Source: Tetradesmus obliquus (lineage: Eukaryota; Chlorophyta; Chlorophyceae; Sphaeropleales; Scenedesmaceae). From it: 64,000 nucleotides of DNA. Under the pieces are notes generated by a model, which saw only the letters and a list, made by a program, of their open reading frames with translations, was not told the DNA's origin and searched no databases. The stretch lies in contig CP126193.1 in assembly GCA_030272155.1 (NCBI GenBank), positions 1,240,001 through 1,304,000 of the forward strand, read 5' to 3'. Every line of letters starts with the position of its first letter. Within the stretch, counting starts at the first letter, position 1. Of the stretch, positions 1 through 64,000 are shown piece by piece. The position numbers and the translations under genes are program-made.

Positions 1-1297
1 TCTGCAGCTTGCCGGCTTGCTGCTGCTGCTGCTGCTGCTGGTGATGGCGGGGTTGGATGCAGGTGCTGGGTTGGCATGGACAGCAGCACCATGTGAAGGT
101 GGCGAAGGCTGCTGCTGCTGCATATTGGGCTGGGGTTCACTGCTTGCATCATCAACAAAGCCGATGGCTGTGCTGCCTGGAGCAGCACCCACAGCATCAT
201 CAGCCTGATGCTTCCTGGGTGGTGACAGCGTCACAGAGAAGCCTCCAGCATAGCTGCCTGGCAGGGCTGTGCCAGGGGCTGGCGGTGCAGGCTTCACTAG
301 GGAGCCCAAGCCTGAAGGCTGTCCTGCCAGCCATGGCCATGCATGTGACATGGGGGACCCCTGTTGAGGGTTGATCCCTGCTGAATCATCTGAAGGGGTA
401 AATGAATCTGTGCTGTCGTAACTGCTGCTGCTGCTGCTGCTGCTGGTAGTGCTGCCATCCAACGAATTGCTGCCATTACCATCACTGCCGTTGCTGCTGC
501 TTGCTGCTAGAATGTCTTCCCCAGCATCATCAAAGCCATCGCTGGCATCCCATGACTGCCCCACATACAGCCAAGGCGGGCCCCGCACTGAGCGGTGCTG
601 CCTGGCTGCTGCTGACACTGCCTGGTCACACACGATGCGCTTGAGCCCAGTGAACTGGCTCAGGGCTGGAAGGCCATTCGGCAGCATAGCTGGCTGCTGC
701 TGCTGCTGCTGCTGCTGCTGGATGGCTTGGCTGCTCCATACGCTGAAATGGACGCTGGCTGGTTGACTTGGGGATGCAAAAATGGCACTGCAAGGATAGT
801 GGGCAATGGGTAAGCATGTCAGCGGTTGACTGTGAATACAGGTCAGGTGCATGCGCATGCTGCAGGCATAGGTGAGTGGCGCTCACGGATGTAGCATATC
901 AGGTGTGTGGCCCAGTACTAGTGCAGCTGTGGCAGGCAGTACGTATGCCAACTGTTTTGCATGACACTGTCTACTAGGCAGAGTCCAGTGCCAGCTAGCC
1001 ATGTCACAGAGCTAGTTATGCTGGAGATCGTAGATCATCAGCTGAAAAGCTGTGACACTGCCTCACCTGAGCTGCTTGCCGCTTGCATCCGTCCACTTAA
1101 CCTCCTGGCCAGCCTTGCGGGTGGCCAGGGGCACGCCCTCCATGGCATATGTGACTCTGCTGCTCTGCCAGGAAATGGTGTACTCGATGAAGGTGTTGTT
1201 GGTCCTGCTGCCCCAGCCAAGGTTTAGCCGCTTCTGGTAGTCACCCGGCTTGATCAGCGCCTCACCCATCACCGCGCCTCTGGAAACAAAGCACGGA

Positions 1298-1335
<38 letters not shown>

Positions 1336-2758
1336 CTGATAGCACACATCGCATCGCATGAGATGAACATGCGCAGGTGTCACAGTCAAACAGCCAGCAT
1401 CACTGGCATAAGCATGCCATGGGAGCCAGACCTACAAGGTGGCAAAGCAATGAACCAACCCTGAAAATGGCCACCACGCACAGCCAACTGCTTCTCAAAC
1501 CTGCTACGCAAGTCACTTCAAGGAGATTGAGCGCCATGCTCTGGCATTGCAACTGCGTGTAACACTTGTAACGCCAGCCTGCTCAATCCGGCTTACATGG
1601 CGTCAGCGCTGCGCACCTTGTGGCAGAGCCCAGCAGCACACTGTTGGCCACAGGAGGGCTGCCGCCAGTCACAAACTGAAAGGAGATGCGGTCCCCGCTT
1701 TTGCTTGGCACAGCAGCACTTGTGCTGCAGCTGCTGCTGCTGCTGCTGCTGCTGCTCTGCAGGTCAAAGGCTGTGTTGAAGCCGTCCATTGCTGCGTTGA
1801 CCATGGCAGTGACCTCAACCTGGCCGTATAGCATGCTGCTGCCCTTCACTGCTGCTTGGGAGACGCTGCTGCTGCCAAGCAGGCCCAGTGTTAGTGACCG
1901 GGCAGGGGCGTTGAATGTGGCGCTGCTGCCACTGCTGAGCTGTACAGTGTCGGGTGTGAGAGGCAGCGCCTCCAACCGACACTTCTGCTTGCCTGCAACT
2001 GCAGCACAGAAGAGGAACGAGCTGTAGTTGCTTGACCCCCAGCGACAACCATTGTACTGAACTGTGCACATTGCTTAGGATGCCTCTCAGCATATCATGC
2101 AACAGGACTGATCAGCACAGGATGCGTGCAAGTGCTTTAGCAGTCTGTCTGTTTGCGCATACATTTGTGGTGGCCAGCTGGTTGCTGCTTTTGCTGCTGC
2201 TGCTGCGGCTGCTAGAGCTGGTGAATGGCCGTGCCGTTGCGCATGCTGTGCTGCTGAAGACAAATGCTTGTGCTCTTTTGCCATTGTCATTGCTGCTGCT
2301 GCTGCTGTTGTCCTGCCGCGGCACTCACACTCGTGGTGGTAGAAAACAGCAGCGCCAAGCTCGCTGCTTGCTGCACAGGCAGCCTCCGACAGCTGCGCCT
2401 GCACATCAGGCATGCTGATGGCACACCAGCAGCGATAAGCTGGTGTGATGATGCTGATTGAATAGCCATTGTACTTGCAGTCTGGCATGCACTGGCGGAT
2501 GGTGTCTGCTGTGAACTGCTTTCCCTCCTTGCCCTCTACGCCACGCATGTACAGCAAGCGGCTGAGGGAGAAGCAGCCAAGGTATGCGCCATACGGGGCA
2601 TTGCTGCTGGTCTGTGTCGCGGCTTGCGAGAGTGCTGGCAGCAGCAGCAGCAATGATAGTAGCAGCTGTGCTGCGGGTGCTGCCGCTGGCTGCTGTGACG
2701 CAGCAGGCGTGCCTGACGCGCCCTGCGTGCAGTGTGTTGTGAAGGGTGCAGATAGCAT
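1..2758 (-). CDS. Secreted WSC-domain protein fused to a GH16-like (XTH/CRH-type) domain, catalytic acids lost; 3' end beyond window
   Basis: Exons in transcript order: 2758-2329, 1992-1617, 1279-1067, 787-<1. All junctions are GT-AG and the frame is continuous for 602 residues. The N-terminus is a long signal peptide (about 47 aa with a poly-Leu core). Residues about 55-145 form a WSC-like cysteine module (YLGCF near the start, CWC in the middle, a late YHHEC), a carbohydrate-binding fold. The next three exons read as a GH16 jelly roll: YGQVEV strand, GDRISFQF at the active-site strand, FIEYTISW, and SVHFSVW near the end. Known GH16 enzymes carry DEIDxE on the active strand; here the positions read D-R-I-S-F-Q, so the nucleophile, the assisting Asp and the acid/base Glu are all replaced. 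It is probably a wall polysaccharide binder rather than a hydrolase (inference). The last exon turns into a Ser/Gln/Pro-rich tail that is still open at base 1. Confidence 0.82.
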
Positions 2759-4035
2759 TCACCAGCCGCTACTGTGACCTGCCGTTTAAGTTTGATCACA
2801 CCGTGCTGTAGTGCTTTGCAGAAGCAGCATGCTTTGGTTAAAGCCCACTCGCTGCACTGCCATCATGGCATGTGGCACAGCATTGCTGCTGCAGCTGGCT
2901 GTCAAAGCACAAATCTGAGTTGCAGGGGTGCTGAGTCTGTTAGCGCCACACCTTCATCGAAGAACCACCGGTGTCTCAAACGTCATGTCAGGTCCACCTC
3001 CTGCTCTTTACTGCTTCACAGGAAACTGGCACACCAGCAGCTGCAGTGCCTCACACAGCTCCCCGCGCTTCTAAAGCACCGTACAGGTGTGTGTGCAGGC
3101 ATTCAAACCAAACTAATAAAAAAGCAAGCGTGTCAGCCGCTATCACAGCGCGTTCACCGGTGCACAGGGGTAACCGAAACGCAGGACTTGTGGAACGACC
3201 GAATGTGTGTACCGACCGATGTATGAGTGAGTTGCAACTGAATATGTTCGACAAAATCACCGATGGGATCAGATAAAACAGCTTAACGCAGCAGGGGGGT
3301 TCAATAATGCTTGATATGGCCGGTGACACACAAGTGCCATGGCTCAGGGCCTGTTTCTCTGGAACACGCCGTGACCGTGTCTTTTACACACGCTTTACGG
3401 ACCGTCAACGGTTTGGACCCACAGTCACGTCATGGGCATTTCCATAGACCGTGGACAACGTGATGGGGAACACAGTGAACGGAATCCTGAACTCTGGCTC
3501 CTCGGCTTGCTCGATGCGCTCTAAATGTAATCGCTTTGGTTGAAAAGCGTGTATTGCGAGGCCACCAGGGGCCAAAACGAGTAAGGCAAGGGTTGTTGAC
3601 TCGAGTGAAAGTTCATGGGCAGCGCTTGATCGGCGTCGTTACCTACTGGAAAATGGTTTTTAACTACATTATAAAGCATTTGGGCGAAATTTTAAAGAGC
3701 AGGGTATCGTCACGAAGTTGATGGACCCCTGGGGTCCATCAACTTTCGTGTACTTCGTGTCTGGGTCACCGGGCATGACGCTCATGAGACACGGTGCTCA
3801 GAAACCCCGTCATGCCCATCACGCCGTTAACGGAGTGACACAACATGGTCACGGTCATGTGTTCACGGCCAATGAAATGGGCCCTCAGTGTGGATGTCTG
3901 CTATCACACATGTCCATCCAGAGTAAAACATTGGCTTTCATTGTTGTTTGATCTTTTGTGTATGCCAGACCTGAGGCTAATCGCAGTGCTGAAGGTGCAC
4001 TGCTCTGGCTTGCAGCACCCATGCTTCTGCGTCAC
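2759..4035. other. Intergenic region between the WSC/GH16 gene and the TIR element
   Basis: No coding region is supported here. The stretch presumably holds the promoter of the minus-strand WSC gene. From about 3240 the base composition becomes less CAG-rich than the rest of the window, and the region contains the hairpin at 3711-3750. The short open frames show no domain or splice logic. Confidence 0.5.
3711..3750. repeat. Near-perfect 40-bp hairpin
   Basis: The left arm CACGAA-GTTGATGGACCCC and the right arm GGGGTCCATCAAC-TTTCGTG are reverse complements apart from one extra A in the right arm, with a single-base loop. It could be the centre of a foldback element or an RNA stem. No flanking direct repeat was recognised. 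Confidence 0.8.
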
Positions 4036-4062
4036 TGTGAGCTGACCCCCCCTGTTTCAGCA
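4036..4062 (+). repeat. Left 27-bp terminal inverted repeat
   Basis: It begins TGTGAGCTGACCCCCCC and ends TGTTTCAGCA. It is identical, base for base, to the reverse complement of 5404-5430. Confidence 0.9.
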
Positions 4063-4362
4063 GACATTAGGCAGAATTCAGCGCCTGCACCACTGAATTT
4101 TGCTGATTGCGGTGAATTTTTCAGCTGGCCTCTGAAGTCGGGTGAAAACAAGTTGATATTTAGGTGCACACTTTCAGCATTTCTCACTGCTGAGTATCCC
4201 TGAATTTCGCATCACCCGCCCGATTTTTCAGTGTTTCTAGTCCTGGCTAGCTCTCAAGATCACTCTCAAGCTCTCTGTGTCAACACTGTGAAGCATTCTT
4301 AGAATGTTACGTTGAATGGTCGCGAATATGGAGAGCCTTGCAGTCATCGACCGAGACAGGTA

Positions 4363-4373
4363 GGTTCAAATCC
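4363..4373 (+). other. tRNA B-box-like sequence inside the TIR element
   Basis: GGTTCAAATCC matches the RNA polymerase III B-box consensus GGTTCRANNCC. The flanking bases do not form a T-arm stem and no acceptor stem closes, so this is not a tRNA gene. It may be a relic of a tRNA-derived SINE, or chance. Confidence 0.25.
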
Positions 4374-5403
4374 CTGGGAGCATATGTTAAACCCCAAGCG
4401 CTCACGCAACGCACATGACGTGCAAATAAGGAGATCCTATACCAGTATAATGGCTTATAAGAGCTTGAACTCAGTCGTCTGTGACCGTCCGGCACTGAGA
4501 GCAAGTGCAAACGCAATTGCTCTCAGGCGTCGGGTCTCTTGCTGGTCGCGTTTCTTGCGCTGAACAATGTTGATAGTCATTTTATACTTGATTTTGATTT
4601 GCACGACACATCTAGCAGGCACACAGGCCAAGCTGCTCTCAACCACCGGCCTTGACTGTCGGTCAGCAGCGTGCGAGTGCTGCGAGTGCTGGGCGCAGGC
4701 AACGCAGGCCTAGCGAAACATAACTGCAAGCACATCCAGCTGCTGGCCGTTGGAGAAAGGGACGTGACAGAGCTGGTCAACGGGTTGCAGTGCACTTGGG
4801 TACCTCTGCATATCATGCCATCCAGGCATGTTGCGAGGCATGCACATGAAGCAAGACTTGCAGGATGCAGCTGTGAAGAGGTTTTAGTCATTCTGATGTC
4901 CCACTGGCTGATGGTTTGTGTTGTGCCTTCAACTGGCTGATAAGCAAGGCTGCTGCTGCTGCTGTTTCTACTGCAACTGCTGCTGCTTCTGCTGTTTGTT
5001 GCCGCAGGTAGTGCCCTGCATCTCAGCAAGCGCTCTGACTGTTTTCTGATGGCTGCCTGCTGGTGTACGACCTGCAACAGACCACGATGCATGCAGTAGC
5101 AAGCTGTACCAGCTTGGCAAGTCTGTCTGCTGCTGCTACAACAGTGCTGCCCAACTGCGGTTGAAGAGAGATGAATCATTACTTGACACTTGATTATTCA
5201 GCGTCTTTCGCTGCTGAAACACGTCGCTGAATTGTCGCGCGCTTTTACTCGCGGTGAATTTTTCAGCGCCAGCGAGCGACTATTGCTGACAAGCACTTGA
5301 AAAAGCGTCGCTATTACGCGCTTTCAGCGTTTTCAGCAGCATTAACTGCACAGGGTTCAGCACTGAATGTTGCTGAATTCATAAGCTGGCAGTGGCTGAA
5401 AGT

Positions 5404-5430
5404 TGCTGAAACAGGGGGGGTCAGCTCACA
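5404..5430 (-). repeat. Right 27-bp terminal inverted repeat
   Basis: Exact inverted copy of 4036-4062, beginning TGCTGAAACAGGGGGGG. Confidence 0.9.
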
Positions 5431-5801
5431 TGTGAGCACTGTACAGTGCGTGCGCCCTGCGAGACTGCCTGACTGAACCAGACGTACGACAACCCGGATA
5501 ATCACTTCATGTGACTCTTTAAACATTTTATATCTGGCCTAGTTTGCCACAAAGAAAAAGGCTCGTCACAGTAGTTCACTCTTTCGGGGTGGTGTCTGTA
5601 GTGTCCGCTGGCGACTGCTGGTCGCAAGCTCTTGCGCAAACTTACTGTCTGCACTTGAATGTTGCAGATGTTTATGTAAGCCTTCAAGGTAGCTTGTAGT
5701 CGTGTCTGAACCTAAGCATTGCTGCGCCGGTCAGATTATACCATACCAGCTCCCACCTTCCTTTTGACCCATAAGACATGACCCGCTCAGCAGGCTGCAT
5801 A

Positions 5802-5807
5802 TATAAA
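5802..5807 (+). promoter_or_regulatory. TATA box of the first small secreted peptide gene
   Basis: TATAAA lies in the context GCATATATAAATGGCG, 167 bp upstream of the start codon at 5974. This leaves a 5' leader of roughly 130-140 nt if transcription starts about 30 bp downstream. There is no other TATA-like site between it and the gene. Confidence 0.55.
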
Positions 5808-5973
5808 TGGCGCTGCGCACACTTCCCATACATTGCGATCGCTTGTCTGGTTTCCTGCTTACGAATCGCTCACGTTTGTAGTCCTTCTGCCGCTCTTCCC
5901 TTCAACAAAAGCCTGAGGCGTCGTGACTGAGTCTGCGCGGCAGCCCTTTTTATTCGTACCAAGGAGGCAGAAA

Positions 5974-6282
5974 ATGGCATATTGTCGTGGCGTTACTGTG
6001 CTGGTGCTGTTGGCTGTCCTGCTTACAGTCGCACCAGGCCCGCTTGCAGCAGCAGCAGATGACTCACGACCCCCGAGGCAACCCGTGCAATTCAAGCCGA
6101 CTGCGCATCACTTGATGTCAGAAGTTGCAGACAGTATGCATCTAGGCACGGCGCGGCTGCTCAGCTGGCCACAGCCTAAGCTGGCAGGAAGCAGCAGCGG
6201 CAACAGCAGCAGCAACAGGAAGCTGCTCGGTATTAACAAGATTCAGGTGTCCTGCAACCCACGCTACTCAAAGTGGTGCTGA
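5974..6282 (+). CDS. Small secreted peptide precursor, RKLLG/CN..WC family (paralogue 1)
   Basis: A single-exon protein of 102 aa. I chose the ATG at 5974, not the in-frame one at 5923, because it puts a clean signal peptide at the N-terminus (MAYCRGVTVLVLLAVLLTVA, then an Ala-rich cleavage region). A low-complexity spacer follows, with a Ser/Asn run near residue 75, and then the C-terminal block NRKLLGINKIQVSCNPRYSK-WC. The same layout recurs in the protein at 15909. RKLL followed by Gly matches the RxLL type of site cleaved by site-1-protease subtilases in plant prohormones, so a 17-residue basic peptide with two cysteines could be released (inference). I do not recognise it as a named family. 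Confidence 0.72.
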   Translation: MAYCRGVTVLVLLAVLLTVAPGPLAAAADDSRPPRQPVQFKPTAHHLMSEVADSMHLGTARLLSWPQPKLAGSSSGNSSSNRKLLGINKIQVSCNPRYSKWC

Positions 6283-6320
6283 CCACGTCTTGAGCAGTTG
6301 TCAGCAGCTGTTACCCACCA

Positions 6321-6540
6321 TCAGTGGCATCAGCACAGCAGCTAGTGCTGCATGGTAATGGAACTCAGCATGGGGTAAGCAGCTGAGTATGCTGCTGGCA
6401 ACAAACAGGGCTGGGATGGTCTCCAGCTGTTCGATATCCAGCGTCAGTGGCATCAGGGCAGCCGCTAGTGCTGTGTGGTGATGGAACGCAGCATGGGATG
6501 AGCAGCCGAATGTGCTGCTGGCAACAAGAGGGGCCTGGCT
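6321..6540 (+). repeat. Two diverged copies of a ~95-bp block, 123 bp apart
   Basis: The block TCAGTGGCATCAG...GCTAGTGCTG...ATGGAAC.CAGCATGGG...TGCTGCTGGCAACAA occurs at about 6321-6412 and 6444-6535, just after the peptide stop codon. It is probably a tandem duplication in the 3' untranslated region. Confidence 0.75.
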
Positions 6541-9500
6541 GGTCTTGAGCGGGGTTAGATGGGTATGCCTGGTGTTGCGGTGTGCAGTATGCGCTGCATA
6601 CCACACCAATCGTACTGTGTGTATATGGTTGACTTGCCTAACAGGCGACTGGGCAGTGCATGTATATACTCTGTACAGCAGGGCTCTGCATGCCAGCGAT
6701 GCTGACCTGTACAGCAGCAGCGAGCAGGTCTAGTAAACTGGGTTGATGCTCACTGGATTATGGCGCAGTACGCCAAGGCAGTTCGGCTGGGCTATGGCTT
6801 AGCAGGGTTGCGGCTTTATGTGCGCACCTACAACTGGTCCTGTGTGTGGTGACTTGAATCAAACCTCATTACTCTTTGTGACACTCCCTGCCAGTGCTGG
6901 CAGCAGTTCTTGCGGCAGGATATGTTTAGGATTTGTCAGGTCAGCACTGCATGACACCCATTGTTCTTCCTGCAGCAGCGCCTGTGTGTAATCTGCCTTG
7001 GCACTTGCCAGGCAAGTTGGCCAACCCCGCAGGTCTGCACTGCATGTGTACAGGCTTGCTTGTGTAGAGACGTGACAGAGTAGTAGCGTACCTGGCTGTT
7101 GAGGTTTCACCAAATTTATATTGTTGTAGTGTTATTCGTGGGCATATGGTCCTTGAGTGAGTATTGGCGTTTGACGGCTGAAGGCACACATTCTGTGATG
7201 TTAATATTATTAATAATAATTATAATTATTAGTCTGTGATGTTGTGCCTGTGTCACTGCATGTGTCAGGGCTGTAAGCGCCTTTGCATGCGCACCTAATA
7301 TTCAGTCTGTGTGCAATTGCTGCGTCCAATTTATCTTAGCAGCACCATGCTACAGGAGGATGGCTGCTGTTCAGCTGACAGCAGGCTTTTTGGCACTGCT
7401 GTCATAGCATGCAAGCGTTACTATGTTGTTTTACTTCCGGTGCACAGCACATTGCAGCTGCGCATGCAATGGTCAGGCAGCAATGTTCTGGCTGCAGCTG
7501 GGCAGCCCTGGATGGCGAGTTTTATGACGTGTATGTACACCATGCAGCTGTGACGATTGTTGCCAACTTGATGTGCTTGTTGAGGATCTGGTTACTTCTT
7601 GCAGCAGCAGCAGCAGCAGCGGCGGTAATGCTGCTCAGCAAGTTGTGGGGTTGAATGGTTACAATGCGCACTAGTACTGGCCTTTTTTGTGTGTGCCATG
7701 TGCACAATCTGCGTCGCAGCAAGTAAGTCATGAACGTCAGTGCCACCTGCATTGTCATCGTGAGTGCAACAGCAACTGTTGCATCAGCAGAAATTGCTCG
7801 GCATGTCTGCATGTCTGCCAGGCGTGTTACCCAGCTGACAACGCCTGCGCACAAGGCAGGCCACGGGGCATAGAATTGAATCTATGATCGCCTTGAAGTC
7901 GATCAGTCGCGCTTGTTCTGTGTGACAGCTCTTATGCACGGCAGCAGTGATGCTGTGCTTGTGACTGCAGTTACAAGTTGTTGGGCTGGAGCGCATTGCT
8001 GTAACAGGACATGCTGTCGCTTTGATGACGGCACTGTACGTACATGTACGTATCTCACCGAAGTTGCTTCTGATATCCGCTTGAAGCTACCAAAACTGCG
8101 TTCAGCTGATGCGATTGTCACCTGATGGACAGACAACACATGACACTGCAGGCTGCCACTGTGCAACATCAGACATCACACTCTGCTAGCCGGTGAGTAT
8201 TGGCCGGTGGCAGTGGTACAAATCACTGAATGTTACACAGCTGGTATCAGTTGCTTTCAAGCCAACCGCAACCCTATAAAGCAGCCACCTGAAAACATGC
8301 ACTGCATGCCAACATGATACACTTAGCTGCCAAGCAGTGGTGTCGCCCCACCGCAGAAACCCATTAAGGGGAGCCAAGCATATGCATGCAGCGCATTGCC
8401 ACGCGTGCGCATCAGCACATGCCCAGCAACAGCATGCAACACAGCCTCACATATGCCTATTTGGCATTTGAGGGCACAGACAGTGCTGCTGCTAACAGCA
8501 CTTGTGCGACTGCAAATGCTGTGCCATGGTTTGTTCAGAGCATGCGCTTGCTGCCAAAGCATTGGCTCATGCTCTGTACAGACATATCAGGTCAGCGCAG
8601 CTGCACAATTGCCCAGACTGCCTCTGCCTGCTGCCTGGAATGCTGTCATCGACAGAATGCACACAACACGCGCGTCTGCTGGCAACTGCCAGCAGACAGC
8701 GCATGCAGACAACACCTGCCCGGGTGGGGCAGGATAGCCCAGGCTAGTGCTTTGCAGCACAGCGGGTAACAAAGCTGAGGATTATGATCACCCATGGCAG
8801 TGCTTGAGACTCAGCAAACTACAATACCGGGACAGCAATATTTGACCACAAACAGACGCTTCAGCAGACGCTGGCAACCTGCCTGCCGGTGCAGCAACAG
8901 GCTGGCGTTGTGCCACCTAGCTAGCGCAATCGCTGCTGATTTGCTGTAGCTAAGCAGCTGTCGAGCAGCTTGATGTTGAAGTGGGCAAATGCATGGTGCT
9001 GCAAGCAACAACACATAGCTGCAAGCATACCACGATTAACCAGCAGTGCGTGTTCCATGTCAGACTACTTAAGGTGGCAAAGAACAGAACAGCCAAGAGC
9101 GGTGGAATGCTTGGTGGTGTGCACATTGTAGCATGCGTGGCAAAAGGCAGCTGCCGTCGTGCTGCCGCTGTAGGCACATGACAGACTCAATACAGTGTGA
9201 GATGACATGCCACAGGTGCAGCTTGAAAAGCAATGTGTACTCGAGCACGGTCTGACCACGAAGTTGGCATGCCCTTGATCGAGAGCAGGGCTTGCCTGCA
9301 GTTGCAGGTGCAGTGGACGCAAATCACACATACAATGGCCGCTGCCACTGACAGGCGCAGCACAGGCCAACTACAAAAGCAATACAGCACTACTTGCTGC
9401 CACAAACCATGTCATGTGCGCTGTTGACTACCAATGTGGACTGAAAAACTTCAAACCCTGAGCTAGTATCTTCAGCTGCAGCAACAGCCGCAGCACCACA

Positions 9501-9769
9501 GTTTGTATTCACATCTTCACAGCTAATGTGTACCCCTGCAGATCAATAACAGCAACACCCGCGCTAAGCACGCCTGGCCAGTCCCACAGCAGTGAGGACT
9601 AGCCATCAGGTTGCTGCATGCTGCAAGCTAACAGCTGGCATTGTTGGTTTTGCATGCCTCCCAGAGCCAAGGACAGTATGACAGACTGTCATAACATCAG
9701 ACGCGCGGCAGACTGCATACATCAGCTGTCCCCACAGCTGCAGATGCAGCGCCCGTGGGGCCTGCATGC
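6541..9769. other. Gene-poor stretch
   Basis: About 3.2 kb with only short open frames that lack recognisable domains, splice continuity or compositional support on either strand. It holds an AT-only tract at 7201-7232 and short GCA/CAG runs near 7603. The left part presumably contains the 3' end of the peptide transcript. Confidence 0.45.
7201..7232. repeat. AT-only tract
   Basis: TTAATATTATTAATAATAATTATAATTATTAG is nearly pure A/T for 32 bp in otherwise GC-balanced DNA. It has no coding role. Confidence 0.7.
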
Positions 9770-9774
9770 TTACA
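9770..9774 (-). terminator. Candidate TGTAA polyadenylation signal for the membrane-protein gene
   Basis: TGTAA on the minus strand lies about 280 nt past the stop codon at 10052. TGTAA is the usual poly(A) signal in chlorophycean algae. A pentamer is common by chance, so this is weak. Confidence 0.3.
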
Positions 9775-10051
9775 GCTTATCATGCCGCATGGAGATGGAC
9801 AGCTACTAGCAGGTCTGCCAAACAAAACTGTACTGCACAATCTTCCACAGGCTGCTTTCACCTTCAAAAGCTTTTTGCACCTGCACTACAACATCGCCTG
9901 AGCACATCTCTATTTTTCTGCCATAAAACATCTGCACATCCACCCAGTGCATTTACCAACACAAACCCACAACTATCTGCCGCATCACTCAGCGCCTATG
10001 CTACAGCTGCTCCTGCAGCATATGACACCACGCCAAGCCTCTGGCGGCCGA

Positions 10052-12974
10052 TCACACGCTAGCATCACCAGCACCCACTGCTGCTGGCTGGCCATCCGAC
10101 TGTGCATCCCCACCATCAATACCACTAGTGGTAGTACTACCATCACCAGCAGCACTAGCATCGCCAGCAGCACTAGCAGCAGCAGCAGCAGTTGGCGCAA
10201 CCTGGCGCCAGCCAGCCAGCTTGTCAGCACCCCAACTGTAGCCAGACTTGACTCCGTTGCGTGCTGTTGCTCGCAGCGTGGTGGCCCACTTGTAGTGGAA
10301 CTGCAGCGGCCACGCCACAAAGATGAATCCCCACCAGCAGAAGAAGAACGCGAGCACGTTCTTGTGCGAGTCGATCGCAGGGTACCAGATGTACTCTGCG
10401 AGCTCAGCCACATATGTGCCCTGGGGGTTTAGGTCGTACTGTGTTAAAGCGCCAATGGCCACCATGATCTGCCCAAGCATCAATGCATTTGGCCACCACA
10501 GGTGCACCGGATGCGTGGTCTGGCTGCACGGCAGCAGATCTTTGAACAGCAGGAAGATCATGATTGCCACAATGCAGATGTATGCGGCGCACATGCCGAC
10601 TCCGTTGAAGTCTTTGATGCGGTGGATGTTCTCAGGACCTGACAGGTAGTTCTTGACCTGTGTGAAGCCGCCCCAGGCAAAAGCCATCCACGCATTCTCG
10701 CTGAACCACTCAGAGGGGTTGATGCGCGTGTCTGCGAAGAACTTGTCCATCAGGCCACCCTCTTCAGGCATGCCATAAAAGGCCGCGTCGGGGATGAAGC
10801 CGTACTCCCGGATGATGCTAAACATGGCCAGCGCTTGCAGGTTGCACTGCGGCGCCAGCAGCAGCGCCTCGGTGAACACCAGCAGGCCCACCACTGCAAA
10901 GTAGGCCAGGCCCAGCAGCTGAGGGTAGCTGAAACACAGGCGCGCCGGCTGCTGCTGCTGCTGCTGCTGGTCGGCATCGTCGTCAGGCGGGTCTGCAGTC
11001 AGCGCGGCTGCCGGCTGCTGCTGCAGCGACGGCTGCTTCAGCAGTGACGGCTGCTGCTGCAGTGACTGCTGCTGCTGCTGCAGCGACGTCTGCTGCAGCA
11101 TTGACGGCTGCGGCTGCAGCAGCGACGACTGCTGTAGCAGCAGAGACGGATGCCTCTGCAGAGACTGTATGTATCGCTGCGTCCGCGGCGACTGCTGCCT
11201 CTGCAAGGACTGCTGCCTCAGCTGCAGAGAGTGCTGCCTCTGCAGCACCGCCTTCATCAGCTGATTGCTCTGCTGCTGCTTGAGGCGCTGGTCCCGCTCG
11301 AACAGTGCCTCTGCATCACTCTCCGTACTGCCACCCTGTGCCGCTGCCGCTGCCGCCGCTGCTGCTGCTGCGTCTGCTGGCACTCCAGCAATGTAGTCTT
11401 CCAGGATCTTGCTGCCTTTGTCGGGCTGCTCCTCAGTGACATGCCACAGCATCTGCGCTCGTACAATCGCCCCGACCTTGTTATCAAGCTCAAGCACAAA
11501 GCAGAGCGCCACACTGTTGGTGATGATGCTGATGCGGTCTGTGGTTGCTGCCTCAAACAGAAACAGCACGCCACCAGTCAGCAGCACTGCCAGCGCTACC
11601 AGCAGCTGCAGCACAGGAGTGATCAGCACCAGCGCCCCCTGCAGCTTCGGGAGCTTCTTTTCCGCGGGCACCCAGTATCGCTCGCGGCCGAAAAAAGCCG
11701 GTAAAATCCCGGTGAGGGCCGCGGCGACGGTGCAGAGCTTGATCGCGCGTCGTATTTCGTCGTGTACGGCGATCACGAGCGCGATGAAGGCCATGATGAT
11801 GAAGGAGGTTGGATCGTACTCGTAGCCAATTCTGTAAGGAATGGAAAACACGAGCAGCAGAAGCGCGCAGCATTAATGGCAGTGGGCAGGGCAGCCGGCA
11901 AGCAAGAAGTGTTGGAGGTGGTGGTGGTGATCTACAAACAGCCAGCAGCAGGACACTGAAGCTACACAGACAGAGCCAGCGCCGCCCACCGACAGTGCAC
12001 TGCCACAGCAAGCACAACCTCAGCATGGCCCACCAAGCCAACCCTTAGCACCAAAGCAGTTGACCCTTGCAAGAGTGCATCACAGTCCCCCTGCAGCACC
12101 CTTATTACTGTCTGCCATGTAGTTGCCACATCCTGCTAGCGTAAGTGCTGTCGGTTGAAGACTGGCAGAAACAGGCAAGAGTGCGCAGCCGCCGCTGTAC
12201 GGTAATCCCGCTTGCTGCCCGCAATGCAGTTTCTGCCACATCCCGGACCACTGTCCAATGAAGCTATCCCAAGACAAACCAACCGTTTTGTACACAAAGT
12301 GTTACATCTCAAAGCCCACCTGTGGTACTCCTGGTTGGTGTCCGCGACGTAGTTGCTGCCACGCGCATACATGCCCCAGCCAAACTCCAGGTCAGTGCGG
12401 CGGCGGCGCAGCAGGAACTTGCGGCACTTCTGGTCGTTATCCATGCTGCGGGGGTCAGCAAGCGGCAGCAGCAGGCAGTGACAGTGTTAGATGATGGGGA
12501 GGCACGCAACCGCAGTCTGATTGATTTGCACACATGTCGCCATCCATTTGCAGGCGTTCCAAAACAGGTTGGCTGCTGCGCCGTTAGTGCCCACATGCGC
12601 ACCGACACACCCACATCAACGCAGATCACTGGACAGCCAGCCAGCCAGCCAGCCAGCCAGCCAACCAGCCATATGCTGTCATCAACTCACGTGTCCACGT
12701 CCATCTGCAGGCACTCCGGGATGCTGTCAGGCTCCACATTGCTGTTGTCGTCCGAGTCCCACATGCTCTGCAGGCACTGCGAGTGCTTCGTCTTCTTCTG
12801 CATCACTTTCGCATTCCACTTGGCACCCTTGCCCAAGCTGCCGTGCAGCTGCTCCATCTTTGCTTCTAAGACCTGCGCCCTGTCGGAGACGTTGCAGATC
12901 CTCTGGTATGCGTGGCCCAGCTGCACCCAAAGCCGGCCCTCCTCAGGCCGCTCCACAGGCGCATCACCTGCCAG

Positions 12975-13006
<32 letters not shown>

Positions 13007-13095
13007 GGTTTTGGTGGTGCGATTGGGCAGTACTGCCGCACAGAGCTGCACCCACAGCCGGCCCTCTTCGGGCCGCTCTACAGGCGCATCACCTG

Positions 13096-13130
<35 letters not shown>

Positions 13131-13341
13131 GGTTTCAGTGGTGCGATTGGGCAGTGCTGCCGCACAGAGCTGCACCGACAGCCGGCCCTCCTCAGGCCGC
13201 TCCACAGGCGCATCACCTGCCAGCCAGCAGCAGCAGCAGCAGCAGCAGCAGGGGTTTTGGTGGTGCGATTGGGCAGTACTGCCGCACAGAGCTGCACCCA
13301 CAGCCGGCCCTCTTCGGGCCGCTCTACAGGCGCATCACCTG

Positions 13342-13388
<47 letters not shown>

Positions 13389-15103
13389 GGTTTCAGTGGT
13401 GCGATTGGGCAGTGCTGCCGCACAGAGCTGCACCGACAGCCGGCCCTCCTCGAGCCGCTCCACAGGCGCTTCACCTGCCAGCCAGCAGCAGCAGCAGCAG
13501 CCATGTAGTGTGGGCAACATGCAAGCTGCAACAGCGACAGGCCGTGCTGCACAAAGCATGAGCCAAGCCAGCCATGAGCTCCAGTGGGGCGCTGGGCTGA
13601 TGGCGTGGTTTCTATGCCTTGGTTGGTGATCCGATGATGTTGAGCCATGCGAGCCGCATGTTTGAGCAGCAGTGCTGCAGCAGTTGCGAGGCAGGCGATT
13701 GCAGGCCAAGACAGCAACAGGGGCATGGCTCAATGGATTGCCCTAGCCACTGCTGCTGACATATGAGGTGCTGCACACCAAGCGTGCCATTATTGCTGCC
13801 AGCAGAGCAGCAGGCGCACTTCGCGTGTGCTGCAAGCCGTAACAGCCCGGGATAGTGATGTCAACGCACCTGGGATTTGCTGCGCTAGCAGGACTTGTTG
13901 CTAACCTGGTTACATGCATCATAATGAAGTCTTCCTGTCTGCGCACCTGTGACCGCAGCCTGCCACAGCAGCCCTACCAGCGCCATCTGCAGTAGGATGG
14001 TGAACAGCAGCGACGGCACCACCATGGGCAGCCGGAAGATTCTGCAGCCTGCAGGGCCCGCTGCTGCTGCTGCGCTGTAAGAAGCCACGAGGCTGCCTAC
14101 AGCTGCAGCACAGGACGGCACAAGGCGATGCATGCAGCACACGGCGTCAGCTGCAGTAGGGTCGAATAGTACAAGAGGGTCAGGTGCACGCGTGTTGGGT
14201 GATGATTGAGGGTGCTTGATCAGGCGATATGATGATAGGCTCGGAACAGCAGCAGGAGGCCTCCATGCAGGCGCAAGCAGCACTCTACACCACACACAAA
14301 ACAGCTGTTTATGCATGCACACAATCACAGCTGGGAAACAATTCCGGAACAACCATGCAACCTGTGGCGTCACTGCTCCGCTGAGGCAAACAGTACAACC
14401 CCACCTGCCACCCTCTTCCCTGCATGGCTGAAGGTGCATGTTATAGACTCATACACTTGTAGACCTGCAGATTAACGGGCTTGTCGGGCCTCATTGACCT
14501 ATAAACTTGCAACTACCCTCGCTCTGATGCATGTTACACCGTTGCAGTGCTGTGTTTGCTGTTGCGAATGCGCTCACTTGTGACGTATATGTCGTCAGTG
14601 AGGCTGCTCAGTAGCACCTTGAGCCCACTGCCACATGCCTCTTGGCCACAGTCGCCGCTGCTGCTGCTGGTCTCGCAGCCCATGCCGCTTTTGACACGCA
14701 GCAAGCTGTCAATATCCCCCGAATACATTGGTGACGTGCTGAGGTCTTGGCTGTTCTGCCGCTGCCTCTTCTTCTGCTGCCGCCGCTGCTTCGGTGACAT
14801 TGGCTGCGAGGGCTGCTGCTGCAGCTGCGAGTGTGGCTGCTTGGGCGGCAACGGCTGCGAGTGCTGCTGCTGCAGCTGCGGCTGTGGCTGCTGTGTGTGT
14901 TGCTGTGTTGGCTGGACCGGATGCGAATGGTGCGGCTGCAGCTGCGGTAGAGGCTGCTGCTGCGCAGCGTGACCACTCTGCTGCATTGGTGGCTGGTCAC
15001 GCAATGGCAGGCCATCGTCAGCGGGCGCCTGCTGCTGCTGCTGCTGCTGCTGTTGTGAGCTGCCTTGTGTACTGCCAACCTTGAGCGGACTGCCACCTGA
15101 CAT
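10052..15103 (-). CDS. Multi-pass membrane protein with Gln-rich disordered N-terminus, function unknown
   Basis: Exons: 15103-14578, 14096-13947, 12967-12691, 12445-12320, 11831-10052. All are GT-AG and phases 1, 1, 2, 2 match, giving 952 aa. Exon 1 (residues 1-175) encodes a Gln/Pro/Ser-rich soluble region. Exon 2 supplies the first hydrophobic helix (MVVPSLLFTILLQMALVGLL). Exons 3-4 form a charged loop. The last exon carries about seven further helices, for example TSFIIMAFIALVIAV, LVLITPVLQLLVALAVLLTG and NVLAFFFCWWGFIFVAWPL. They are interrupted near residues 510-650 by a long poly-Ala/Gln insert with many short QQ/LQ repeats. The loop between later helices is rich in Trp, Phe and Asn. 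I do not recognise the family. The acceptor of exon 3 has been copied repeatedly into the preceding intron. Confidence 0.8.
12635..12670. repeat. (CCAG)n microsatellite in an intron
   Basis: Seven to eight tandem CCAG units followed by a variant CCAA, just downstream of the exon 3 donor of the membrane-protein gene. Confidence 0.85.
12968..13500 (-). repeat. Array of four extra copies of an acceptor plus exon edge
   Basis: The intron end and the first ~45 nt of exon 3 (acceptor at 12967) recur with exon-start equivalents at 13092, 13216, 13338 and 13474, a spacing of 122-136 bp. Copies at 13092 and 13338 share TTCGGGCCGCTCTAC and alternate with the other type, so a two-unit higher-order repeat was duplicated. 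CAG tracts between copies vary from 5 to about 16 units. Only the innermost (12967) acceptor joins in frame to the rest of exon 3. Confidence 0.88.
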
Positions 15104-15908
15104 GCTGGACGCCAGCGCGAAGCCTCACATTCTCACCATATTAGGCTGATAATTGCTTGAATTATTCCCTGAGCAGCAAAGGCGAAGCAACAGCAGCAGT
15201 GTCAGGGACAGCAGCAGCCGTGGTGGTTGCTGGGCAGAGGTGCTGGGGGTGGTACTGAAGGCAGCTAACAAGCGCCAGCCGCGACGACTGCCGGCCATAC
15301 TCGTCAAAACTATTCAATAATCTAAAATGAAACATACTGCATCGCTTCAGGCTTCGATAACGCCGCAAAGGAGAGGAGCTGGGTGAGCTTCCTGCAGTGC
15401 TGCCAGTGCCAGCACACCTGCAAGCTGGATGACCGATAGCGACAGTACACACTCCAGGTCAACAGTGTTGTCTCGCAAAACCTTTTTAGCGGCTACAACT
15501 GCGATTCTCCAAGCTGTACACACGGCAGTGCGGCAGTATTCCCTTGCACTGGGTCTCTTCTTGTGAGTTTGGTTCTCAGCACTTACGTGGATCGGCTGAG
15601 TTGCGGTGCACTGTACAGACATGTAATATCATACTGCACCGCATGTACTGAGGCGGAGCGGTGCATCAGGAAGTCAGCGGGAGGCAGAAGGACACTGACA
15701 AGAAGGCCAGCATGAAGACCCATACATGGCTTAGTCACCGGACTATTGATTACTGTTAACGTTTTGAAATCCATGCAAGCAACACAGACGCTCTAAGCGA
15801 ACATCGTCCAATACCCCTATCAAAGAGGTGCCCTCAGAAACGCCACAGCTCGCCGCTGGCCGCACGCAGTGGGATCTATAGATATCGTCTGATCGATTGA
15901 CGGGTGCC
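15104..15908. promoter_or_regulatory. Divergent intergenic region
   Basis: This ~800-bp gap separates the minus-strand membrane-protein gene from the plus-strand peptide gene at 15909, so it should hold both promoters. CTATAGAT at about 15876 is a weak TATA-like candidate for the peptide gene. No other structure was found. Confidence 0.4.
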
Positions 15909-16154
15909 ATGGTGGCACGGCTCGCAGTGCTGGTGTGCCTTGTGGCCTTGCTAGTGACGCTGCCTGCTCGGGCCGGAGCAGCTGTGCCCGAAGCTCCACA
16001 GCCAGTTATGCCCCTGCTTTCTTTATTTAACGGCTTTCTTCAGCACGGCAGCAGCATCGGAGGGGCAAACGCAACCAGGACCACCCACAGGAAGCTGCTG
16101 GGCGACAACAGGATAAGCAATTGCAATCGACGCTGGTCAAGGTGGTGCCGATGA
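15909..16154 (+). CDS. Small secreted peptide precursor, RKLLG/CN..WC family (paralogue 2)
   Basis: A single-exon 81-aa protein. The ATG at 15909 directly starts the signal peptide MVARLAVLVCLVALLVTLPA. After an Ala/Pro-rich junction and a ~30-aa spacer comes the block HRKLLGDNRISNCNRRWSRW-CR. It aligns with paralogue 1 in R-K-L-L-G, N, I, C-N, R, S and W-C. The DNA of this block is also alike (GGAAGCTGCT.GG...AACA.GAT), so the two are true duplicates and not convergent. The signal peptides and spacers have diverged while the tail is kept, as expected if the tail is the active part. The predicted mature tail is strongly basic. Role unknown. Confidence 0.7.
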   Translation: MVARLAVLVCLVALLVTLPARAGAAVPEAPQPVMPLLSLFNGFLQHGSSIGGANATRTTHRKLLGDNRISNCNRRWSRWCR

Positions 16155-19100
16155 TGCAATGGAACTTGGCGTGTGGGCGGCCTGGGCAGCACGAGGGCAG
16201 CAGCAGAGGCACCTGACAGGCAGTGTCAGCAGGTGTCACTGCTGCAGCACAGCAGGCCAGGCAGCCCCGCCAAGCAGCAGTGGCAGCGGTGGTGTGGAAC
16301 CCAACTCTACGTATGCGCAAGCTACGATATGGCGTGTGGTTTTATTAAGACTGTAGTTTCATTACTGACGGGTGTGGCTTGACTTCAGTGGAATTCAACC
16401 CTGGCGGAACCATCAGCAGCACTGGCGTCACCAGCCAGCAGCAGTACCTACACATGTCCCAGCTGCACGCATGCCGGTGCAGGCAGCAGCAGGGCGCATG
16501 GGCAGTTGTTGTGAAGTCAGTTTTGCTGAGAGCTGTCTGGTGTGTGACCGTCCTGTACATGTATTGACCCTGGCTTGCCTCTTCGTTACTCTCGAGAGCA
16601 GGGTGCTCTAAACTCGACATGTGACGGTGTTGCCGCAGAGTGGTGTGTTCAGGCAAGGCATGGCAGCTCGGCAGTGTAAGCAAGCCGTGTTGAGGCATGC
16701 CTTACAGTGTACATGCAGCTTGTACATGGCGTGGACATCGCTTGTGTGCCTATCTAACATTGATCTGTGACAGCAGCATCCTGCTTAAGCTACTTATCTG
16801 CTGAGGACAACAGAGCCTTTCGATTGTTGTTGCCTAGCCTGCAGCAAGAAGGAGCTTGGTGTTTTAAACACAAGGCTGCTTTGCTGTGTTGGCGCCATGA
16901 GTAGAGGCAAGGCTGCAGGCATTCAGGTGGCTTGTTGAAGCAGCAGCAGTGCCAGCAATTTCTGCCTGGTTACAGCAGCAGCGTGTGGCTGGTGTTTACC
17001 ACACGTCACGGCAATGGCGATGTTGGCCTGCGGCAGCAGCAGCAGCAGCAGGGGCGCATGCTTGCTTCAAGCATGCAAACATGCTGAAAGAGTGCCGTGC
17101 CGTATTGTGCCAGCGCTGGTTGCTGAGCAGCCTTAATGCTCAGCCAGTTTCCTGCAGATAGTGGGCAATGCTTGTGCTACATGTGTATGGCTTATATGTT
17201 GATGCATTTTAGCTGAGGGTTGACGCTACCAGACATTTGTCATGGTTCATGGTTTGTATCATCCTCCAGCTGGATATTTAGTGGGGTGACGTGGACGCTA
17301 AATCCGCTGCCTCTGCAGCATGGCTTATGCAGCAGTGCACACCGCGCGACAGCTGCAGCAGCGCATGCATGTGCAGATCTCTCAGTTCTCCCTAGCAGCT
17401 GTTTCTGCCCCTGTAGCACGTGCTGTGTAAGTGCCGGTTCTGCATTCCTTTGCACTGTGGTGCTCGCATTGCCTCGGTGGGCTGCAGGCAATAAGCATTG
17501 CACGTACTAGTGTACCCGGTGCCTGCAGCCCCCGAGGTTGCTTGGTGACGTGCTGAGTCTGTTGTAGTACTCTAACTAGTGCTATCCACATGTAACAGCA
17601 CTTTCCAGGCGCTTTTGGGATCGTCAGTGATGCCTTTGTCTGTACACAAGCAGCACACCATGCTTGGTGGACGGCTGTGTCATGCAGCAGCAATGCTACT
17701 CAGCAGGGAGGGTGTAACAGAGCTGGGTCGACAAGCCTTGTCGAAAGTTTCTGGTGGGTGCCCAGCAGCACGCTAAGCCGGCTCCTAGGGTGTAGTATCT
17801 CAGAACGTGCGTGCAGCGCTGTATGTAAGCCCTGTAGCCTGCAGTGTCATCACAATTTACATTTCGCTGTCTCCCACGCCCAACAACACAGCACAATTGA
17901 GCGCATCCAAGTGCCGGGAGCGGGAGGCGCTGCCTGCCTAGCAGGACACCCAGCACTTGGCCCAGAAGGTGCGCAACACCCTGACCAAATGACGCACTCA
18001 GCTTGACAACCGCTGGCGATGCTTGAAACGAACGAAATTTTATAAGCATGCCTCAAGTGCTACTGTTGGCAGGTTGCATTGCAGGCGCCGCACAATAGAC
18101 CAGAATGCATGCAGCATGATGCCAGACAGCCGATGCAGATGCTCGTCCCGATGTCAGCAGGAACTCTTTCTGAATGATTATGCACTGCAAGCCTCAAGGA
18201 TTTGCTGTATAGTACATGTGCAACACAGTACACATTCTCCTGCGGACAAAGCGTGTCACATGTGCCACAACCGCCAATTGTCTTGAGCAGACAACCAGCA
18301 GGCAACCAAGTGACTCACGCCCAATTGCACATACAACTGCCGAGCTGCAACACTGCGGCCGCCACAGACACAGGACTGTGCACGGAAGGAACAGCTCTAG
18401 ATGCACCAGCTGTGGTGCCGCCAGCAGCATTGCTGCTGCAGCTCTTTCGTCAGTGCCGAGCATGTTGTGTCACAGCTACAGCTGGCCAAACGGCTGGCCA
18501 GTGCCTATTGCACAATGGTATGATCAAACAAAGGAGATCCTGTGCTACAACTACTCAACAGCTGGTCAACGTGTGAAGAAACAACGAGCAAGAAAGGTCA
18601 CGTGCATGCGTAGATGACTAGCCTAATGGTCACAGAAGCTGATGCAGCACAGGCAGCGTTGGCAGCTGCAGCAACTGCTGACATTGCTGTTAGCAGAGGG
18701 CGTTTGTGCACGAATGCAGGTGCAGAGCGTTAACATGCATAGTACAAGACAGCTAGCACGCATAGCCTGCAGCGAAAAGGCCCAAATGGGTGCAGAGGAC
18801 ATGAATGCCACGTCAGATAAACATTGTACAGAACCATGCGTACATACACTCATGCCTGACGCCTGAGATAAGCTGACCCAAGCAACCATAATACGATGCT
18901 AGTGGCAACAGCAACAGCCAGAACAGCAGCAAGCCTATGTCCTGCACTCCTTTTCCAAATATGCTGCAGAGGCCCCAGAAAGTGTGTTGATCACATACGT
19001 ATGCAAGATGCCAGTTGGCACCAGCAAACAGCCTGCAAGGTAGACACAGCAGCACACAACCAGCAGCCTGCACACCCACACAGTACAACACCCACAGCAC

Positions 19101-19580
19101 ACACCCAGCTGTGCGCTTCTTTGATGATATGATACATTGCCCTGTCATACATCCAGTACACAGCACAGAGCAGCCAGCGCATATTGCGCCACATGCCTTT
19201 CTCAAATCCCTTGGCTTGCATCCTGCATTCCTCCTGCAGCTGAGCAGCCCACCAGCCATGATGTGCAGCTCCTGCATACTGCCCAGCAGCTGCATGCTCC
19301 ACACCTCAGAATTCACAAGCCACCCTGCAAGCGTACTCTACAAACCTGCTGAGCACTCGTTGCTCCCCACAAATGCCGTGCTGCAGAATGCACCATGACA
19401 CACCACATGCACGATGCAGCCTCACAATCTGCAGCTTCATGCAGTGCTTGCATCAGCGGTAACGTGAGACTGCTGCAAGGCCTGACAGCTGCATGGACAC
19501 AGCCTCGAGCCACAAACACCGGCAGCTGCTGCAGCAGTGCATGCTGCCGAGGATGCAGCCACAGATGCAGCCATGGGCTG
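16155..19580. other. Gene-poor stretch
   Basis: About 3.4 kb with no supported gene on either strand. A TGTAA at about 16675 could end the peptide transcript. Short CAG/GCA runs occur near 17035. The open frames here lack splice logic and domain similarity. Confidence 0.45.
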
Positions 19581-19649
19581 CAGCACAGGACACGCCCAGC
19601 ACAGGACACGCCCAGCACAGGACACGCCCAGCACAGGACACGCCCAGCA
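19581..19649. repeat. 16-bp minisatellite, about four copies
   Basis: The unit CAGCACAGGACACGCC repeats at 19581, 19597, 19613 and 19629 without mismatch, and a fifth copy begins at 19645. It lies about 220 bp beyond the 3' end of the LRR gene. Confidence 0.92.
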
Positions 19650-19868
19650 TATGTTCAACCCATGCGTAACCAACACAGCCCAACGCCACCGCCATTTGAA
19701 GAAGGTCAAGGTTTCAACAAAGCCACCCAACAACTACCCAGTATAAGATGCATCCTCAACACTGCTACTGATACCCACTAGTCAACATGTAGAAGCACTA
19801 CACCCACGCATCAAATACAAACCGTTCAACTGCCCCACAACCCCAACAACAAAGCGGCCGCAGCAGCG

Positions 19869-20196
19869 CTACACCACGCCATCTTTGCTCAAGTCTTTGG
19901 CAGCAGACCCCTGAACCCTGCCGCTGCCAGACACCCCTTTCACCACAAGCGCAATTTCGCACATGCCATCACCACTCTGGCTTGATCGGCGGGAGCCAGC
20001 AGAGCTAGAGGAGGCAGAAGCAGCAGAAGCAGCAGCAGAGTAGGTGGGGCTGCCGCTTGGGGTGGCTTCCAAAAAGGGGCCTGCTCCAAGGGGGGTGTCA
20101 GAGCCTGGCTGGTAGGGGTCATAGTGCTGCAGGAGAGCGTCGGCGATCTGAGGATGATGATGATGGGGGCGTAGTTGAGTTGGTGGTGCGGCAGCC

Positions 20197-20233
<37 letters not shown>

Positions 20234-23146
20234 CAAGAAGAAGGGAAACAGCAGGTGAGCTCAAGCAGTGGGACAGCACAAGGCAGCATGGGGCTCCCCT
20301 GTGATGCTGCAGCATGCACAGGTGCAGAGATGGCGCCCTCACACTCGATTTAGCACTGTAGGCTGATCAGGGTGAAAGGCAGCTGTACCAAGGGACACCA
20401 GCAGCACCAGCAATTGAAACACACGGACCAAGCAGTGGCAGCGCGATGACTCTCAGACACAGCTGCCGGCTGCCGGCTCACCTTGCCGTCGCGCAGGCTG
20501 CTCCTGCGCCGCACCACCACCACCAGCACAGCAGCAGCAGCCATCACTGCAGAGCCCACCACGCCGATCACAATGCCTGCGATCGCGCCGCCAGACAGCT
20601 TGCCACGGTGCTGCTGCTGCTGCTGCTGCTGCTGCGCCTGCAGGGTTGCCAGGTAGTGCTTGCGGCGCTCGCGTGAGGTGTACTGGTAGGAGGGGCCAGC
20701 CAGCTGCCAGATGGGCACCTGCAGCAATTGCGTGGCGGCAGCAGCAGCAGCAGCAGCAGCAGCACATCATGTTTGGTTTTGTTGTGCACGCTGTGTGCTG
20801 TGAAGCAGGGCCTGCGCTGCCTGGTCGTGCCGTTGCACCAGAAAAACCATCAACAATCCAGCATTCCGTTACTCTCCCTCAAGCAGCACACAAGGGACAC
20901 AGCACACAGCACACAGCACCCCCACCTGCTGCCGCTTGCCTCCCGCCGTGCTCACGCACTGCAGGTACTCAAATCACCCAGCAGGCACCCAGCAGGCACC
21001 TAGCAACGCCCAGCACACACCCAGCACATACACATAGCAGCCGCACCTGCTGCCGCTTTCCGCCCGTCGTGCTCACGCACTGCAGGTACTCAAAGCCGTG
21101 CAGCTTCCCCCAACAGCCCCCTGATGCATAACACCAGCATCTCATTACACACTCGCACCTGCTGCTGCTTGCCTCCCGCCGTGCTCACGCACTGCAGCTA
21201 CTCAAATCCGCACACAAGGAACAGCACAAAGCACCCAGCCGCATACATACATGCAGCACCCGCACCTGCTGCCGCTTGCCGCCCGCCGTGCTCACGCACT
21301 GTAGGTACTCACACAAGGGAAAACACAAAGCACCCAGCCGCAGCCAACATACAGCACACCCGCACCTGCTGCCGCTTGCCGCCCGCCGTGCTCACGCACT
21401 GCAGGTACTCACACAAGGGAAAACACAAAGAACCCAGCCGCAGCCAACATACAGCACACCCGCACCTGCTGCCGCTTGCCGCCCGCCGTGCTCACGCACT
21501 GCAGGTACTCACACAAGGGAAAACACAAAGCACCCAGCCGCAGCCAACATACAGCACACCCGCACCTGCTGCCGCTTGCCGCCCGCCGTGCTCACGCACT
21601 GCAGGTACTCACACAAGGGAAATCACAAAGCACCCAGCCGCAGCCAACATACAGCACACCGGCACCTGCTGCCGCTTGCCGCCCGCCGTGCTCACGCACT
21701 GCAGGTACTCACACAAGGGAACACACAAAGCATTCAGCAGCAGCCAACATACAGCACACCCGCACCTGCTGCCGCTTGCAGCCCGCCATGCTCACGCACT
21801 GCAGGTACTCACACAAGGGAAATCACAAAGCACCCAGCCGCAGCCAACATACAGCACACCCGCACCTGCTGCCGCTTGCCGCCCGCCGTGCTCACGCACT
21901 GCAGGTACTCAAAGCCGTGCAGCACGTCCTGCGCCTTGCGGCTGGTGGCAGGCACGGCCCAGGGGCAGGTGAAGCGGGGTGCGTCCAGGCTGATGCCTAT
22001 GGAGCACTTGCAGGATGAGGCCAGGGCTGGCAGGTTGGTGATGATCCAGGCGGGGAAGACACCCTGGGAGGGGAGGGGTGGGGAGGGTTTTGGCGAGCAG
22101 CAGGGTATGGACAGGTTCCAATGGTAGTATTGCTTGCAAATGTATGTGGTTAGCAGGTGGTTTGTCAAGCAAGGCTGCTGGAGCGGAGCATGTCACATGC
22201 TGCATGTGTGTATAAAGAAACGTCAGATTGGGCAAGCACGGGCACAGTTTTACAGAGGATATTAGTGTTGGCTTGTAGCTGCACAACGCCACACATGAAT
22301 GCATGTACTGCACAGAGAATCAACAGTGAAGTGCCAGCTCCGTGCGATGCTGCTTGCAGCGGAACCACCAGCAGCAAGCTGCAGTATGAGACAATTGCGG
22401 CGAGACAGGGACAGAGATAACACCCTGCCAACATTCACTTCATCTAATGCGTTCACATCATGCACACCTGCAGCTCGTTGTTGGAGAGGTCCAGGATGCG
22501 GTGCACGGGAGTGTGCCTGCAGGACACCACCAGCACTTTGTGAGTGTAAGTGTGAAATTGCGCTGCGGGTACTGAAAACACCACCAGCACGCAGCAGGCA
22601 GCACGCAGCACCACAAGGCAGTAAACTCACCGCCGTTGCTGGACACTACAGCAGCACAATGGAGTGCAATGCATCTAAAATGGTGGGCACATGCAGCAGC
22701 AGGCACAGCAGTTGACCTGAACACACAGCTCACACGGGCAGCACAACATTACATTACATTACATTAACACAACATTAATGTAGGTCACAACGATAGCCGT
22801 ACCCCCTGTGCAGGGCAGCACACGCATGCACACCGTCCCCACACACAGCAACGCGCACAGCTCCAACAGCATGCATTACATCCACAGCCTCAGCCACGCG
22901 CTGGCTGCCTCACCCGTCCTTCATAGTGACCATGACAGGCCGCACAGCAGCCAGGCTAGCGAGGCCGGCCGGCACCCCGCCACTGAGCCTGTTGTGGCTC
23001 AGGTTGACCTGCAGCAGCTGGTTGCTGGGTGTTAGGGCATCAGCAAAGGCTGCCAGGCTGCCTGAGAAGCCGTTGTGGGACAGGTCCAGGAAGCTGAGGT
23101 GCGGCGCGGCTGAGGTGACACTGGATGACAGCGGGCCTGCGGCGGC

Positions 23147-23187
<41 letters not shown>

Positions 23188-26100
23188 CAAAAGCCGTTGT
23201 GGGACAGGTCCAGGAAGCTGAGGTGTGGGGCGGCTGAGGTTACACTGGATGACAGCGGGCCTGCGGCAGCAGCAGCAGCAGCAGCAGTTACAAAGGCCGG
23301 TGGGAGAGGTCAAGGAAGCTGAGGTGCGGCAGGGCTGAGGTTACACTGGATGACAGCGGGCCTGCGGCAGCAGCAGCAGCAGCAGCAGCGGGTGTGTTTG
23401 GCTGGCAGAGATTGTGTGCAAGAGGATGCGCAAGATCTCCATGCATGCCTCTTGTTATAATTTAAGGGCACTAAGTTGCAGCAAAAGCACAGATGAACTG
23501 CAAGCAGCAGAAAACGAAAGGCAGCACTCAGCCGCCTTGCATCCCCACAAACCTGTGAGTTTGTTGCCGGACAGGTTGAGCAGGACCAGCAGCCGCTCAG
23601 AGTCAGCCGGCACTGCCGGCAGCTCCAGCGCGCCAGCCAGCTGGTTGTTGCTCAGGTCGATCCACCTGCAGCAGCGGCAGCAGCGGCAGCAGCAGCAGCA
23701 GCTAGCTTCAGCAGCAGCCCAGCAGCAGCTGCACGTGGCTATGCTGCCCCTACGGCCACGCCCATTCGCCGGCGGACAATTGCTGCTACAAACTGGCTAC
23801 CTAGGCATGCTGGCGGTACCATCTGGGGGCAGCAAGGCAGTCGATATTGGCCTATATACTGCCCAGCCACATGTCTGCCAGCGTGGCTGCAGCCGCACCT
23901 GACGGCCAAGAAGGCGGGCAGGATATATCGCTGCTGGCCTAACCAGCGCACATGCATGCATAAACCATTCTATTATTCTATGTGAGTGTACTGCGCACCT
24001 GACGGCCAGCGGGAAGGCAGGTAGTGGCCCTGTGAGCTCATTGTCACTCAGGTCCAGCCAGTCCAGTGACGGCAGCACTGACATGTCCTCCAGCACACCA
24101 CTGAACCTGCAGGCAAGACAGAGGCAAGCAGCAACGCCAGTTGGTTTGTAAGAAACAGATGAGCAGAAGGGCATGCCAGAGGGTAGCGCTGTGGACCCAT
24201 GCACGCCAAGCTAGCACATGGACAGCAGAGCAAGCAATACTTGCAGCCACGCCAAGAAACACAGACTGCCGTGCACCGCTGCAGCTGTTCTGCTTACAAG
24301 GTGATAGCCGGCCACCCCGATTGGAAAATAAGCCGAGGTACTGCAGCAGTACCAGCCAACGCCCAGCGCTGCTGCTGCAGCTGTTGCGATGCAGTGTTCA
24401 CTCACAAGACAAATCACATTACAATCGGCTGCCCGCACCTGTTGAAGGACAGGTCGAGGTACTGCAGGCTGGGGCTGCCGCAAAGCAGCTACGTTGTTCA
24501 ACAGTACCATCCTACACTGTTGCTACTGCTGACAAATTTGCTTTTGGCTTCCTGCATGATTGCTTGGCCTGTCACCGCACCTGTTGAAGGAAAGGTCCAG
24601 GTACTGCAGGCTGGGGCTGCCGGCCAGCTGCTGCTGCAGCTGTCACATTTGATCTAAATGTTTTGAATTAGCATGCCGCACCTGTTGAAAGACAGGTCAA
24701 GGTACTGCAGGCTGGGGCTGCTAGCCAGCTGCTGCTGCAGCTGTTACATTTGAATCAAATGTTTTGAATTAGCATGCCGCACCTGTTAAAGGACAGGTCC
24801 AGGTACTGCAGGCTGGGGCTGCCGGCCAGCTGCGGCAGCTGCTGGCTGAGCCCGTTGCTGCTCAGGTTGAGGAACTGCAGGCCCTGAGGCAGGCTGGGCA
24901 GCGGCCCCGACAGGGCATGGCCTGACAGGTCCAGGTACAGCAGCGTGCTGCAAGGGGCCAGGGAGGGCAGGGGGCCTGGGCAGGCGGCAGGCAGGCATAG
25001 GAAAACATTGTCAGATATGAGGAGGAACACCGGAAGATAGGAACAAGTGCACGCCCTTGATATGCATGCTTCCATTCTTGCACAGGCACACATGCGCACC
25101 ATCTGCCTCGTCATGCCGAAAGTGTGGCAGCAGACTGTCTGTCCCAGCCACGCGACATCACCCCTGCTAGTGCTGGCAGGTCTAGCAGCTCTGGCTGCTG
25201 CAGCTGCTGCTGCTGCTGCTGCTGCTGTCCCCTTCTCACCAGTGAGGCCCGGCTCCTGATCCCCAATCACGCCAGCCATGTTCACATACTGCAGCTTGCC
25301 AAACTCACAGCCCTGCTGCTGCTGCTGCTGCTGTGGCTCCCCTAGCAGTGCCCGGCGCTTGGGCATCGACGCATCACTGCTTCCGGCAGCTGCTGCTGCA
25401 GCTGCTGCTGGTGTGGCAGCATCTTTGCTGCTGCTGAGCAGCGGCAGCGGCCCCCTCATGCGAGACAGGCCAGCCAGTTGCAGCTCCTGCAGGGAGGCAG
25501 ACTCCAGGAAGCAGCCTGGCAGGCTGCCTGCCAAGTTGTCGTTGTCAGACAGCTCCAGAGTGCGCAGCTTCCTGCAAGCACGGTATATTTACATCCAAGG
25601 GCGGCACTCCGAGGGGATCAGTACCAGCCTTTTATTTAATGCCGCAGAAACATGTGCGCCTCACTGCAGCAGCAGCATGGCAATCACGCACAAATGTATT
25701 GGCCTGCGCAGCAGCAGCAGCAGCAGCAGCAGCAGCCGAAGAGGCACACTCACTTGCCGGCCTGCAGCAGCTCGCAGCTGAAGGCACCAGCCAGGCCCAC
25801 CCCCCGCAGGTGCAGCTGCTGCAGCTGCGGCAGGCGTGCCACCACAGCAGCCACATCAGCCAGGTTGCCAGGGGTGCTGCTGTAGCTGATGTCCAGGTGG
25901 GACAGCTTGCTGAACTTGGCCAGGGCCTGCACATGTGTGCCAAACAAAGTGTGACACAGATCAGTTCAGAACTCCAGGGGGAATGGCAAGTGGGGAAATG
26001 GTGAGGAGGGATGTGCTGAAAGTGCAGGTTTGCTTGCCCGCTGCTTTGCTGGCCGCGCTGTACACTTTGGTGTGATTTGGTAGTTGTTATCCGTCATTCT

Positions 26101-26483
26101 TTGATTGTGAATGCGGGAAGGGGTATAGCAGCACCAGCTGTCAAAGTAGTGTGTGAAATGGTGAACTAACAGGTTTCAGATGCTTATCTTTCCAGCACAG
26201 TACGCTTGCAGCCACAGCAGCAGCAGCCACAGCAGCAGCAGCAGCAGCAGCAGCAGCCGCAGCAGCAGCCACAGCCAGCAGCACTGCAGCACTGCCTGCA
26301 GCGCCCTCACCTTAGGAAACTCGCGGCAGCGCAGCGCATACGGCGGCAGCACCAGCCGCGTCAGGTGGCCCGCCTGATCACACACATTGGGTGCCACGTG
26401 GCATATGTCTGCGTACCACTGCCGCAGGTCATAGGTCACAGCATGACCCACAGAGCTGCACCAGCCACTGAGGCCTTCACTGG

Positions 26484-26519
<36 letters not shown>

Positions 26520-27755
26520 GTGTTTGTGCAGACAGGCCTGGGCAGCAGTCTCCCACCAGCTGCTTCAGTGCCTCCTGCTCATCTGCCACCAGCTGCGTCA
26601 TGCTGCTGGGGGTGGACACCTGCAGCAGCAACAGCAGCAGCAACAGCGACAATAGCGTCAGCCTACGCATACCAGTACTTGAAGGTGCAACACGGCACTT
26701 CCAAGCACCACCAGCACGCACCCATGCACACAAGCTACACCGATTGCCTGATGTTGTTTCTGACGGCAGATGTCAGCTGCTGCATAGGCTGCTGTCACTA
26801 TGCTGCTGCCATCATACACCCTCCCCCACACTGACAAATGCTATTGTTAGTGCAACAGGCGCATTTTCAAAAGCGTATGTAACGCACCTCCACCTGCACC
26901 AGCGGCTGCCCCATGTCCGCATGCACCACCAGTATGTACTGCCCCACCGCCAGCGCCTTCTCCTTGTGAGCCAAAAGCAAATACTGCTGCTCGCTGGCAA
27001 TGCTGGCGTGGCCGCCTCCTGCTGCTGCTGGCTGCTGGTCAGCCTCCCGCAGGCCTGGCCACTCCATGTAGTTGGTGCCGACTTGGGTGGGCACTGAGCG
27101 GTAGGGGTCGCTGCCTGGAGCCCACAGCGCCCTGCAGGAGGAAGACCAGGAGAGTTCAGGGTGTACATGCGTTACACACAACATGCCAGGAGTGAGGAAT
27201 GCGGTGGTGAGTGTGTAGTTTGGCATCTGGTGGCAGGACGGGACAGATGAGTAACACTGCAGAGGGGTGCACGGCTGGAAGTCGATGCGTGGCAGGTGAT
27301 GTGTGTGGAATGTGGCAGGATCGAGCCATGTGCAGGGAAACTAGCAGGAGCAGCAAACAGCAGAGGCGATGCACAGCGCAGGCCGCACTGCTCAGCACTC
27401 ACATTGTGATCTGGCCGGACAATGCGCGTGCCATGATGACGACGCTCATGTTGCTGGCGGCGTCTTGTGGGATGTTAAACGCGTACCAGCGCGCCGAGTG
27501 GCGCTGCATCTGCACCTTCCAGCTACAGCCCTGCAGCTCAGGCATGAGCGCCCTGCTACTGCTGCTGCTGCTGCTGCTGTCGCTGCTGCTGCAGCCAGGC
27601 ATGTCGGCTATGCTCTGGAAAGCCGGCCCGCCAGCAGCATCTTTGGAAGAGGGGGCTGATGCTGCGTGGCTGACTGCATGCGCGCTGCCAGCAGTAACAA
27701 GCAGCACTGCCAGCAGCAACAGCTGCGGCCATTGCCTCTGCCAGCCTACTGCCAT
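19869..27755 (-). CDS. Leucine-rich-repeat single-pass membrane protein (no kinase)
   Basis: Thirteen exons: 27755-27403, 27131-26888, 26619-26311, 25926-25754, 25571-25240, 24975-24783, 24106-23999, 23665-23553, 23136-22914, 22516-22468, 22063-21896, 20718-20482, 20147-19869. Every junction is GT-AG with matching phase, giving 926 aa. A signal peptide (QLLLLAVLLVTAGSAHA) is followed by a beta-rich domain at about 90-200 (WYAFNIP, QYILVVHADMG) that loosely resembles secreted PPC-type sandwiches. Residues 200-300 form an LRR N-cap (EQEALKQL...W...GHLTRLVL). Plant-type LRRs run from about 303 to 699 (LDLSxNxLxGxLP pattern). A Cys-containing C-cap leads to one membrane helix at about 800-825 (AIAGIVIGVVGSAVMAAAAV), an RRR stop-transfer and a 100-aa Ser-rich tail. 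It resembles the ectodomain and helix of a plant receptor-like protein; ligand unknown. Confidence 0.85.
20950..21900 (-). repeat. Ten copies of an exon 3' edge plus 5' splice site (100-bp period)
   Basis: The last ~15 nt of LRR exon 11 (TACCTGCAGTGC), its donor GTGAGC and the next ~80 nt are repeated. Exon-end equivalents fall at 21896 (real), 21796, 21696, 21596, 21496, 21396, 21296, 21189, 21077 and 20956. The six youngest units are exactly 100 bp apart and nearly identical; the last three are longer and more diverged. Reading through one unit from the true exon meets a TGA, so only the first donor keeps the frame. Confidence 0.92.
22745..22766. repeat. (ACATT)n microsatellite
   Basis: About four tandem ACATT units lie in the intron between LRR exons 9 and 10. 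Confidence 0.8.
23137..23395 (-). repeat. Two extra copies of an acceptor plus exon edge
   Basis: The start of LRR exon 9 (GGCCCGCTGTCATCCAGTGT onward) with its preceding (CTG)n-CCGCAG acceptor is repeated. Exon-start equivalents are at 23136 (real), 23260 and 23361. The 23361 copy runs into TAA after about 75 nt. Only the 23136 copy continues into the full exon. Confidence 0.9.
23890..23925 (-). repeat. One extra copy of an exon 3' edge plus donor
   Basis: The end of LRR exon 7 (CTGGCCGTCAG followed by GTGCG) recurs exactly 100 bp downstream in the intron, with its exon end at 23899 against the real 23999. Confidence 0.82.
24430..24782 (-). repeat. Three extra copies of an exon 3' edge plus donor (101-bp period)
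   Basis: The end of LRR exon 6, encoding SPSLQYLDLSFNR, plus donor GTGCGG is repeated, with exon ends at 24783 (real), 24682, 24581 and 24439. Each copy also keeps an AG just upstream of its LRR half-repeat, so skipping or inclusion as a ~40-nt mini-exon in matching phase is possible. Confidence 0.88.
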
Positions 27756-29055
27756 CTGATCAAGGCCTTGATGAGTCACAAGTCACGTAAGTTTGAACTG
27801 TACGCTGTATGCTGACCTGGATCAAGCTGAGGCTTGCTGGTCTGCCACCTCAGCACAGCCAGTCAAATTTGACGCAAGGCGCGCCTGCTGCAGCAAGGCA
27901 GACAGCGCAAGCGGGCAGCTAGTCGAGCAGTTTGCATGACCAAAGTAAGACGGTGCTACGTCTGGGGCTGTTCATAAGGCCATTTTCCTCACTGCACTCC
28001 TGACTCTCCGACAGGCCTGGGCGTCGAGATCCAACTGATCGCCGTGAAGGCAGCTCTTATCTAATACCAGATGATTCAATCACAATCTGGACTACCCAAA
28101 AGTCATGATGCACCGCTAGGCGTACTCCTGCATGTCTCAGCTCGGCGTATCGGTCGCATGGGGTCACGTCGTGTTGCTGAAAGTCATCTTATACCTAATT
28201 AAAGTTGATCAAAACTGGCTGACTGCAACATCATGCGCACCTGCTGATAGCAGCAACTTGACCTCCAGACACTATTATGTGCGGCCTGCAAGTTTCGGAA
28301 GCTGTGTTGCACCTTATTACGCTCCTGCAAAAACGGATGGGACTGTCGAAGGGCTATGAACAGCAATCTTCGGGTATACTTTCTCCGGGATCCTCAGACA
28401 CACGAGATAGACGTAGTACAGTGTGCAAGGACGACTGTAAGACCACAACCAGCATTGCAATTAGCTGCTCAGTACGGCAAACGGCTCCCAAGTCCTACAC
28501 AAGGTGGCACCCACATAACACAGCTGCTGTGCTCCTACCATTCACCGCCTGCTGGAGAAATTAAACCTGCACTTGCCGCCTTGAAAATGTCACTCAGCAG
28601 ATCGAGTGTCCGCATGCTCGTGTGTTGCTGATGACAGCATGTTTCGCGGCAAAGCCTTGGATTGACCAGCAGGGAGCCTTCACTGCGAGGCGGCATTGCC
28701 AGACCAAAAGATAGCGCTTTCACCAAAACATTCACTTGTTTCGATCAAGATCACGCGGCAGACGCTCGACTTTCGCGAATCGCGTTTAGTCAAACAATGC
28801 CAGCCTGAGGCTGCCAGCCTGGCAGGCTGAGCCTGGCAGTGCCAGCAGGCTGGGGGCAGAACACGACACCGCAGCGTGGGCCGCGGCTTCTGCGCGGCAC
28901 GTCCAACAAAGCTTTTGGTTCATGCTGCCACTGACAAACTATGGCGAATCAGCCATGAAACAGCCAGAACATCAGGCATAGGAGTGCAGTCACTGCGGTC
29001 ACCAGTCCTGGTGACAAGCAAGCCATGCCCAGCCACACCATGCTGTTCATGCCAT
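27756..29055. other. Intergenic region
   Basis: This ~1.3 kb gap separates the start of the LRR gene from the stop of the Munc13-like gene. It should hold the LRR promoter. No coding exon, TATA box or repeat stood out, apart from a short CCAGCCTGGCAGGCTGAGCC-like dyad near 28815. Confidence 0.45.
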
Positions 29056-32000
29056 CTAGTGCGCAGTTGCAGCCATGATGCGCGACAGGTCAGCAAGCAT
29101 GTCAGACACCAGCTGCTGCCCCCCGCCCCCAAGCTCAAGTGTGCAGGGCTCACTCCTGGGCCCGGAAGCATACACCACCACCAGCCAACGCTTGTCACCC
29201 CACGAGCCTTTCTCCTGCTTCAACTTCAGGATGTCTGCGTACCGCACAAGCACCCTGCTGCCAACACTCAGCAACACGTCACCTGTCTGTGATCCTCCAG
29301 TATCACCCGCAGCAGCTGCCGGCAACAGCTGGCCGCTGTGTACCGTGCTAGTGACGCCTGCTGTGCCAGGCACCGCTGCAGTCCCCTGCAGCTGCTGCTG
29401 CTGCACTGCAATTGCCTTAGGTGCTTCGCTGTCATCATAGTCAAATGCCAGCATGCTGCTGCATAGGTACAGGTTGCCCGGCTTGTTGCGCACTGTGCCA
29501 TACTTGAGGCAAGGATGCACACGGATCACTCTCTCATTGTGAGGCAGGCCCAGATCCAGTGCAGCTGCAAGCAAGCAGAAGAGCAACATACACACAGTCT
29601 GTTGATTGCTGCAGCCTAGTGCATGAAGAGCAGTATAGGAGGCACTGACGGCTTCTTGCTGCAACTGCAGCAGCAACAAGGCATGCCACGCCGTGGCATG
29701 CTTGCATGTATTGCGTCCTATTCTACGCCAGTACCCAAGGTTTGCAGGCTAGCCTAGCTTGCTGGTTGTGATTCAAACTTGCCACAGCTGCTGCAACTAC
29801 GACTCACCTACGGTCTCCTTGCAGCACCTCAGGTTGCGGTCCAGTGCCGTGTTGCTGCCCATCGCTGCCAGCCGCACAGCATCGTGAAGCTTGTCGCGCA
29901 CAGCAGCACACTCAAAGCCGTAAAACACACGCAAGCTGCGGTCCGGCTGCATTGTCAGGGCCAGCGCGTCATGCCCCTTGTGATAGACCTTGTCCAGCCT
30001 CGCCACATCAGCCAGCGGCATCAGCAGCGTCGTGTCTGCGGCCTGTGCTGCAGCAGCAGCTGCTGCTGCTGGTGCAGTAGCGGGTGCTGATGCTGATGAT
30101 TGCGGCTGGGCAGTGGCACTGCTACCGCTGCTGCTGCCGCTGCCACCTGATGGCGGCAGCAGTGATGACTTCCACCAAGACTTTGTTGCAAGTCCGCTTG
30201 AGGAGCTGCTGCTGCCAGTTGCTCTGGCCGCTGCCGGGTTTGCTGACGCTGATGGTGGTGGTGGTGGTGGTGGTGGCGCTGTCGCTGGCAGACCTGCCTT
30301 CATGGCTCCTGCCTGCGCTTGCTTGACAGCCTTTGCAACACGCTTAGCAATGGCATCAGCATCGGCACTGCTGCTTGTGCTGCCACAGTCAACCAGGAGA
30401 TCTGTGAATGCCAAGTAGTTGTTGGACAGGTAGATGCACCCTGAAACAGCACCAGGCACACCGCTGCTGCTGCTGCTGCTGCCCAGGGCCGCAAGAAGAG
30501 GCTCGTTGCCTGCGCCAATGCCAGCTGCTGACCCAGCAGTGGTCGAGCATGCAGCATACACCTGAACAGCCTCGGCAGCTGACAGCCCAAACAGCAGCTG
30601 CATGATGCTGCCACCAGCTTTGTGCAGCTGCTGCTGCACAAAGAGCTGTGCCTCCAGGTCGCATGCCCTCTGCCGCAGGCAGCGCAGAATGTCCAGCTGT
30701 GTTGGCTGCTGCATGGGCTGCGCTGTGTTCTGCGCCTGCACAAAACGCTGCGTCAGCTGTGCTGTAGGAAGCAGCAGCATCTGAAGCACGGACCTGGCAT
30801 GCACAGCAGCAGCGGCAATGCCCGCTACTGTTGATGTTGCCAGTGCTGCTGCCGCATTCTGCTGTTGTCCTGCAAGCATCATCTCAGACACTTGTGTCTG
30901 CACCACTGCTAGCAGCTGCTGCAGCAGCACTGCGTGGTGCATCTGCAGTGGCTGCGGCAGCAGCAGCCAGCTGCCATGCCTGCCGTGCACACTGCTGCCT
31001 GCTTGGCACAATGCCACCTTGACCACTGCAGCTAGCAGCGCATTCCAATATGCCATCACCAGCTGCCGCTGGACAGCAGGGCAGCAGGAACTGCAACACA
31101 GGGAGCAGCAGCAACACAAGGTAGTTGCCAATCTGGGCACAATCTTAAACCCTCATCACAAAGGTTACAACCTGTCCAGGGCCTGTCCTGACATATCCTC
31201 AAACAAACTGTAACTTCAGCATTGACTGGTGATAGCAGTGAGCAAGGTGCATCTCAACACGACTGCAGACACTCACCTCTCCAGTGAAGCCATCTCTGCC
31301 AACAATGGTCCCAGCACCAGCTGCGCTGCTGGACTTGCCAGCTGCTCGGCGGCTGCATGCTTTGCAGCTGCGTCAGCAATGGCAGCACCACTGGATGTGC
31401 TTTTGCTCACTGCTGCGGCTGATGCTGTTGCTGCAGCAGCAGCTACCTGTGGCCCACACACGCTGAGAAGCGAGGCCAGCAGGGCAATGCTGTGGCCTTG
31501 CAGCTGCTCTGTGACAGCCAGCAGCAGCTGCTGCATCAGGCTACTTATTGCATGTGATGATTCTGCACTCTTCTGTTTGATGTCAGCAGATGTGGCTGCA
31601 TGCAGCTCGTCAGATGCCTGCAAGGGCTGGTGGTGCTGCTGCTGATTCTGCTGCCTGTTGCTCACAGTCGCGTCAAGCTCCGCTGCCGCCTCATCTGCTG
31701 TGGCTGTGCCGCTGCTTCGTGTCAGCACATTGGGCTGTAGCTGGGCTTCTGCTGGCGCAAGGTCTGTGTCTGCTGGCTCTTCATCTTCTGTCAGCAGCAT
31801 CTCACTCACATCACTGTCACCTGCACCATCAGCGTCGTCCTCACCACTGCTGCTGCTGCTGCTGCTGGAATCATCCGCGTTGTGCACCTCCTCGATTCTG
31901 CCATTGCTGCTAATGCCATGCGGCAGTGCATTGCTGCGCAGCAGGCAGCCGTGACGCCCACCCACGGACTCCACACAGGCAGCGACACTGCCTGCTACCA

Positions 32001-34284
32001 CAACCTTGTCCTCACTGCACTCAGCACCCGCCCTGCAGCTGCCACGAGCACTGCCAGAGCCCTCATCACTAGTGCCGCTTGTCCTGGCTGAGGCACCAGC
32101 AGGTGGCGGCCCCAGCTCCTCCCAGATCTGCTGGTCCAGCTTCTGCTGCTGACTCAGCAGCTCCTGCAAGCTGCTCAGCACCACACACACCTCAGGTGAC
32201 ACCAGCGGCTGGCCCCACACTGCCGACACACCAGACGCCTGCAGCAAGTCCAGCTCACCAGCCGCTGTCTGCCAGTCCAGCAGTGACGCCGTTGCTGGAG
32301 TGGCACCGCTGCTCGCATTGCTGCTGCTGCCAGGACTGCTGCTGCTGCCAGTTGGGCCTGCCGATGCCGGTCCACCAAGCAGGCCTGCTGGCAGAGCTGA
32401 ATGGGTGCGGCCGTGCTTTGCAGGAGCTGCCATGATGCTCCCTTGCCTGCAGTAGCACAGCAGCAGCAGGATCACAGCATATGAGAGCGAGGCCTGCATG
32501 CTTAGACCCTGTGCCAAGCTGTACTAGTTGCAGTCCAGCGCATGCACACTATCCACGCAAGCTGGCCCACCTCAGCATGCTTGCTGTGCCAGCATCACGT
32601 GCTTACAGGGCTCCTACCTTGATGTTGCAGGAGAGCCAAAAGACTCTCCCCTCCTGTGCCTGGCTGTCTTGCCCGACTGCACAACGCTGCTCGGCGCCAG
32701 CACTACTTGTGACACACGCAACAGGCCAGTCGCTGCCGCATGCAGATGTGCAGCGTACTGCTCGACGGCTGCCGTGGTGATGCCGAACAGCTGCCTTGCA
32801 GTTGCTGCTCGCCTGCTGTAGCTCCGTACAGGCCTAATCGCCACATCAGTCACTTGATCCACCAGCACCTGCAGAGCATTGCAAGCAATGCTAAGTAAAA
32901 ACAGTAGCAGCAGCCTCAGCAGCCGCAGCAGCCTCAGCAGCTTCGAAAAATCAAGAGCATCAAGCACGGTTGCTATGTGGACAGGATAGCGCACAACTGC
33001 AATCAAGGAACACTGCACGGTGCACAGCCTCTGCGCATAACCAGCCGGCGTGACAGCAGTTTTGCGTAGCTCACCTGCAGGTGCACAAACAGGTCCACCA
33101 CACTGGCACTGTAGTGTGCACCCTGGCTGGGAGCTACAGGTGCCCAGTTGCCAGGCCTACTGCCAGCTGCAGCGTTGAAGCTGCCGCTGCTGATTTTGCC
33201 GGGGTCTGCTGCTGCTGGCGCTGCTGGCGCTGCTGGCGCTTGTGCCTGCACTGCTATCAAGCTGTCAACCACTGTTGTGAGGTGCTGCCCTGAGCTGCGC
33301 AGCCAGTTGGCCCAGACAGGAGCCATCAGACTGTCCAGGTCACACAGGGTGACACGAGGTAGGTTGCCTGCAAGCGAAGCAGGCACAGCAGGCAAGCACA
33401 GCAGGCAGCAAGCGGAGCGTCTACGCACAGCCATCTTCAAGTTGCCAGATGTGGCAGCGTGGCAAGTATGCCAGCAGAAGCACCATGTGTCGGCAGGCCA
33501 GCTGCCTTTGCGCATTCGAGCAGGAGCAAACCCAAAAAACACCCCCTAAATGTAGCATTGTTGCAGCATGGTGCGCTGCCCTGGCAGAAGCACACCCACC
33601 TGCAGCATCCCTTTCTGGCAGCACAGCAGCAGCGCCTGAGCGCTCCTTGCTGCCCTCTACCGGCAAGGCTGCCCAGCCCTGCTGTAGCAGCTGGTCATGA
33701 AGCTGCCTCACAGCTGCCTCCAGCCCTCGTGTGGCTGCATTATACAGCAGCTCGTGCCCGCATGTCAGCAGGGACCTGACATGGCTGTGCAGCAGCGAGT
33801 AGCGCACGTGCAGGCCTATCAAGGGCAGCTGCAGCTGCTGCGGCAAGCCAGCCTGCGTCACGCAATAGCCACACCGCGGGTGCAGCACAATGTCAGGTCA
33901 CACATGGCCAAACATGCTGCGCAGTATACTTGATAGGCCTGCAGGGAAACATGACTAGGCGATGCTTCCCTGTCGTACCCCTGCATGCATCCAGGCACCA
34001 ACTATCCTGTTCAATGCACAAATTGTTTATGTGCATGCACCCACACCTGCAACTGCACATCTCTTTCCAGCTCCTCCAGCACCACTCTGGCAGCGGCTGC
34101 AGTGTTCATGGCATCCTGCTGCCAGCTCCCATCCTGAGCAGCGCAACACGCCGCTATGGCAGACGCACTACTAGTCACTGCCGCTGCTGCCTGTGCAGCA
34201 CCACATGACGCTCGTGAATTGCTTGCCAGGCCACTGCCGCCAAGCATACCACCACCAGCACCGCTGCTGGAGCTGTCTTTGCAG

Positions 34285-34328
<44 letters not shown>

Positions 34329-37300
34329 AAGCTCAGCAGCCTGGCCCTGCCACATGTCAAGCACCCCACAGGACCCTACCCTGCCATGCCTGCTTTTAGC
34401 TCGCCACATTGGGCTGCCCAGCAGGGGAGCAGCAGCAGGAGCTGCTGCAGGAGCAGCAACACCAGGCTGCTTGCTCATCTGTTGCGCAGTTGACTGTGCT
34501 GGCACTTCACCAACGCCTGCCTCTACTTCAAAACCCTCATTGCTGCACTCATCAATGCTTGCTGATCCGTCCAGTGTTGCAGCACTGCTGAGGCGCAGCC
34601 GCCCAAACCTGCTCAATACCCCATCAAGTGCTCCCGCAGAACCTGTACGTTGATGTATGCTAGTGGTTTCCGGGTTCTGCACCTGCGTTCCTGGCAAGCT
34701 GCTACTGTTGCTCTCTGATGTCACTCCTGCTGTAGGTGTACTTGGATAACTGCATACGCTGTGCACTGTGCTGCGCCTACTAAAAGATGGACTGCCGCTG
34801 CTGCTACTGCTGTCTGTGGAGTCATACATAAGCCTGGTCTTGATCATCAACTTGCCATCAAAGCTGTCTGCTGATGCCGTTCCTGCTGCTCCTGCTGCTG
34901 TACATGTCTGTTCTTTGCCCACAACTCCAGCATTGCTTCCTCTACCTGAGGGTTCGTTAAGTTGTGTCATTCCCGGCGCCGCACCTGCTGGGCCTGCTAC
35001 TGTTGCTGGCACGCTTCTGCTGCTGCTGGTCTGTTCCAACGCCCTGCATGCTGCCTCCAATGCTTCGTCTGAGTCACTGCGCAGCAGCCCCTCAGCTACA
35101 GGCCCAGCAACATAGCGGCTGGGTTGCTGTGCTGGCTGCTGCATGGCAGGCCCTGATGCGCCCCACAACCTCTTCATGCCAGCTGCCGCCGATGGCTGCT
35201 GCTGCTGCTGCTGCTGCTGCTGTGGCTGCTCCTCAGTGGCTTCTGTGCTCTGTTTGCCCAGCCGCCACCAGGGGTTGCCGCTTGCCTCTGCTGCGCACTG
35301 CTGGCTACCAGCCTCCTTTTCCTGGCGCAGCTGGTGCATCTTGTCGACAAAGTTGCCAAACATGCCGGGTGGGCGGCCGCCGCTGCTGTCTGGCGCTGCT
35401 CCGCTACTAGCTGCTGTGGTGCTGCCACTGCTGGCAGCTGTGTCGCGCCGAGGCAGGGCATCCCTGAACCTCAGCATGTCAAAGATTCCGGGGGGAGGAG
35501 CGCTTGCCTCCCCTGCTGCTGGAACCACTTCTGCTGCTTCTGGCTGCAGTGCTGCATCATTGACGCCGCCTGCTGCAGGGCATTCAGGGTCTGCACACAT
35601 ATTACTGGCTGCTGCTGCTGCTGCTGCTGCTGTGCCAGCTAGCTTGGCAGTGAGGTTAGCCACAACTGCAGCTGCAGCGGTCCCTGCTTCTGGGTCAAGT
35701 GCCTGCACAAACCTGTGCTGTGCTGCAGCTGCCAGCAGAGGGCTTGCAGCTGCTGCAAGCTGCTGCTGGGTGGTGCTGCCAATCAATGCTGCTAACAGGG
35801 CCAGGAGGAGTGGCAGGCAGGCTTTTGCATCCTCCACTGATGTGTAGACATCATAGTGGCAGCTGATAAGTTGTTGCACAGCATCCATCAAGGATCCTGC
35901 AGCAGCAGGCATGCACGCTTGCTGAGCATCACAGGTCAACCAGAAGAATGCAGTGCTGGTGTCGAGCCATGTGTGCTCCAAGTGCTTGTCTGCATCAAAG
36001 AACACACAGCCAAATAAGCAGCTGCAATGCTCAAAGGCCTGTGAACACTGATGAAGATGCACTGTCTTTGTTAGCCGAGCAAAAAGGAAAGCACCTGCAC
36101 CAACTGCCAAGCCCCACTCACCAGCCGCATCATGCAGCGCCACAGCTTCTGCTGTGGTGAGCAAGCGCTGCCTATCGGCCACCAGCAGAGGCAGTGACAG
36201 GTCCAGCAGTGCCTGCAGGTGGCCCTGGTCAGGCTGCCACGACAGCAGCAGCTTCTGCAGCAGCGCTAGCCTCACGGCCGCAGGCCTAAAGGCGAACAGG
36301 CAGACATGGATCACAACCAGCAACAAGTGTCAGAGTCATGAGGCCGACTCTAGCTGACGCAGACGCTAGTGCCTAACATTGCATGTCATCTCTAATATAT
36401 GACGGGCATTCTGTGCTGATATGCTGTAACCAGACACCATCACATGTATCGCTGTATTGGGTTCCTGCATGCCCGTGCCATGCAAGCCCCTGTTCTTGCA
36501 GGACCTTGTCCTCACCTGAGGCCCCCAATCATTGTTCTTGCAGGACCTTGTCCTCACCTGAGGCCCCCAATCATTGTTCTTGCAAGACCTTGTCCTCACC
36601 TGAGGCCCCCAATCATTGTTCTTGCAAGACCTTGTCCTCACCTGAGGCCCCCAATCATTGTTCTTGCAGGACCTTGTCCTCACCTGAGGCCCCCAATCAT
36701 TGTTCTTGCAGGACCTTGTCCTCACCTGAGGCCCCCAATCATTGTTCTTGCAGGACCTTGTCCTCACCTGAGGCCCCCAATCATTGTTCTTGCAGGACCT
36801 TGTCCTCACCTGAGGCCCCCAATCATTGTTCTTGCAGGACCTTGTCCTCACCTGAGGCCCCCAATCATTGTTCTTGCAGGACCTTATCCTCACCTGAGGC
36901 CCCCAATCATTGTTCTTGCAGGACCTTGTCCTCACCTGAGGCCCCCAATCATTGTTCTTGCAGGACCTTGTCCTCACCTGAGGCCCCCAATCATTGTTCT
37001 TGCAGGACCTTGTCCTCACCTGAGGCCCCCAATCATTGTTCTTGCAGGACCTTGTCCTCACCTGAGGCCCCCAATCATTGTTCTTGCAGGACCTTGTCCT
37101 CACCTGAGGCCCCCAATCATTGTTCTTGCAGGACCTTGTCCTCACCTGAGGCCCCCAATCATTGTTCTTGCAGGACCTTGTCCTCACCTGAGGCCCCCAA
37201 TCATTGTTCTTGCAGGACCTTGTCCTCACCTGAGGCCCCCAATCATTGTTCTTGCAGGACCTTGTCCTCACCTGAGGCCCCCAGTCATTGTTCTTGCAAG

Positions 37301-40300
37301 ACCTTGTCCTCACCTGAGGCCCCCAATCATTGCAGCGTCCAACAGCACCTGCATGTAGTACATGGCTGGCAGCACTGTGCTGCTGCTGCCCTGTGCGGTT
37401 GCAGCACAGCTCGAAACAGCCCTTGGCAAGAGCCGCCTGCAGCTCAGCAGCTGCAGCACTGCCTCTGCTGCTGGGCTTGGCCCATGCTGTGCCTGCTTGC
37501 CTTGTGCGTGCAGCACCGCTGCCTGCTGTTGAAGCTGCAGCACCTGCTCCCAAGCTGGGCCCATACTGCTGCTACTGCTGCCACCATTGCACGCTTCTAA
37601 AGCTGACACTCCCGTGCTCTGCTGTAGCCTGGATGGTTGCTGCTGCTGGTGCTGGCGATTCTGGTACCGTGATGTGTACAGCAGCTCCCCAGATCCGTCA
37701 GCTGAGGAGAAAGCCTCAGACCCTGTCATTGATGTGCAAGTGCTGCTACATGCACTGCTGCTGGCACTGCTGCTAACGAGCACGCATGCAGTGGTTGACC
37801 GCCGCCCGCTCGCTTTGCTGCTTGGGTGCGCACCAGCGTCAGTGTGCTGCTGCAGCTGCAGTAGCTTGCTGTTTTCATGTACTGCTGGGCTGGATGCATT
37901 TCCATAAGCATGCACAGCTGGCAGGGTCCAAGAGCACTCTTGAGATGATGCCACGTGGTCTGCTGTAGCCCTCATGTGCAGGCGCTGACCCACTGGCACG
38001 CCCTTAGCGGCATCAGCAGCAGCAGTAGCAGCAGCACGGCTGGCTGCACCTTCTGCCGCATCAACAGCAGCCTGGTACGCGGCTGCGGAGTCAGCTAGGG
38101 TGCCTAACTGCCACAGCCTCCACACCGCAGACACAAGCGAAACAGCCGCATCCAGCTCAGCAGCGACTGCTGCTCCTGCTGCACCGGCGCCTGCTGGTGC
38201 ATCTTCTTCTGACGATGTGCTTGATGGCCCGCTGCTGCAGACACTGTGTGCTGCTACAACTGCTGCTGCCCTGGCCAGCGGCTGTGGCAGGTGCATCTGC
38301 TGCCCTTGGGCTTCCAGCGCCTCCAGTAGCGCCTTCACAGGCATGTCAGCTGCTAGTGCTGCAGCTGCAGCATCCTGTGGCTGCAGCAGCTGCTCTACAC
38401 TGATTGAGGCATCTACAAACAGCTCACCCACCTCAGCCCTGCCCTGGGTGCAGCTGCTGCTGCCTGTACATGGATTGAAGACGGCAATAGGTTGCTGACA
38501 CTGCTGCTCGATCTGCGTGCTTGTGCCAGGCAAGGCAACTTTGGTGCGCGCTATGCTAGCTGCTGTCCCTGAAACTGCAGAACATTGCATGGCATCTGCT
38601 ACAAAGTCTGACAATGAGTCTTGAATCGCAGGCATGGCCAACCCTTGGCTTCTGCTGGCTGCTGCATGCTTGCCAGCAGTGCAGTTATGGCCAGCCACTG
38701 GCCCATAGAGGGGCAGGCGCAGCTGCAGCACATAGTTGTCAGCGCTGGCAGCGTCCGCAGCAGCACTGCCAGGGCTATGAGGGCTGTAGAACTGGTGGCG
38801 CTGCTGCTGGTGTTGCTCTGCTTCCTGCACTGCCTGCTGGAGGTCGTTGATGTGTATACTGACCTGGCCTAGGCAGGGATCACTTATATGGGCGGGCCTG
38901 CTGTTGGTGCTGCTGCTCTGAGCAAGGTTGGTGAACCAGTCGAGGGTGCTGTATGTGCTGGTGCTGCTGTGCACCTGTGAGTAGCAGCACCAGCACATCC
39001 AAGAGAGCATCGTCAGCATGGCCTAGCCAGAAACCTGATGCATACTCTGCTTCTGCAGCTGGTACTTGAACAATAGGTAATGTTGAAGGTCTGCAGTGTC
39101 ACACAGCAAGTACTTGTATACAATGACAATGCAACGTGTGTACCTGCATGTGCACTGCTGTCAGGATAGTAGGCAACAACAACCCGCCTCTTACCTGCAG
39201 TCGCAGTAATGCATCTCTGTTGGCCACATGAAGCTGCATGACAGCATCCCACATGGGCTGGCTGCACTGCTCAACAATATTGGTGTGCTGCACCTGGGGA
39301 CCAACAGCAGGCTGCGGCAATCCTGCCCAACTGCAATTTGCGGCTGTACTAGCTGCTGCTGCTGGTGTTGATGTGGCATCAGCATTGCCAAGGGAGGGCC
39401 AGGTCAGTAGCGCCAAAGGCCCGGACGCGCAAAGCGTATGTGACTGGTTGCTTCTGTTGTAAGGATCAGGGCTGGTGCTGTCGGTGTCTGGCGCTGTCCC
39501 AGCATTGTTCTTCAGCAGCACCACACAGTAAGGGCTGTGCACGTTAGGCTCTTGTAAGATTCCACAGAAACAGCTGTTTGTCGACAGAGAAGCACAGAAA
39601 GCAAGAAGATAAGTGACCACCATGGTGAGCACAGTGCTTGGGTGCTACTCAACAGCATGTAGGGTAGCCACTCTCAAGCTGATGTGAAATAACATCTTGC
39701 TGCATACTTGTATGGCTACAACTGCCTGGCCTGCTGCAGCGTTCCCCAGGCAAGCGTGTATACTACCTGACGCTAACAACAGCACTAACCTGAAGCACCC
39801 GCTACTGCTTTTCTGGGTGGATGAACCCAGTGAGGCACCCTGCACCTGCAGCTGAACCTGGGCGCTGTATGCTGGCAACTGCTGCAGCTGCCACAGCTGC
39901 TCCTGCAAGCACTGCCAAGAGTGATACAACCATGCTTGGTAGCCTTCTGCTGAACAGAAGTCGGCAGGGCTTAGTACACCAGCAGACCCAGCAGTGCCTG
40001 CAGGACATGCTGCCAGTGGTGCTGCAACTGCTGCGCCATGGTGCTGTGGCAAGTGCTGTCTGCTGCATTGCTGGTGCAGGCCCTGCAGCTGCGTGACGAC
40101 GGAAAGCAGGGAGCAACTGCTGCTGTGCTGCGCACTCCACAATCCCTGCAAACAACAGGGAAAACATCATTCACTTATGCCACTGCAGGTTGCTGACGTG
40201 CATTGCAGTGCTGCCATACACTTAGCCAGAGTCACAACTGTGCAGCTGTTGCTGTCTAAATCAACCACATCGCCTTTTGCCTGGGGTCGCACTCACTGCA

Positions 40301-40535
40301 AACCCTCACTCAATGCACAAGTTGAAGCAGGTATGCCACTCTTAGTAGCGGATGCGGGTTGGATTGATTTCTGTACCTGAGCTTGCTCCTGCTTGGATGC
40401 TTGAAGAGCAGCGTGTGCTGCTATGCAGTGCTTCAGCCTGCAATCAGCTGGCAGGCCCCACCGTCCGCTCCATAGCAGGCTCTGAAGCAGAGAATGAGGT
40501 GCACCCTGCTGCTCCATCTTCAAACTGCCCTTCAA
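29056..40535 (-). CDS. C2 / MUN-like / double-GRAM protein (Munc13-related vesicle-priming family)
   Basis: Twelve exons: 40535-40377, 40145-39790, 39573-39195, 38974-37314, 36285-36122, 35989-34047, 33852-33600, 33367-33075, 32868-32618, 32446-31277, 31090-29808, 29564-29056. They stay in frame throughout and give 2806 aa. Residues about 150-360 form a C2 fold (HSPYCVVLLKNN, then QHTNIVEQCSQPMWDAVMQL, then LGQVSIHINDL). Around residue 1720 the segment NWAPV...GAHYSASVVDLF matches the Trp and the HSxSVVDxF signature of MUN/MHD1 regions in Munc13, BAIAP3 and plant DUF810 proteins. A helical MHD2-like block follows (about 2210-2400). The C-terminus holds two GRAM/PH-like folds (GCIYLSNNYLAF...LMPLADV; GNLYLCSSMLAF...VRYADI). 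Long Ser/Gln/Ala-rich spacers separate the domains. A role in tethering or priming of exocytic vesicles is inferred from the family. Confidence 0.75.
36500..37330 (-). repeat. Twenty copies of a 42-bp unit containing an exon end and a 5' splice site
   Basis: The final 18 nt of exon 4 (AATGATTGGGGGCCTCAG) plus donor GTGAGGACAAGGTCCTGCAA and a few more bases repeat 20 times at exact 42-bp period, with donor Gs from 37313 down to 36515. The copies are nearly identical, with about three single-base variants. Because 42 is a multiple of three, the array is open in two frames on the plus strand and one on the minus strand. The true exon frame reads CTC AGG TGA and stops at once, so only splicing at the first donor works. 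Confidence 0.95.
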
Positions 40536-40822
40536 CCACCATGCACTCGCATCGACTTCTGAAGCAACTGATCAGCAGTTCTGAGTCGTGTGCGTGTGCC
40601 TTCTGCAAAGAAACATCGGAGCATAAATAAGACTTCATCGTGTGAAATTGACCAGATGGATTCAACATCGTCTGCATGTTCAAATTGAGAAAAGGGTTTG
40701 GGGACTGTCACTACCCGGCATTCAACGGCAACCCGCCTATGAATGTACGTCGAAAAGCGCTGTTTCACAAACTATTTACGTTGACGTCCTTTCTACTATG
40801 TAAAGGCGTAGTGGACAGCATA
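40536..40822. promoter_or_regulatory. Bidirectional promoter between the Munc13-like and CNRIP1-like genes
   Basis: Only 287 bp separate the two divergent start codons (40535 minus, 40823 plus). If the upstream in-frame ATG at 40676 is the plus start, the gap shrinks to 140 bp. No clear TATA box was seen. Confidence 0.5.
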
Positions 40823-42921
40823 ATGGCGTCGTCTATGTCCATACAAGGGGCCTACGAGACGGCAAGCTGTGTTGTGAAGCCAAACATTAACAGAAACAAT
40901 GCTGCACTCAACAAAGAAGCTGCTAGTCAAGGGCAGTCGCTCAAGGAGCTGAAGTAGGTTGCTGAAATTTGGATTCTGACCTTGACTGTAGCAGCACAGG
41001 CATTGCCTTCGTCTTTGCAGACCTTTTAGCCATGCAACATCATGTTGACTGCGTTTTCATGTCGTTGATGAGCAAACGCTATGTTACCAGCGGCCACATG
41101 AGCAGAGATGCTGCTGTCCGCTGCTACTACATATCTGCACCATTTGCAGGGTTTCAATCCACATTACAGAGCAGGACAGCAAGAAGACAGTGTGCTGCAA
41201 GTCAGATGGCATGCGTTTTGCCGGTGCAGACACCACTGTGAAACTGCGGCAGGACATGAGCTACATCATCAGCGTCACAACAGTGCCAGCAGTAGCCATC
41301 AGGTGAGCCAAGCAGTGCATGTTCAGCATTCAGCGACAGAAACCATGCTGATGCTACACACATGTTATGCACTGCATTTACTGTCGGAAACACGTGGTTT
41401 GTCATTGCTGCTGCAGACTGCAGCATCGCAGCACTGCAGACACCCTTTGTCACACAGGTTTGTTCAGACTGCGCACCTGAACATGTTTGCAGACTTCATT
41501 GCCCACCCTTTGCCCTGTTGCCATCCTTGCTGCAGCGTTAATGAAGCAGAAGTGAAGCACAGGCAGGCAGAGTGCCAGGAGCCAAGCATGCTGTGCTGCT
41601 GCTGCCTGCCTCAAGTGAACGAGTATGCAGACATGGGAGCCATGGTGAGTCTGCAGGCAACAGCCATGGCAGCAGCCTGCTGAGCCCAGTCTGACGTTAG
41701 CTATAAGTCAAGAGCATGTACTGTTGGCAGTAAGACTTGCAGCGAGGCATGTCGCGTAGCTGTGACGCAGTTCTGATATTCAGTCTTTGACCGCTCAAGG
41801 GCTGCACTGCTGGGCGCAGCAGGTGTTGGGCAAGGTGACGGCCGATTAGGTTTGTTTTGCTGCTGCATACCACTCACCTGCAAGTTGACAACGACTGCAG
41901 GAATGGAGTGACCCCTGCAAGGTGGCCATCAGTGAGCGCAGCGCAGCCAGCAGCAATGGCAAGGCAGTGTACGAGGTGAGGGATGGTGCAGCACAACCTA
42001 AGCTGGCAGAACAGATCCCCCTACACCCAGCAGCAGGACAGCCTACAAATGACAGGGGCGTCAACAGAATCACCCTGCACCGCTGGCTTGATGCTGGTGC
42101 CATACGCGCGTACTGCGCGCTGGCCCTGCTCATTTGCAGCCCCAGCACAGCTGATGCTTTGCATTGGCAGGAGAACTCACAAACCAATATGCTGCAGTAC
42201 TGGTGGTGCATGCAAACCACAGTGTTTCTGACATAGGTGTGATCCAAGACATCCCACTGTATCACACCAGCCGTACATGTATGCCTGAGATAGCAGTGAT
42301 GTCACAACCCCCACAACTCCCTACTATGTGTCATGCCTGCCGCTCGTGGCTGCTTCATGCAGCTGGTGTGGAACTGCGACATGCCACTCACGCGCACAGG
42401 TGTGCGTGGCGAGCTGGCGCTTGACATCGCGGTGCAGGACTTTGGCTGCCTCACTGTGCCCATCTTGGCCAAGGTGTACAAGCACAGCGACCAGAGCGCG
42501 ACTCACGGTGCGGAATGCATGACTTCCGTGCCACAGATGTGTGGACTTGTGCGCATTGCTCAGCATGGATTAGCGTTCCAACAGGAGCCCTGCTGGCAGG
42601 TGTCAACTGCAGTCAGGGTGGTGGCAGTCTACCTTGCTCAGCACTGCAACAGCAACATAGACAGCTGCCTCTCCCTCAGCTGAGTAAGTATGCTCCTTCA
42701 GGCCACCCTGCGGGGTGCTAGGCTTTGGTGAGGCATGCATGCAATAGGAGTGCTTGCATCCTGCAAAGGCCACACTTCTCCATGCTGTCGATCCTGCAAC
42801 ATTGACTGGCTGTTTGTGCCGTTGTGCCGCAGGCATGGGCCTGCACTCCATCAACTACACATATGGCCGCAGCGGCCTGACAGGAGAGGTGAAGATGTAC
42901 AGTGTGCAGTACAACAAGTAG
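40823..42921 (+). CDS. CNRIP1-like protein (cannabinoid receptor-interacting protein 1 family)
   Basis: Six exons: 40823-40953, 41150-41302, 41536-41644, 41901-41975, 42363-42507, 42833-42921. All phases match, giving 233 aa. The fold signature is visible in order. VSIHITEQDSKKTVCCKSDG-MRF followed by TTVKL corresponds to the LSI...FFKVDGQRF...TIKL start of animal CNRIP1. GKAVYE corresponds to ERVVYTG. LALDIAVQDFG...AKVYKH corresponds to the PFTDIGTF...VKFYNY strand pair, and HGMGLHSINYTYG to the WGSPFSVIEYEC end. Animal CNRIP1 is 164 aa; this protein adds about 45 N-terminal residues and a Cys-rich insert (CCCC, encoded near 41600). Animal CNRIP1 is a small beta-barrel that binds receptor tails. 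Algae have no cannabinoid receptor, so the partner here is unknown. The start could also be 40676. Confidence 0.72.
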
Positions 42922-45900
42922 TAGAAGCCCAGCTTGCTTTCGCCAGGCGCTGACAACCACCAACGTGCCTCATGAGAGCTGTTTGCAGTGTTAGTGTGTC
43001 GTCAGTACAAGAATTTGTCTTGGGATGTTGGCTGCAGCAGTACTAGGGAGGATGCTGTCATTCATAATAGATACCATACAATTCAGCCCAGTCATGGTAA
43101 TTGTTGTGAGAGATGCCACATGTGCACAGCCACCACACGTGGCATGGGTGGCCTGGCAAGCCAGGATGAAGTTCGTTGCTGTGTTGGGCGGTGATGAGGC
43201 GAAGCAGCAGCACCTGCTGTTGTCACAACCTCATGACAAGCATGGGTTTATCAAGGGTTCGAGAGTCCTGGCGACTGTGCACGTTCAAAAGGTCGAGTAA
43301 CGTAGTCACATTTGGAGTCTGATGCAGGTTGCAGCAGCAGTGCCACTCAGGCTCAGCAGTAGCTTACTGACATGCACGCTGCTTGCAATGCGTTGTGAAG
43401 CTAAGCTGAGGGATGTCCCTGAGATGCTGCAGCAGCGACCTTGGGTTGCACAGACTAGCCCCCAGCAGCCGCCACCTTGGATCCTGGGCTGCGCTTATTA
43501 TGGTGCCTTGGCATTCCCGTAATGCACGGTACTAGCAGTCAGCTGCATCTTGTATTTGCTGCTGTCAGTGACAGGTAGAGAGCTTACAAACTGCTGTTAT
43601 GTACACGTATACGTGCCGTGCGTTCGGTAACCAAAGTGTGATTCGAACTGGATTGGACCGTCCTGTTACAACGTGATGTTGACAGGCATCCAGACATGCA
43701 CTGTATGTTGACCACCAAGCATGAACAACACTCCTCAAGTATGCAAAGCACGGTTAAGTATGCAAAGCACGTCCATGCTGAATCTCCCTTGCAGCTGCAC
43801 TGCATGTGCAGATCTGCCTGCAGCTCCAGCTGTTACTCGGCTGGCAGCCGCACACAACGTATACACTGCAACAGCATATACACAGCAACAAGTTCCCATA
43901 ACCCTTTATTACCCAAAAGTAGCAGCCATCTCCTTTGGTACGTAACAGCATACCATGCTCTCGCATGGCACCCAGTACCAGCAACCACACTGACAATAAT
44001 GCAAACCAGTTTGGCAACAAGATGCCTGCTGCAGCAGCATCAGCGCAAACCTGCCTCCATGTATGGGCCATCTTTATCAAACAGCCGACAACTCTGCCGC
44101 ACCCACTCCTTCAACCCCTGCCACCATAGGCCCCCCTTCACCCCCTGCCACCACAAACACCTGTCTGACAGTTCACTGGCCACATGCCAGAGCAAGGCAC
44201 AACAGCTGCTATGTGTAAACAAGCTGGCTGATGCAAAGACCACTGCACAGGCAGTCGCCCGCATCAGAAATGATGTGACAGTACCCAGACAGACACAGCA
44301 GCACAAGCAGCTCAGCTCAAGGGTGCCGAGCAGGTGCGCATGTGCCTGCAGGATACTACCTGTAATGCATGCCAAACCAACAGATTTTCTGGCGCAACAC
44401 CGTACAGGCACAGCAGCATCAGCAGCATAGCTCGAGGGTGCCGCTGCTGACATGCGTGTGCTTGCAAGGCGCTGCGTAAAAGCTAGGCGTGCAAGCCGAC
44501 CCAAGGCTGCCAAGGGCACAGGCGATGCACAGCAACATGCACCTACCACAAGGCTGAAGATCACAGCGCTTGTGGACGACAACGCAAGTTGCAAACGCGT
44601 ATGCACTCGCTAGGTCTGTGAAGAAGCGCACTACTTGTGCCTGATGCTCTAAGCGCAGGCTGAGCTGAAACAGCTGACAGCATGCACCAGAGGCACCAGG
44701 CACACAACACCACGAAGAGACAGCACCTACTAGCTGCAGCACCACACAAGGCAGCACTGCAGCACAGCCAGTGCCTCGCACTGTAGAGTTCAGCAGTGTA
44801 AATGCAGCAAGGAACCACATGCCAATACCATCCATGTTGATAATGCGTGTGCATACGCACGAACGGTGTAGCACCACATCTGCTGCGCCGCCACACCCAC
44901 CTTTCGGTTGCCGTCCACATGACCAAGGCTAACAGCTGGCACAACTTCAAACCACTCACCATGCAAAGGAGTACGAGTGCTGGGCCAGACACCACAGCGG
45001 CGCCTGGCACCAGGACACGCACCAAAATTGTCGCTGCTCTGCTGCCCGGCACAGGCGGCGACGGGGCGGAGCCAGCGTTTCGCTGCAATGCGTGAAACCA
45101 GCATCTCACACTTCACCTTGCCATGCACACAAGGCTGACACTGCTGTTTGGAACATGCTTCCAGCCAGACACATGTTGTAGCAAGAGGCTGCAAATCCAC
45201 CGGAAGCACAACCTGAGCAGCACCAGATGCATTCAGCCACACACGCAGACACCACACAAGCATCACTTTTGTATGCTGATGCCCGCTTGCATTCTCTGCA
45301 GCTACAGCAGCAGCTGCAACCAGGAAAGCATGTTGCATGCAGGCAAGTACTAGCATGCAGCAAGTACCAGCATGCAGACAAGCATTGTAGCCGCATGCAT
45401 AGCGCATGCAAGATAGGCAGCCTCTTGCCGTGAGATGCTGTCCGGAACTGTCTACAGGCACTACAGGCAGATAAGAAATGCAGATGCAATCGAGACAGCG
45501 CGTACAGCTTCTGTATGGATTAACCACAACTCAAGCAATGCACAGGTGCAGGCAATGCACAGGTGCAACCCAAGCTAACACACATGCACTGCACAAGGCA
45601 GGCGCACACACCAGAATGCAGCAGACTCTGCTGTGTTTTGTGTGCTGTGAGTAGAGCAGCAAAATTATCCTTCTGTGCTGCCATTATACTTTTCGAACTT
45701 TCAACTGTCAGCTGCGAAGCGCAGCAGGCTCGCAGTTGCAGCCTGCCGCCAGACACAAGCAGCTTGACCGGCAACACCCTGTGCTGCTGCTGACGCAACC
45801 GACACAGCCTTCTCACACCAACATCCTCACAAGTCCGCAGTGGACTGTATGGTTTGTAATGACGCGCTGTCTGTCTCATGTGCGAAACTGATGCTTCACC

Positions 45901-46118
45901 ATGCCAATGCCACCACATCGCTGCTGGTAGCACCTGGCCCACAAAAGGCAGGCCAGTGCCACAGCTGCTGCTAAGCTGGAGACCCCGCATTGTGAGGCTG
46001 ACCGCTCAGCCTGCTGTTGAAGGAACTCGCATGCCATCGAGATGCTGCCACTCTCTCCATTGAAGCAGCCTCACTCTTTCAGCGGGGCGCCAGCCACTGC
46101 TGACACTCTTCTGCGCAT
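42922..46118. other. Unresolved region, possible minus-strand membrane-protein gene
   Basis: Hints of a spliced minus-strand gene exist but no consistent chain was found. There is an ATG at 46037 opening MACEFLQQQAERSASQCGVS and a hydrophobic stretch to a donor at 45934. A block at 45084-44961 reads AATILVRVLVPGAAVVSGPA with a strong ATG|GTGAGT donor, followed by LLALVMWTATER. A hydrophobic run GMWFLAAFTLLNS lies near 44800. The phases between these pieces do not all agree, so I do not call a CDS. The plus strand shows nothing. Confidence 0.3.
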
Positions 46119-46779
46119 TTACTTCTCGCTGGTGCGCTTGTCATGGCTCTTGAACATGGCTCCAATGAGTTCGTCATCGCTCAGGGGCGTTGTCGCAGGC
46201 AGCCGCTTGTAGGCTGCATGGGTGGTAGGAGGTGGGTGGGGATTGGTAGGCACAGGGGTGGAGAGCACACGGGCACCAGCAGCAGCAACGGCAGAGGGGG
46301 CAGCAAACGGTTCAAACACCAATCAATACATGTGAATGAAAGAAGCGTGGCGCAACAAAGCCCCACAACGCAAATGCCCGCTGCCAGTTGGCGTTTTGTG
46401 GTGGAACAGTCCAGCGTTCCAGTGGAACGCGAGGGCTGACTTGCACAACGCAATTTGATGATACTTTCTATATCATGCAAAACAGACCAAAACGACGAAG
46501 CCAAGCGCCATACGCATGCGGACGGCCTTCAGCTGACGCGACTGACGTGTCCTTGATGATAAGGCAACCCCTTTATCAATATGCTGCACCGACAGACGCA
46601 TGGCGCGGACTACACTAAAGCAGGCGTTATTCCAAGCATGAGCCGCGACTTTGACGCTGCTCACCTGCCAGCCCCTGAGAAACGATGTGGCTCGCCCTTG
46701 GCAGCGACCTTGCAGCCATGTCCATCAGCTGCGGGGCAGCCTGGCCGAAATACTTGACAATCAGAATCTTATCGCTCAT
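46119..46779 (-). CDS. Small 69-aa protein, two exons, function unknown
   Basis: Exon 1 is 46779-46665, beginning MSDKILIVKYFGQAAPQLMD and ending in a GTGAGC donor. Exon 2 is 46213-46119, ending LSDDELIGAMFKSHDKRTSE-K and a stop. The phase (1) matches. The exon 2 acceptor is preceded by a long pyrimidine-rich tract with no earlier AG, which makes the junction convincing. The N-terminal half is amphipathic with a MAARSLPRA segment and the C-terminal half is acidic then basic. It could be a small organellar complex subunit, but I recognise no family. Confidence 0.6.
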
Positions 46780-47778
46780 CTTGAAAGCTCTCAAGCTCAA
46801 GAAAGGAGCCAAGCACAGAAAATTCCGCAACGATGCTGTCGAGTAGACAACCTATGATCTTGAAGATCAACCACGGCTTGGAAATGTAATTTAGATGTTG
46901 ACTTTATGGAATAAAAGAGCCTCGAGGCACTTATAGGCGTTAATGCTTTGTCACACTGCTGAGGTGGAAGCTGACAAGGAGGCTGACTGAGGCAATTGCA
47001 GTGATCCCTTACCAAGTTTGGGCGAATTTGTCACTTGACTTTACCTCAACACGTTCCACACATTTCCAAGAATCATGCGCTGGCACGCGGGACGCAGCCC
47101 AGCCTGGCTGGTCTGCTGGCCAGCTGGCGTGCGCCAGTTGCCTTTAAGAAGTGTGCTGAAGAAGCACTTCAAAATGCTTATTACAGTCTTGGATGTTTTA
47201 GCAGGTTTATGGGACGTCAAAGGTCATTGCTGGGATCTGAGCAGTATTCTTCAATTCTGGAAGCTTGTTTTCAGCGCGCTCCAGTAGAACGACGCAATCC
47301 ACATAGCACCGATGACATTATGATTTTAATTGGATGATAAGTATGTGTTCGTATCAGCTGGAACACGTTGTTTTGGTCCAGTGGTCGCCGGTGACCGGTG
47401 GCTTGTTCATACAGGAATGGCAAACTAGTTCTGCAGGACACGGACTCTGTCACCACTAGATCACACCAGATTCTCGATCTAACCTGTTCACCACATGCCG
47501 CAGCAGTTGCAAAACTCGCATGGCTAAACGGCGCACTTGCTACGTGCCTGGCAGCCCGGCTGCCACCGTGGCTCTTCAGTGAAGAGTTGCAGGTCTGCTT
47601 CCAAGGAAACACACGCGGCAGCTGCGCAATGCGTTGCGACTCAGTGTAAAGAATAGCAGGGCTCAGTAAACCAAGATGTATGGACGGTGAGGCTAGAACA
47701 GAAAACTTCATCACAGGATACTGTTCAGAGAGGGCCAGTATGGCACGCTGAAACACATGTTTGTCTAGGAATCGTCAC
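46780..47778. other. Intergenic region
   Basis: About 1 kb between the 69-aa gene and the 3' end of the PTAC3-like gene. It is somewhat less CAG-rich than its surroundings. No supported coding or RNA feature was seen. Confidence 0.45.
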
Positions 47779-47783
47779 TTTAC
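47779..47783 (-). terminator. Candidate TGTAA polyadenylation signal of the PTAC3-like gene
   Basis: TGTAA on the minus strand lies about 210 nt beyond the stop codon at 47994, a usual distance for chlorophycean genes. Confidence 0.4.
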
Positions 47784-47993
47784 ATGTATTTGCAGCTGCC
47801 TGATGATGTACAGGTCAGCTGCAGCAGCAGCCATGAGGCAGATGCCCTGGCAGCTTTGACATCTGCCTTGGTTTCCCTGTCCACAATGTAACATGACACA
47901 GCACTGCACCATGCAAAGGGCACTGTACGTCTCCCTGCACAGTGAATGCAGATGCATCACAGCTGTTACTGCCCTGCCTCTCAGCCCTGGACC

Positions 47994-48152
47994 CTACTGC
48001 TGCTCGCTGCTGCTGCTTGCTGCCAGCTTCCTGGTGCTGGTGGCGCCTGCGCGTGGCTGGTCCAGCCGCATTGCTGCCACGTCTATGCCCCTCTCCTGCA
48101 GCAACTGCGGGTCCAGCTCAGCACGCTTCGCCTCAATTAACGGGCCAAACCT

Positions 48153-48209
<57 letters not shown>

Positions 48210-49351
48210 CCATTGTACAACCATCATCGCTTGGTTTCAAGCGCCCAGGTTCCCAGCGGTGACAAGTCACACCATGATGAGCTGAAACAACCCTGCACAG
48301 CTGTTCCCTGCCCTGACCTTCGCATACAAGCAGCGCTATGCATTCAAGCAGCTGGAAGATTCACACTACGTATCACGCAACACTGCAGCCACTGCTGCAG
48401 CAGCCGGCACTTACTGCTCTGCCAGCGCTGCCAGCTGCTGGTCGATGTCCAGTGCTGCACCCTGCTTGGTGCTGACTGTGACTCCCTCCAGCTCCCCCTC
48501 AGCAGCAGGCTGCTGCTGCACATCAAACATGCCTGCAGCAGGAAGTGAAGTGCACGCACAGCGCCAGTGACACGCATGGAATATTATCATTACATTAGCA
48601 AGTGGGTGGTTGTCACACACATATGTTATGGCTTCGTCCTTTACACAAAACAAACACAAGCGAATCGACAGCAGATGGCTGTGCAGCTGCCAAAGCAGGA
48701 GGCAAAACAGGCGGTATGCGGCTGGATCAAGTGCTGCAGCTGTGGCGCACATTCATCACTGCTGCAGTGCAGGCCTGGGGCTCACTCACCGCTCTTCTTG
48801 AGGTTCTCCAGGAATGCGGCCTGCATGCTATCCAGCTGCTGCTGCTCCTCTGGGTTTATTTCCTTCCAGGTGCCATCTTCGTTGACCGTCTGCAAGCGGA
48901 CAAACAAACAGCAAGATTCACCACCACGGCATCACCACAGTAAGGATACATGCATGTGATGGTGCTGCACACAGCAGCAGGCACGCATTCCGCAACATGC
49001 ATCCACAGCTCAAGCAGCACCAGCTGCAAACAGCCTTGCGGTGTACTTGCTCCACAAGGGGGAGGCGCAGGGCCAGCAACTGCCGCGTCTACCACAACCA
49101 ATCACAGCCCACGAACCCTGCAAACGTACTGGGAGGGGCTGCCACACATGTATGGCGAAGCCAAGCCTGCCAATGCAAAGACGCTGAGGCATATACAAAT
49201 GCAACGCACAGCAGCTCCCACGTGCAGGAACAGACAGTTCTGTTCACAAGCCCAGCCGGGCGCACCTGCTGCGTGAGGTTCTCTGCTGCCACGTCTGCCT
49301 GCGCCAGCTCCTCAGCGAACACCTCCTGGAACGCGTCATACATGGCCTGGC

Positions 49352-49385
<34 letters not shown>

Positions 49386-50928
49386 GCACACATGTGCAGC
49401 AGGAGACGTGAATGGCTGCAGCAGCACGAGACAATGTAGCAGGAAAGGATGAACCAGCAAGCTGCTCTCACGCGCTTACGCTGCAAGTGATGCAGGCCGT
49501 ATGCTTGCTGCAAGCATGCGCAGCAGCACACCAAGCGTTTGCGCTCCTGCTGTTGCGCATAATCTTGCAACCGCATGCACACAACGTAACCCAGCCTTGC
49601 CTGGCTGATCTTGTACTGCACAGTCCCGCTGACCTTGCTGACCCATCCTGACACAACACGCATACCCCCATCAATCACACTCCCAGCAAAGCTGCACACG
49701 CCAGACCTCCCTGACGCCTGCAGCGACACAAACCGCAGCCGCCAGCTGCAGCAGCAGCAGCAGCAGCAGCAGCGGCAGCAGCAGCAGCAGCAGCAGCAGC
49801 GCACCTGCAGGTCCACCTGCTCCTCCTCGGGCTCCTCAGCAGCCCATGCGTCATACTCATCAGTGCCTGGCCACACCAGCTTGCCTGTGGACTCGTCCAG
49901 CATCAGCGGCAGGCCATGCTCCTCAGCCTGGCCCAGCAGCCATTCCTGCTGCTCAGGGCTGAGGCTGTCGTTGGCACAGGCCTGCGGAAGCAGCACAAAT
50001 TCCAAACAGTGCAGCGCAGCCAACAGCAGCAGTAGCAGCAGCAGCATCAGCGACAAGCCTTGCTCCTCAGCCTGGCCCAGCAGCCATTCTTGCTGCTCAG
50101 GGCTGAGGCTGTCGTTGGCACAGGCCTGTAGAAGCAGCACAAATAAGAGTGGCATTGAGCGATTCCAAAGAGTGCAGCGCAGCCAGCAGCAGCAGCAGCA
50201 GCAGCAGCCTCAGCGGCAGGCCGTGCTCCTCTGCCTGGCCCAGCAGCCACTCTTGCTGCTCAGGGCTGAGGCTTTCGTTGGCATAGGCCTGCAGGGAGGG
50301 GTTGGTAGCATGTATGCAGCAAGAAAGCAGTGGCGTTGAGCAATACCGAAGAGTGCACAGCAGCCAGCAGCAGAAGCCGGCAGATATTGCAGAGACCGAG
50401 GATTAGGCACCCCACCCTACCCTCATTGGCCCTGGCACATGTACTCTGACAGCTGTACAGCAGCGCACAGCATACATGCGGAGCCGCCCACACCCACTCA
50501 CGTGCGCAAGCTGCAGCAGCGTCATTTGCTCCTGCTCCTCTCCCTCTTGCTGCCCCTGGCCCCCTGCTGCTGCTGCTGCATCCTCATCTTCATCCTCATC
50601 ATCACTGCTGTCTTCATCTGTGTCGACCAGCTCCTGTGGCAGCCAGCTGGCCATTTCCAGCAGCACCATTTCTGGCTGGTCCATCACCTCAGCAGCAGCC
50701 TCAGGGGACAACCCTGCAGGGAATGAGGTTGGGTGGAGAGAATGTTGACAGAGTCATTGCATTCAGATGCATTTGGGCAGGCTGGCAACAGTTCCTAACA
50801 GGACACATCCAACTGAGCTCGTCCAAAGTAAAGGTTGACTAGACGTCAGAGAATTACACCCTTCAGAAAGGAAGAGGGGTGTGAGAGGTATGCTGTGAAT
50901 GGCAGGCGCATATAGCAGCAGCAGCAGC

Positions 50929-50977
<49 letters not shown>

Positions 50978-53900
50978 CTCTCACCTCCCCCACCCGTGGT
51001 CAGCGCCTCTTCAATGCGCTCCCTGAACATGTTGGCATCAGCAACACCCTTCAGCAGCGCTGCCATCTCAGCCATGTCTTCCGACAGCTCGGCTTCCTCC
51101 TCATCCTCATCCTGCTGCTGCTGCTGGCTGCTGCTGCCTGCAGCACCCAGCAGCGGTTGATCTACGGCCGAGAGTGCTGCTACGTCTGTGACTGCTGCTG
51201 CTGCAGTGCCGGCTGCAAGCTGCTGCTGCTGCATGCGTATCTGCTCCTCATCCTCCTCTGCTGCTGTGTCAATGCCCGCCCTATCTAGCAGTGCCGCGCT
51301 CTCGCGGCTGACGCGCTGCAATGAGACAGACAGGCACAAGAAGGCAGCAGCAACGCAGGCAGCACAGATTAATTCAGCCTTGAACGTGTGCGACTGCCCA
51401 AGCAGCAAGAAGGTGAAGGGGTAGACAAGGAGTAAGCACACAAAGTGGCGATCAGGCAGGCAGGCAGGCAGGCAGGGCCGCCTGCAGGCACTAGTATCCT
51501 CCGGCCAACATACATTTGTGCTTCATCACATATAAGCCGAATGTCCGTAAAACACCAAGCGCCTCTGCTCAGCACTCAATGCACCGCTATCATTGCAGAA
51601 TATTCAAACCGCAGCCGGCTGCCTCACCTCGCTGCGGCGCGGCTTGCCCCGCATAGCCACCATCAGCCGCTGCATGATCTCCGGCGACGGCCGCAGCCCC
51701 TGGGTTTCAGCAGCCTCCAAAACCGCGTCCGCAAACACCGGCGCCCTAAACCGCAGGCACATGTCCGCCAGCTGCTCGTACTGCTGCAGTACAAACTCCC
51801 GGCTGTACTGCTGCCCTGTACTGCCATCCACCGCACTCGACTGCAGCAGCACTGACAGGCGGGCTGCAACAGCTGCTGCAGCTGCAGGGCTGCGCTCTGC
51901 CTGTGCGCCTGCTGCTAGGGTGAGCACGTCTGCTGGGGTGATGGTGCCTCCGCAGATCTCTGCTGCTCGTACAACGTCCATGGCTATGTCCATGCCAGCC
52001 ACTAAGTTGGCCTCATCAGTGTCGATCTGCTGTGCCTCCATCATCACCAGCTGGCTGTAGCCCTGCGCAAGTTTGAAAGCAAAGGAAAAGGGTGTACAAA
52101 GGTCAAGAATGCAGCATTGTTAGGTTGTGAAGATGTGCATGTGACGTGCTTCTGGCATCACCAGCTGGCTGTAGCACTGCGCAACGCCAAGGGAGACGGT
52201 AACAGGGTGAGAGCGCTGTAGTGTTACCTGGGAGGGCGAGCATTCGGGCGTGTTTCAGCTCTGCACAGTCGCACAGTCGCAAGCAAGCAAGCGAGCCAGA
52301 AGGCGTAGACAGCCGCGCACACTTACATGCATACACACTTCAACGCAACCAAGCACGCATGATCGCCACCATGTAAGGAGACGCATATGCATGGCTGCAT
52401 GCACCTGCAGGTGTTCTTGTATCAATGCCCAAAGCCACCCCCTCAGCCCCAGCAAGCAACCATGCATATAAATGGCAGTGTGTACGCAGTGCATGGCCGC
52501 ACCTCCTGCAGGTGCTCGGTGCCGTTGCCCAGGGCCATGCCCTCAGCCTCCCGCTCCATGGCCCGCCACGCCTTGTCATCAAGCTCGCCCTCCTTGGCGG
52601 CTGGGGCCTCGTCATCTGCAATGCAGTACACAGGGTTCCTTAAGGTTTAGCTGAGATATCTGGTTTTTTGTGGTTCAGTGGGGTTGCGCCACGCCTTGTC
52701 ATCAAGCTCGCCCTCCTTGGCGGCTGGGGCCTCGTCATCTGCAATGCAATACGCAGAGTTTGTAGGTTTAGCTGAAACATGTGGTTTTTGTGGTTGAGTG
52801 GGGTTATGCCTTGACGTCAAGCTCGCCCTCCTTGAGGGGTGGCGCCTCATCATCTGCAGCACACAGGGTTTGAAGTTTAGTTGGGGTTCGGGGCTCAGCA
52901 TTGAGTTGAATATTGCTGTGCAGTGGGTCACGCCGTGCTTTGTCATCACGCTCGCCCTCCTTGAGGGGTGGCGCCTCATCATCTGCAGCACACAGGGCTT
53001 GAAGTTTAGTTGGGGTTCGGGGCTCAGCATTGAGTTGAATATTGCTGTGCAGTGGGTCACGCCGTGCTTTGTCATCACGCTCGCCCTCCTTGAGGGGTGG
53101 CGCCTCATAATCTGCAGCACACAGGGTTGAGATTCCGTAGGTGTCATGGCACGGCACATCGACATGCAATTCAGGCCGCAGGGTCAGAGCTCAGCACAGC
53201 ATGCATATGTGTGTCTGCACATGCTGCTGCTGCTGCACAACCCACCTTCCTCCTCCTCCTCCTCCATTTCATCGCCCACGCCAGGCAGCAGTGTGGCAAA
53301 GCCTGTGGTGACGTCCTCATCACCAACGTTCAAAATGGCGGCAGTGCCCTGAGCGGCAGCAGCAGCAGCAGGTAGCGCTACCTCAGCAAGCAGCATTTTG
53401 CATGCATCACGTCACAGGACTTGTGTGCTTATATGACTTTAAACAAGGGGCACAAGCACTTCAGCCAGTATGATAGTGCTAGTACCACAACACTTGCAGC
53501 TGCCGCACAAATTACACGCAAACAACCACCCCGTACAACCCTCTGACTCCAACTGTCAAACCCCCGCCCTCACCTCGTCCAGCATACGCGCTCCATCACG
53601 GCCTCAAAGTTGACGCCCATCATGGCCTTGAGCCCAGCCACGCCGTACACCCGTCGCCATCATCCCTCACACCACAACCTCTGCCCGCATACATGCCTCT
53701 GAAAATGCACTGATGCTCTTTCGCCAAGTCGCAATGCAAGTACATTACCAACTCGTGAACGCCACCAGCCCACAGCCTGGAACCCTCCTCTTCGCCTCAC
53801 TTACAATTCTAAACGCAAAAACAATGTGTGCTCACCTCGTCCAGCATGCGCGCCTCCATGACTGCCTCAAAGTTGACGCCCATCATGGCCTTGAGCCCCG

Positions 53901-56900
53901 CCACGCCGTACTGGTCGTCGGTGGCGTCCAGCGCGTCCAGCGCGGAGCTGCCCAGCAGGAACTGCTCAGCGCCCATCACCTCGCGCCCGGTGGGCTCCGT
54001 GGACAGCTCGTAGCGCTCGTCGATGCTCTGCGGGTGTGGTGGTGGCACAAGGACAACAGTTGCAGATGAAAAATTGCATGTGAACAAGAGGAGGCAGGAG
54101 ACAGTGGGCTGGCTCCATAGACAGCTCGTAGCGCTCGTCGATGCTCTGCGGCTGGGTTGCAGGTGAGAAAAATGTGAGCGCAGAAGCACATACCGGCAAG
54201 CGTAACAGATTGGCAAGCACAATCAGCCGGCAGGGGTGCTTCGTCAGGATACGGCAAGCCTTGCCGTATGGCTGAGCCATGCAGTAAAACACAGTGCAGA
54301 CGCTGCCACACATGCATATGCATAGGCAACCAACACATACACGCAAGGTACAATAATACGGGTTTGCCTTCAGGGGTACAAGGGATGTTGAATCAGGTTG
54401 TGGCCACATAGCGTAGCAGCCACATCATACTGGTGCCAGTACCAATGCATCAGCAGGCAGCAACTTGGACAAAACATGACTACAACAAGCACACGAAGCA
54501 TAGACATGAACCTGGGGCAGAAAGCTCGTGTAGTGATACAAGCAGTGTTATCCTGCGGTTGAACAGTATCCAACAATGTGCCTTCAGGGGTACAAGGGAT
54601 GTTGAATCAGTTTGTGGCCGCATAGCGTAGCAGCCACATCATACTGGTGCCAGTACCAATGCATCAGCAGGCAGCAACTTACAAAGCACAACACTACAAC
54701 AAGCACACCAAGCAGAGAAAAGAACCTGATACATAATGCTTCGGCCACAACATACAGCAGTGATCCTTCAACCAACACATGCCTTCAGGGGTACAAGGGT
54801 TTTTGAATCAGTTTGTGGCCGCATAGCGTAGCAGCCACATCATACTGGTGCCAGTACCAGAGCATCAGCAGGCAGCATTGTTGCTCAGATCCGTCCGATA
54901 AACAAACGCAAACAAAGTTCCAGTCACTCAGTCACTCAACCAGCCTTGCAACAGCAAGCGAGCATCAAGACAAAGTCCGACTGCAGACACACCACACGCC
55001 TGATCTGCCCCAGCATGCCATGTACACACGCTGCATGCCAGCATTTCCACACTCACCCAGATCTCTCTGTAGAAGCCCTTGGTCCCCTTGCGCTTGGCGC
55101 CAGCAGCAGCAGGCTTGGCTGCGGTCTTCCTGCCTGCCGTCGCACGCAGCGTAGTCACCTGCGCCTGCAGCACGTTGAACGGCAGGCGCGCACGCGCAGC
55201 CTGGCAGCAGCGGCGGCGGCAGTGGCAGTGGCCGTGGGCAGACGCGTCAGTCGCAGCTGCAGCATGTGTGCGGTAGGAATGCAGTTGGTTCAAACGATTT
55301 GTATAACGCGTGCGCCTGGAGATGGGCAACTGCGGGCGCCGCAGCAACATTACGAGGTAGCTCAAAATTGCAGCCTACAAGCTGCCCAACACGAATATAT
55401 GTCATCAATCATAGTTGCATGATGCAGCACCACCCACCACCCGCACCCCACCTTGATCAGTGCTGTCAGCTCTGGCCGCTTCATGCCTGCTGCATCAGTT
55501 GTGCCGCGCGCTGTGGCCTCTGCACGCAGCTCCTTCACGGTGCACTTTGACACGGGCACCACCAGGCCGTCATCATCCACAACGCAGCGCCCGCGGCCAA
55601 TGGCTATGCCATTGATGTACCTGCGCGCAGCAAAAGCAGCAGCAAAAGGATGAACACACATGTTACCCTACAGGAAAGGCACTGCTGACCATCAGTAAGC
55701 AGTGCCATCGTCCACCACGCAGCCCCCGCGGCCAATGGCTATCCCGTTGATGTGCCTGCACGGCAGCGGCAGCACACAGAGGCTTAGATACATGACTATC
55801 AATGATAAGCGGCAGTGAAGGTTGCTGATGCACAGCGACAGCTTGTAGGTAGTGCTGTCAGAATGGGAGTTAGACTCGTATGTGATGTCCACTGCCACGG
55901 CCGCGCCAAGCAGCATACAACATGCTGAATAAAGCATGCACGGCACGGCTAGTGCACCAGTTGCTGCGCGTGCTCCTGCAAGATCCCCCCAGACACGCCC
56001 AATGGCATGTCAGCAGATTTGCAAGCCAAGCAGCCACACATACGCATCACCCAGCTAGCGACACGCATGCAGTGTGTGAGCAAACACGCCAATTCCCCAC
56101 CAGCTGGAAAGCCAAAGCCAGCAGCAACCAGCAGACTCCGCTCAACTCACTCGATCTCTACGTCGGCCGCGCTCTCATTCGCCTCGCGTGCCTCAGCGCG
56201 GCTGGCCATGCCCTCCAGGTGCCCCAGCACCCAGCGGCTGAGCAGGCTGCGGCCCTGGCCATCACTCGACAGCGAGCCAGGCGGCAGCCTGCAGGAGGGA
56301 CATGCGGTGACCATTGAGCAGCAGCAGCAGCAGCAGGAGCAGCGGCAGCAGCAGTAGAGTGTGTGCGTTGGCCATCACTGTTCATGATGTCGCGACACCA
56401 CATCCTGCCCATGCACGAGCAATGTTGCTGCTGCCGTGCGTCCCTGTATTAAAGGCCGCCACCGCCACCACCACACCATGCTGCCACTTGTCCTGCAACG
56501 CATGCGGATTCCGTTGCCACTGTCTACCCTTGTTTTATACCCTTTCCAGATGCTCTGCCTTCACACCTGCAGCTGTCCTCGCTCATGTACACCAGCAGCT
56601 GCAGTGCTGCTGCATGCCCTGCTAGCCCATGCGCGCTCTGTTCCTGTTGCCTCTGCCCTCTGCACACTTCCACCACCACCCAGCCGCGCACCTGCAGCTG
56701 TCCTCGCTCATGTACACCAGCAGCTGCAGCAGGTCTATGTCCTAACCACCATGCAGGCTGCATAGCTGCGGCGTCTACTCCGAATACTGCCCACCAGCGC
56801 ACCTGCAGCTGTCCTCGCTCATGTACACCAGCAGCTGCAGCAGGTCCACCGGCATGTCGCGCTCACACAGCAGCGACAGCAGCCCAGACAGAGCAGCAGG

Positions 56901-59900
56901 GTCCAGCAGCCTGCAGCCCATGGCGCCTGCGGCAGCAGCAGGGGGCACACGAGGGCAGTGAAAGCTTTAGGCTTGATGAGCATTGCAGACAGTGGCAAGC
57001 TGCGTGCCGATTTGAATAGCTGTGCAAAGAAAAGGCGCGCGGCGAGACCAGACAAGACAGGGACGTGCAAGCATTGCGGCTTGACAGCCCAGAAGCCCGC
57101 AGCTCTGCATGTAAATTCAACACAAACGCCGCACCTGCCATGTTGCGCATGCTCTTGACTGCCGCCATGGCGCTGCGTGCGTCGCGCAGCACCACGTGGC
57201 CCTCGGCCTCCAGCTTGAAGGTGAACTTGTCCGGCCGCACGCCAGACTGCAGCATGCGGGGCCGCGTCATGGAGAAGCTGCGGCAGCAGCAACGCAGCAA
57301 GGGATAAGAACGTGGGGCAATTATTTTTTGTAACAGATCACATGAGCTAGGACGGCAAGACAGAAGGCAACATGAGCTAGGCCATGATGGTGGACAGTGA
57401 CTTAAGCAGTGCAGCAGCGTCTGCAGCACACCGCAATAGCAGCTGCATCATGCCGTGTGCAGAGCGCTGGACACACCCGCAACTAAGCACAGTGTGACAA
57501 CTGGTCAAACATAACACCGTGTCAGTTTGACTCACTCTGTGACCAGCGTGTCGGAGGGCTCCTCGCCCTCGCCCACCACCTGCCGCAGCGTCTGCACCAG
57601 TCCTGCAAGCAATGCATTGAAGCTGCCAGCATCCCTGCCCCAGCCTCTGCTGCCAGCAGCATCAACCAGCCCTGCAGCATCTGTTGCATTGCCTGCGGCT
57701 GCATACGCTGCCACCACGTAGTTCACGTGGCGGGCTTCTGGGGTGAAGCCGTGACGGGAGCGTGCTGTCTCTAGCACCTTGAGCGCAGCGTCCTGCAAGC
57801 AGCAGCATGGATGCAGGATGGTTGCAGGATTCGGTTTTAAACCAGGGAGGTGAGGATGACAACACCAGCTGCTTCAAAGCAGAGGCACCCTGAGGCAATG
57901 GTTGCCCTAACAATAACACGCTGCTGCAGTTGCAGCACTCGCTCTTGCCAGGAAGCACCACAGGCATCACCGCTGCGCCATCACGCTCTGCGCTCCTGCA
58001 CCCTGCTGCTGTCGCTGGACACCCCACTGCCCCCAACCAGCACGCCATATCCAGACCCATACACCCTCCCTGCTGTGCCTCAGCTGCACAAGACACTACT
58101 CACACCGTGCATACTTTACAGACTTGTACATCCTAGCTTGCAACAGCAAACAGCAGCAGTCCTCCTGCTCTCACCGTTTGCTCCGTGTCACACAGCGCCT
58201 TGATGTATGCCTCCCCACATCATCATCTGAACCTGAGCTGTCAGTTACCAAACACCTTGCATCATGTGTCTTTGCTGATGCAGTACTGCTTCAGTACTCA
58301 CCGCTTGCTCTGTGTCGCACAGCGCCTTGATGTACGCCTCCCCCACATCCTCATCCAGCTGCAGCCCCGCCCCCAGCCCCTCACGCACAGCAGCAACAGC
58401 ATCAGCAGCAAAGCCCTTGGCAGCAAGCAGCCTGCATAGCACTGCCCAGGGGGCCTGCAGCTCTGCGCCTGTGCCTGGCAGGGCCTCGTATAAGGCCTTT
58501 GCTACTGCTAAATCTGGCGGGGATAGCTCCATGTGTGAGTAGATGAGTGCTGCGTAGCTCTCAGGCAGTAGCTGCACGCCTGCAGCAGAGAAAAAGGTGA
58601 GCCGGGTGCAGCAGGACAGGTGGCAGTGGCGCGAAAGTGACGGGGTGTGTGCGGGTGTGCATCACTGGCCAGAGCAACTATGTATGGGTGGAAAGCTGCT
58701 TGTGCGGTGATGAGACGCAGCCACGCCAGCCATGCTTGACTTGCTGATGGCACACTTGGTCAGCATCGCTACAAATCGCCTGTGCATTCACTTCCAGTGG
58801 CTACACCGGACCTGTACACAGCCCATGCAGTTGCACACAGGTGTGTATGTGCTGTCAACCCTGCCGCTGCTGCTGCTCTGCTGCTGCCGCTGTTGCCATC
58901 ACACGTGCTGCTGCCACAACCTCCACTGCTGCTGCTGCTGCTCACCAGCGTCTGTGGCCCGTGCTGTCACTGCCAGTGCCTCAGGCAGCTCGCCAGCCTT
59001 CAGGTAGGAGCACAGCAGCACGTGGTATGCGCGCGGCCCTGGCGGCAGCCCTGCTGCCACCATGGATGTGAACGCTGCCTCTGCTGCTGAGGTGTTGCCC
59101 TCCTTGGCTGCGCTGTGTAGCCGCCTGCAAGCAGAGCAGGTAGCAGAAGTGATGGCAAGGTGTGCCAACGATCAGGAGGCAGATGCCTGTGGACCCTGCA
59201 TGGAGCATGTGGTACAGCGCTGCGCTGCAAGCAACAGCTGTGTCACAGCCAGTCAACGCCTCTTACCGCACCCAAAGTCAAGCATACCATGCCGCGCATT
59301 GCAGTGCTGCTACCATTCGGGCACCGAATCAGCAGCAGCTGCTGCTGCTGCTGCTGCTGCTGATGCGATTGCTGACCACCTCGCACCTATGGTAGGGGAA
59401 GCGCCGCCTGTCCTCCTCGCCTGCGCCGCTTGCTGCTGCCTCTGCCCAAGAACCAGGCCCCTCAGCAGGCACCAGCAGCCCTGCCTGCATGGCCCGCTGC
59501 TCCTCATCATAGTCACCACCCCATTCAAAGTCCCCAGCCCCGCTGCTTTGCTGTAGCTGCTGGTCAACTTGCTGGTCAACCTGCTGCAGCTCAGCCTTGG
59601 TCTTGCGGCCCCGCTTTTTCTTGCCCGAGTCAGCGTCAGCGTCTGCTGCTGCTGCTAGCTGTGGTAGCTCAGTGTCTGCTGCGTCTTCTGCTGCTGTTTT
59701 AGGCTTGCGGCCGCGGCGCTTGGGCACAACAGCGTCATCGTCTGCTGCATATGCGGCTGTCAGCATCCATCAACGACGACGCATGACGGTGCAGAACAGA
59801 TACATCAAGCAAACTTCAGCTATGAAGTGCTGGTTTGTAGGGCAGAGCTGACTGGTGCTCTGCCCAGCTGCTGTTGTTGCTGGCAGCAGCATCACTGAGA

Positions 59901-60174
59901 TCAACAGCAGGACATCAAGCGTGCAGCTGCCGCTGCCAGAGGTACAACAGAAACATGAACTGTCGTTTGAGCAGACTCATAGGCCGACACAAATGTACGC
60001 AGCCAACAGCAGAGGTGTCGTCAACAGCCTGCTGCTCTCACCTGAACTCTTCCTGGCCCTGACCACAACAGGACACCGCACCGGCTCGTGAGCTATTGAA
60101 CTCAAAGATCTGCTGAATGCATGTGCATTGCCCTGCAGTCGTGGTCCCGATAGTGGCCTGGCATGTGGCAGCAT
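47994..60174 (-). CDS. Plastid-targeted PPR/SAP/AT-hook protein, probably PTAC3 (PAP1)-like
   Basis: Twenty-one exons: 60174-60042, 59756-59387, 59124-58946, 58579-58302, 57792-57536, 57277-57135, 56926-56803, 56288-56151, 55620-55452, 55200-55057, 54027-53836, 53348-53246, 52615-52503, 52062-51628, 51315-50985, 50713-50502, 49981-49805, 49346-49266, 48889-48790, 48532-48415, 48150-47994. All phases agree, giving 1317 aa. The first 40 residues are basic and Ser-rich, ending PVVVRARKSS, as in algal transit peptides. Two AT-hook-like motifs follow (KRRGRKPK, KKRGRKTK; residues 55-100). Residues 168-500 show PPR-type helix pairs (RAYHVLLCSYLKAGELPEAL; HVNYVVAAYAAAGNATDAAG). Residues 562-597 are a SAP domain (VSKCTVKELRAEATARG). 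The second half is acidic and helical. PPR plus SAP in a plastid protein matches PTAC3/PAP1, a subunit bound to the plastid-encoded RNA polymerase. That identity is an inference. Confidence 0.75.
48154..48207. repeat. (CAG)18, read as (CTG)18 before an acceptor
   Basis: This uninterrupted trinucleotide run directly precedes the last acceptor of the PTAC3-like gene. In the sense strand it reads (CTG)18 CTGCAG| and takes the place of the pyrimidine tract. Confidence 0.95.
49982..50300 (-). repeat. Two extra copies of an acceptor plus exon edge
   Basis: The first ~85 nt of exon 17 of the PTAC3-like gene (GCCTGTGCCAACGACAGCCT onward) recur with exon-start equivalents at 49981 (real), 50125 and 50288. 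The copies are followed by CTG repeats instead of the rest of the exon. Confidence 0.92.
50913..50976. repeat. (CAG)n tract in an intron
   Basis: About 20 CAG units with one TAG interruption (near 50940) sit in the intron downstream of exon 15 of the PTAC3-like gene. Confidence 0.9.
52150..52180 (-). repeat. Extra copy of an acceptor plus exon edge
   Basis: TGCGCAG|.GCTACAGCCAGCTGGTGATG at the start of exon 14 (52062) recurs 114 bp upstream with its exon start at 52176. Confidence 0.8.
52640..53120 (-). repeat. Four extra copies of an acceptor plus exon edge
   Basis: The first ~50 nt of exon 13 (GCAG|ATGATGAGGCGCC-type sequence, then AAGGAGGGCGAGC) recur at 52738, 52853, 52982 and 53111 against the real 52615, with 115-129 bp spacing. 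The three outer copies form one open frame that ends at a TAA in the 52853 copy, so the array cannot be read through to the true exon without splicing. Confidence 0.92.
53560..53650 (-). repeat. Extra copy of an exon 3' edge plus donor
   Basis: The last ~75 nt of exon 11 (GGCGTGGC.GGGCTCAAGGCC to CTGGACGAG) and its GTGAG donor recur 262 bp downstream, with the exon end at 53574 against the real 53836. The copy has a one-base change in length, which breaks its frame. Confidence 0.88.
54110..54160 (-). repeat. Extra copy of an acceptor plus exon edge
   Basis: CGCAG|AGCATCGACGAGCGCTACG, the start of exon 11 (54027), recurs 118 bp upstream with its exon start at 54145. Confidence 0.88.
54366..54877. 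repeat. ~210-bp tandem repeat, three copies, in an intron
   Basis: Units begin GCCTTCAGGGGTACAAGGG at 54366, 54580 and 54781 and share a ~100-bp core ending near CATCAGCAGGCAGCA. They lie in the ~1-kb intron between exons 10 and 11 of the PTAC3-like gene. Unlike the other arrays they contain no recognisable exon edge. Confidence 0.88.
55700..55770 (-). repeat. Extra copy of an acceptor plus SAP-exon edge
   Basis: The acceptor and the first ~55 nt of exon 9 (encoding INGIAIGRG.CVVDD) recur 135 bp upstream, with the exon start at 55755 against 55620. The copy then runs into a stop. Confidence 0.9.
56560..56740 (-). repeat. Two extra copies of an exon 3' edge plus donor
   Basis: The last ~40 nt of exon 7 (CTGGTGTACATGAGCGAGGA to TGCAG) with a GTG.G donor recur with exon ends at 56692 and 56567, against the real 56803. 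Confidence 0.92.
58165..58220 (-). repeat. Extra copy of an exon 3' edge plus donor
   Basis: The end of exon 4 (TACATCAAGGCGCTGTG.GA to GAGCAA.CG) and a GTGAG donor recur 127 bp downstream, with the exon end at 58175 against 58302. Confidence 0.9.
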
Positions 60175-60537
60175 GGTTGCCGACCTCGGACACGTTCCTT
60201 TTCACGCTTAATGACTGATTAGACCAACCCTTTGTTGGTGTTGCATTTTCTTGTTTACTATTGCTCCCTGATCAACCCTACCGCCGCAGGGACATGTCGT
60301 GGTATTCAAAGGGAGTCACTGTAACCACGTAAACAAATCCACGCATTGTTTTCGTCAGGCTTGCAGCATCGTTTGCTATCCACAGGTGTGGCACACCTCT
60401 TGTAGAGCCCTACCGCCGGTGTTGTCTGGGTTTCCTCCGTCTCTGGAGCGTCCACTGTTGGCTGCAACGTACACACTTAACTAGTTTCTTTTCAACAATT
60501 AACATTACGTTGATTTGCAGCTAGCATACCTGGCACC
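60175..60537. promoter_or_regulatory. Bidirectional promoter between the PTAC3-like and PAQR genes
   Basis: A 363-bp gap separates the divergent starts (60174 minus, 60538 plus). It is less GC-rich than its surroundings. No strong TATA box was found. Confidence 0.45.
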
Positions 60538-62310
60538 ATGGGTGGTGATGCAGAGATGCTGAAGCAGCACACCCTCAAATTTAGGCCAGCCGGAGCTCCA
60601 GCGGGCGCCTGGCCTCGCACTCACTGGAAAGTGAGCACAAGCAGCTCTGGTTCGACGTTGACACATGCAGCAGCTGAATTTAGCATGCAGACGGCATCAA
60701 CTGTTGTACTGCTGTGTTTTCCCTCCAATGGTGCTGCTTGGCACAGGTATGTGTCTTCCATGACCCATATGAGCGCATTAACTTCTGGAGCCACTTTCTG
60801 CCAGGCGTGGCGCTGTTGATCACTGGGTGAGCTGCCCAGAGGTGGCTTGCAGTTGACGTCGCTCACCACTCAGTGACTGAGCTAGCATAGTGTATCCCAA
60901 TCACAATCTCATGCTGGCTGCCAGCAATCCGCTGCAGGTTGAACTTTGAGGAGTGCACAGATTGCCATCTGTTTGCGCTTCAACTCTCATATCTCAGCAA
61001 CTCAACTGGTGCTATAGCTGTGAGCTAGCAGCAGAAGGTGCTCAGTATCCACTGCCTGCTCCAGAATTTCCGGTTGCAACGAGAGTAGCTGCAAATGACA
61101 GCACATGCTGTTGACAGAGAGTTTGCATATCTGCTGTATCACGGTTGACCAGCCTACAGCACACTTCAACAGTGTTAACATAACAAGTCAAACACGCCTG
61201 GGTTGCTCCTCTGTCCGTTTTCACATCGCCTCATCTGCTGCCTGGCTGCCTGCCTCACCACATGCTTTCCTGTAGGCTGCTGGCACACCTGCACCTGGTG
61301 GCTGGCGGTGAGGCGCTGTGGGTCTTCTGCTGCTGCGCCGCCACCACGCACCTGCTGTCAAGCTTGACGCATGTCTACCCTGATGACCACCTGCTAGAGA
61401 AGCTGGACCACATCGGCATAGTGGCACTCATTGTGGGCACGCCACTCACACAGATGATGGTGCGCGGCACATGGCGGCACATTCGTTTTTCCTGCAAGCA
61501 GCTGGACTTGATACCTGTTGAGCAGCACCAGCGGCTGCAAAGCGTGCTACAATACCCAGCAGCTGCGCATGTGATTCGACGGCGGGCGGGCGTTTTGCAT
61601 GGAACACAAGACCATATCTGATGTGCACTGATGATGCTTTAAAACCAACAACATCAGCTGTGGCAGCCGCTGCTTGCTGCTGTCGTGTGTTGCTGCATGC
61701 AGGCAGTGGACCCCAGTGGTGACCGCGCCATTCTGCTGGCAGCGTGTGGAGCGCTGCTGCTGGCCGCATTCCTGCCGGCGCTGCTGCGCACCAGTGGCTT
61801 CATTGCCATCGGTGCTGTTATGGTGCAGCAGCTGTGGCACATCGTGGATGCGCCGCTGTTCCTGCAGTGCCTGATCTACGTAGCTGGCGGTGTGGTTTTT
61901 GTGAGGTGGGTGAGGCAAGCAGAAACTGCATTGTAGATAGAAGGCTGGGCATGCGCACAGCAGAACCCAGCAGCAACGAAGCATGCGGGCTGATGTGGCC
62001 GCTTGGCTTGGCTGAGCTATGAAGGCTTCTCAATGGGTTCGGCATGTGTGGCCAAGCTAGGGTGGTGGCCCAGCAACACAGTGACGAAGGCATAGGCAGC
62101 TGCGGCGCGCACCAGCAACGCCTTGTGCATTCCGTGCAAGTGCTTTCTGCACCTGTAGCTGACAACCGTACTCTGATGTCTGCTGCCTGCAGGAACGGGG
62201 GCCATGAGCGGCTGTGTGGGCTGCAGGACCACCACCTGCTGCACTACAAGGTGACAGTTGCATGTGCCATCCATGTGGCCAACATCATGAGCCACACCTA
62301 TGTGCAGTAA
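60538..62310 (+). CDS. PAQR / hemolysin III family seven-helix membrane protein
   Basis: Five exons: 60538-60630, 60747-60826, 61276-61459, 61703-61905, 62193-62310. The phases agree, giving 225 aa, the usual size for the hemolysin III type. After a ~31-aa soluble lead comes [12 protein letters not shown], the E..N.wsH motif at helix 1. Helix 2 ends [38 protein letters not shown] is the LDHxxI...GT motif of helix 3. The last helix reads [19 protein letters not shown], with the paired His expected for the intramembrane zinc site. Members act as progestin/adipoQ-type receptors or as ceramidase-like hydrolases; the substrate here is unknown. The gene is divergent from the PTAC3-like gene. Confidence 0.78.
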
Positions 62311-63085
62311 GCAGCTTGACCTGGCAGGGCCTCCTGCGTCTCCAGAAGATTATTGCCTGAAGATGTGCTGGCGTTGAACTTGATTGTTTGCGCTGTTGTC
62401 GCTGTGTGGCGCAGCGGCAGCCATGCATTGGATGCTGCATATCGGTCTGGAAGCATGCAGAGTGCTACGCCGCATGTGCATGGCTCGACCATGTATGGCG
62501 AGCTACTGCTGACTTGCGCACGCTGTGATTTTGTGAAGTGTGTATGAAGCAGCAGTCACACCTGCTGTGCATGCCATGCACATGCAGTGCATCTGTGCTG
62601 TGCTGGTTCGATTCAAGCGTATGCTATTGGTGAAGATTCTTTGGCCTGAATCAATCTACAGCAGCCGCTGCAGGCTCCGACAACATTTGGAGCTTTGCGC
62701 TGCTGTGCAGGCATTCAATGGCTGGCCTGTTGCAGCATGTGTAATGTAGTTGTACTCAATTGTAGCATAGATGCATGTCATCACGTAGGATATATTGTGT
62801 GTCTCAGCTTGGGCATGCATGGAGCAGCAGCTTCACTTTGTCTGCAAACTGTAGTATGACAGCTGGGTTGCCAAACGGCAGCTGTCGGCAGATGTGCAAG
62901 TCCTAACCTGATTTTGTTTGTTTCTGATGATAGCCAGGGTGCATTTTTGTGGCTTATGGTGTGTGGGCGACAGCATGCTGTTCTGGATGCAAGCAAAGAC
63001 TCTAGTAAATTGCGCAGGGGCTCTGTTTCGTAGTGCAGGGTCACTTATTGTGGTGTGTTCAGCCTGACATGTCCAGCCTGTACAG
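62311..63085. other. Intergenic region
   Basis: About 775 bp with no supported exon. It presumably contains the PAQR 3' end and the promoter or early introns of the plus-strand gene further right. Confidence 0.4.
62740..62744 (+). terminator. Candidate TGTAA polyadenylation signal of the PAQR gene
   Basis: TGTAA lies about 430 nt past the stop codon at 62310. It is the first good match downstream. Confidence 0.35.
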
Positions 63086-63348
63086 GCCTGCGGCATTTGA
63101 CTTTGTGGGAGTTGATATTGTTAAAGAGGATATACACGCGCTTGTGTCAGCTGCGTGAGTCTGGTGGCGCATGCAAGGCAGTGCAGCAGCTGACGGTGCT
63201 GCATCTGGACCACTGCAGCCGGGTGACAGCCCGGGGCGTGCAGCAGCTGACACGGCTACAGCAGCTGAGGGTGCTGTGGGCAGAGAATGCTGGCTGGGCA
63301 ACTCCACAGGCTGTTGCAGCTGTGCTGCGGCACTCAACCTGCACCTGA
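63086..63348 (+). CDS. LRR-like (AMN1 type) exon or gene fragment
   Basis: After a possible acceptor at 63085 (CTGTACAG|) the frame reads GLRHLTLWEL, then AVQQLTVLHLDHCSRVTARG, then VQQLTRLQQLRVLWAENAGW, ending at a TGA. The LxxLxLxxC..VT..G spacing is that of cysteine-type LRRs found in AMN1 and F-box proteins. The end of this block (GTTGCAGCTGTGCTGC... GAGACTGGT) is repeated at about 63493-63540. The true exon limits are therefore uncertain and the stop may not be the real one. Confidence 0.45.
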
Positions 63349-63723
63349 GACTGGTTGTTTTTGATTGGTGAATGTCGCAATGGCACCATTGATACTCTGC
63401 GAGTTGATGAGGCCTAACCATGTAACCACGCAACGGTTGGCGACTGCCCTTGCCATCGAGGCTCGATGAGGCTCATCGGACATCGGATGTCGTTGCAGCT
63501 GTGCTGCAAAGCACGGCAATGGCTGAGACTGGTGGTTTACTGAAAGCAGTTCGGCGCAGCAGCAGGGCGACCTGTAGGTATTCTGGAAGTGTACTTGCCC
63601 AGCTATTATCAGCAAGCATTCTGAATGCTGTGCAAGCACCAAGTCATGCTGGCCCCAGCAGCAAGCAGCCGCTGGTAGTCAGCCTGGTTACATGGTTAGG
63701 CCTCAGTTGCTCAGCGACTGCAG
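63349..63723. other. Probable intron or spacer with a duplicated LRR-exon end
   Basis: It contains a partial copy (about 63493-63540) of 63313-63360. No other feature is supported. Confidence 0.4.
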
Positions 63724-64000
63724 TATGACATGTCAGTTGCTGCTGCTGTCCTCGCTGAGGACAGCAGCAAGTCAGCTCGTTCTCTGCCAGAGGCGGCCTT
63801 GATATTTGTGCCGTTCTCGGGGCATGTCACACAGTATGCCGTCTCCAGTGCTGCATCTGCTGCATCGTATTTGCAGTTGGTTTGGCCTGAACCCTTGGCA
63901 CTGTCAAGTGGGATGCGGCGAATTACATTTGATACTGTACCTATGCATCCCTGTATGCCGCATTGTGCCGTTTTCCTGCGTTGGCAGGTCAATCCAAAAC
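63724..64000 (+). CDS. Partial exon at right edge, unrecognised protein
   Basis: From an acceptor GCGACTGCAG|TATGACATG the plus frame is open to the window end, 92 codons, with varied composition. It includes EAALIFVPFSGHVTQYAVSS, LQLVWPEPLALSSGMRRITF and MPHCAVFLRWQVNPK. Such an open, non-repetitive stretch is unusual for non-coding DNA in this window. It may belong to the same gene as the LRR block. It has no recognised domain. Confidence 0.5.

Follow-up and report, generated by a model that had tools for sequence, protein, structure and literature searches.

Intron-resident copies of exon edges in Tetradesmus obliquus: apparently tolerated local duplications

About one in seven modelled introns (34 of 250, with six families unplaced) in a 304-kb sample of the T. 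obliquus genome carries copies of the adjoining exon edge. We observed these copies directly, at measured spacings and on three chromosomes, and it is the outer edge that is used, with one exception, in the annotated proteins compared. The copies are apparently tolerated local duplications and not working parts. On balance, we think it fairly probable that they arise by recurrent local tandem-type duplication and are kept where the outer edge still carries the original coding sequence.

Exon-edge copies in the window

The window is the whole 64,000-nucleotide stretch analysed, which was studied by self-comparison with blastn, TRF, reading of the minus strand and mapping of junctions. The initial annotation had described 14 introns with intronic copies of an exon edge and a splice-like site, seven of donor and seven of acceptor type; its observation is confirmed, all 14 real edges having been located, and its interpretation is partly supported. 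Gene names below are those of the initial annotation, except that the name of an RlmL-like gene comes from the present analysis.

12919..13501, minus strand: acceptor-type array in the membrane-protein gene; real exon 5' edge 12967, copies 13092, 13216, 13338 and 13474, with CAG before each
20884..21923, minus strand: donor-type array in the LRR gene; real exon 3' edge at 21866, copies at intervals of about 100 bp and older ones as far as 20884; P0125 skips them
23067..23389, minus strand: acceptor-type, LRR gene; two copies, 23260 and 23361, of the real edge 23136; P0125 skips both
24433..24844, minus strand: donor-type, LRR gene; three copies, 24682, 24581 and 24439, of the real edge 24783; P0125 skips all three
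36491..37332, minus strand: donor-type 42-bp array in the Munc13-like gene; real edge 37314, 20 units (TRF)
49898..50377, minus strand: acceptor-type, PTAC3-like gene; two copies, 50125 and 50288, of the real edge 49981; T. obliquus P0002 skips both
52042..52184, minus strand: acceptor-type, PTAC3-like gene; real edge 52062, copy 52176; skipped by P0002
52405..52550, minus strand: donor-type, weak; the real edge is 52503 and its diverged copy ends at 52405; P0002 skips the copy
52564..53130, minus strand: acceptor-type array; real edge 52615, copies 52738, 52853, 52982 and 53111; P0002 has one extra copy, DDEAPAAKEGELDDKAW
53569..53911, minus strand: donor-type, with a period of 262; one copy, 53574, of the real edge 53836, carrying a 1-base deletion; P0002 skips the copy
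53993..54154, minus strand: acceptor-type; real edge 54027, copy 54145; skipped by P0002
55571..55767, minus strand: acceptor-type; real edge 55620, copy 55755; skipped by P0002
56564..56846, minus strand: donor-type; two copies, 56692 and 56567, of a real edge placed by hand at 56803; edge present once in P0001, and P0002 begins inside the edge
58170..58355, minus strand: donor-type; one copy, 58175, of the real edge 58302, carrying a 1-base deletion; edge present once in P0001

Measured spacings were about 98-163 bp with outliers of 42 and 262, close to the claimed unit lengths (mostly 100-163, same two outliers), and our reading of the 14 introns is consistent with the claim that whole exons are never duplicated. 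Array positions at 21866 and 37314 were set by arithmetic and checked afterwards for GT or AG. The exon-like parts of copies 56692 and 56567 are identical to the edge at 56803 over 44 and 38 nt, respectively. The weakest of the 14, at 52503, was missed by blastn in the window and has 34 of 46 aligned positions identical; its alignment score of 40 was reached by none of 2000 random segments (mean -5.0, sd 8.2). No match came from searching the window for Rfam families or tRNAs, nor from a plasmid search with 1 kb.

Extent and geometry of the duplicated units

The genome comprises 104.7 Mb in 17 contigs, and the repeat survey covered 304 kb from three chromosomes (C1, C3 and C8). Genes were modelled with an ab initio HMM that we trained on this sample; it fused neighbouring genes and sometimes took copies for exons, as other gene predictors may also do. 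We found 63 local repeat families and classified them by hand as 44 at splice junctions, two at stop codons, seven within or between coding segments, and 10 noncoding or unclear; the family at C1 37099-37530 failed a check as junction-straddling and was reassigned to the unclear class. The curated list, chosen for retained splice dinucleotides (65 GT, 1 GC and 26 AG), holds 41 splice-junction families (25 donor, 16 acceptor; 92 copies), each with a real junction and intronic copies; edges at 21866, 49981, 56803 and C8 1627 were set by hand. The phenomenon is thus widespread, as had been proposed, and the proposed lengthening of introns is also borne out, copy-bearing introns having a median of 444.5 nt (276 with the copies subtracted) against 294.5 nt for introns without copies.

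The period lies between 86 and 144 in 33 of 40 pairs of a real edge and a copy, with about 49 nt of exon and 68 nt of remainder in the unit. Segments of about 86-144 bp would seem to be duplicated often and locally, in a tandem-type manner. A duplication wholly within coding sequence would usually wreck the gene. One that crosses the edge of a coding segment, be it donor, acceptor or stop codon, would be tolerated because an intact message can still be made from the outermost edge, with the additional copy confined to the intron or 3' flank. Such copies would then multiply through exchange between repeats, lengthening the intron, and slowly decay.

The initial annotation had tied the process to splice sites. 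The same duplication pattern is shown, in our own gene models, at two predicted stop codons (C1 87351-87648 and C3-sample 111511-111803), which speaks against such specificity; at C1 87422 the homologous block stops at TGA, and all four differences are at third positions. Random placement over the modelled introns predicts 35% one-junction straddlers and 64% inside, among units touching an intron. The straddling families exceed this geometry, which counts against the tolerated-duplication explanation, and part of the excess may arise because intron-only copies are hard to detect. A second point against that explanation is that the unit's exon share is narrower than uniform (mean 0.42, sd 0.13, KS p 0.0004); the misfit disappears under limits of at least 20 nt of exon and at least 45 nt of remainder (3 of 33 outside), limits that were picked post hoc. 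Both the excess and the narrow junction position would be expected if duplication were aimed at splice junctions, for example by transcription- or chromatin-linked breaks or by template switching. We regard such targeting, which is compatible with tolerated duplication, as decidedly unlikely, given that the modelled stop codons show the same pattern and that limits of viability and detectability can explain where the junction falls.

Adjacent direct copies crossing a boundary, as tandem genomic duplication would leave, are present, and the crossing unit is clear in part of the pairs only, since intron similarity is at most 20 nt in 18 of the 40 pairs (at least 71 nt in 16 and 22-47 nt in six). 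The exon parts of those 18 pairs remain about 90% identical, and this loss of intron similarity again counts against tolerated duplication. A sensitive comparison of edge-only pairs found residual intron similarity at p < 0.05 in 8 of 33. Plain tandem repeats of whole units are seen in the 100-bp array at 21866 and in most of the five copies in a C8 gene that we take to be uL11-like. Queries containing the spacer, from three families, matched their own locus only in all three cases, in a search that skips simple repeats and gives lower-bound counts; a mobile spacer was rejected on these three tests.

Reading frame and annotated proteins

Used in place of the outer site, 75 of 86 copies would add an in-frame stop, and three of 86, from 40 families, are in frame and open when the intron is retained up to the copy (the 21866 array, having no phase, was left out). 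With these three exceptions, the repeats are thus not in frame as in an ordinary coding tandem repeat. The claim that the outermost site alone keeps the frame holds for 37 of the 40 families and 83 of the 86 copies, and fails for the three open ones.

Outer junctions are used at the compared junctions in P0125 (OEZ86_002357, from the same genome), P0002 and P0005, with one exception: T. obliquus P0002, whose cluster has 13 member sequences, holds one copy at 52615 as an 18-residue repeat. Occasional use of copies is possible in view of this annotated repeat. The copies might more generally be facultative mini-exons, sometimes included in frame and partly coding, with which the 52615 repeat and the third-position bias described below agree. 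This seems improbable to us, as so few copies are in frame and open, frameshifts occur in copies, no copy is included in P0125 or P0005 at any compared junction, and the stretch copied in the uL11-like gene, present in five copies, is a conserved one. At the protein level, comparison with relatives revealed no new intron. P0021 is a transcriptome-derived sequence, going by its record name.

Divergence and decay of the copies

Exon-side identity between real edges and their nearest copies (40 pairs) is about 0.9 in the first 30 nt and drops to 0.7-0.8 between 30 and 40 nt. It is at most 0.12 beyond the first 6 nt in 72 control pairs of unrelated junctions, so chance is excluded as the origin of the exon-edge similarity.

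Between copies, the exon-like part has 49 substitutions in 627 positions and two gaps. The intron-like part of these units has 146 in 742 and 23, so that the exon-like part shows 2.5 times less change and roughly tenfold fewer indels. The difference in substitutions holds away from gaps (36/397 versus 76/369, 12 pairs), and trinucleotide entropy is equal in the two parts. Neutral copies of one duplication should not differ in this way, which counts against the tolerated-duplication explanation. These three properties, together with the splice dinucleotides kept in most mapped copies (a list chosen for that), would fit copies selected to act in splicing, as U1/U2 decoys or in regulated unproductive splicing, with exon-like sequence plus splice signal as the unit. 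The differences are concentrated at third codon positions, however, with counts by position of 27/25/104 for real-copy pairs and 33/35/84 for copy-copy pairs, which is unexpected under constraint at the RNA level. The pattern is also found at a stop codon, and some copies lack a splice dinucleotide. From these sequence comparisons we judge a splicing role unlikely, and a shade less likely again that selection keeps such copies, about every 120 nt, as a splicing decoy or reserve in a large proportion of introns. The copies may nevertheless be under weak selection. Seeding of splice-site arrays, suggested in the initial annotation as a role, fares poorly: at least two acceptor-type copies have no AG, and the annotated proteins compared skip the copies. 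Decay is otherwise visible as 1-base deletions and, in one copy, as TAG for TAC.

The third-position excess persists (24/22/79 for real-copy pairs) when C1 38501, C1 69755, C8 13812 and C8 25356, four families in which the copies could be genuine exons, are removed by hand. Polarised changes in 14 arrays show a milder bias (copy-private 28/26/45, real-private 0/3/8, shared 5/5/12). C1 22952, a copy that aligns badly, accounts for up to 7/6/8 of these counts, and our case does not rest on them. Neutral fossils of exon evolution would, by our own estimate, give at most about a 1.7-fold third-position excess, against the 27/25/104 observed, and were rejected. Exon-to-copy gene conversion was also rejected, on the argument that it would erase third-position differences.

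Under tolerated duplication, the coding-like differences would have arisen in ancestral real exons of other, diverged haplotypes, later joined by unequal exchange, and the low change of the exon-like parts may reflect such divergence as coding sequence. A crude strain comparison, which barely helps this step, gave differing residues of 18/711 for P0002 and 38/364 for P0005, with 14/538 for the own-genome control P0125; the P0002 difference is no better than that control. Copies that differ like alleles could also result from an assembly artefact in which two haplotypes are laid in tandem. We consider this very improbable, since arrays reach 5 to 20 copies and the extra copy at 52615 recurs in a protein annotated on another contig (7,559,670 bases).

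Relation to known systems

In the tandem genomic duplication model of intron gain (Rogers 1989; Hellsten 2011; both cited in PMC4974935, which also describes a potato RdRp case), a duplicated segment likewise crosses an intron-exon boundary and splice signals are inherited from the parent structure. That model, as given in the accessible text of PMC4974935, creates a new intron, whereas the algal duplications lengthen an existing one, with coding sequence apparently unchanged, in the seventh or so of modelled introns affected. Internal gene duplication (Gao and Lynch 2009, cited in the same text) is likewise frequent within genes and may carry splice sites; the algal copies differ in comprising the exon edge only and lying in the intron. 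Chlamydomonas and Volvox, likewise green algae, show an enrichment of tandem repeats close to intron-exon junctions, again towards the ends of introns (PMC3887541), but the intron motifs named there are short, such as dinucleotide GT/AC, and exon-edge copies go unmentioned in the accessible part of that paper. Introners also alter introns genome-wide through copying (PMC9860276), but are dispersed elements, whereas the algal copies are local, the three spacer queries being unique. The earlier statement that no standard feature type describes the phenomenon therefore needs revision in that boundary-crossing duplication is known from the potato gene (PMC4974935, as far as its accessible text goes); it stands in that the dense, intron-resident form of exon-edge copying was not found among the literature matches listed.

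If the sampled density holds, the genome would contain thousands of natural competitions between near-identical splice sites within about 120 nt, in which the outer site must win. Such competing sites would be a test bed for splice-site choice, and the arrays may record exon states and intron growth. Mean intron length is given as 462 bp in T. obliquus and 230-302 bp in four other green algae in the accessible text of PMC5966456.

Extent of exon-edge duplication

The initial annotation had described segments straddling splice sites as copied into introns, and the 14 introns with exon-edge copies in the window (C3:1240001-1304000), all in minus-strand genes, were confirmed. Exon edges were based on reading frames and our own gene models and, for the two window genes with a matching protein, also on annotated proteins mapped back by tblastn; a third gene, on chromosome C8, was handled likewise. 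OEZ86_002357 of Tetradesmus obliquus was a match in the protein search. From the genome of 104,662,953 bases in 17 contigs we also read sequence outside the window: 100 kb each from C3 and C1, and 40 kb from C8. Together with the window the sample amounts to 304 kb.

Comparison of each sampled block with itself by blastn gave 63 local repeat families in the 304 kb, a count that does not include a weak copy at 52405. These were classified by hand as 44 splice edges, two stop codons, seven coding and ten noncoding or unclear. The 44 consist of a curated set of 41, with a confident splice edge and copies with GT (GC in one) or AG, together with the array at 12967 and a pair of acceptor-type families from C1 in which AG has been lost from the copies. 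The curated set comprises 25 donor-type families (exon 3' edge and donor repeated) and 16 acceptor-type families (acceptor and exon 5' edge repeated), with 92 copies. Arrays are present in 34 of the 250 introns flanked by confident exons, one intron having two; six of the 41 families have no intron placement because the gene models break the intron. The local duplication pattern is real, frequent and intron-lengthening in T. obliquus. It operates in the manner of tandem genomic duplication, known from single genes; no new intron was seen in this sample.

Placement and stop-codon families

Given the modelled intron lengths, 35% of random units touching an intron would be expected to straddle one junction, and the hand count of junction-straddling families lies far above this value. 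Duplicates confined to introns are hard to see, which may reduce the contrast without necessarily abolishing it. Exon sequence makes up on average 0.42 of the unit, and this share varies less than a uniform distribution would predict; bounds set post hoc, with no less than 20 nt of exon and 45 nt of remainder, fit the observed shares (3 of 33 fall outside; KS p 0.36 after clipping).

Two families lie at modelled gene ends:
C1 sample 87351-87648 (L020): 72-nt block with a stop codon at its end, repeated in the 3' flank
C3 sample 111511-111803 (L006): repeat straddling the stop codon at 111557-111559, with 3' flanks that remain similar

The L020 copies have an identical translation including the stop, all four of their differences being at third codon positions; past the 72-nt block, 24 of 60 nt are identical without gaps. 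Judging by these modelled gene ends, the duplication pattern is apparently not specific to splicing. Frequent local duplication that lengthens introns stands; the splice-centred reading of the initial annotation is weakened by the two modelled stop-codon families.

Anatomy of units and arrays

Among 40 pairs of a real edge and its nearest copy (42-bp array excluded), the exon side shows about 0.9 identity in its first 30 nt and 0.7-0.8 between 30 and 40 nt; its median extent is 50.5 nt in donor-type and 53 nt in acceptor-type pairs. Intron-side identity is 0.86-0.91 in the first 6 nt and 0.24-0.53 beyond; similarity reaches at most 20 nt into the intron in 18 pairs, 22-47 nt in six and at least 71 nt in 16. 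A sensitive local comparison of edge-only pairs, real-copy and copy-copy pooled, found residual intron similarity at p<0.05 in 8 of 33. Long arrays include one with 20 units, each 42 bp in length, one at the 21866 edge with eight or more copies, and one with five copies in a uL11-like ribosomal protein gene (C8 sample 30025-30718, L026). In the last, the copy nearest the exon is the most similar.

Use and divergence of copies

The comparison with annotated proteins covered junctions other than 12967 and 37314. P0125, from the same genome, skips the copies of three families in the LRR gene. P0002 (PTAC3-like gene) skips those at 49981, 52062, 52503, 53836, 54027 and 55620, but carries an additional one at 52615. 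In the RlmL-like gene on C8, the copies at five junctions are absent from P0005, and P0021, a protein of a relative that is transcript-derived judging by its record name, joins the outer edge across one intron of that gene.

Differences by codon position number 27/25/104 in real-copy pairs (about 665 sites each, 39 families) and 33/35/84 in copy-copy pairs (about 503 sites each); neutral copies next to a purified exon should give a ratio of at most about 1:1:1.7. In the 18 copy-copy pairs with long intron similarity, substitutions per site are 0.078 in the exon-like 35 nt vs 0.197 in the intron-like part, or 0.104 vs 0.237 without a recent 100-bp array, the exon-like part being lower in 12 of 13 pairs. 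Copy-copy gaps number two in exon-like and 23 in intron-like sequence. The equal age of the two parts rests on the assumption of whole-unit duplication. Checked in 12 pairs, neither base-specific rates nor trinucleotide entropy nor the proximity of gaps accounts for the substitution difference. Strong coding constraint is spoken against by single-base deletions in copies and a milder polarised count. We favour a reading in which copies would have diverged in part as real exons of other haplotypes and later been placed in tandem. Crudely estimated from proteins, strain divergence is 18/711 for P0002 and 38/364 for P0005; the own-genome control, P0125, gives 14/538, and therefore P0005 alone is above method noise. 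The slow change of exon-like copies is the aspect that merits specialist attention.

Other repeats

An intron of the PTAC3-like gene (window 54365-54877) contains a three-copy repeat with a unit of about 214 bp and a 98-nt block 94% identical. A complete tandem pair of 119 bp (79.5% identity) lies beyond confident exons at window 6305-6545, and a tandem repeat in the C1 sample (37099-37530, L015) adjoins a modelled exon edge, its copies being without the edge. The segments at window 4032-4062 and 5404-5435 are inverted copies of each other, about 32 bp long and 97% identical. CAG/CTG runs are common at many places in the window, and the modelled acceptor consensus is also CTGCAG.
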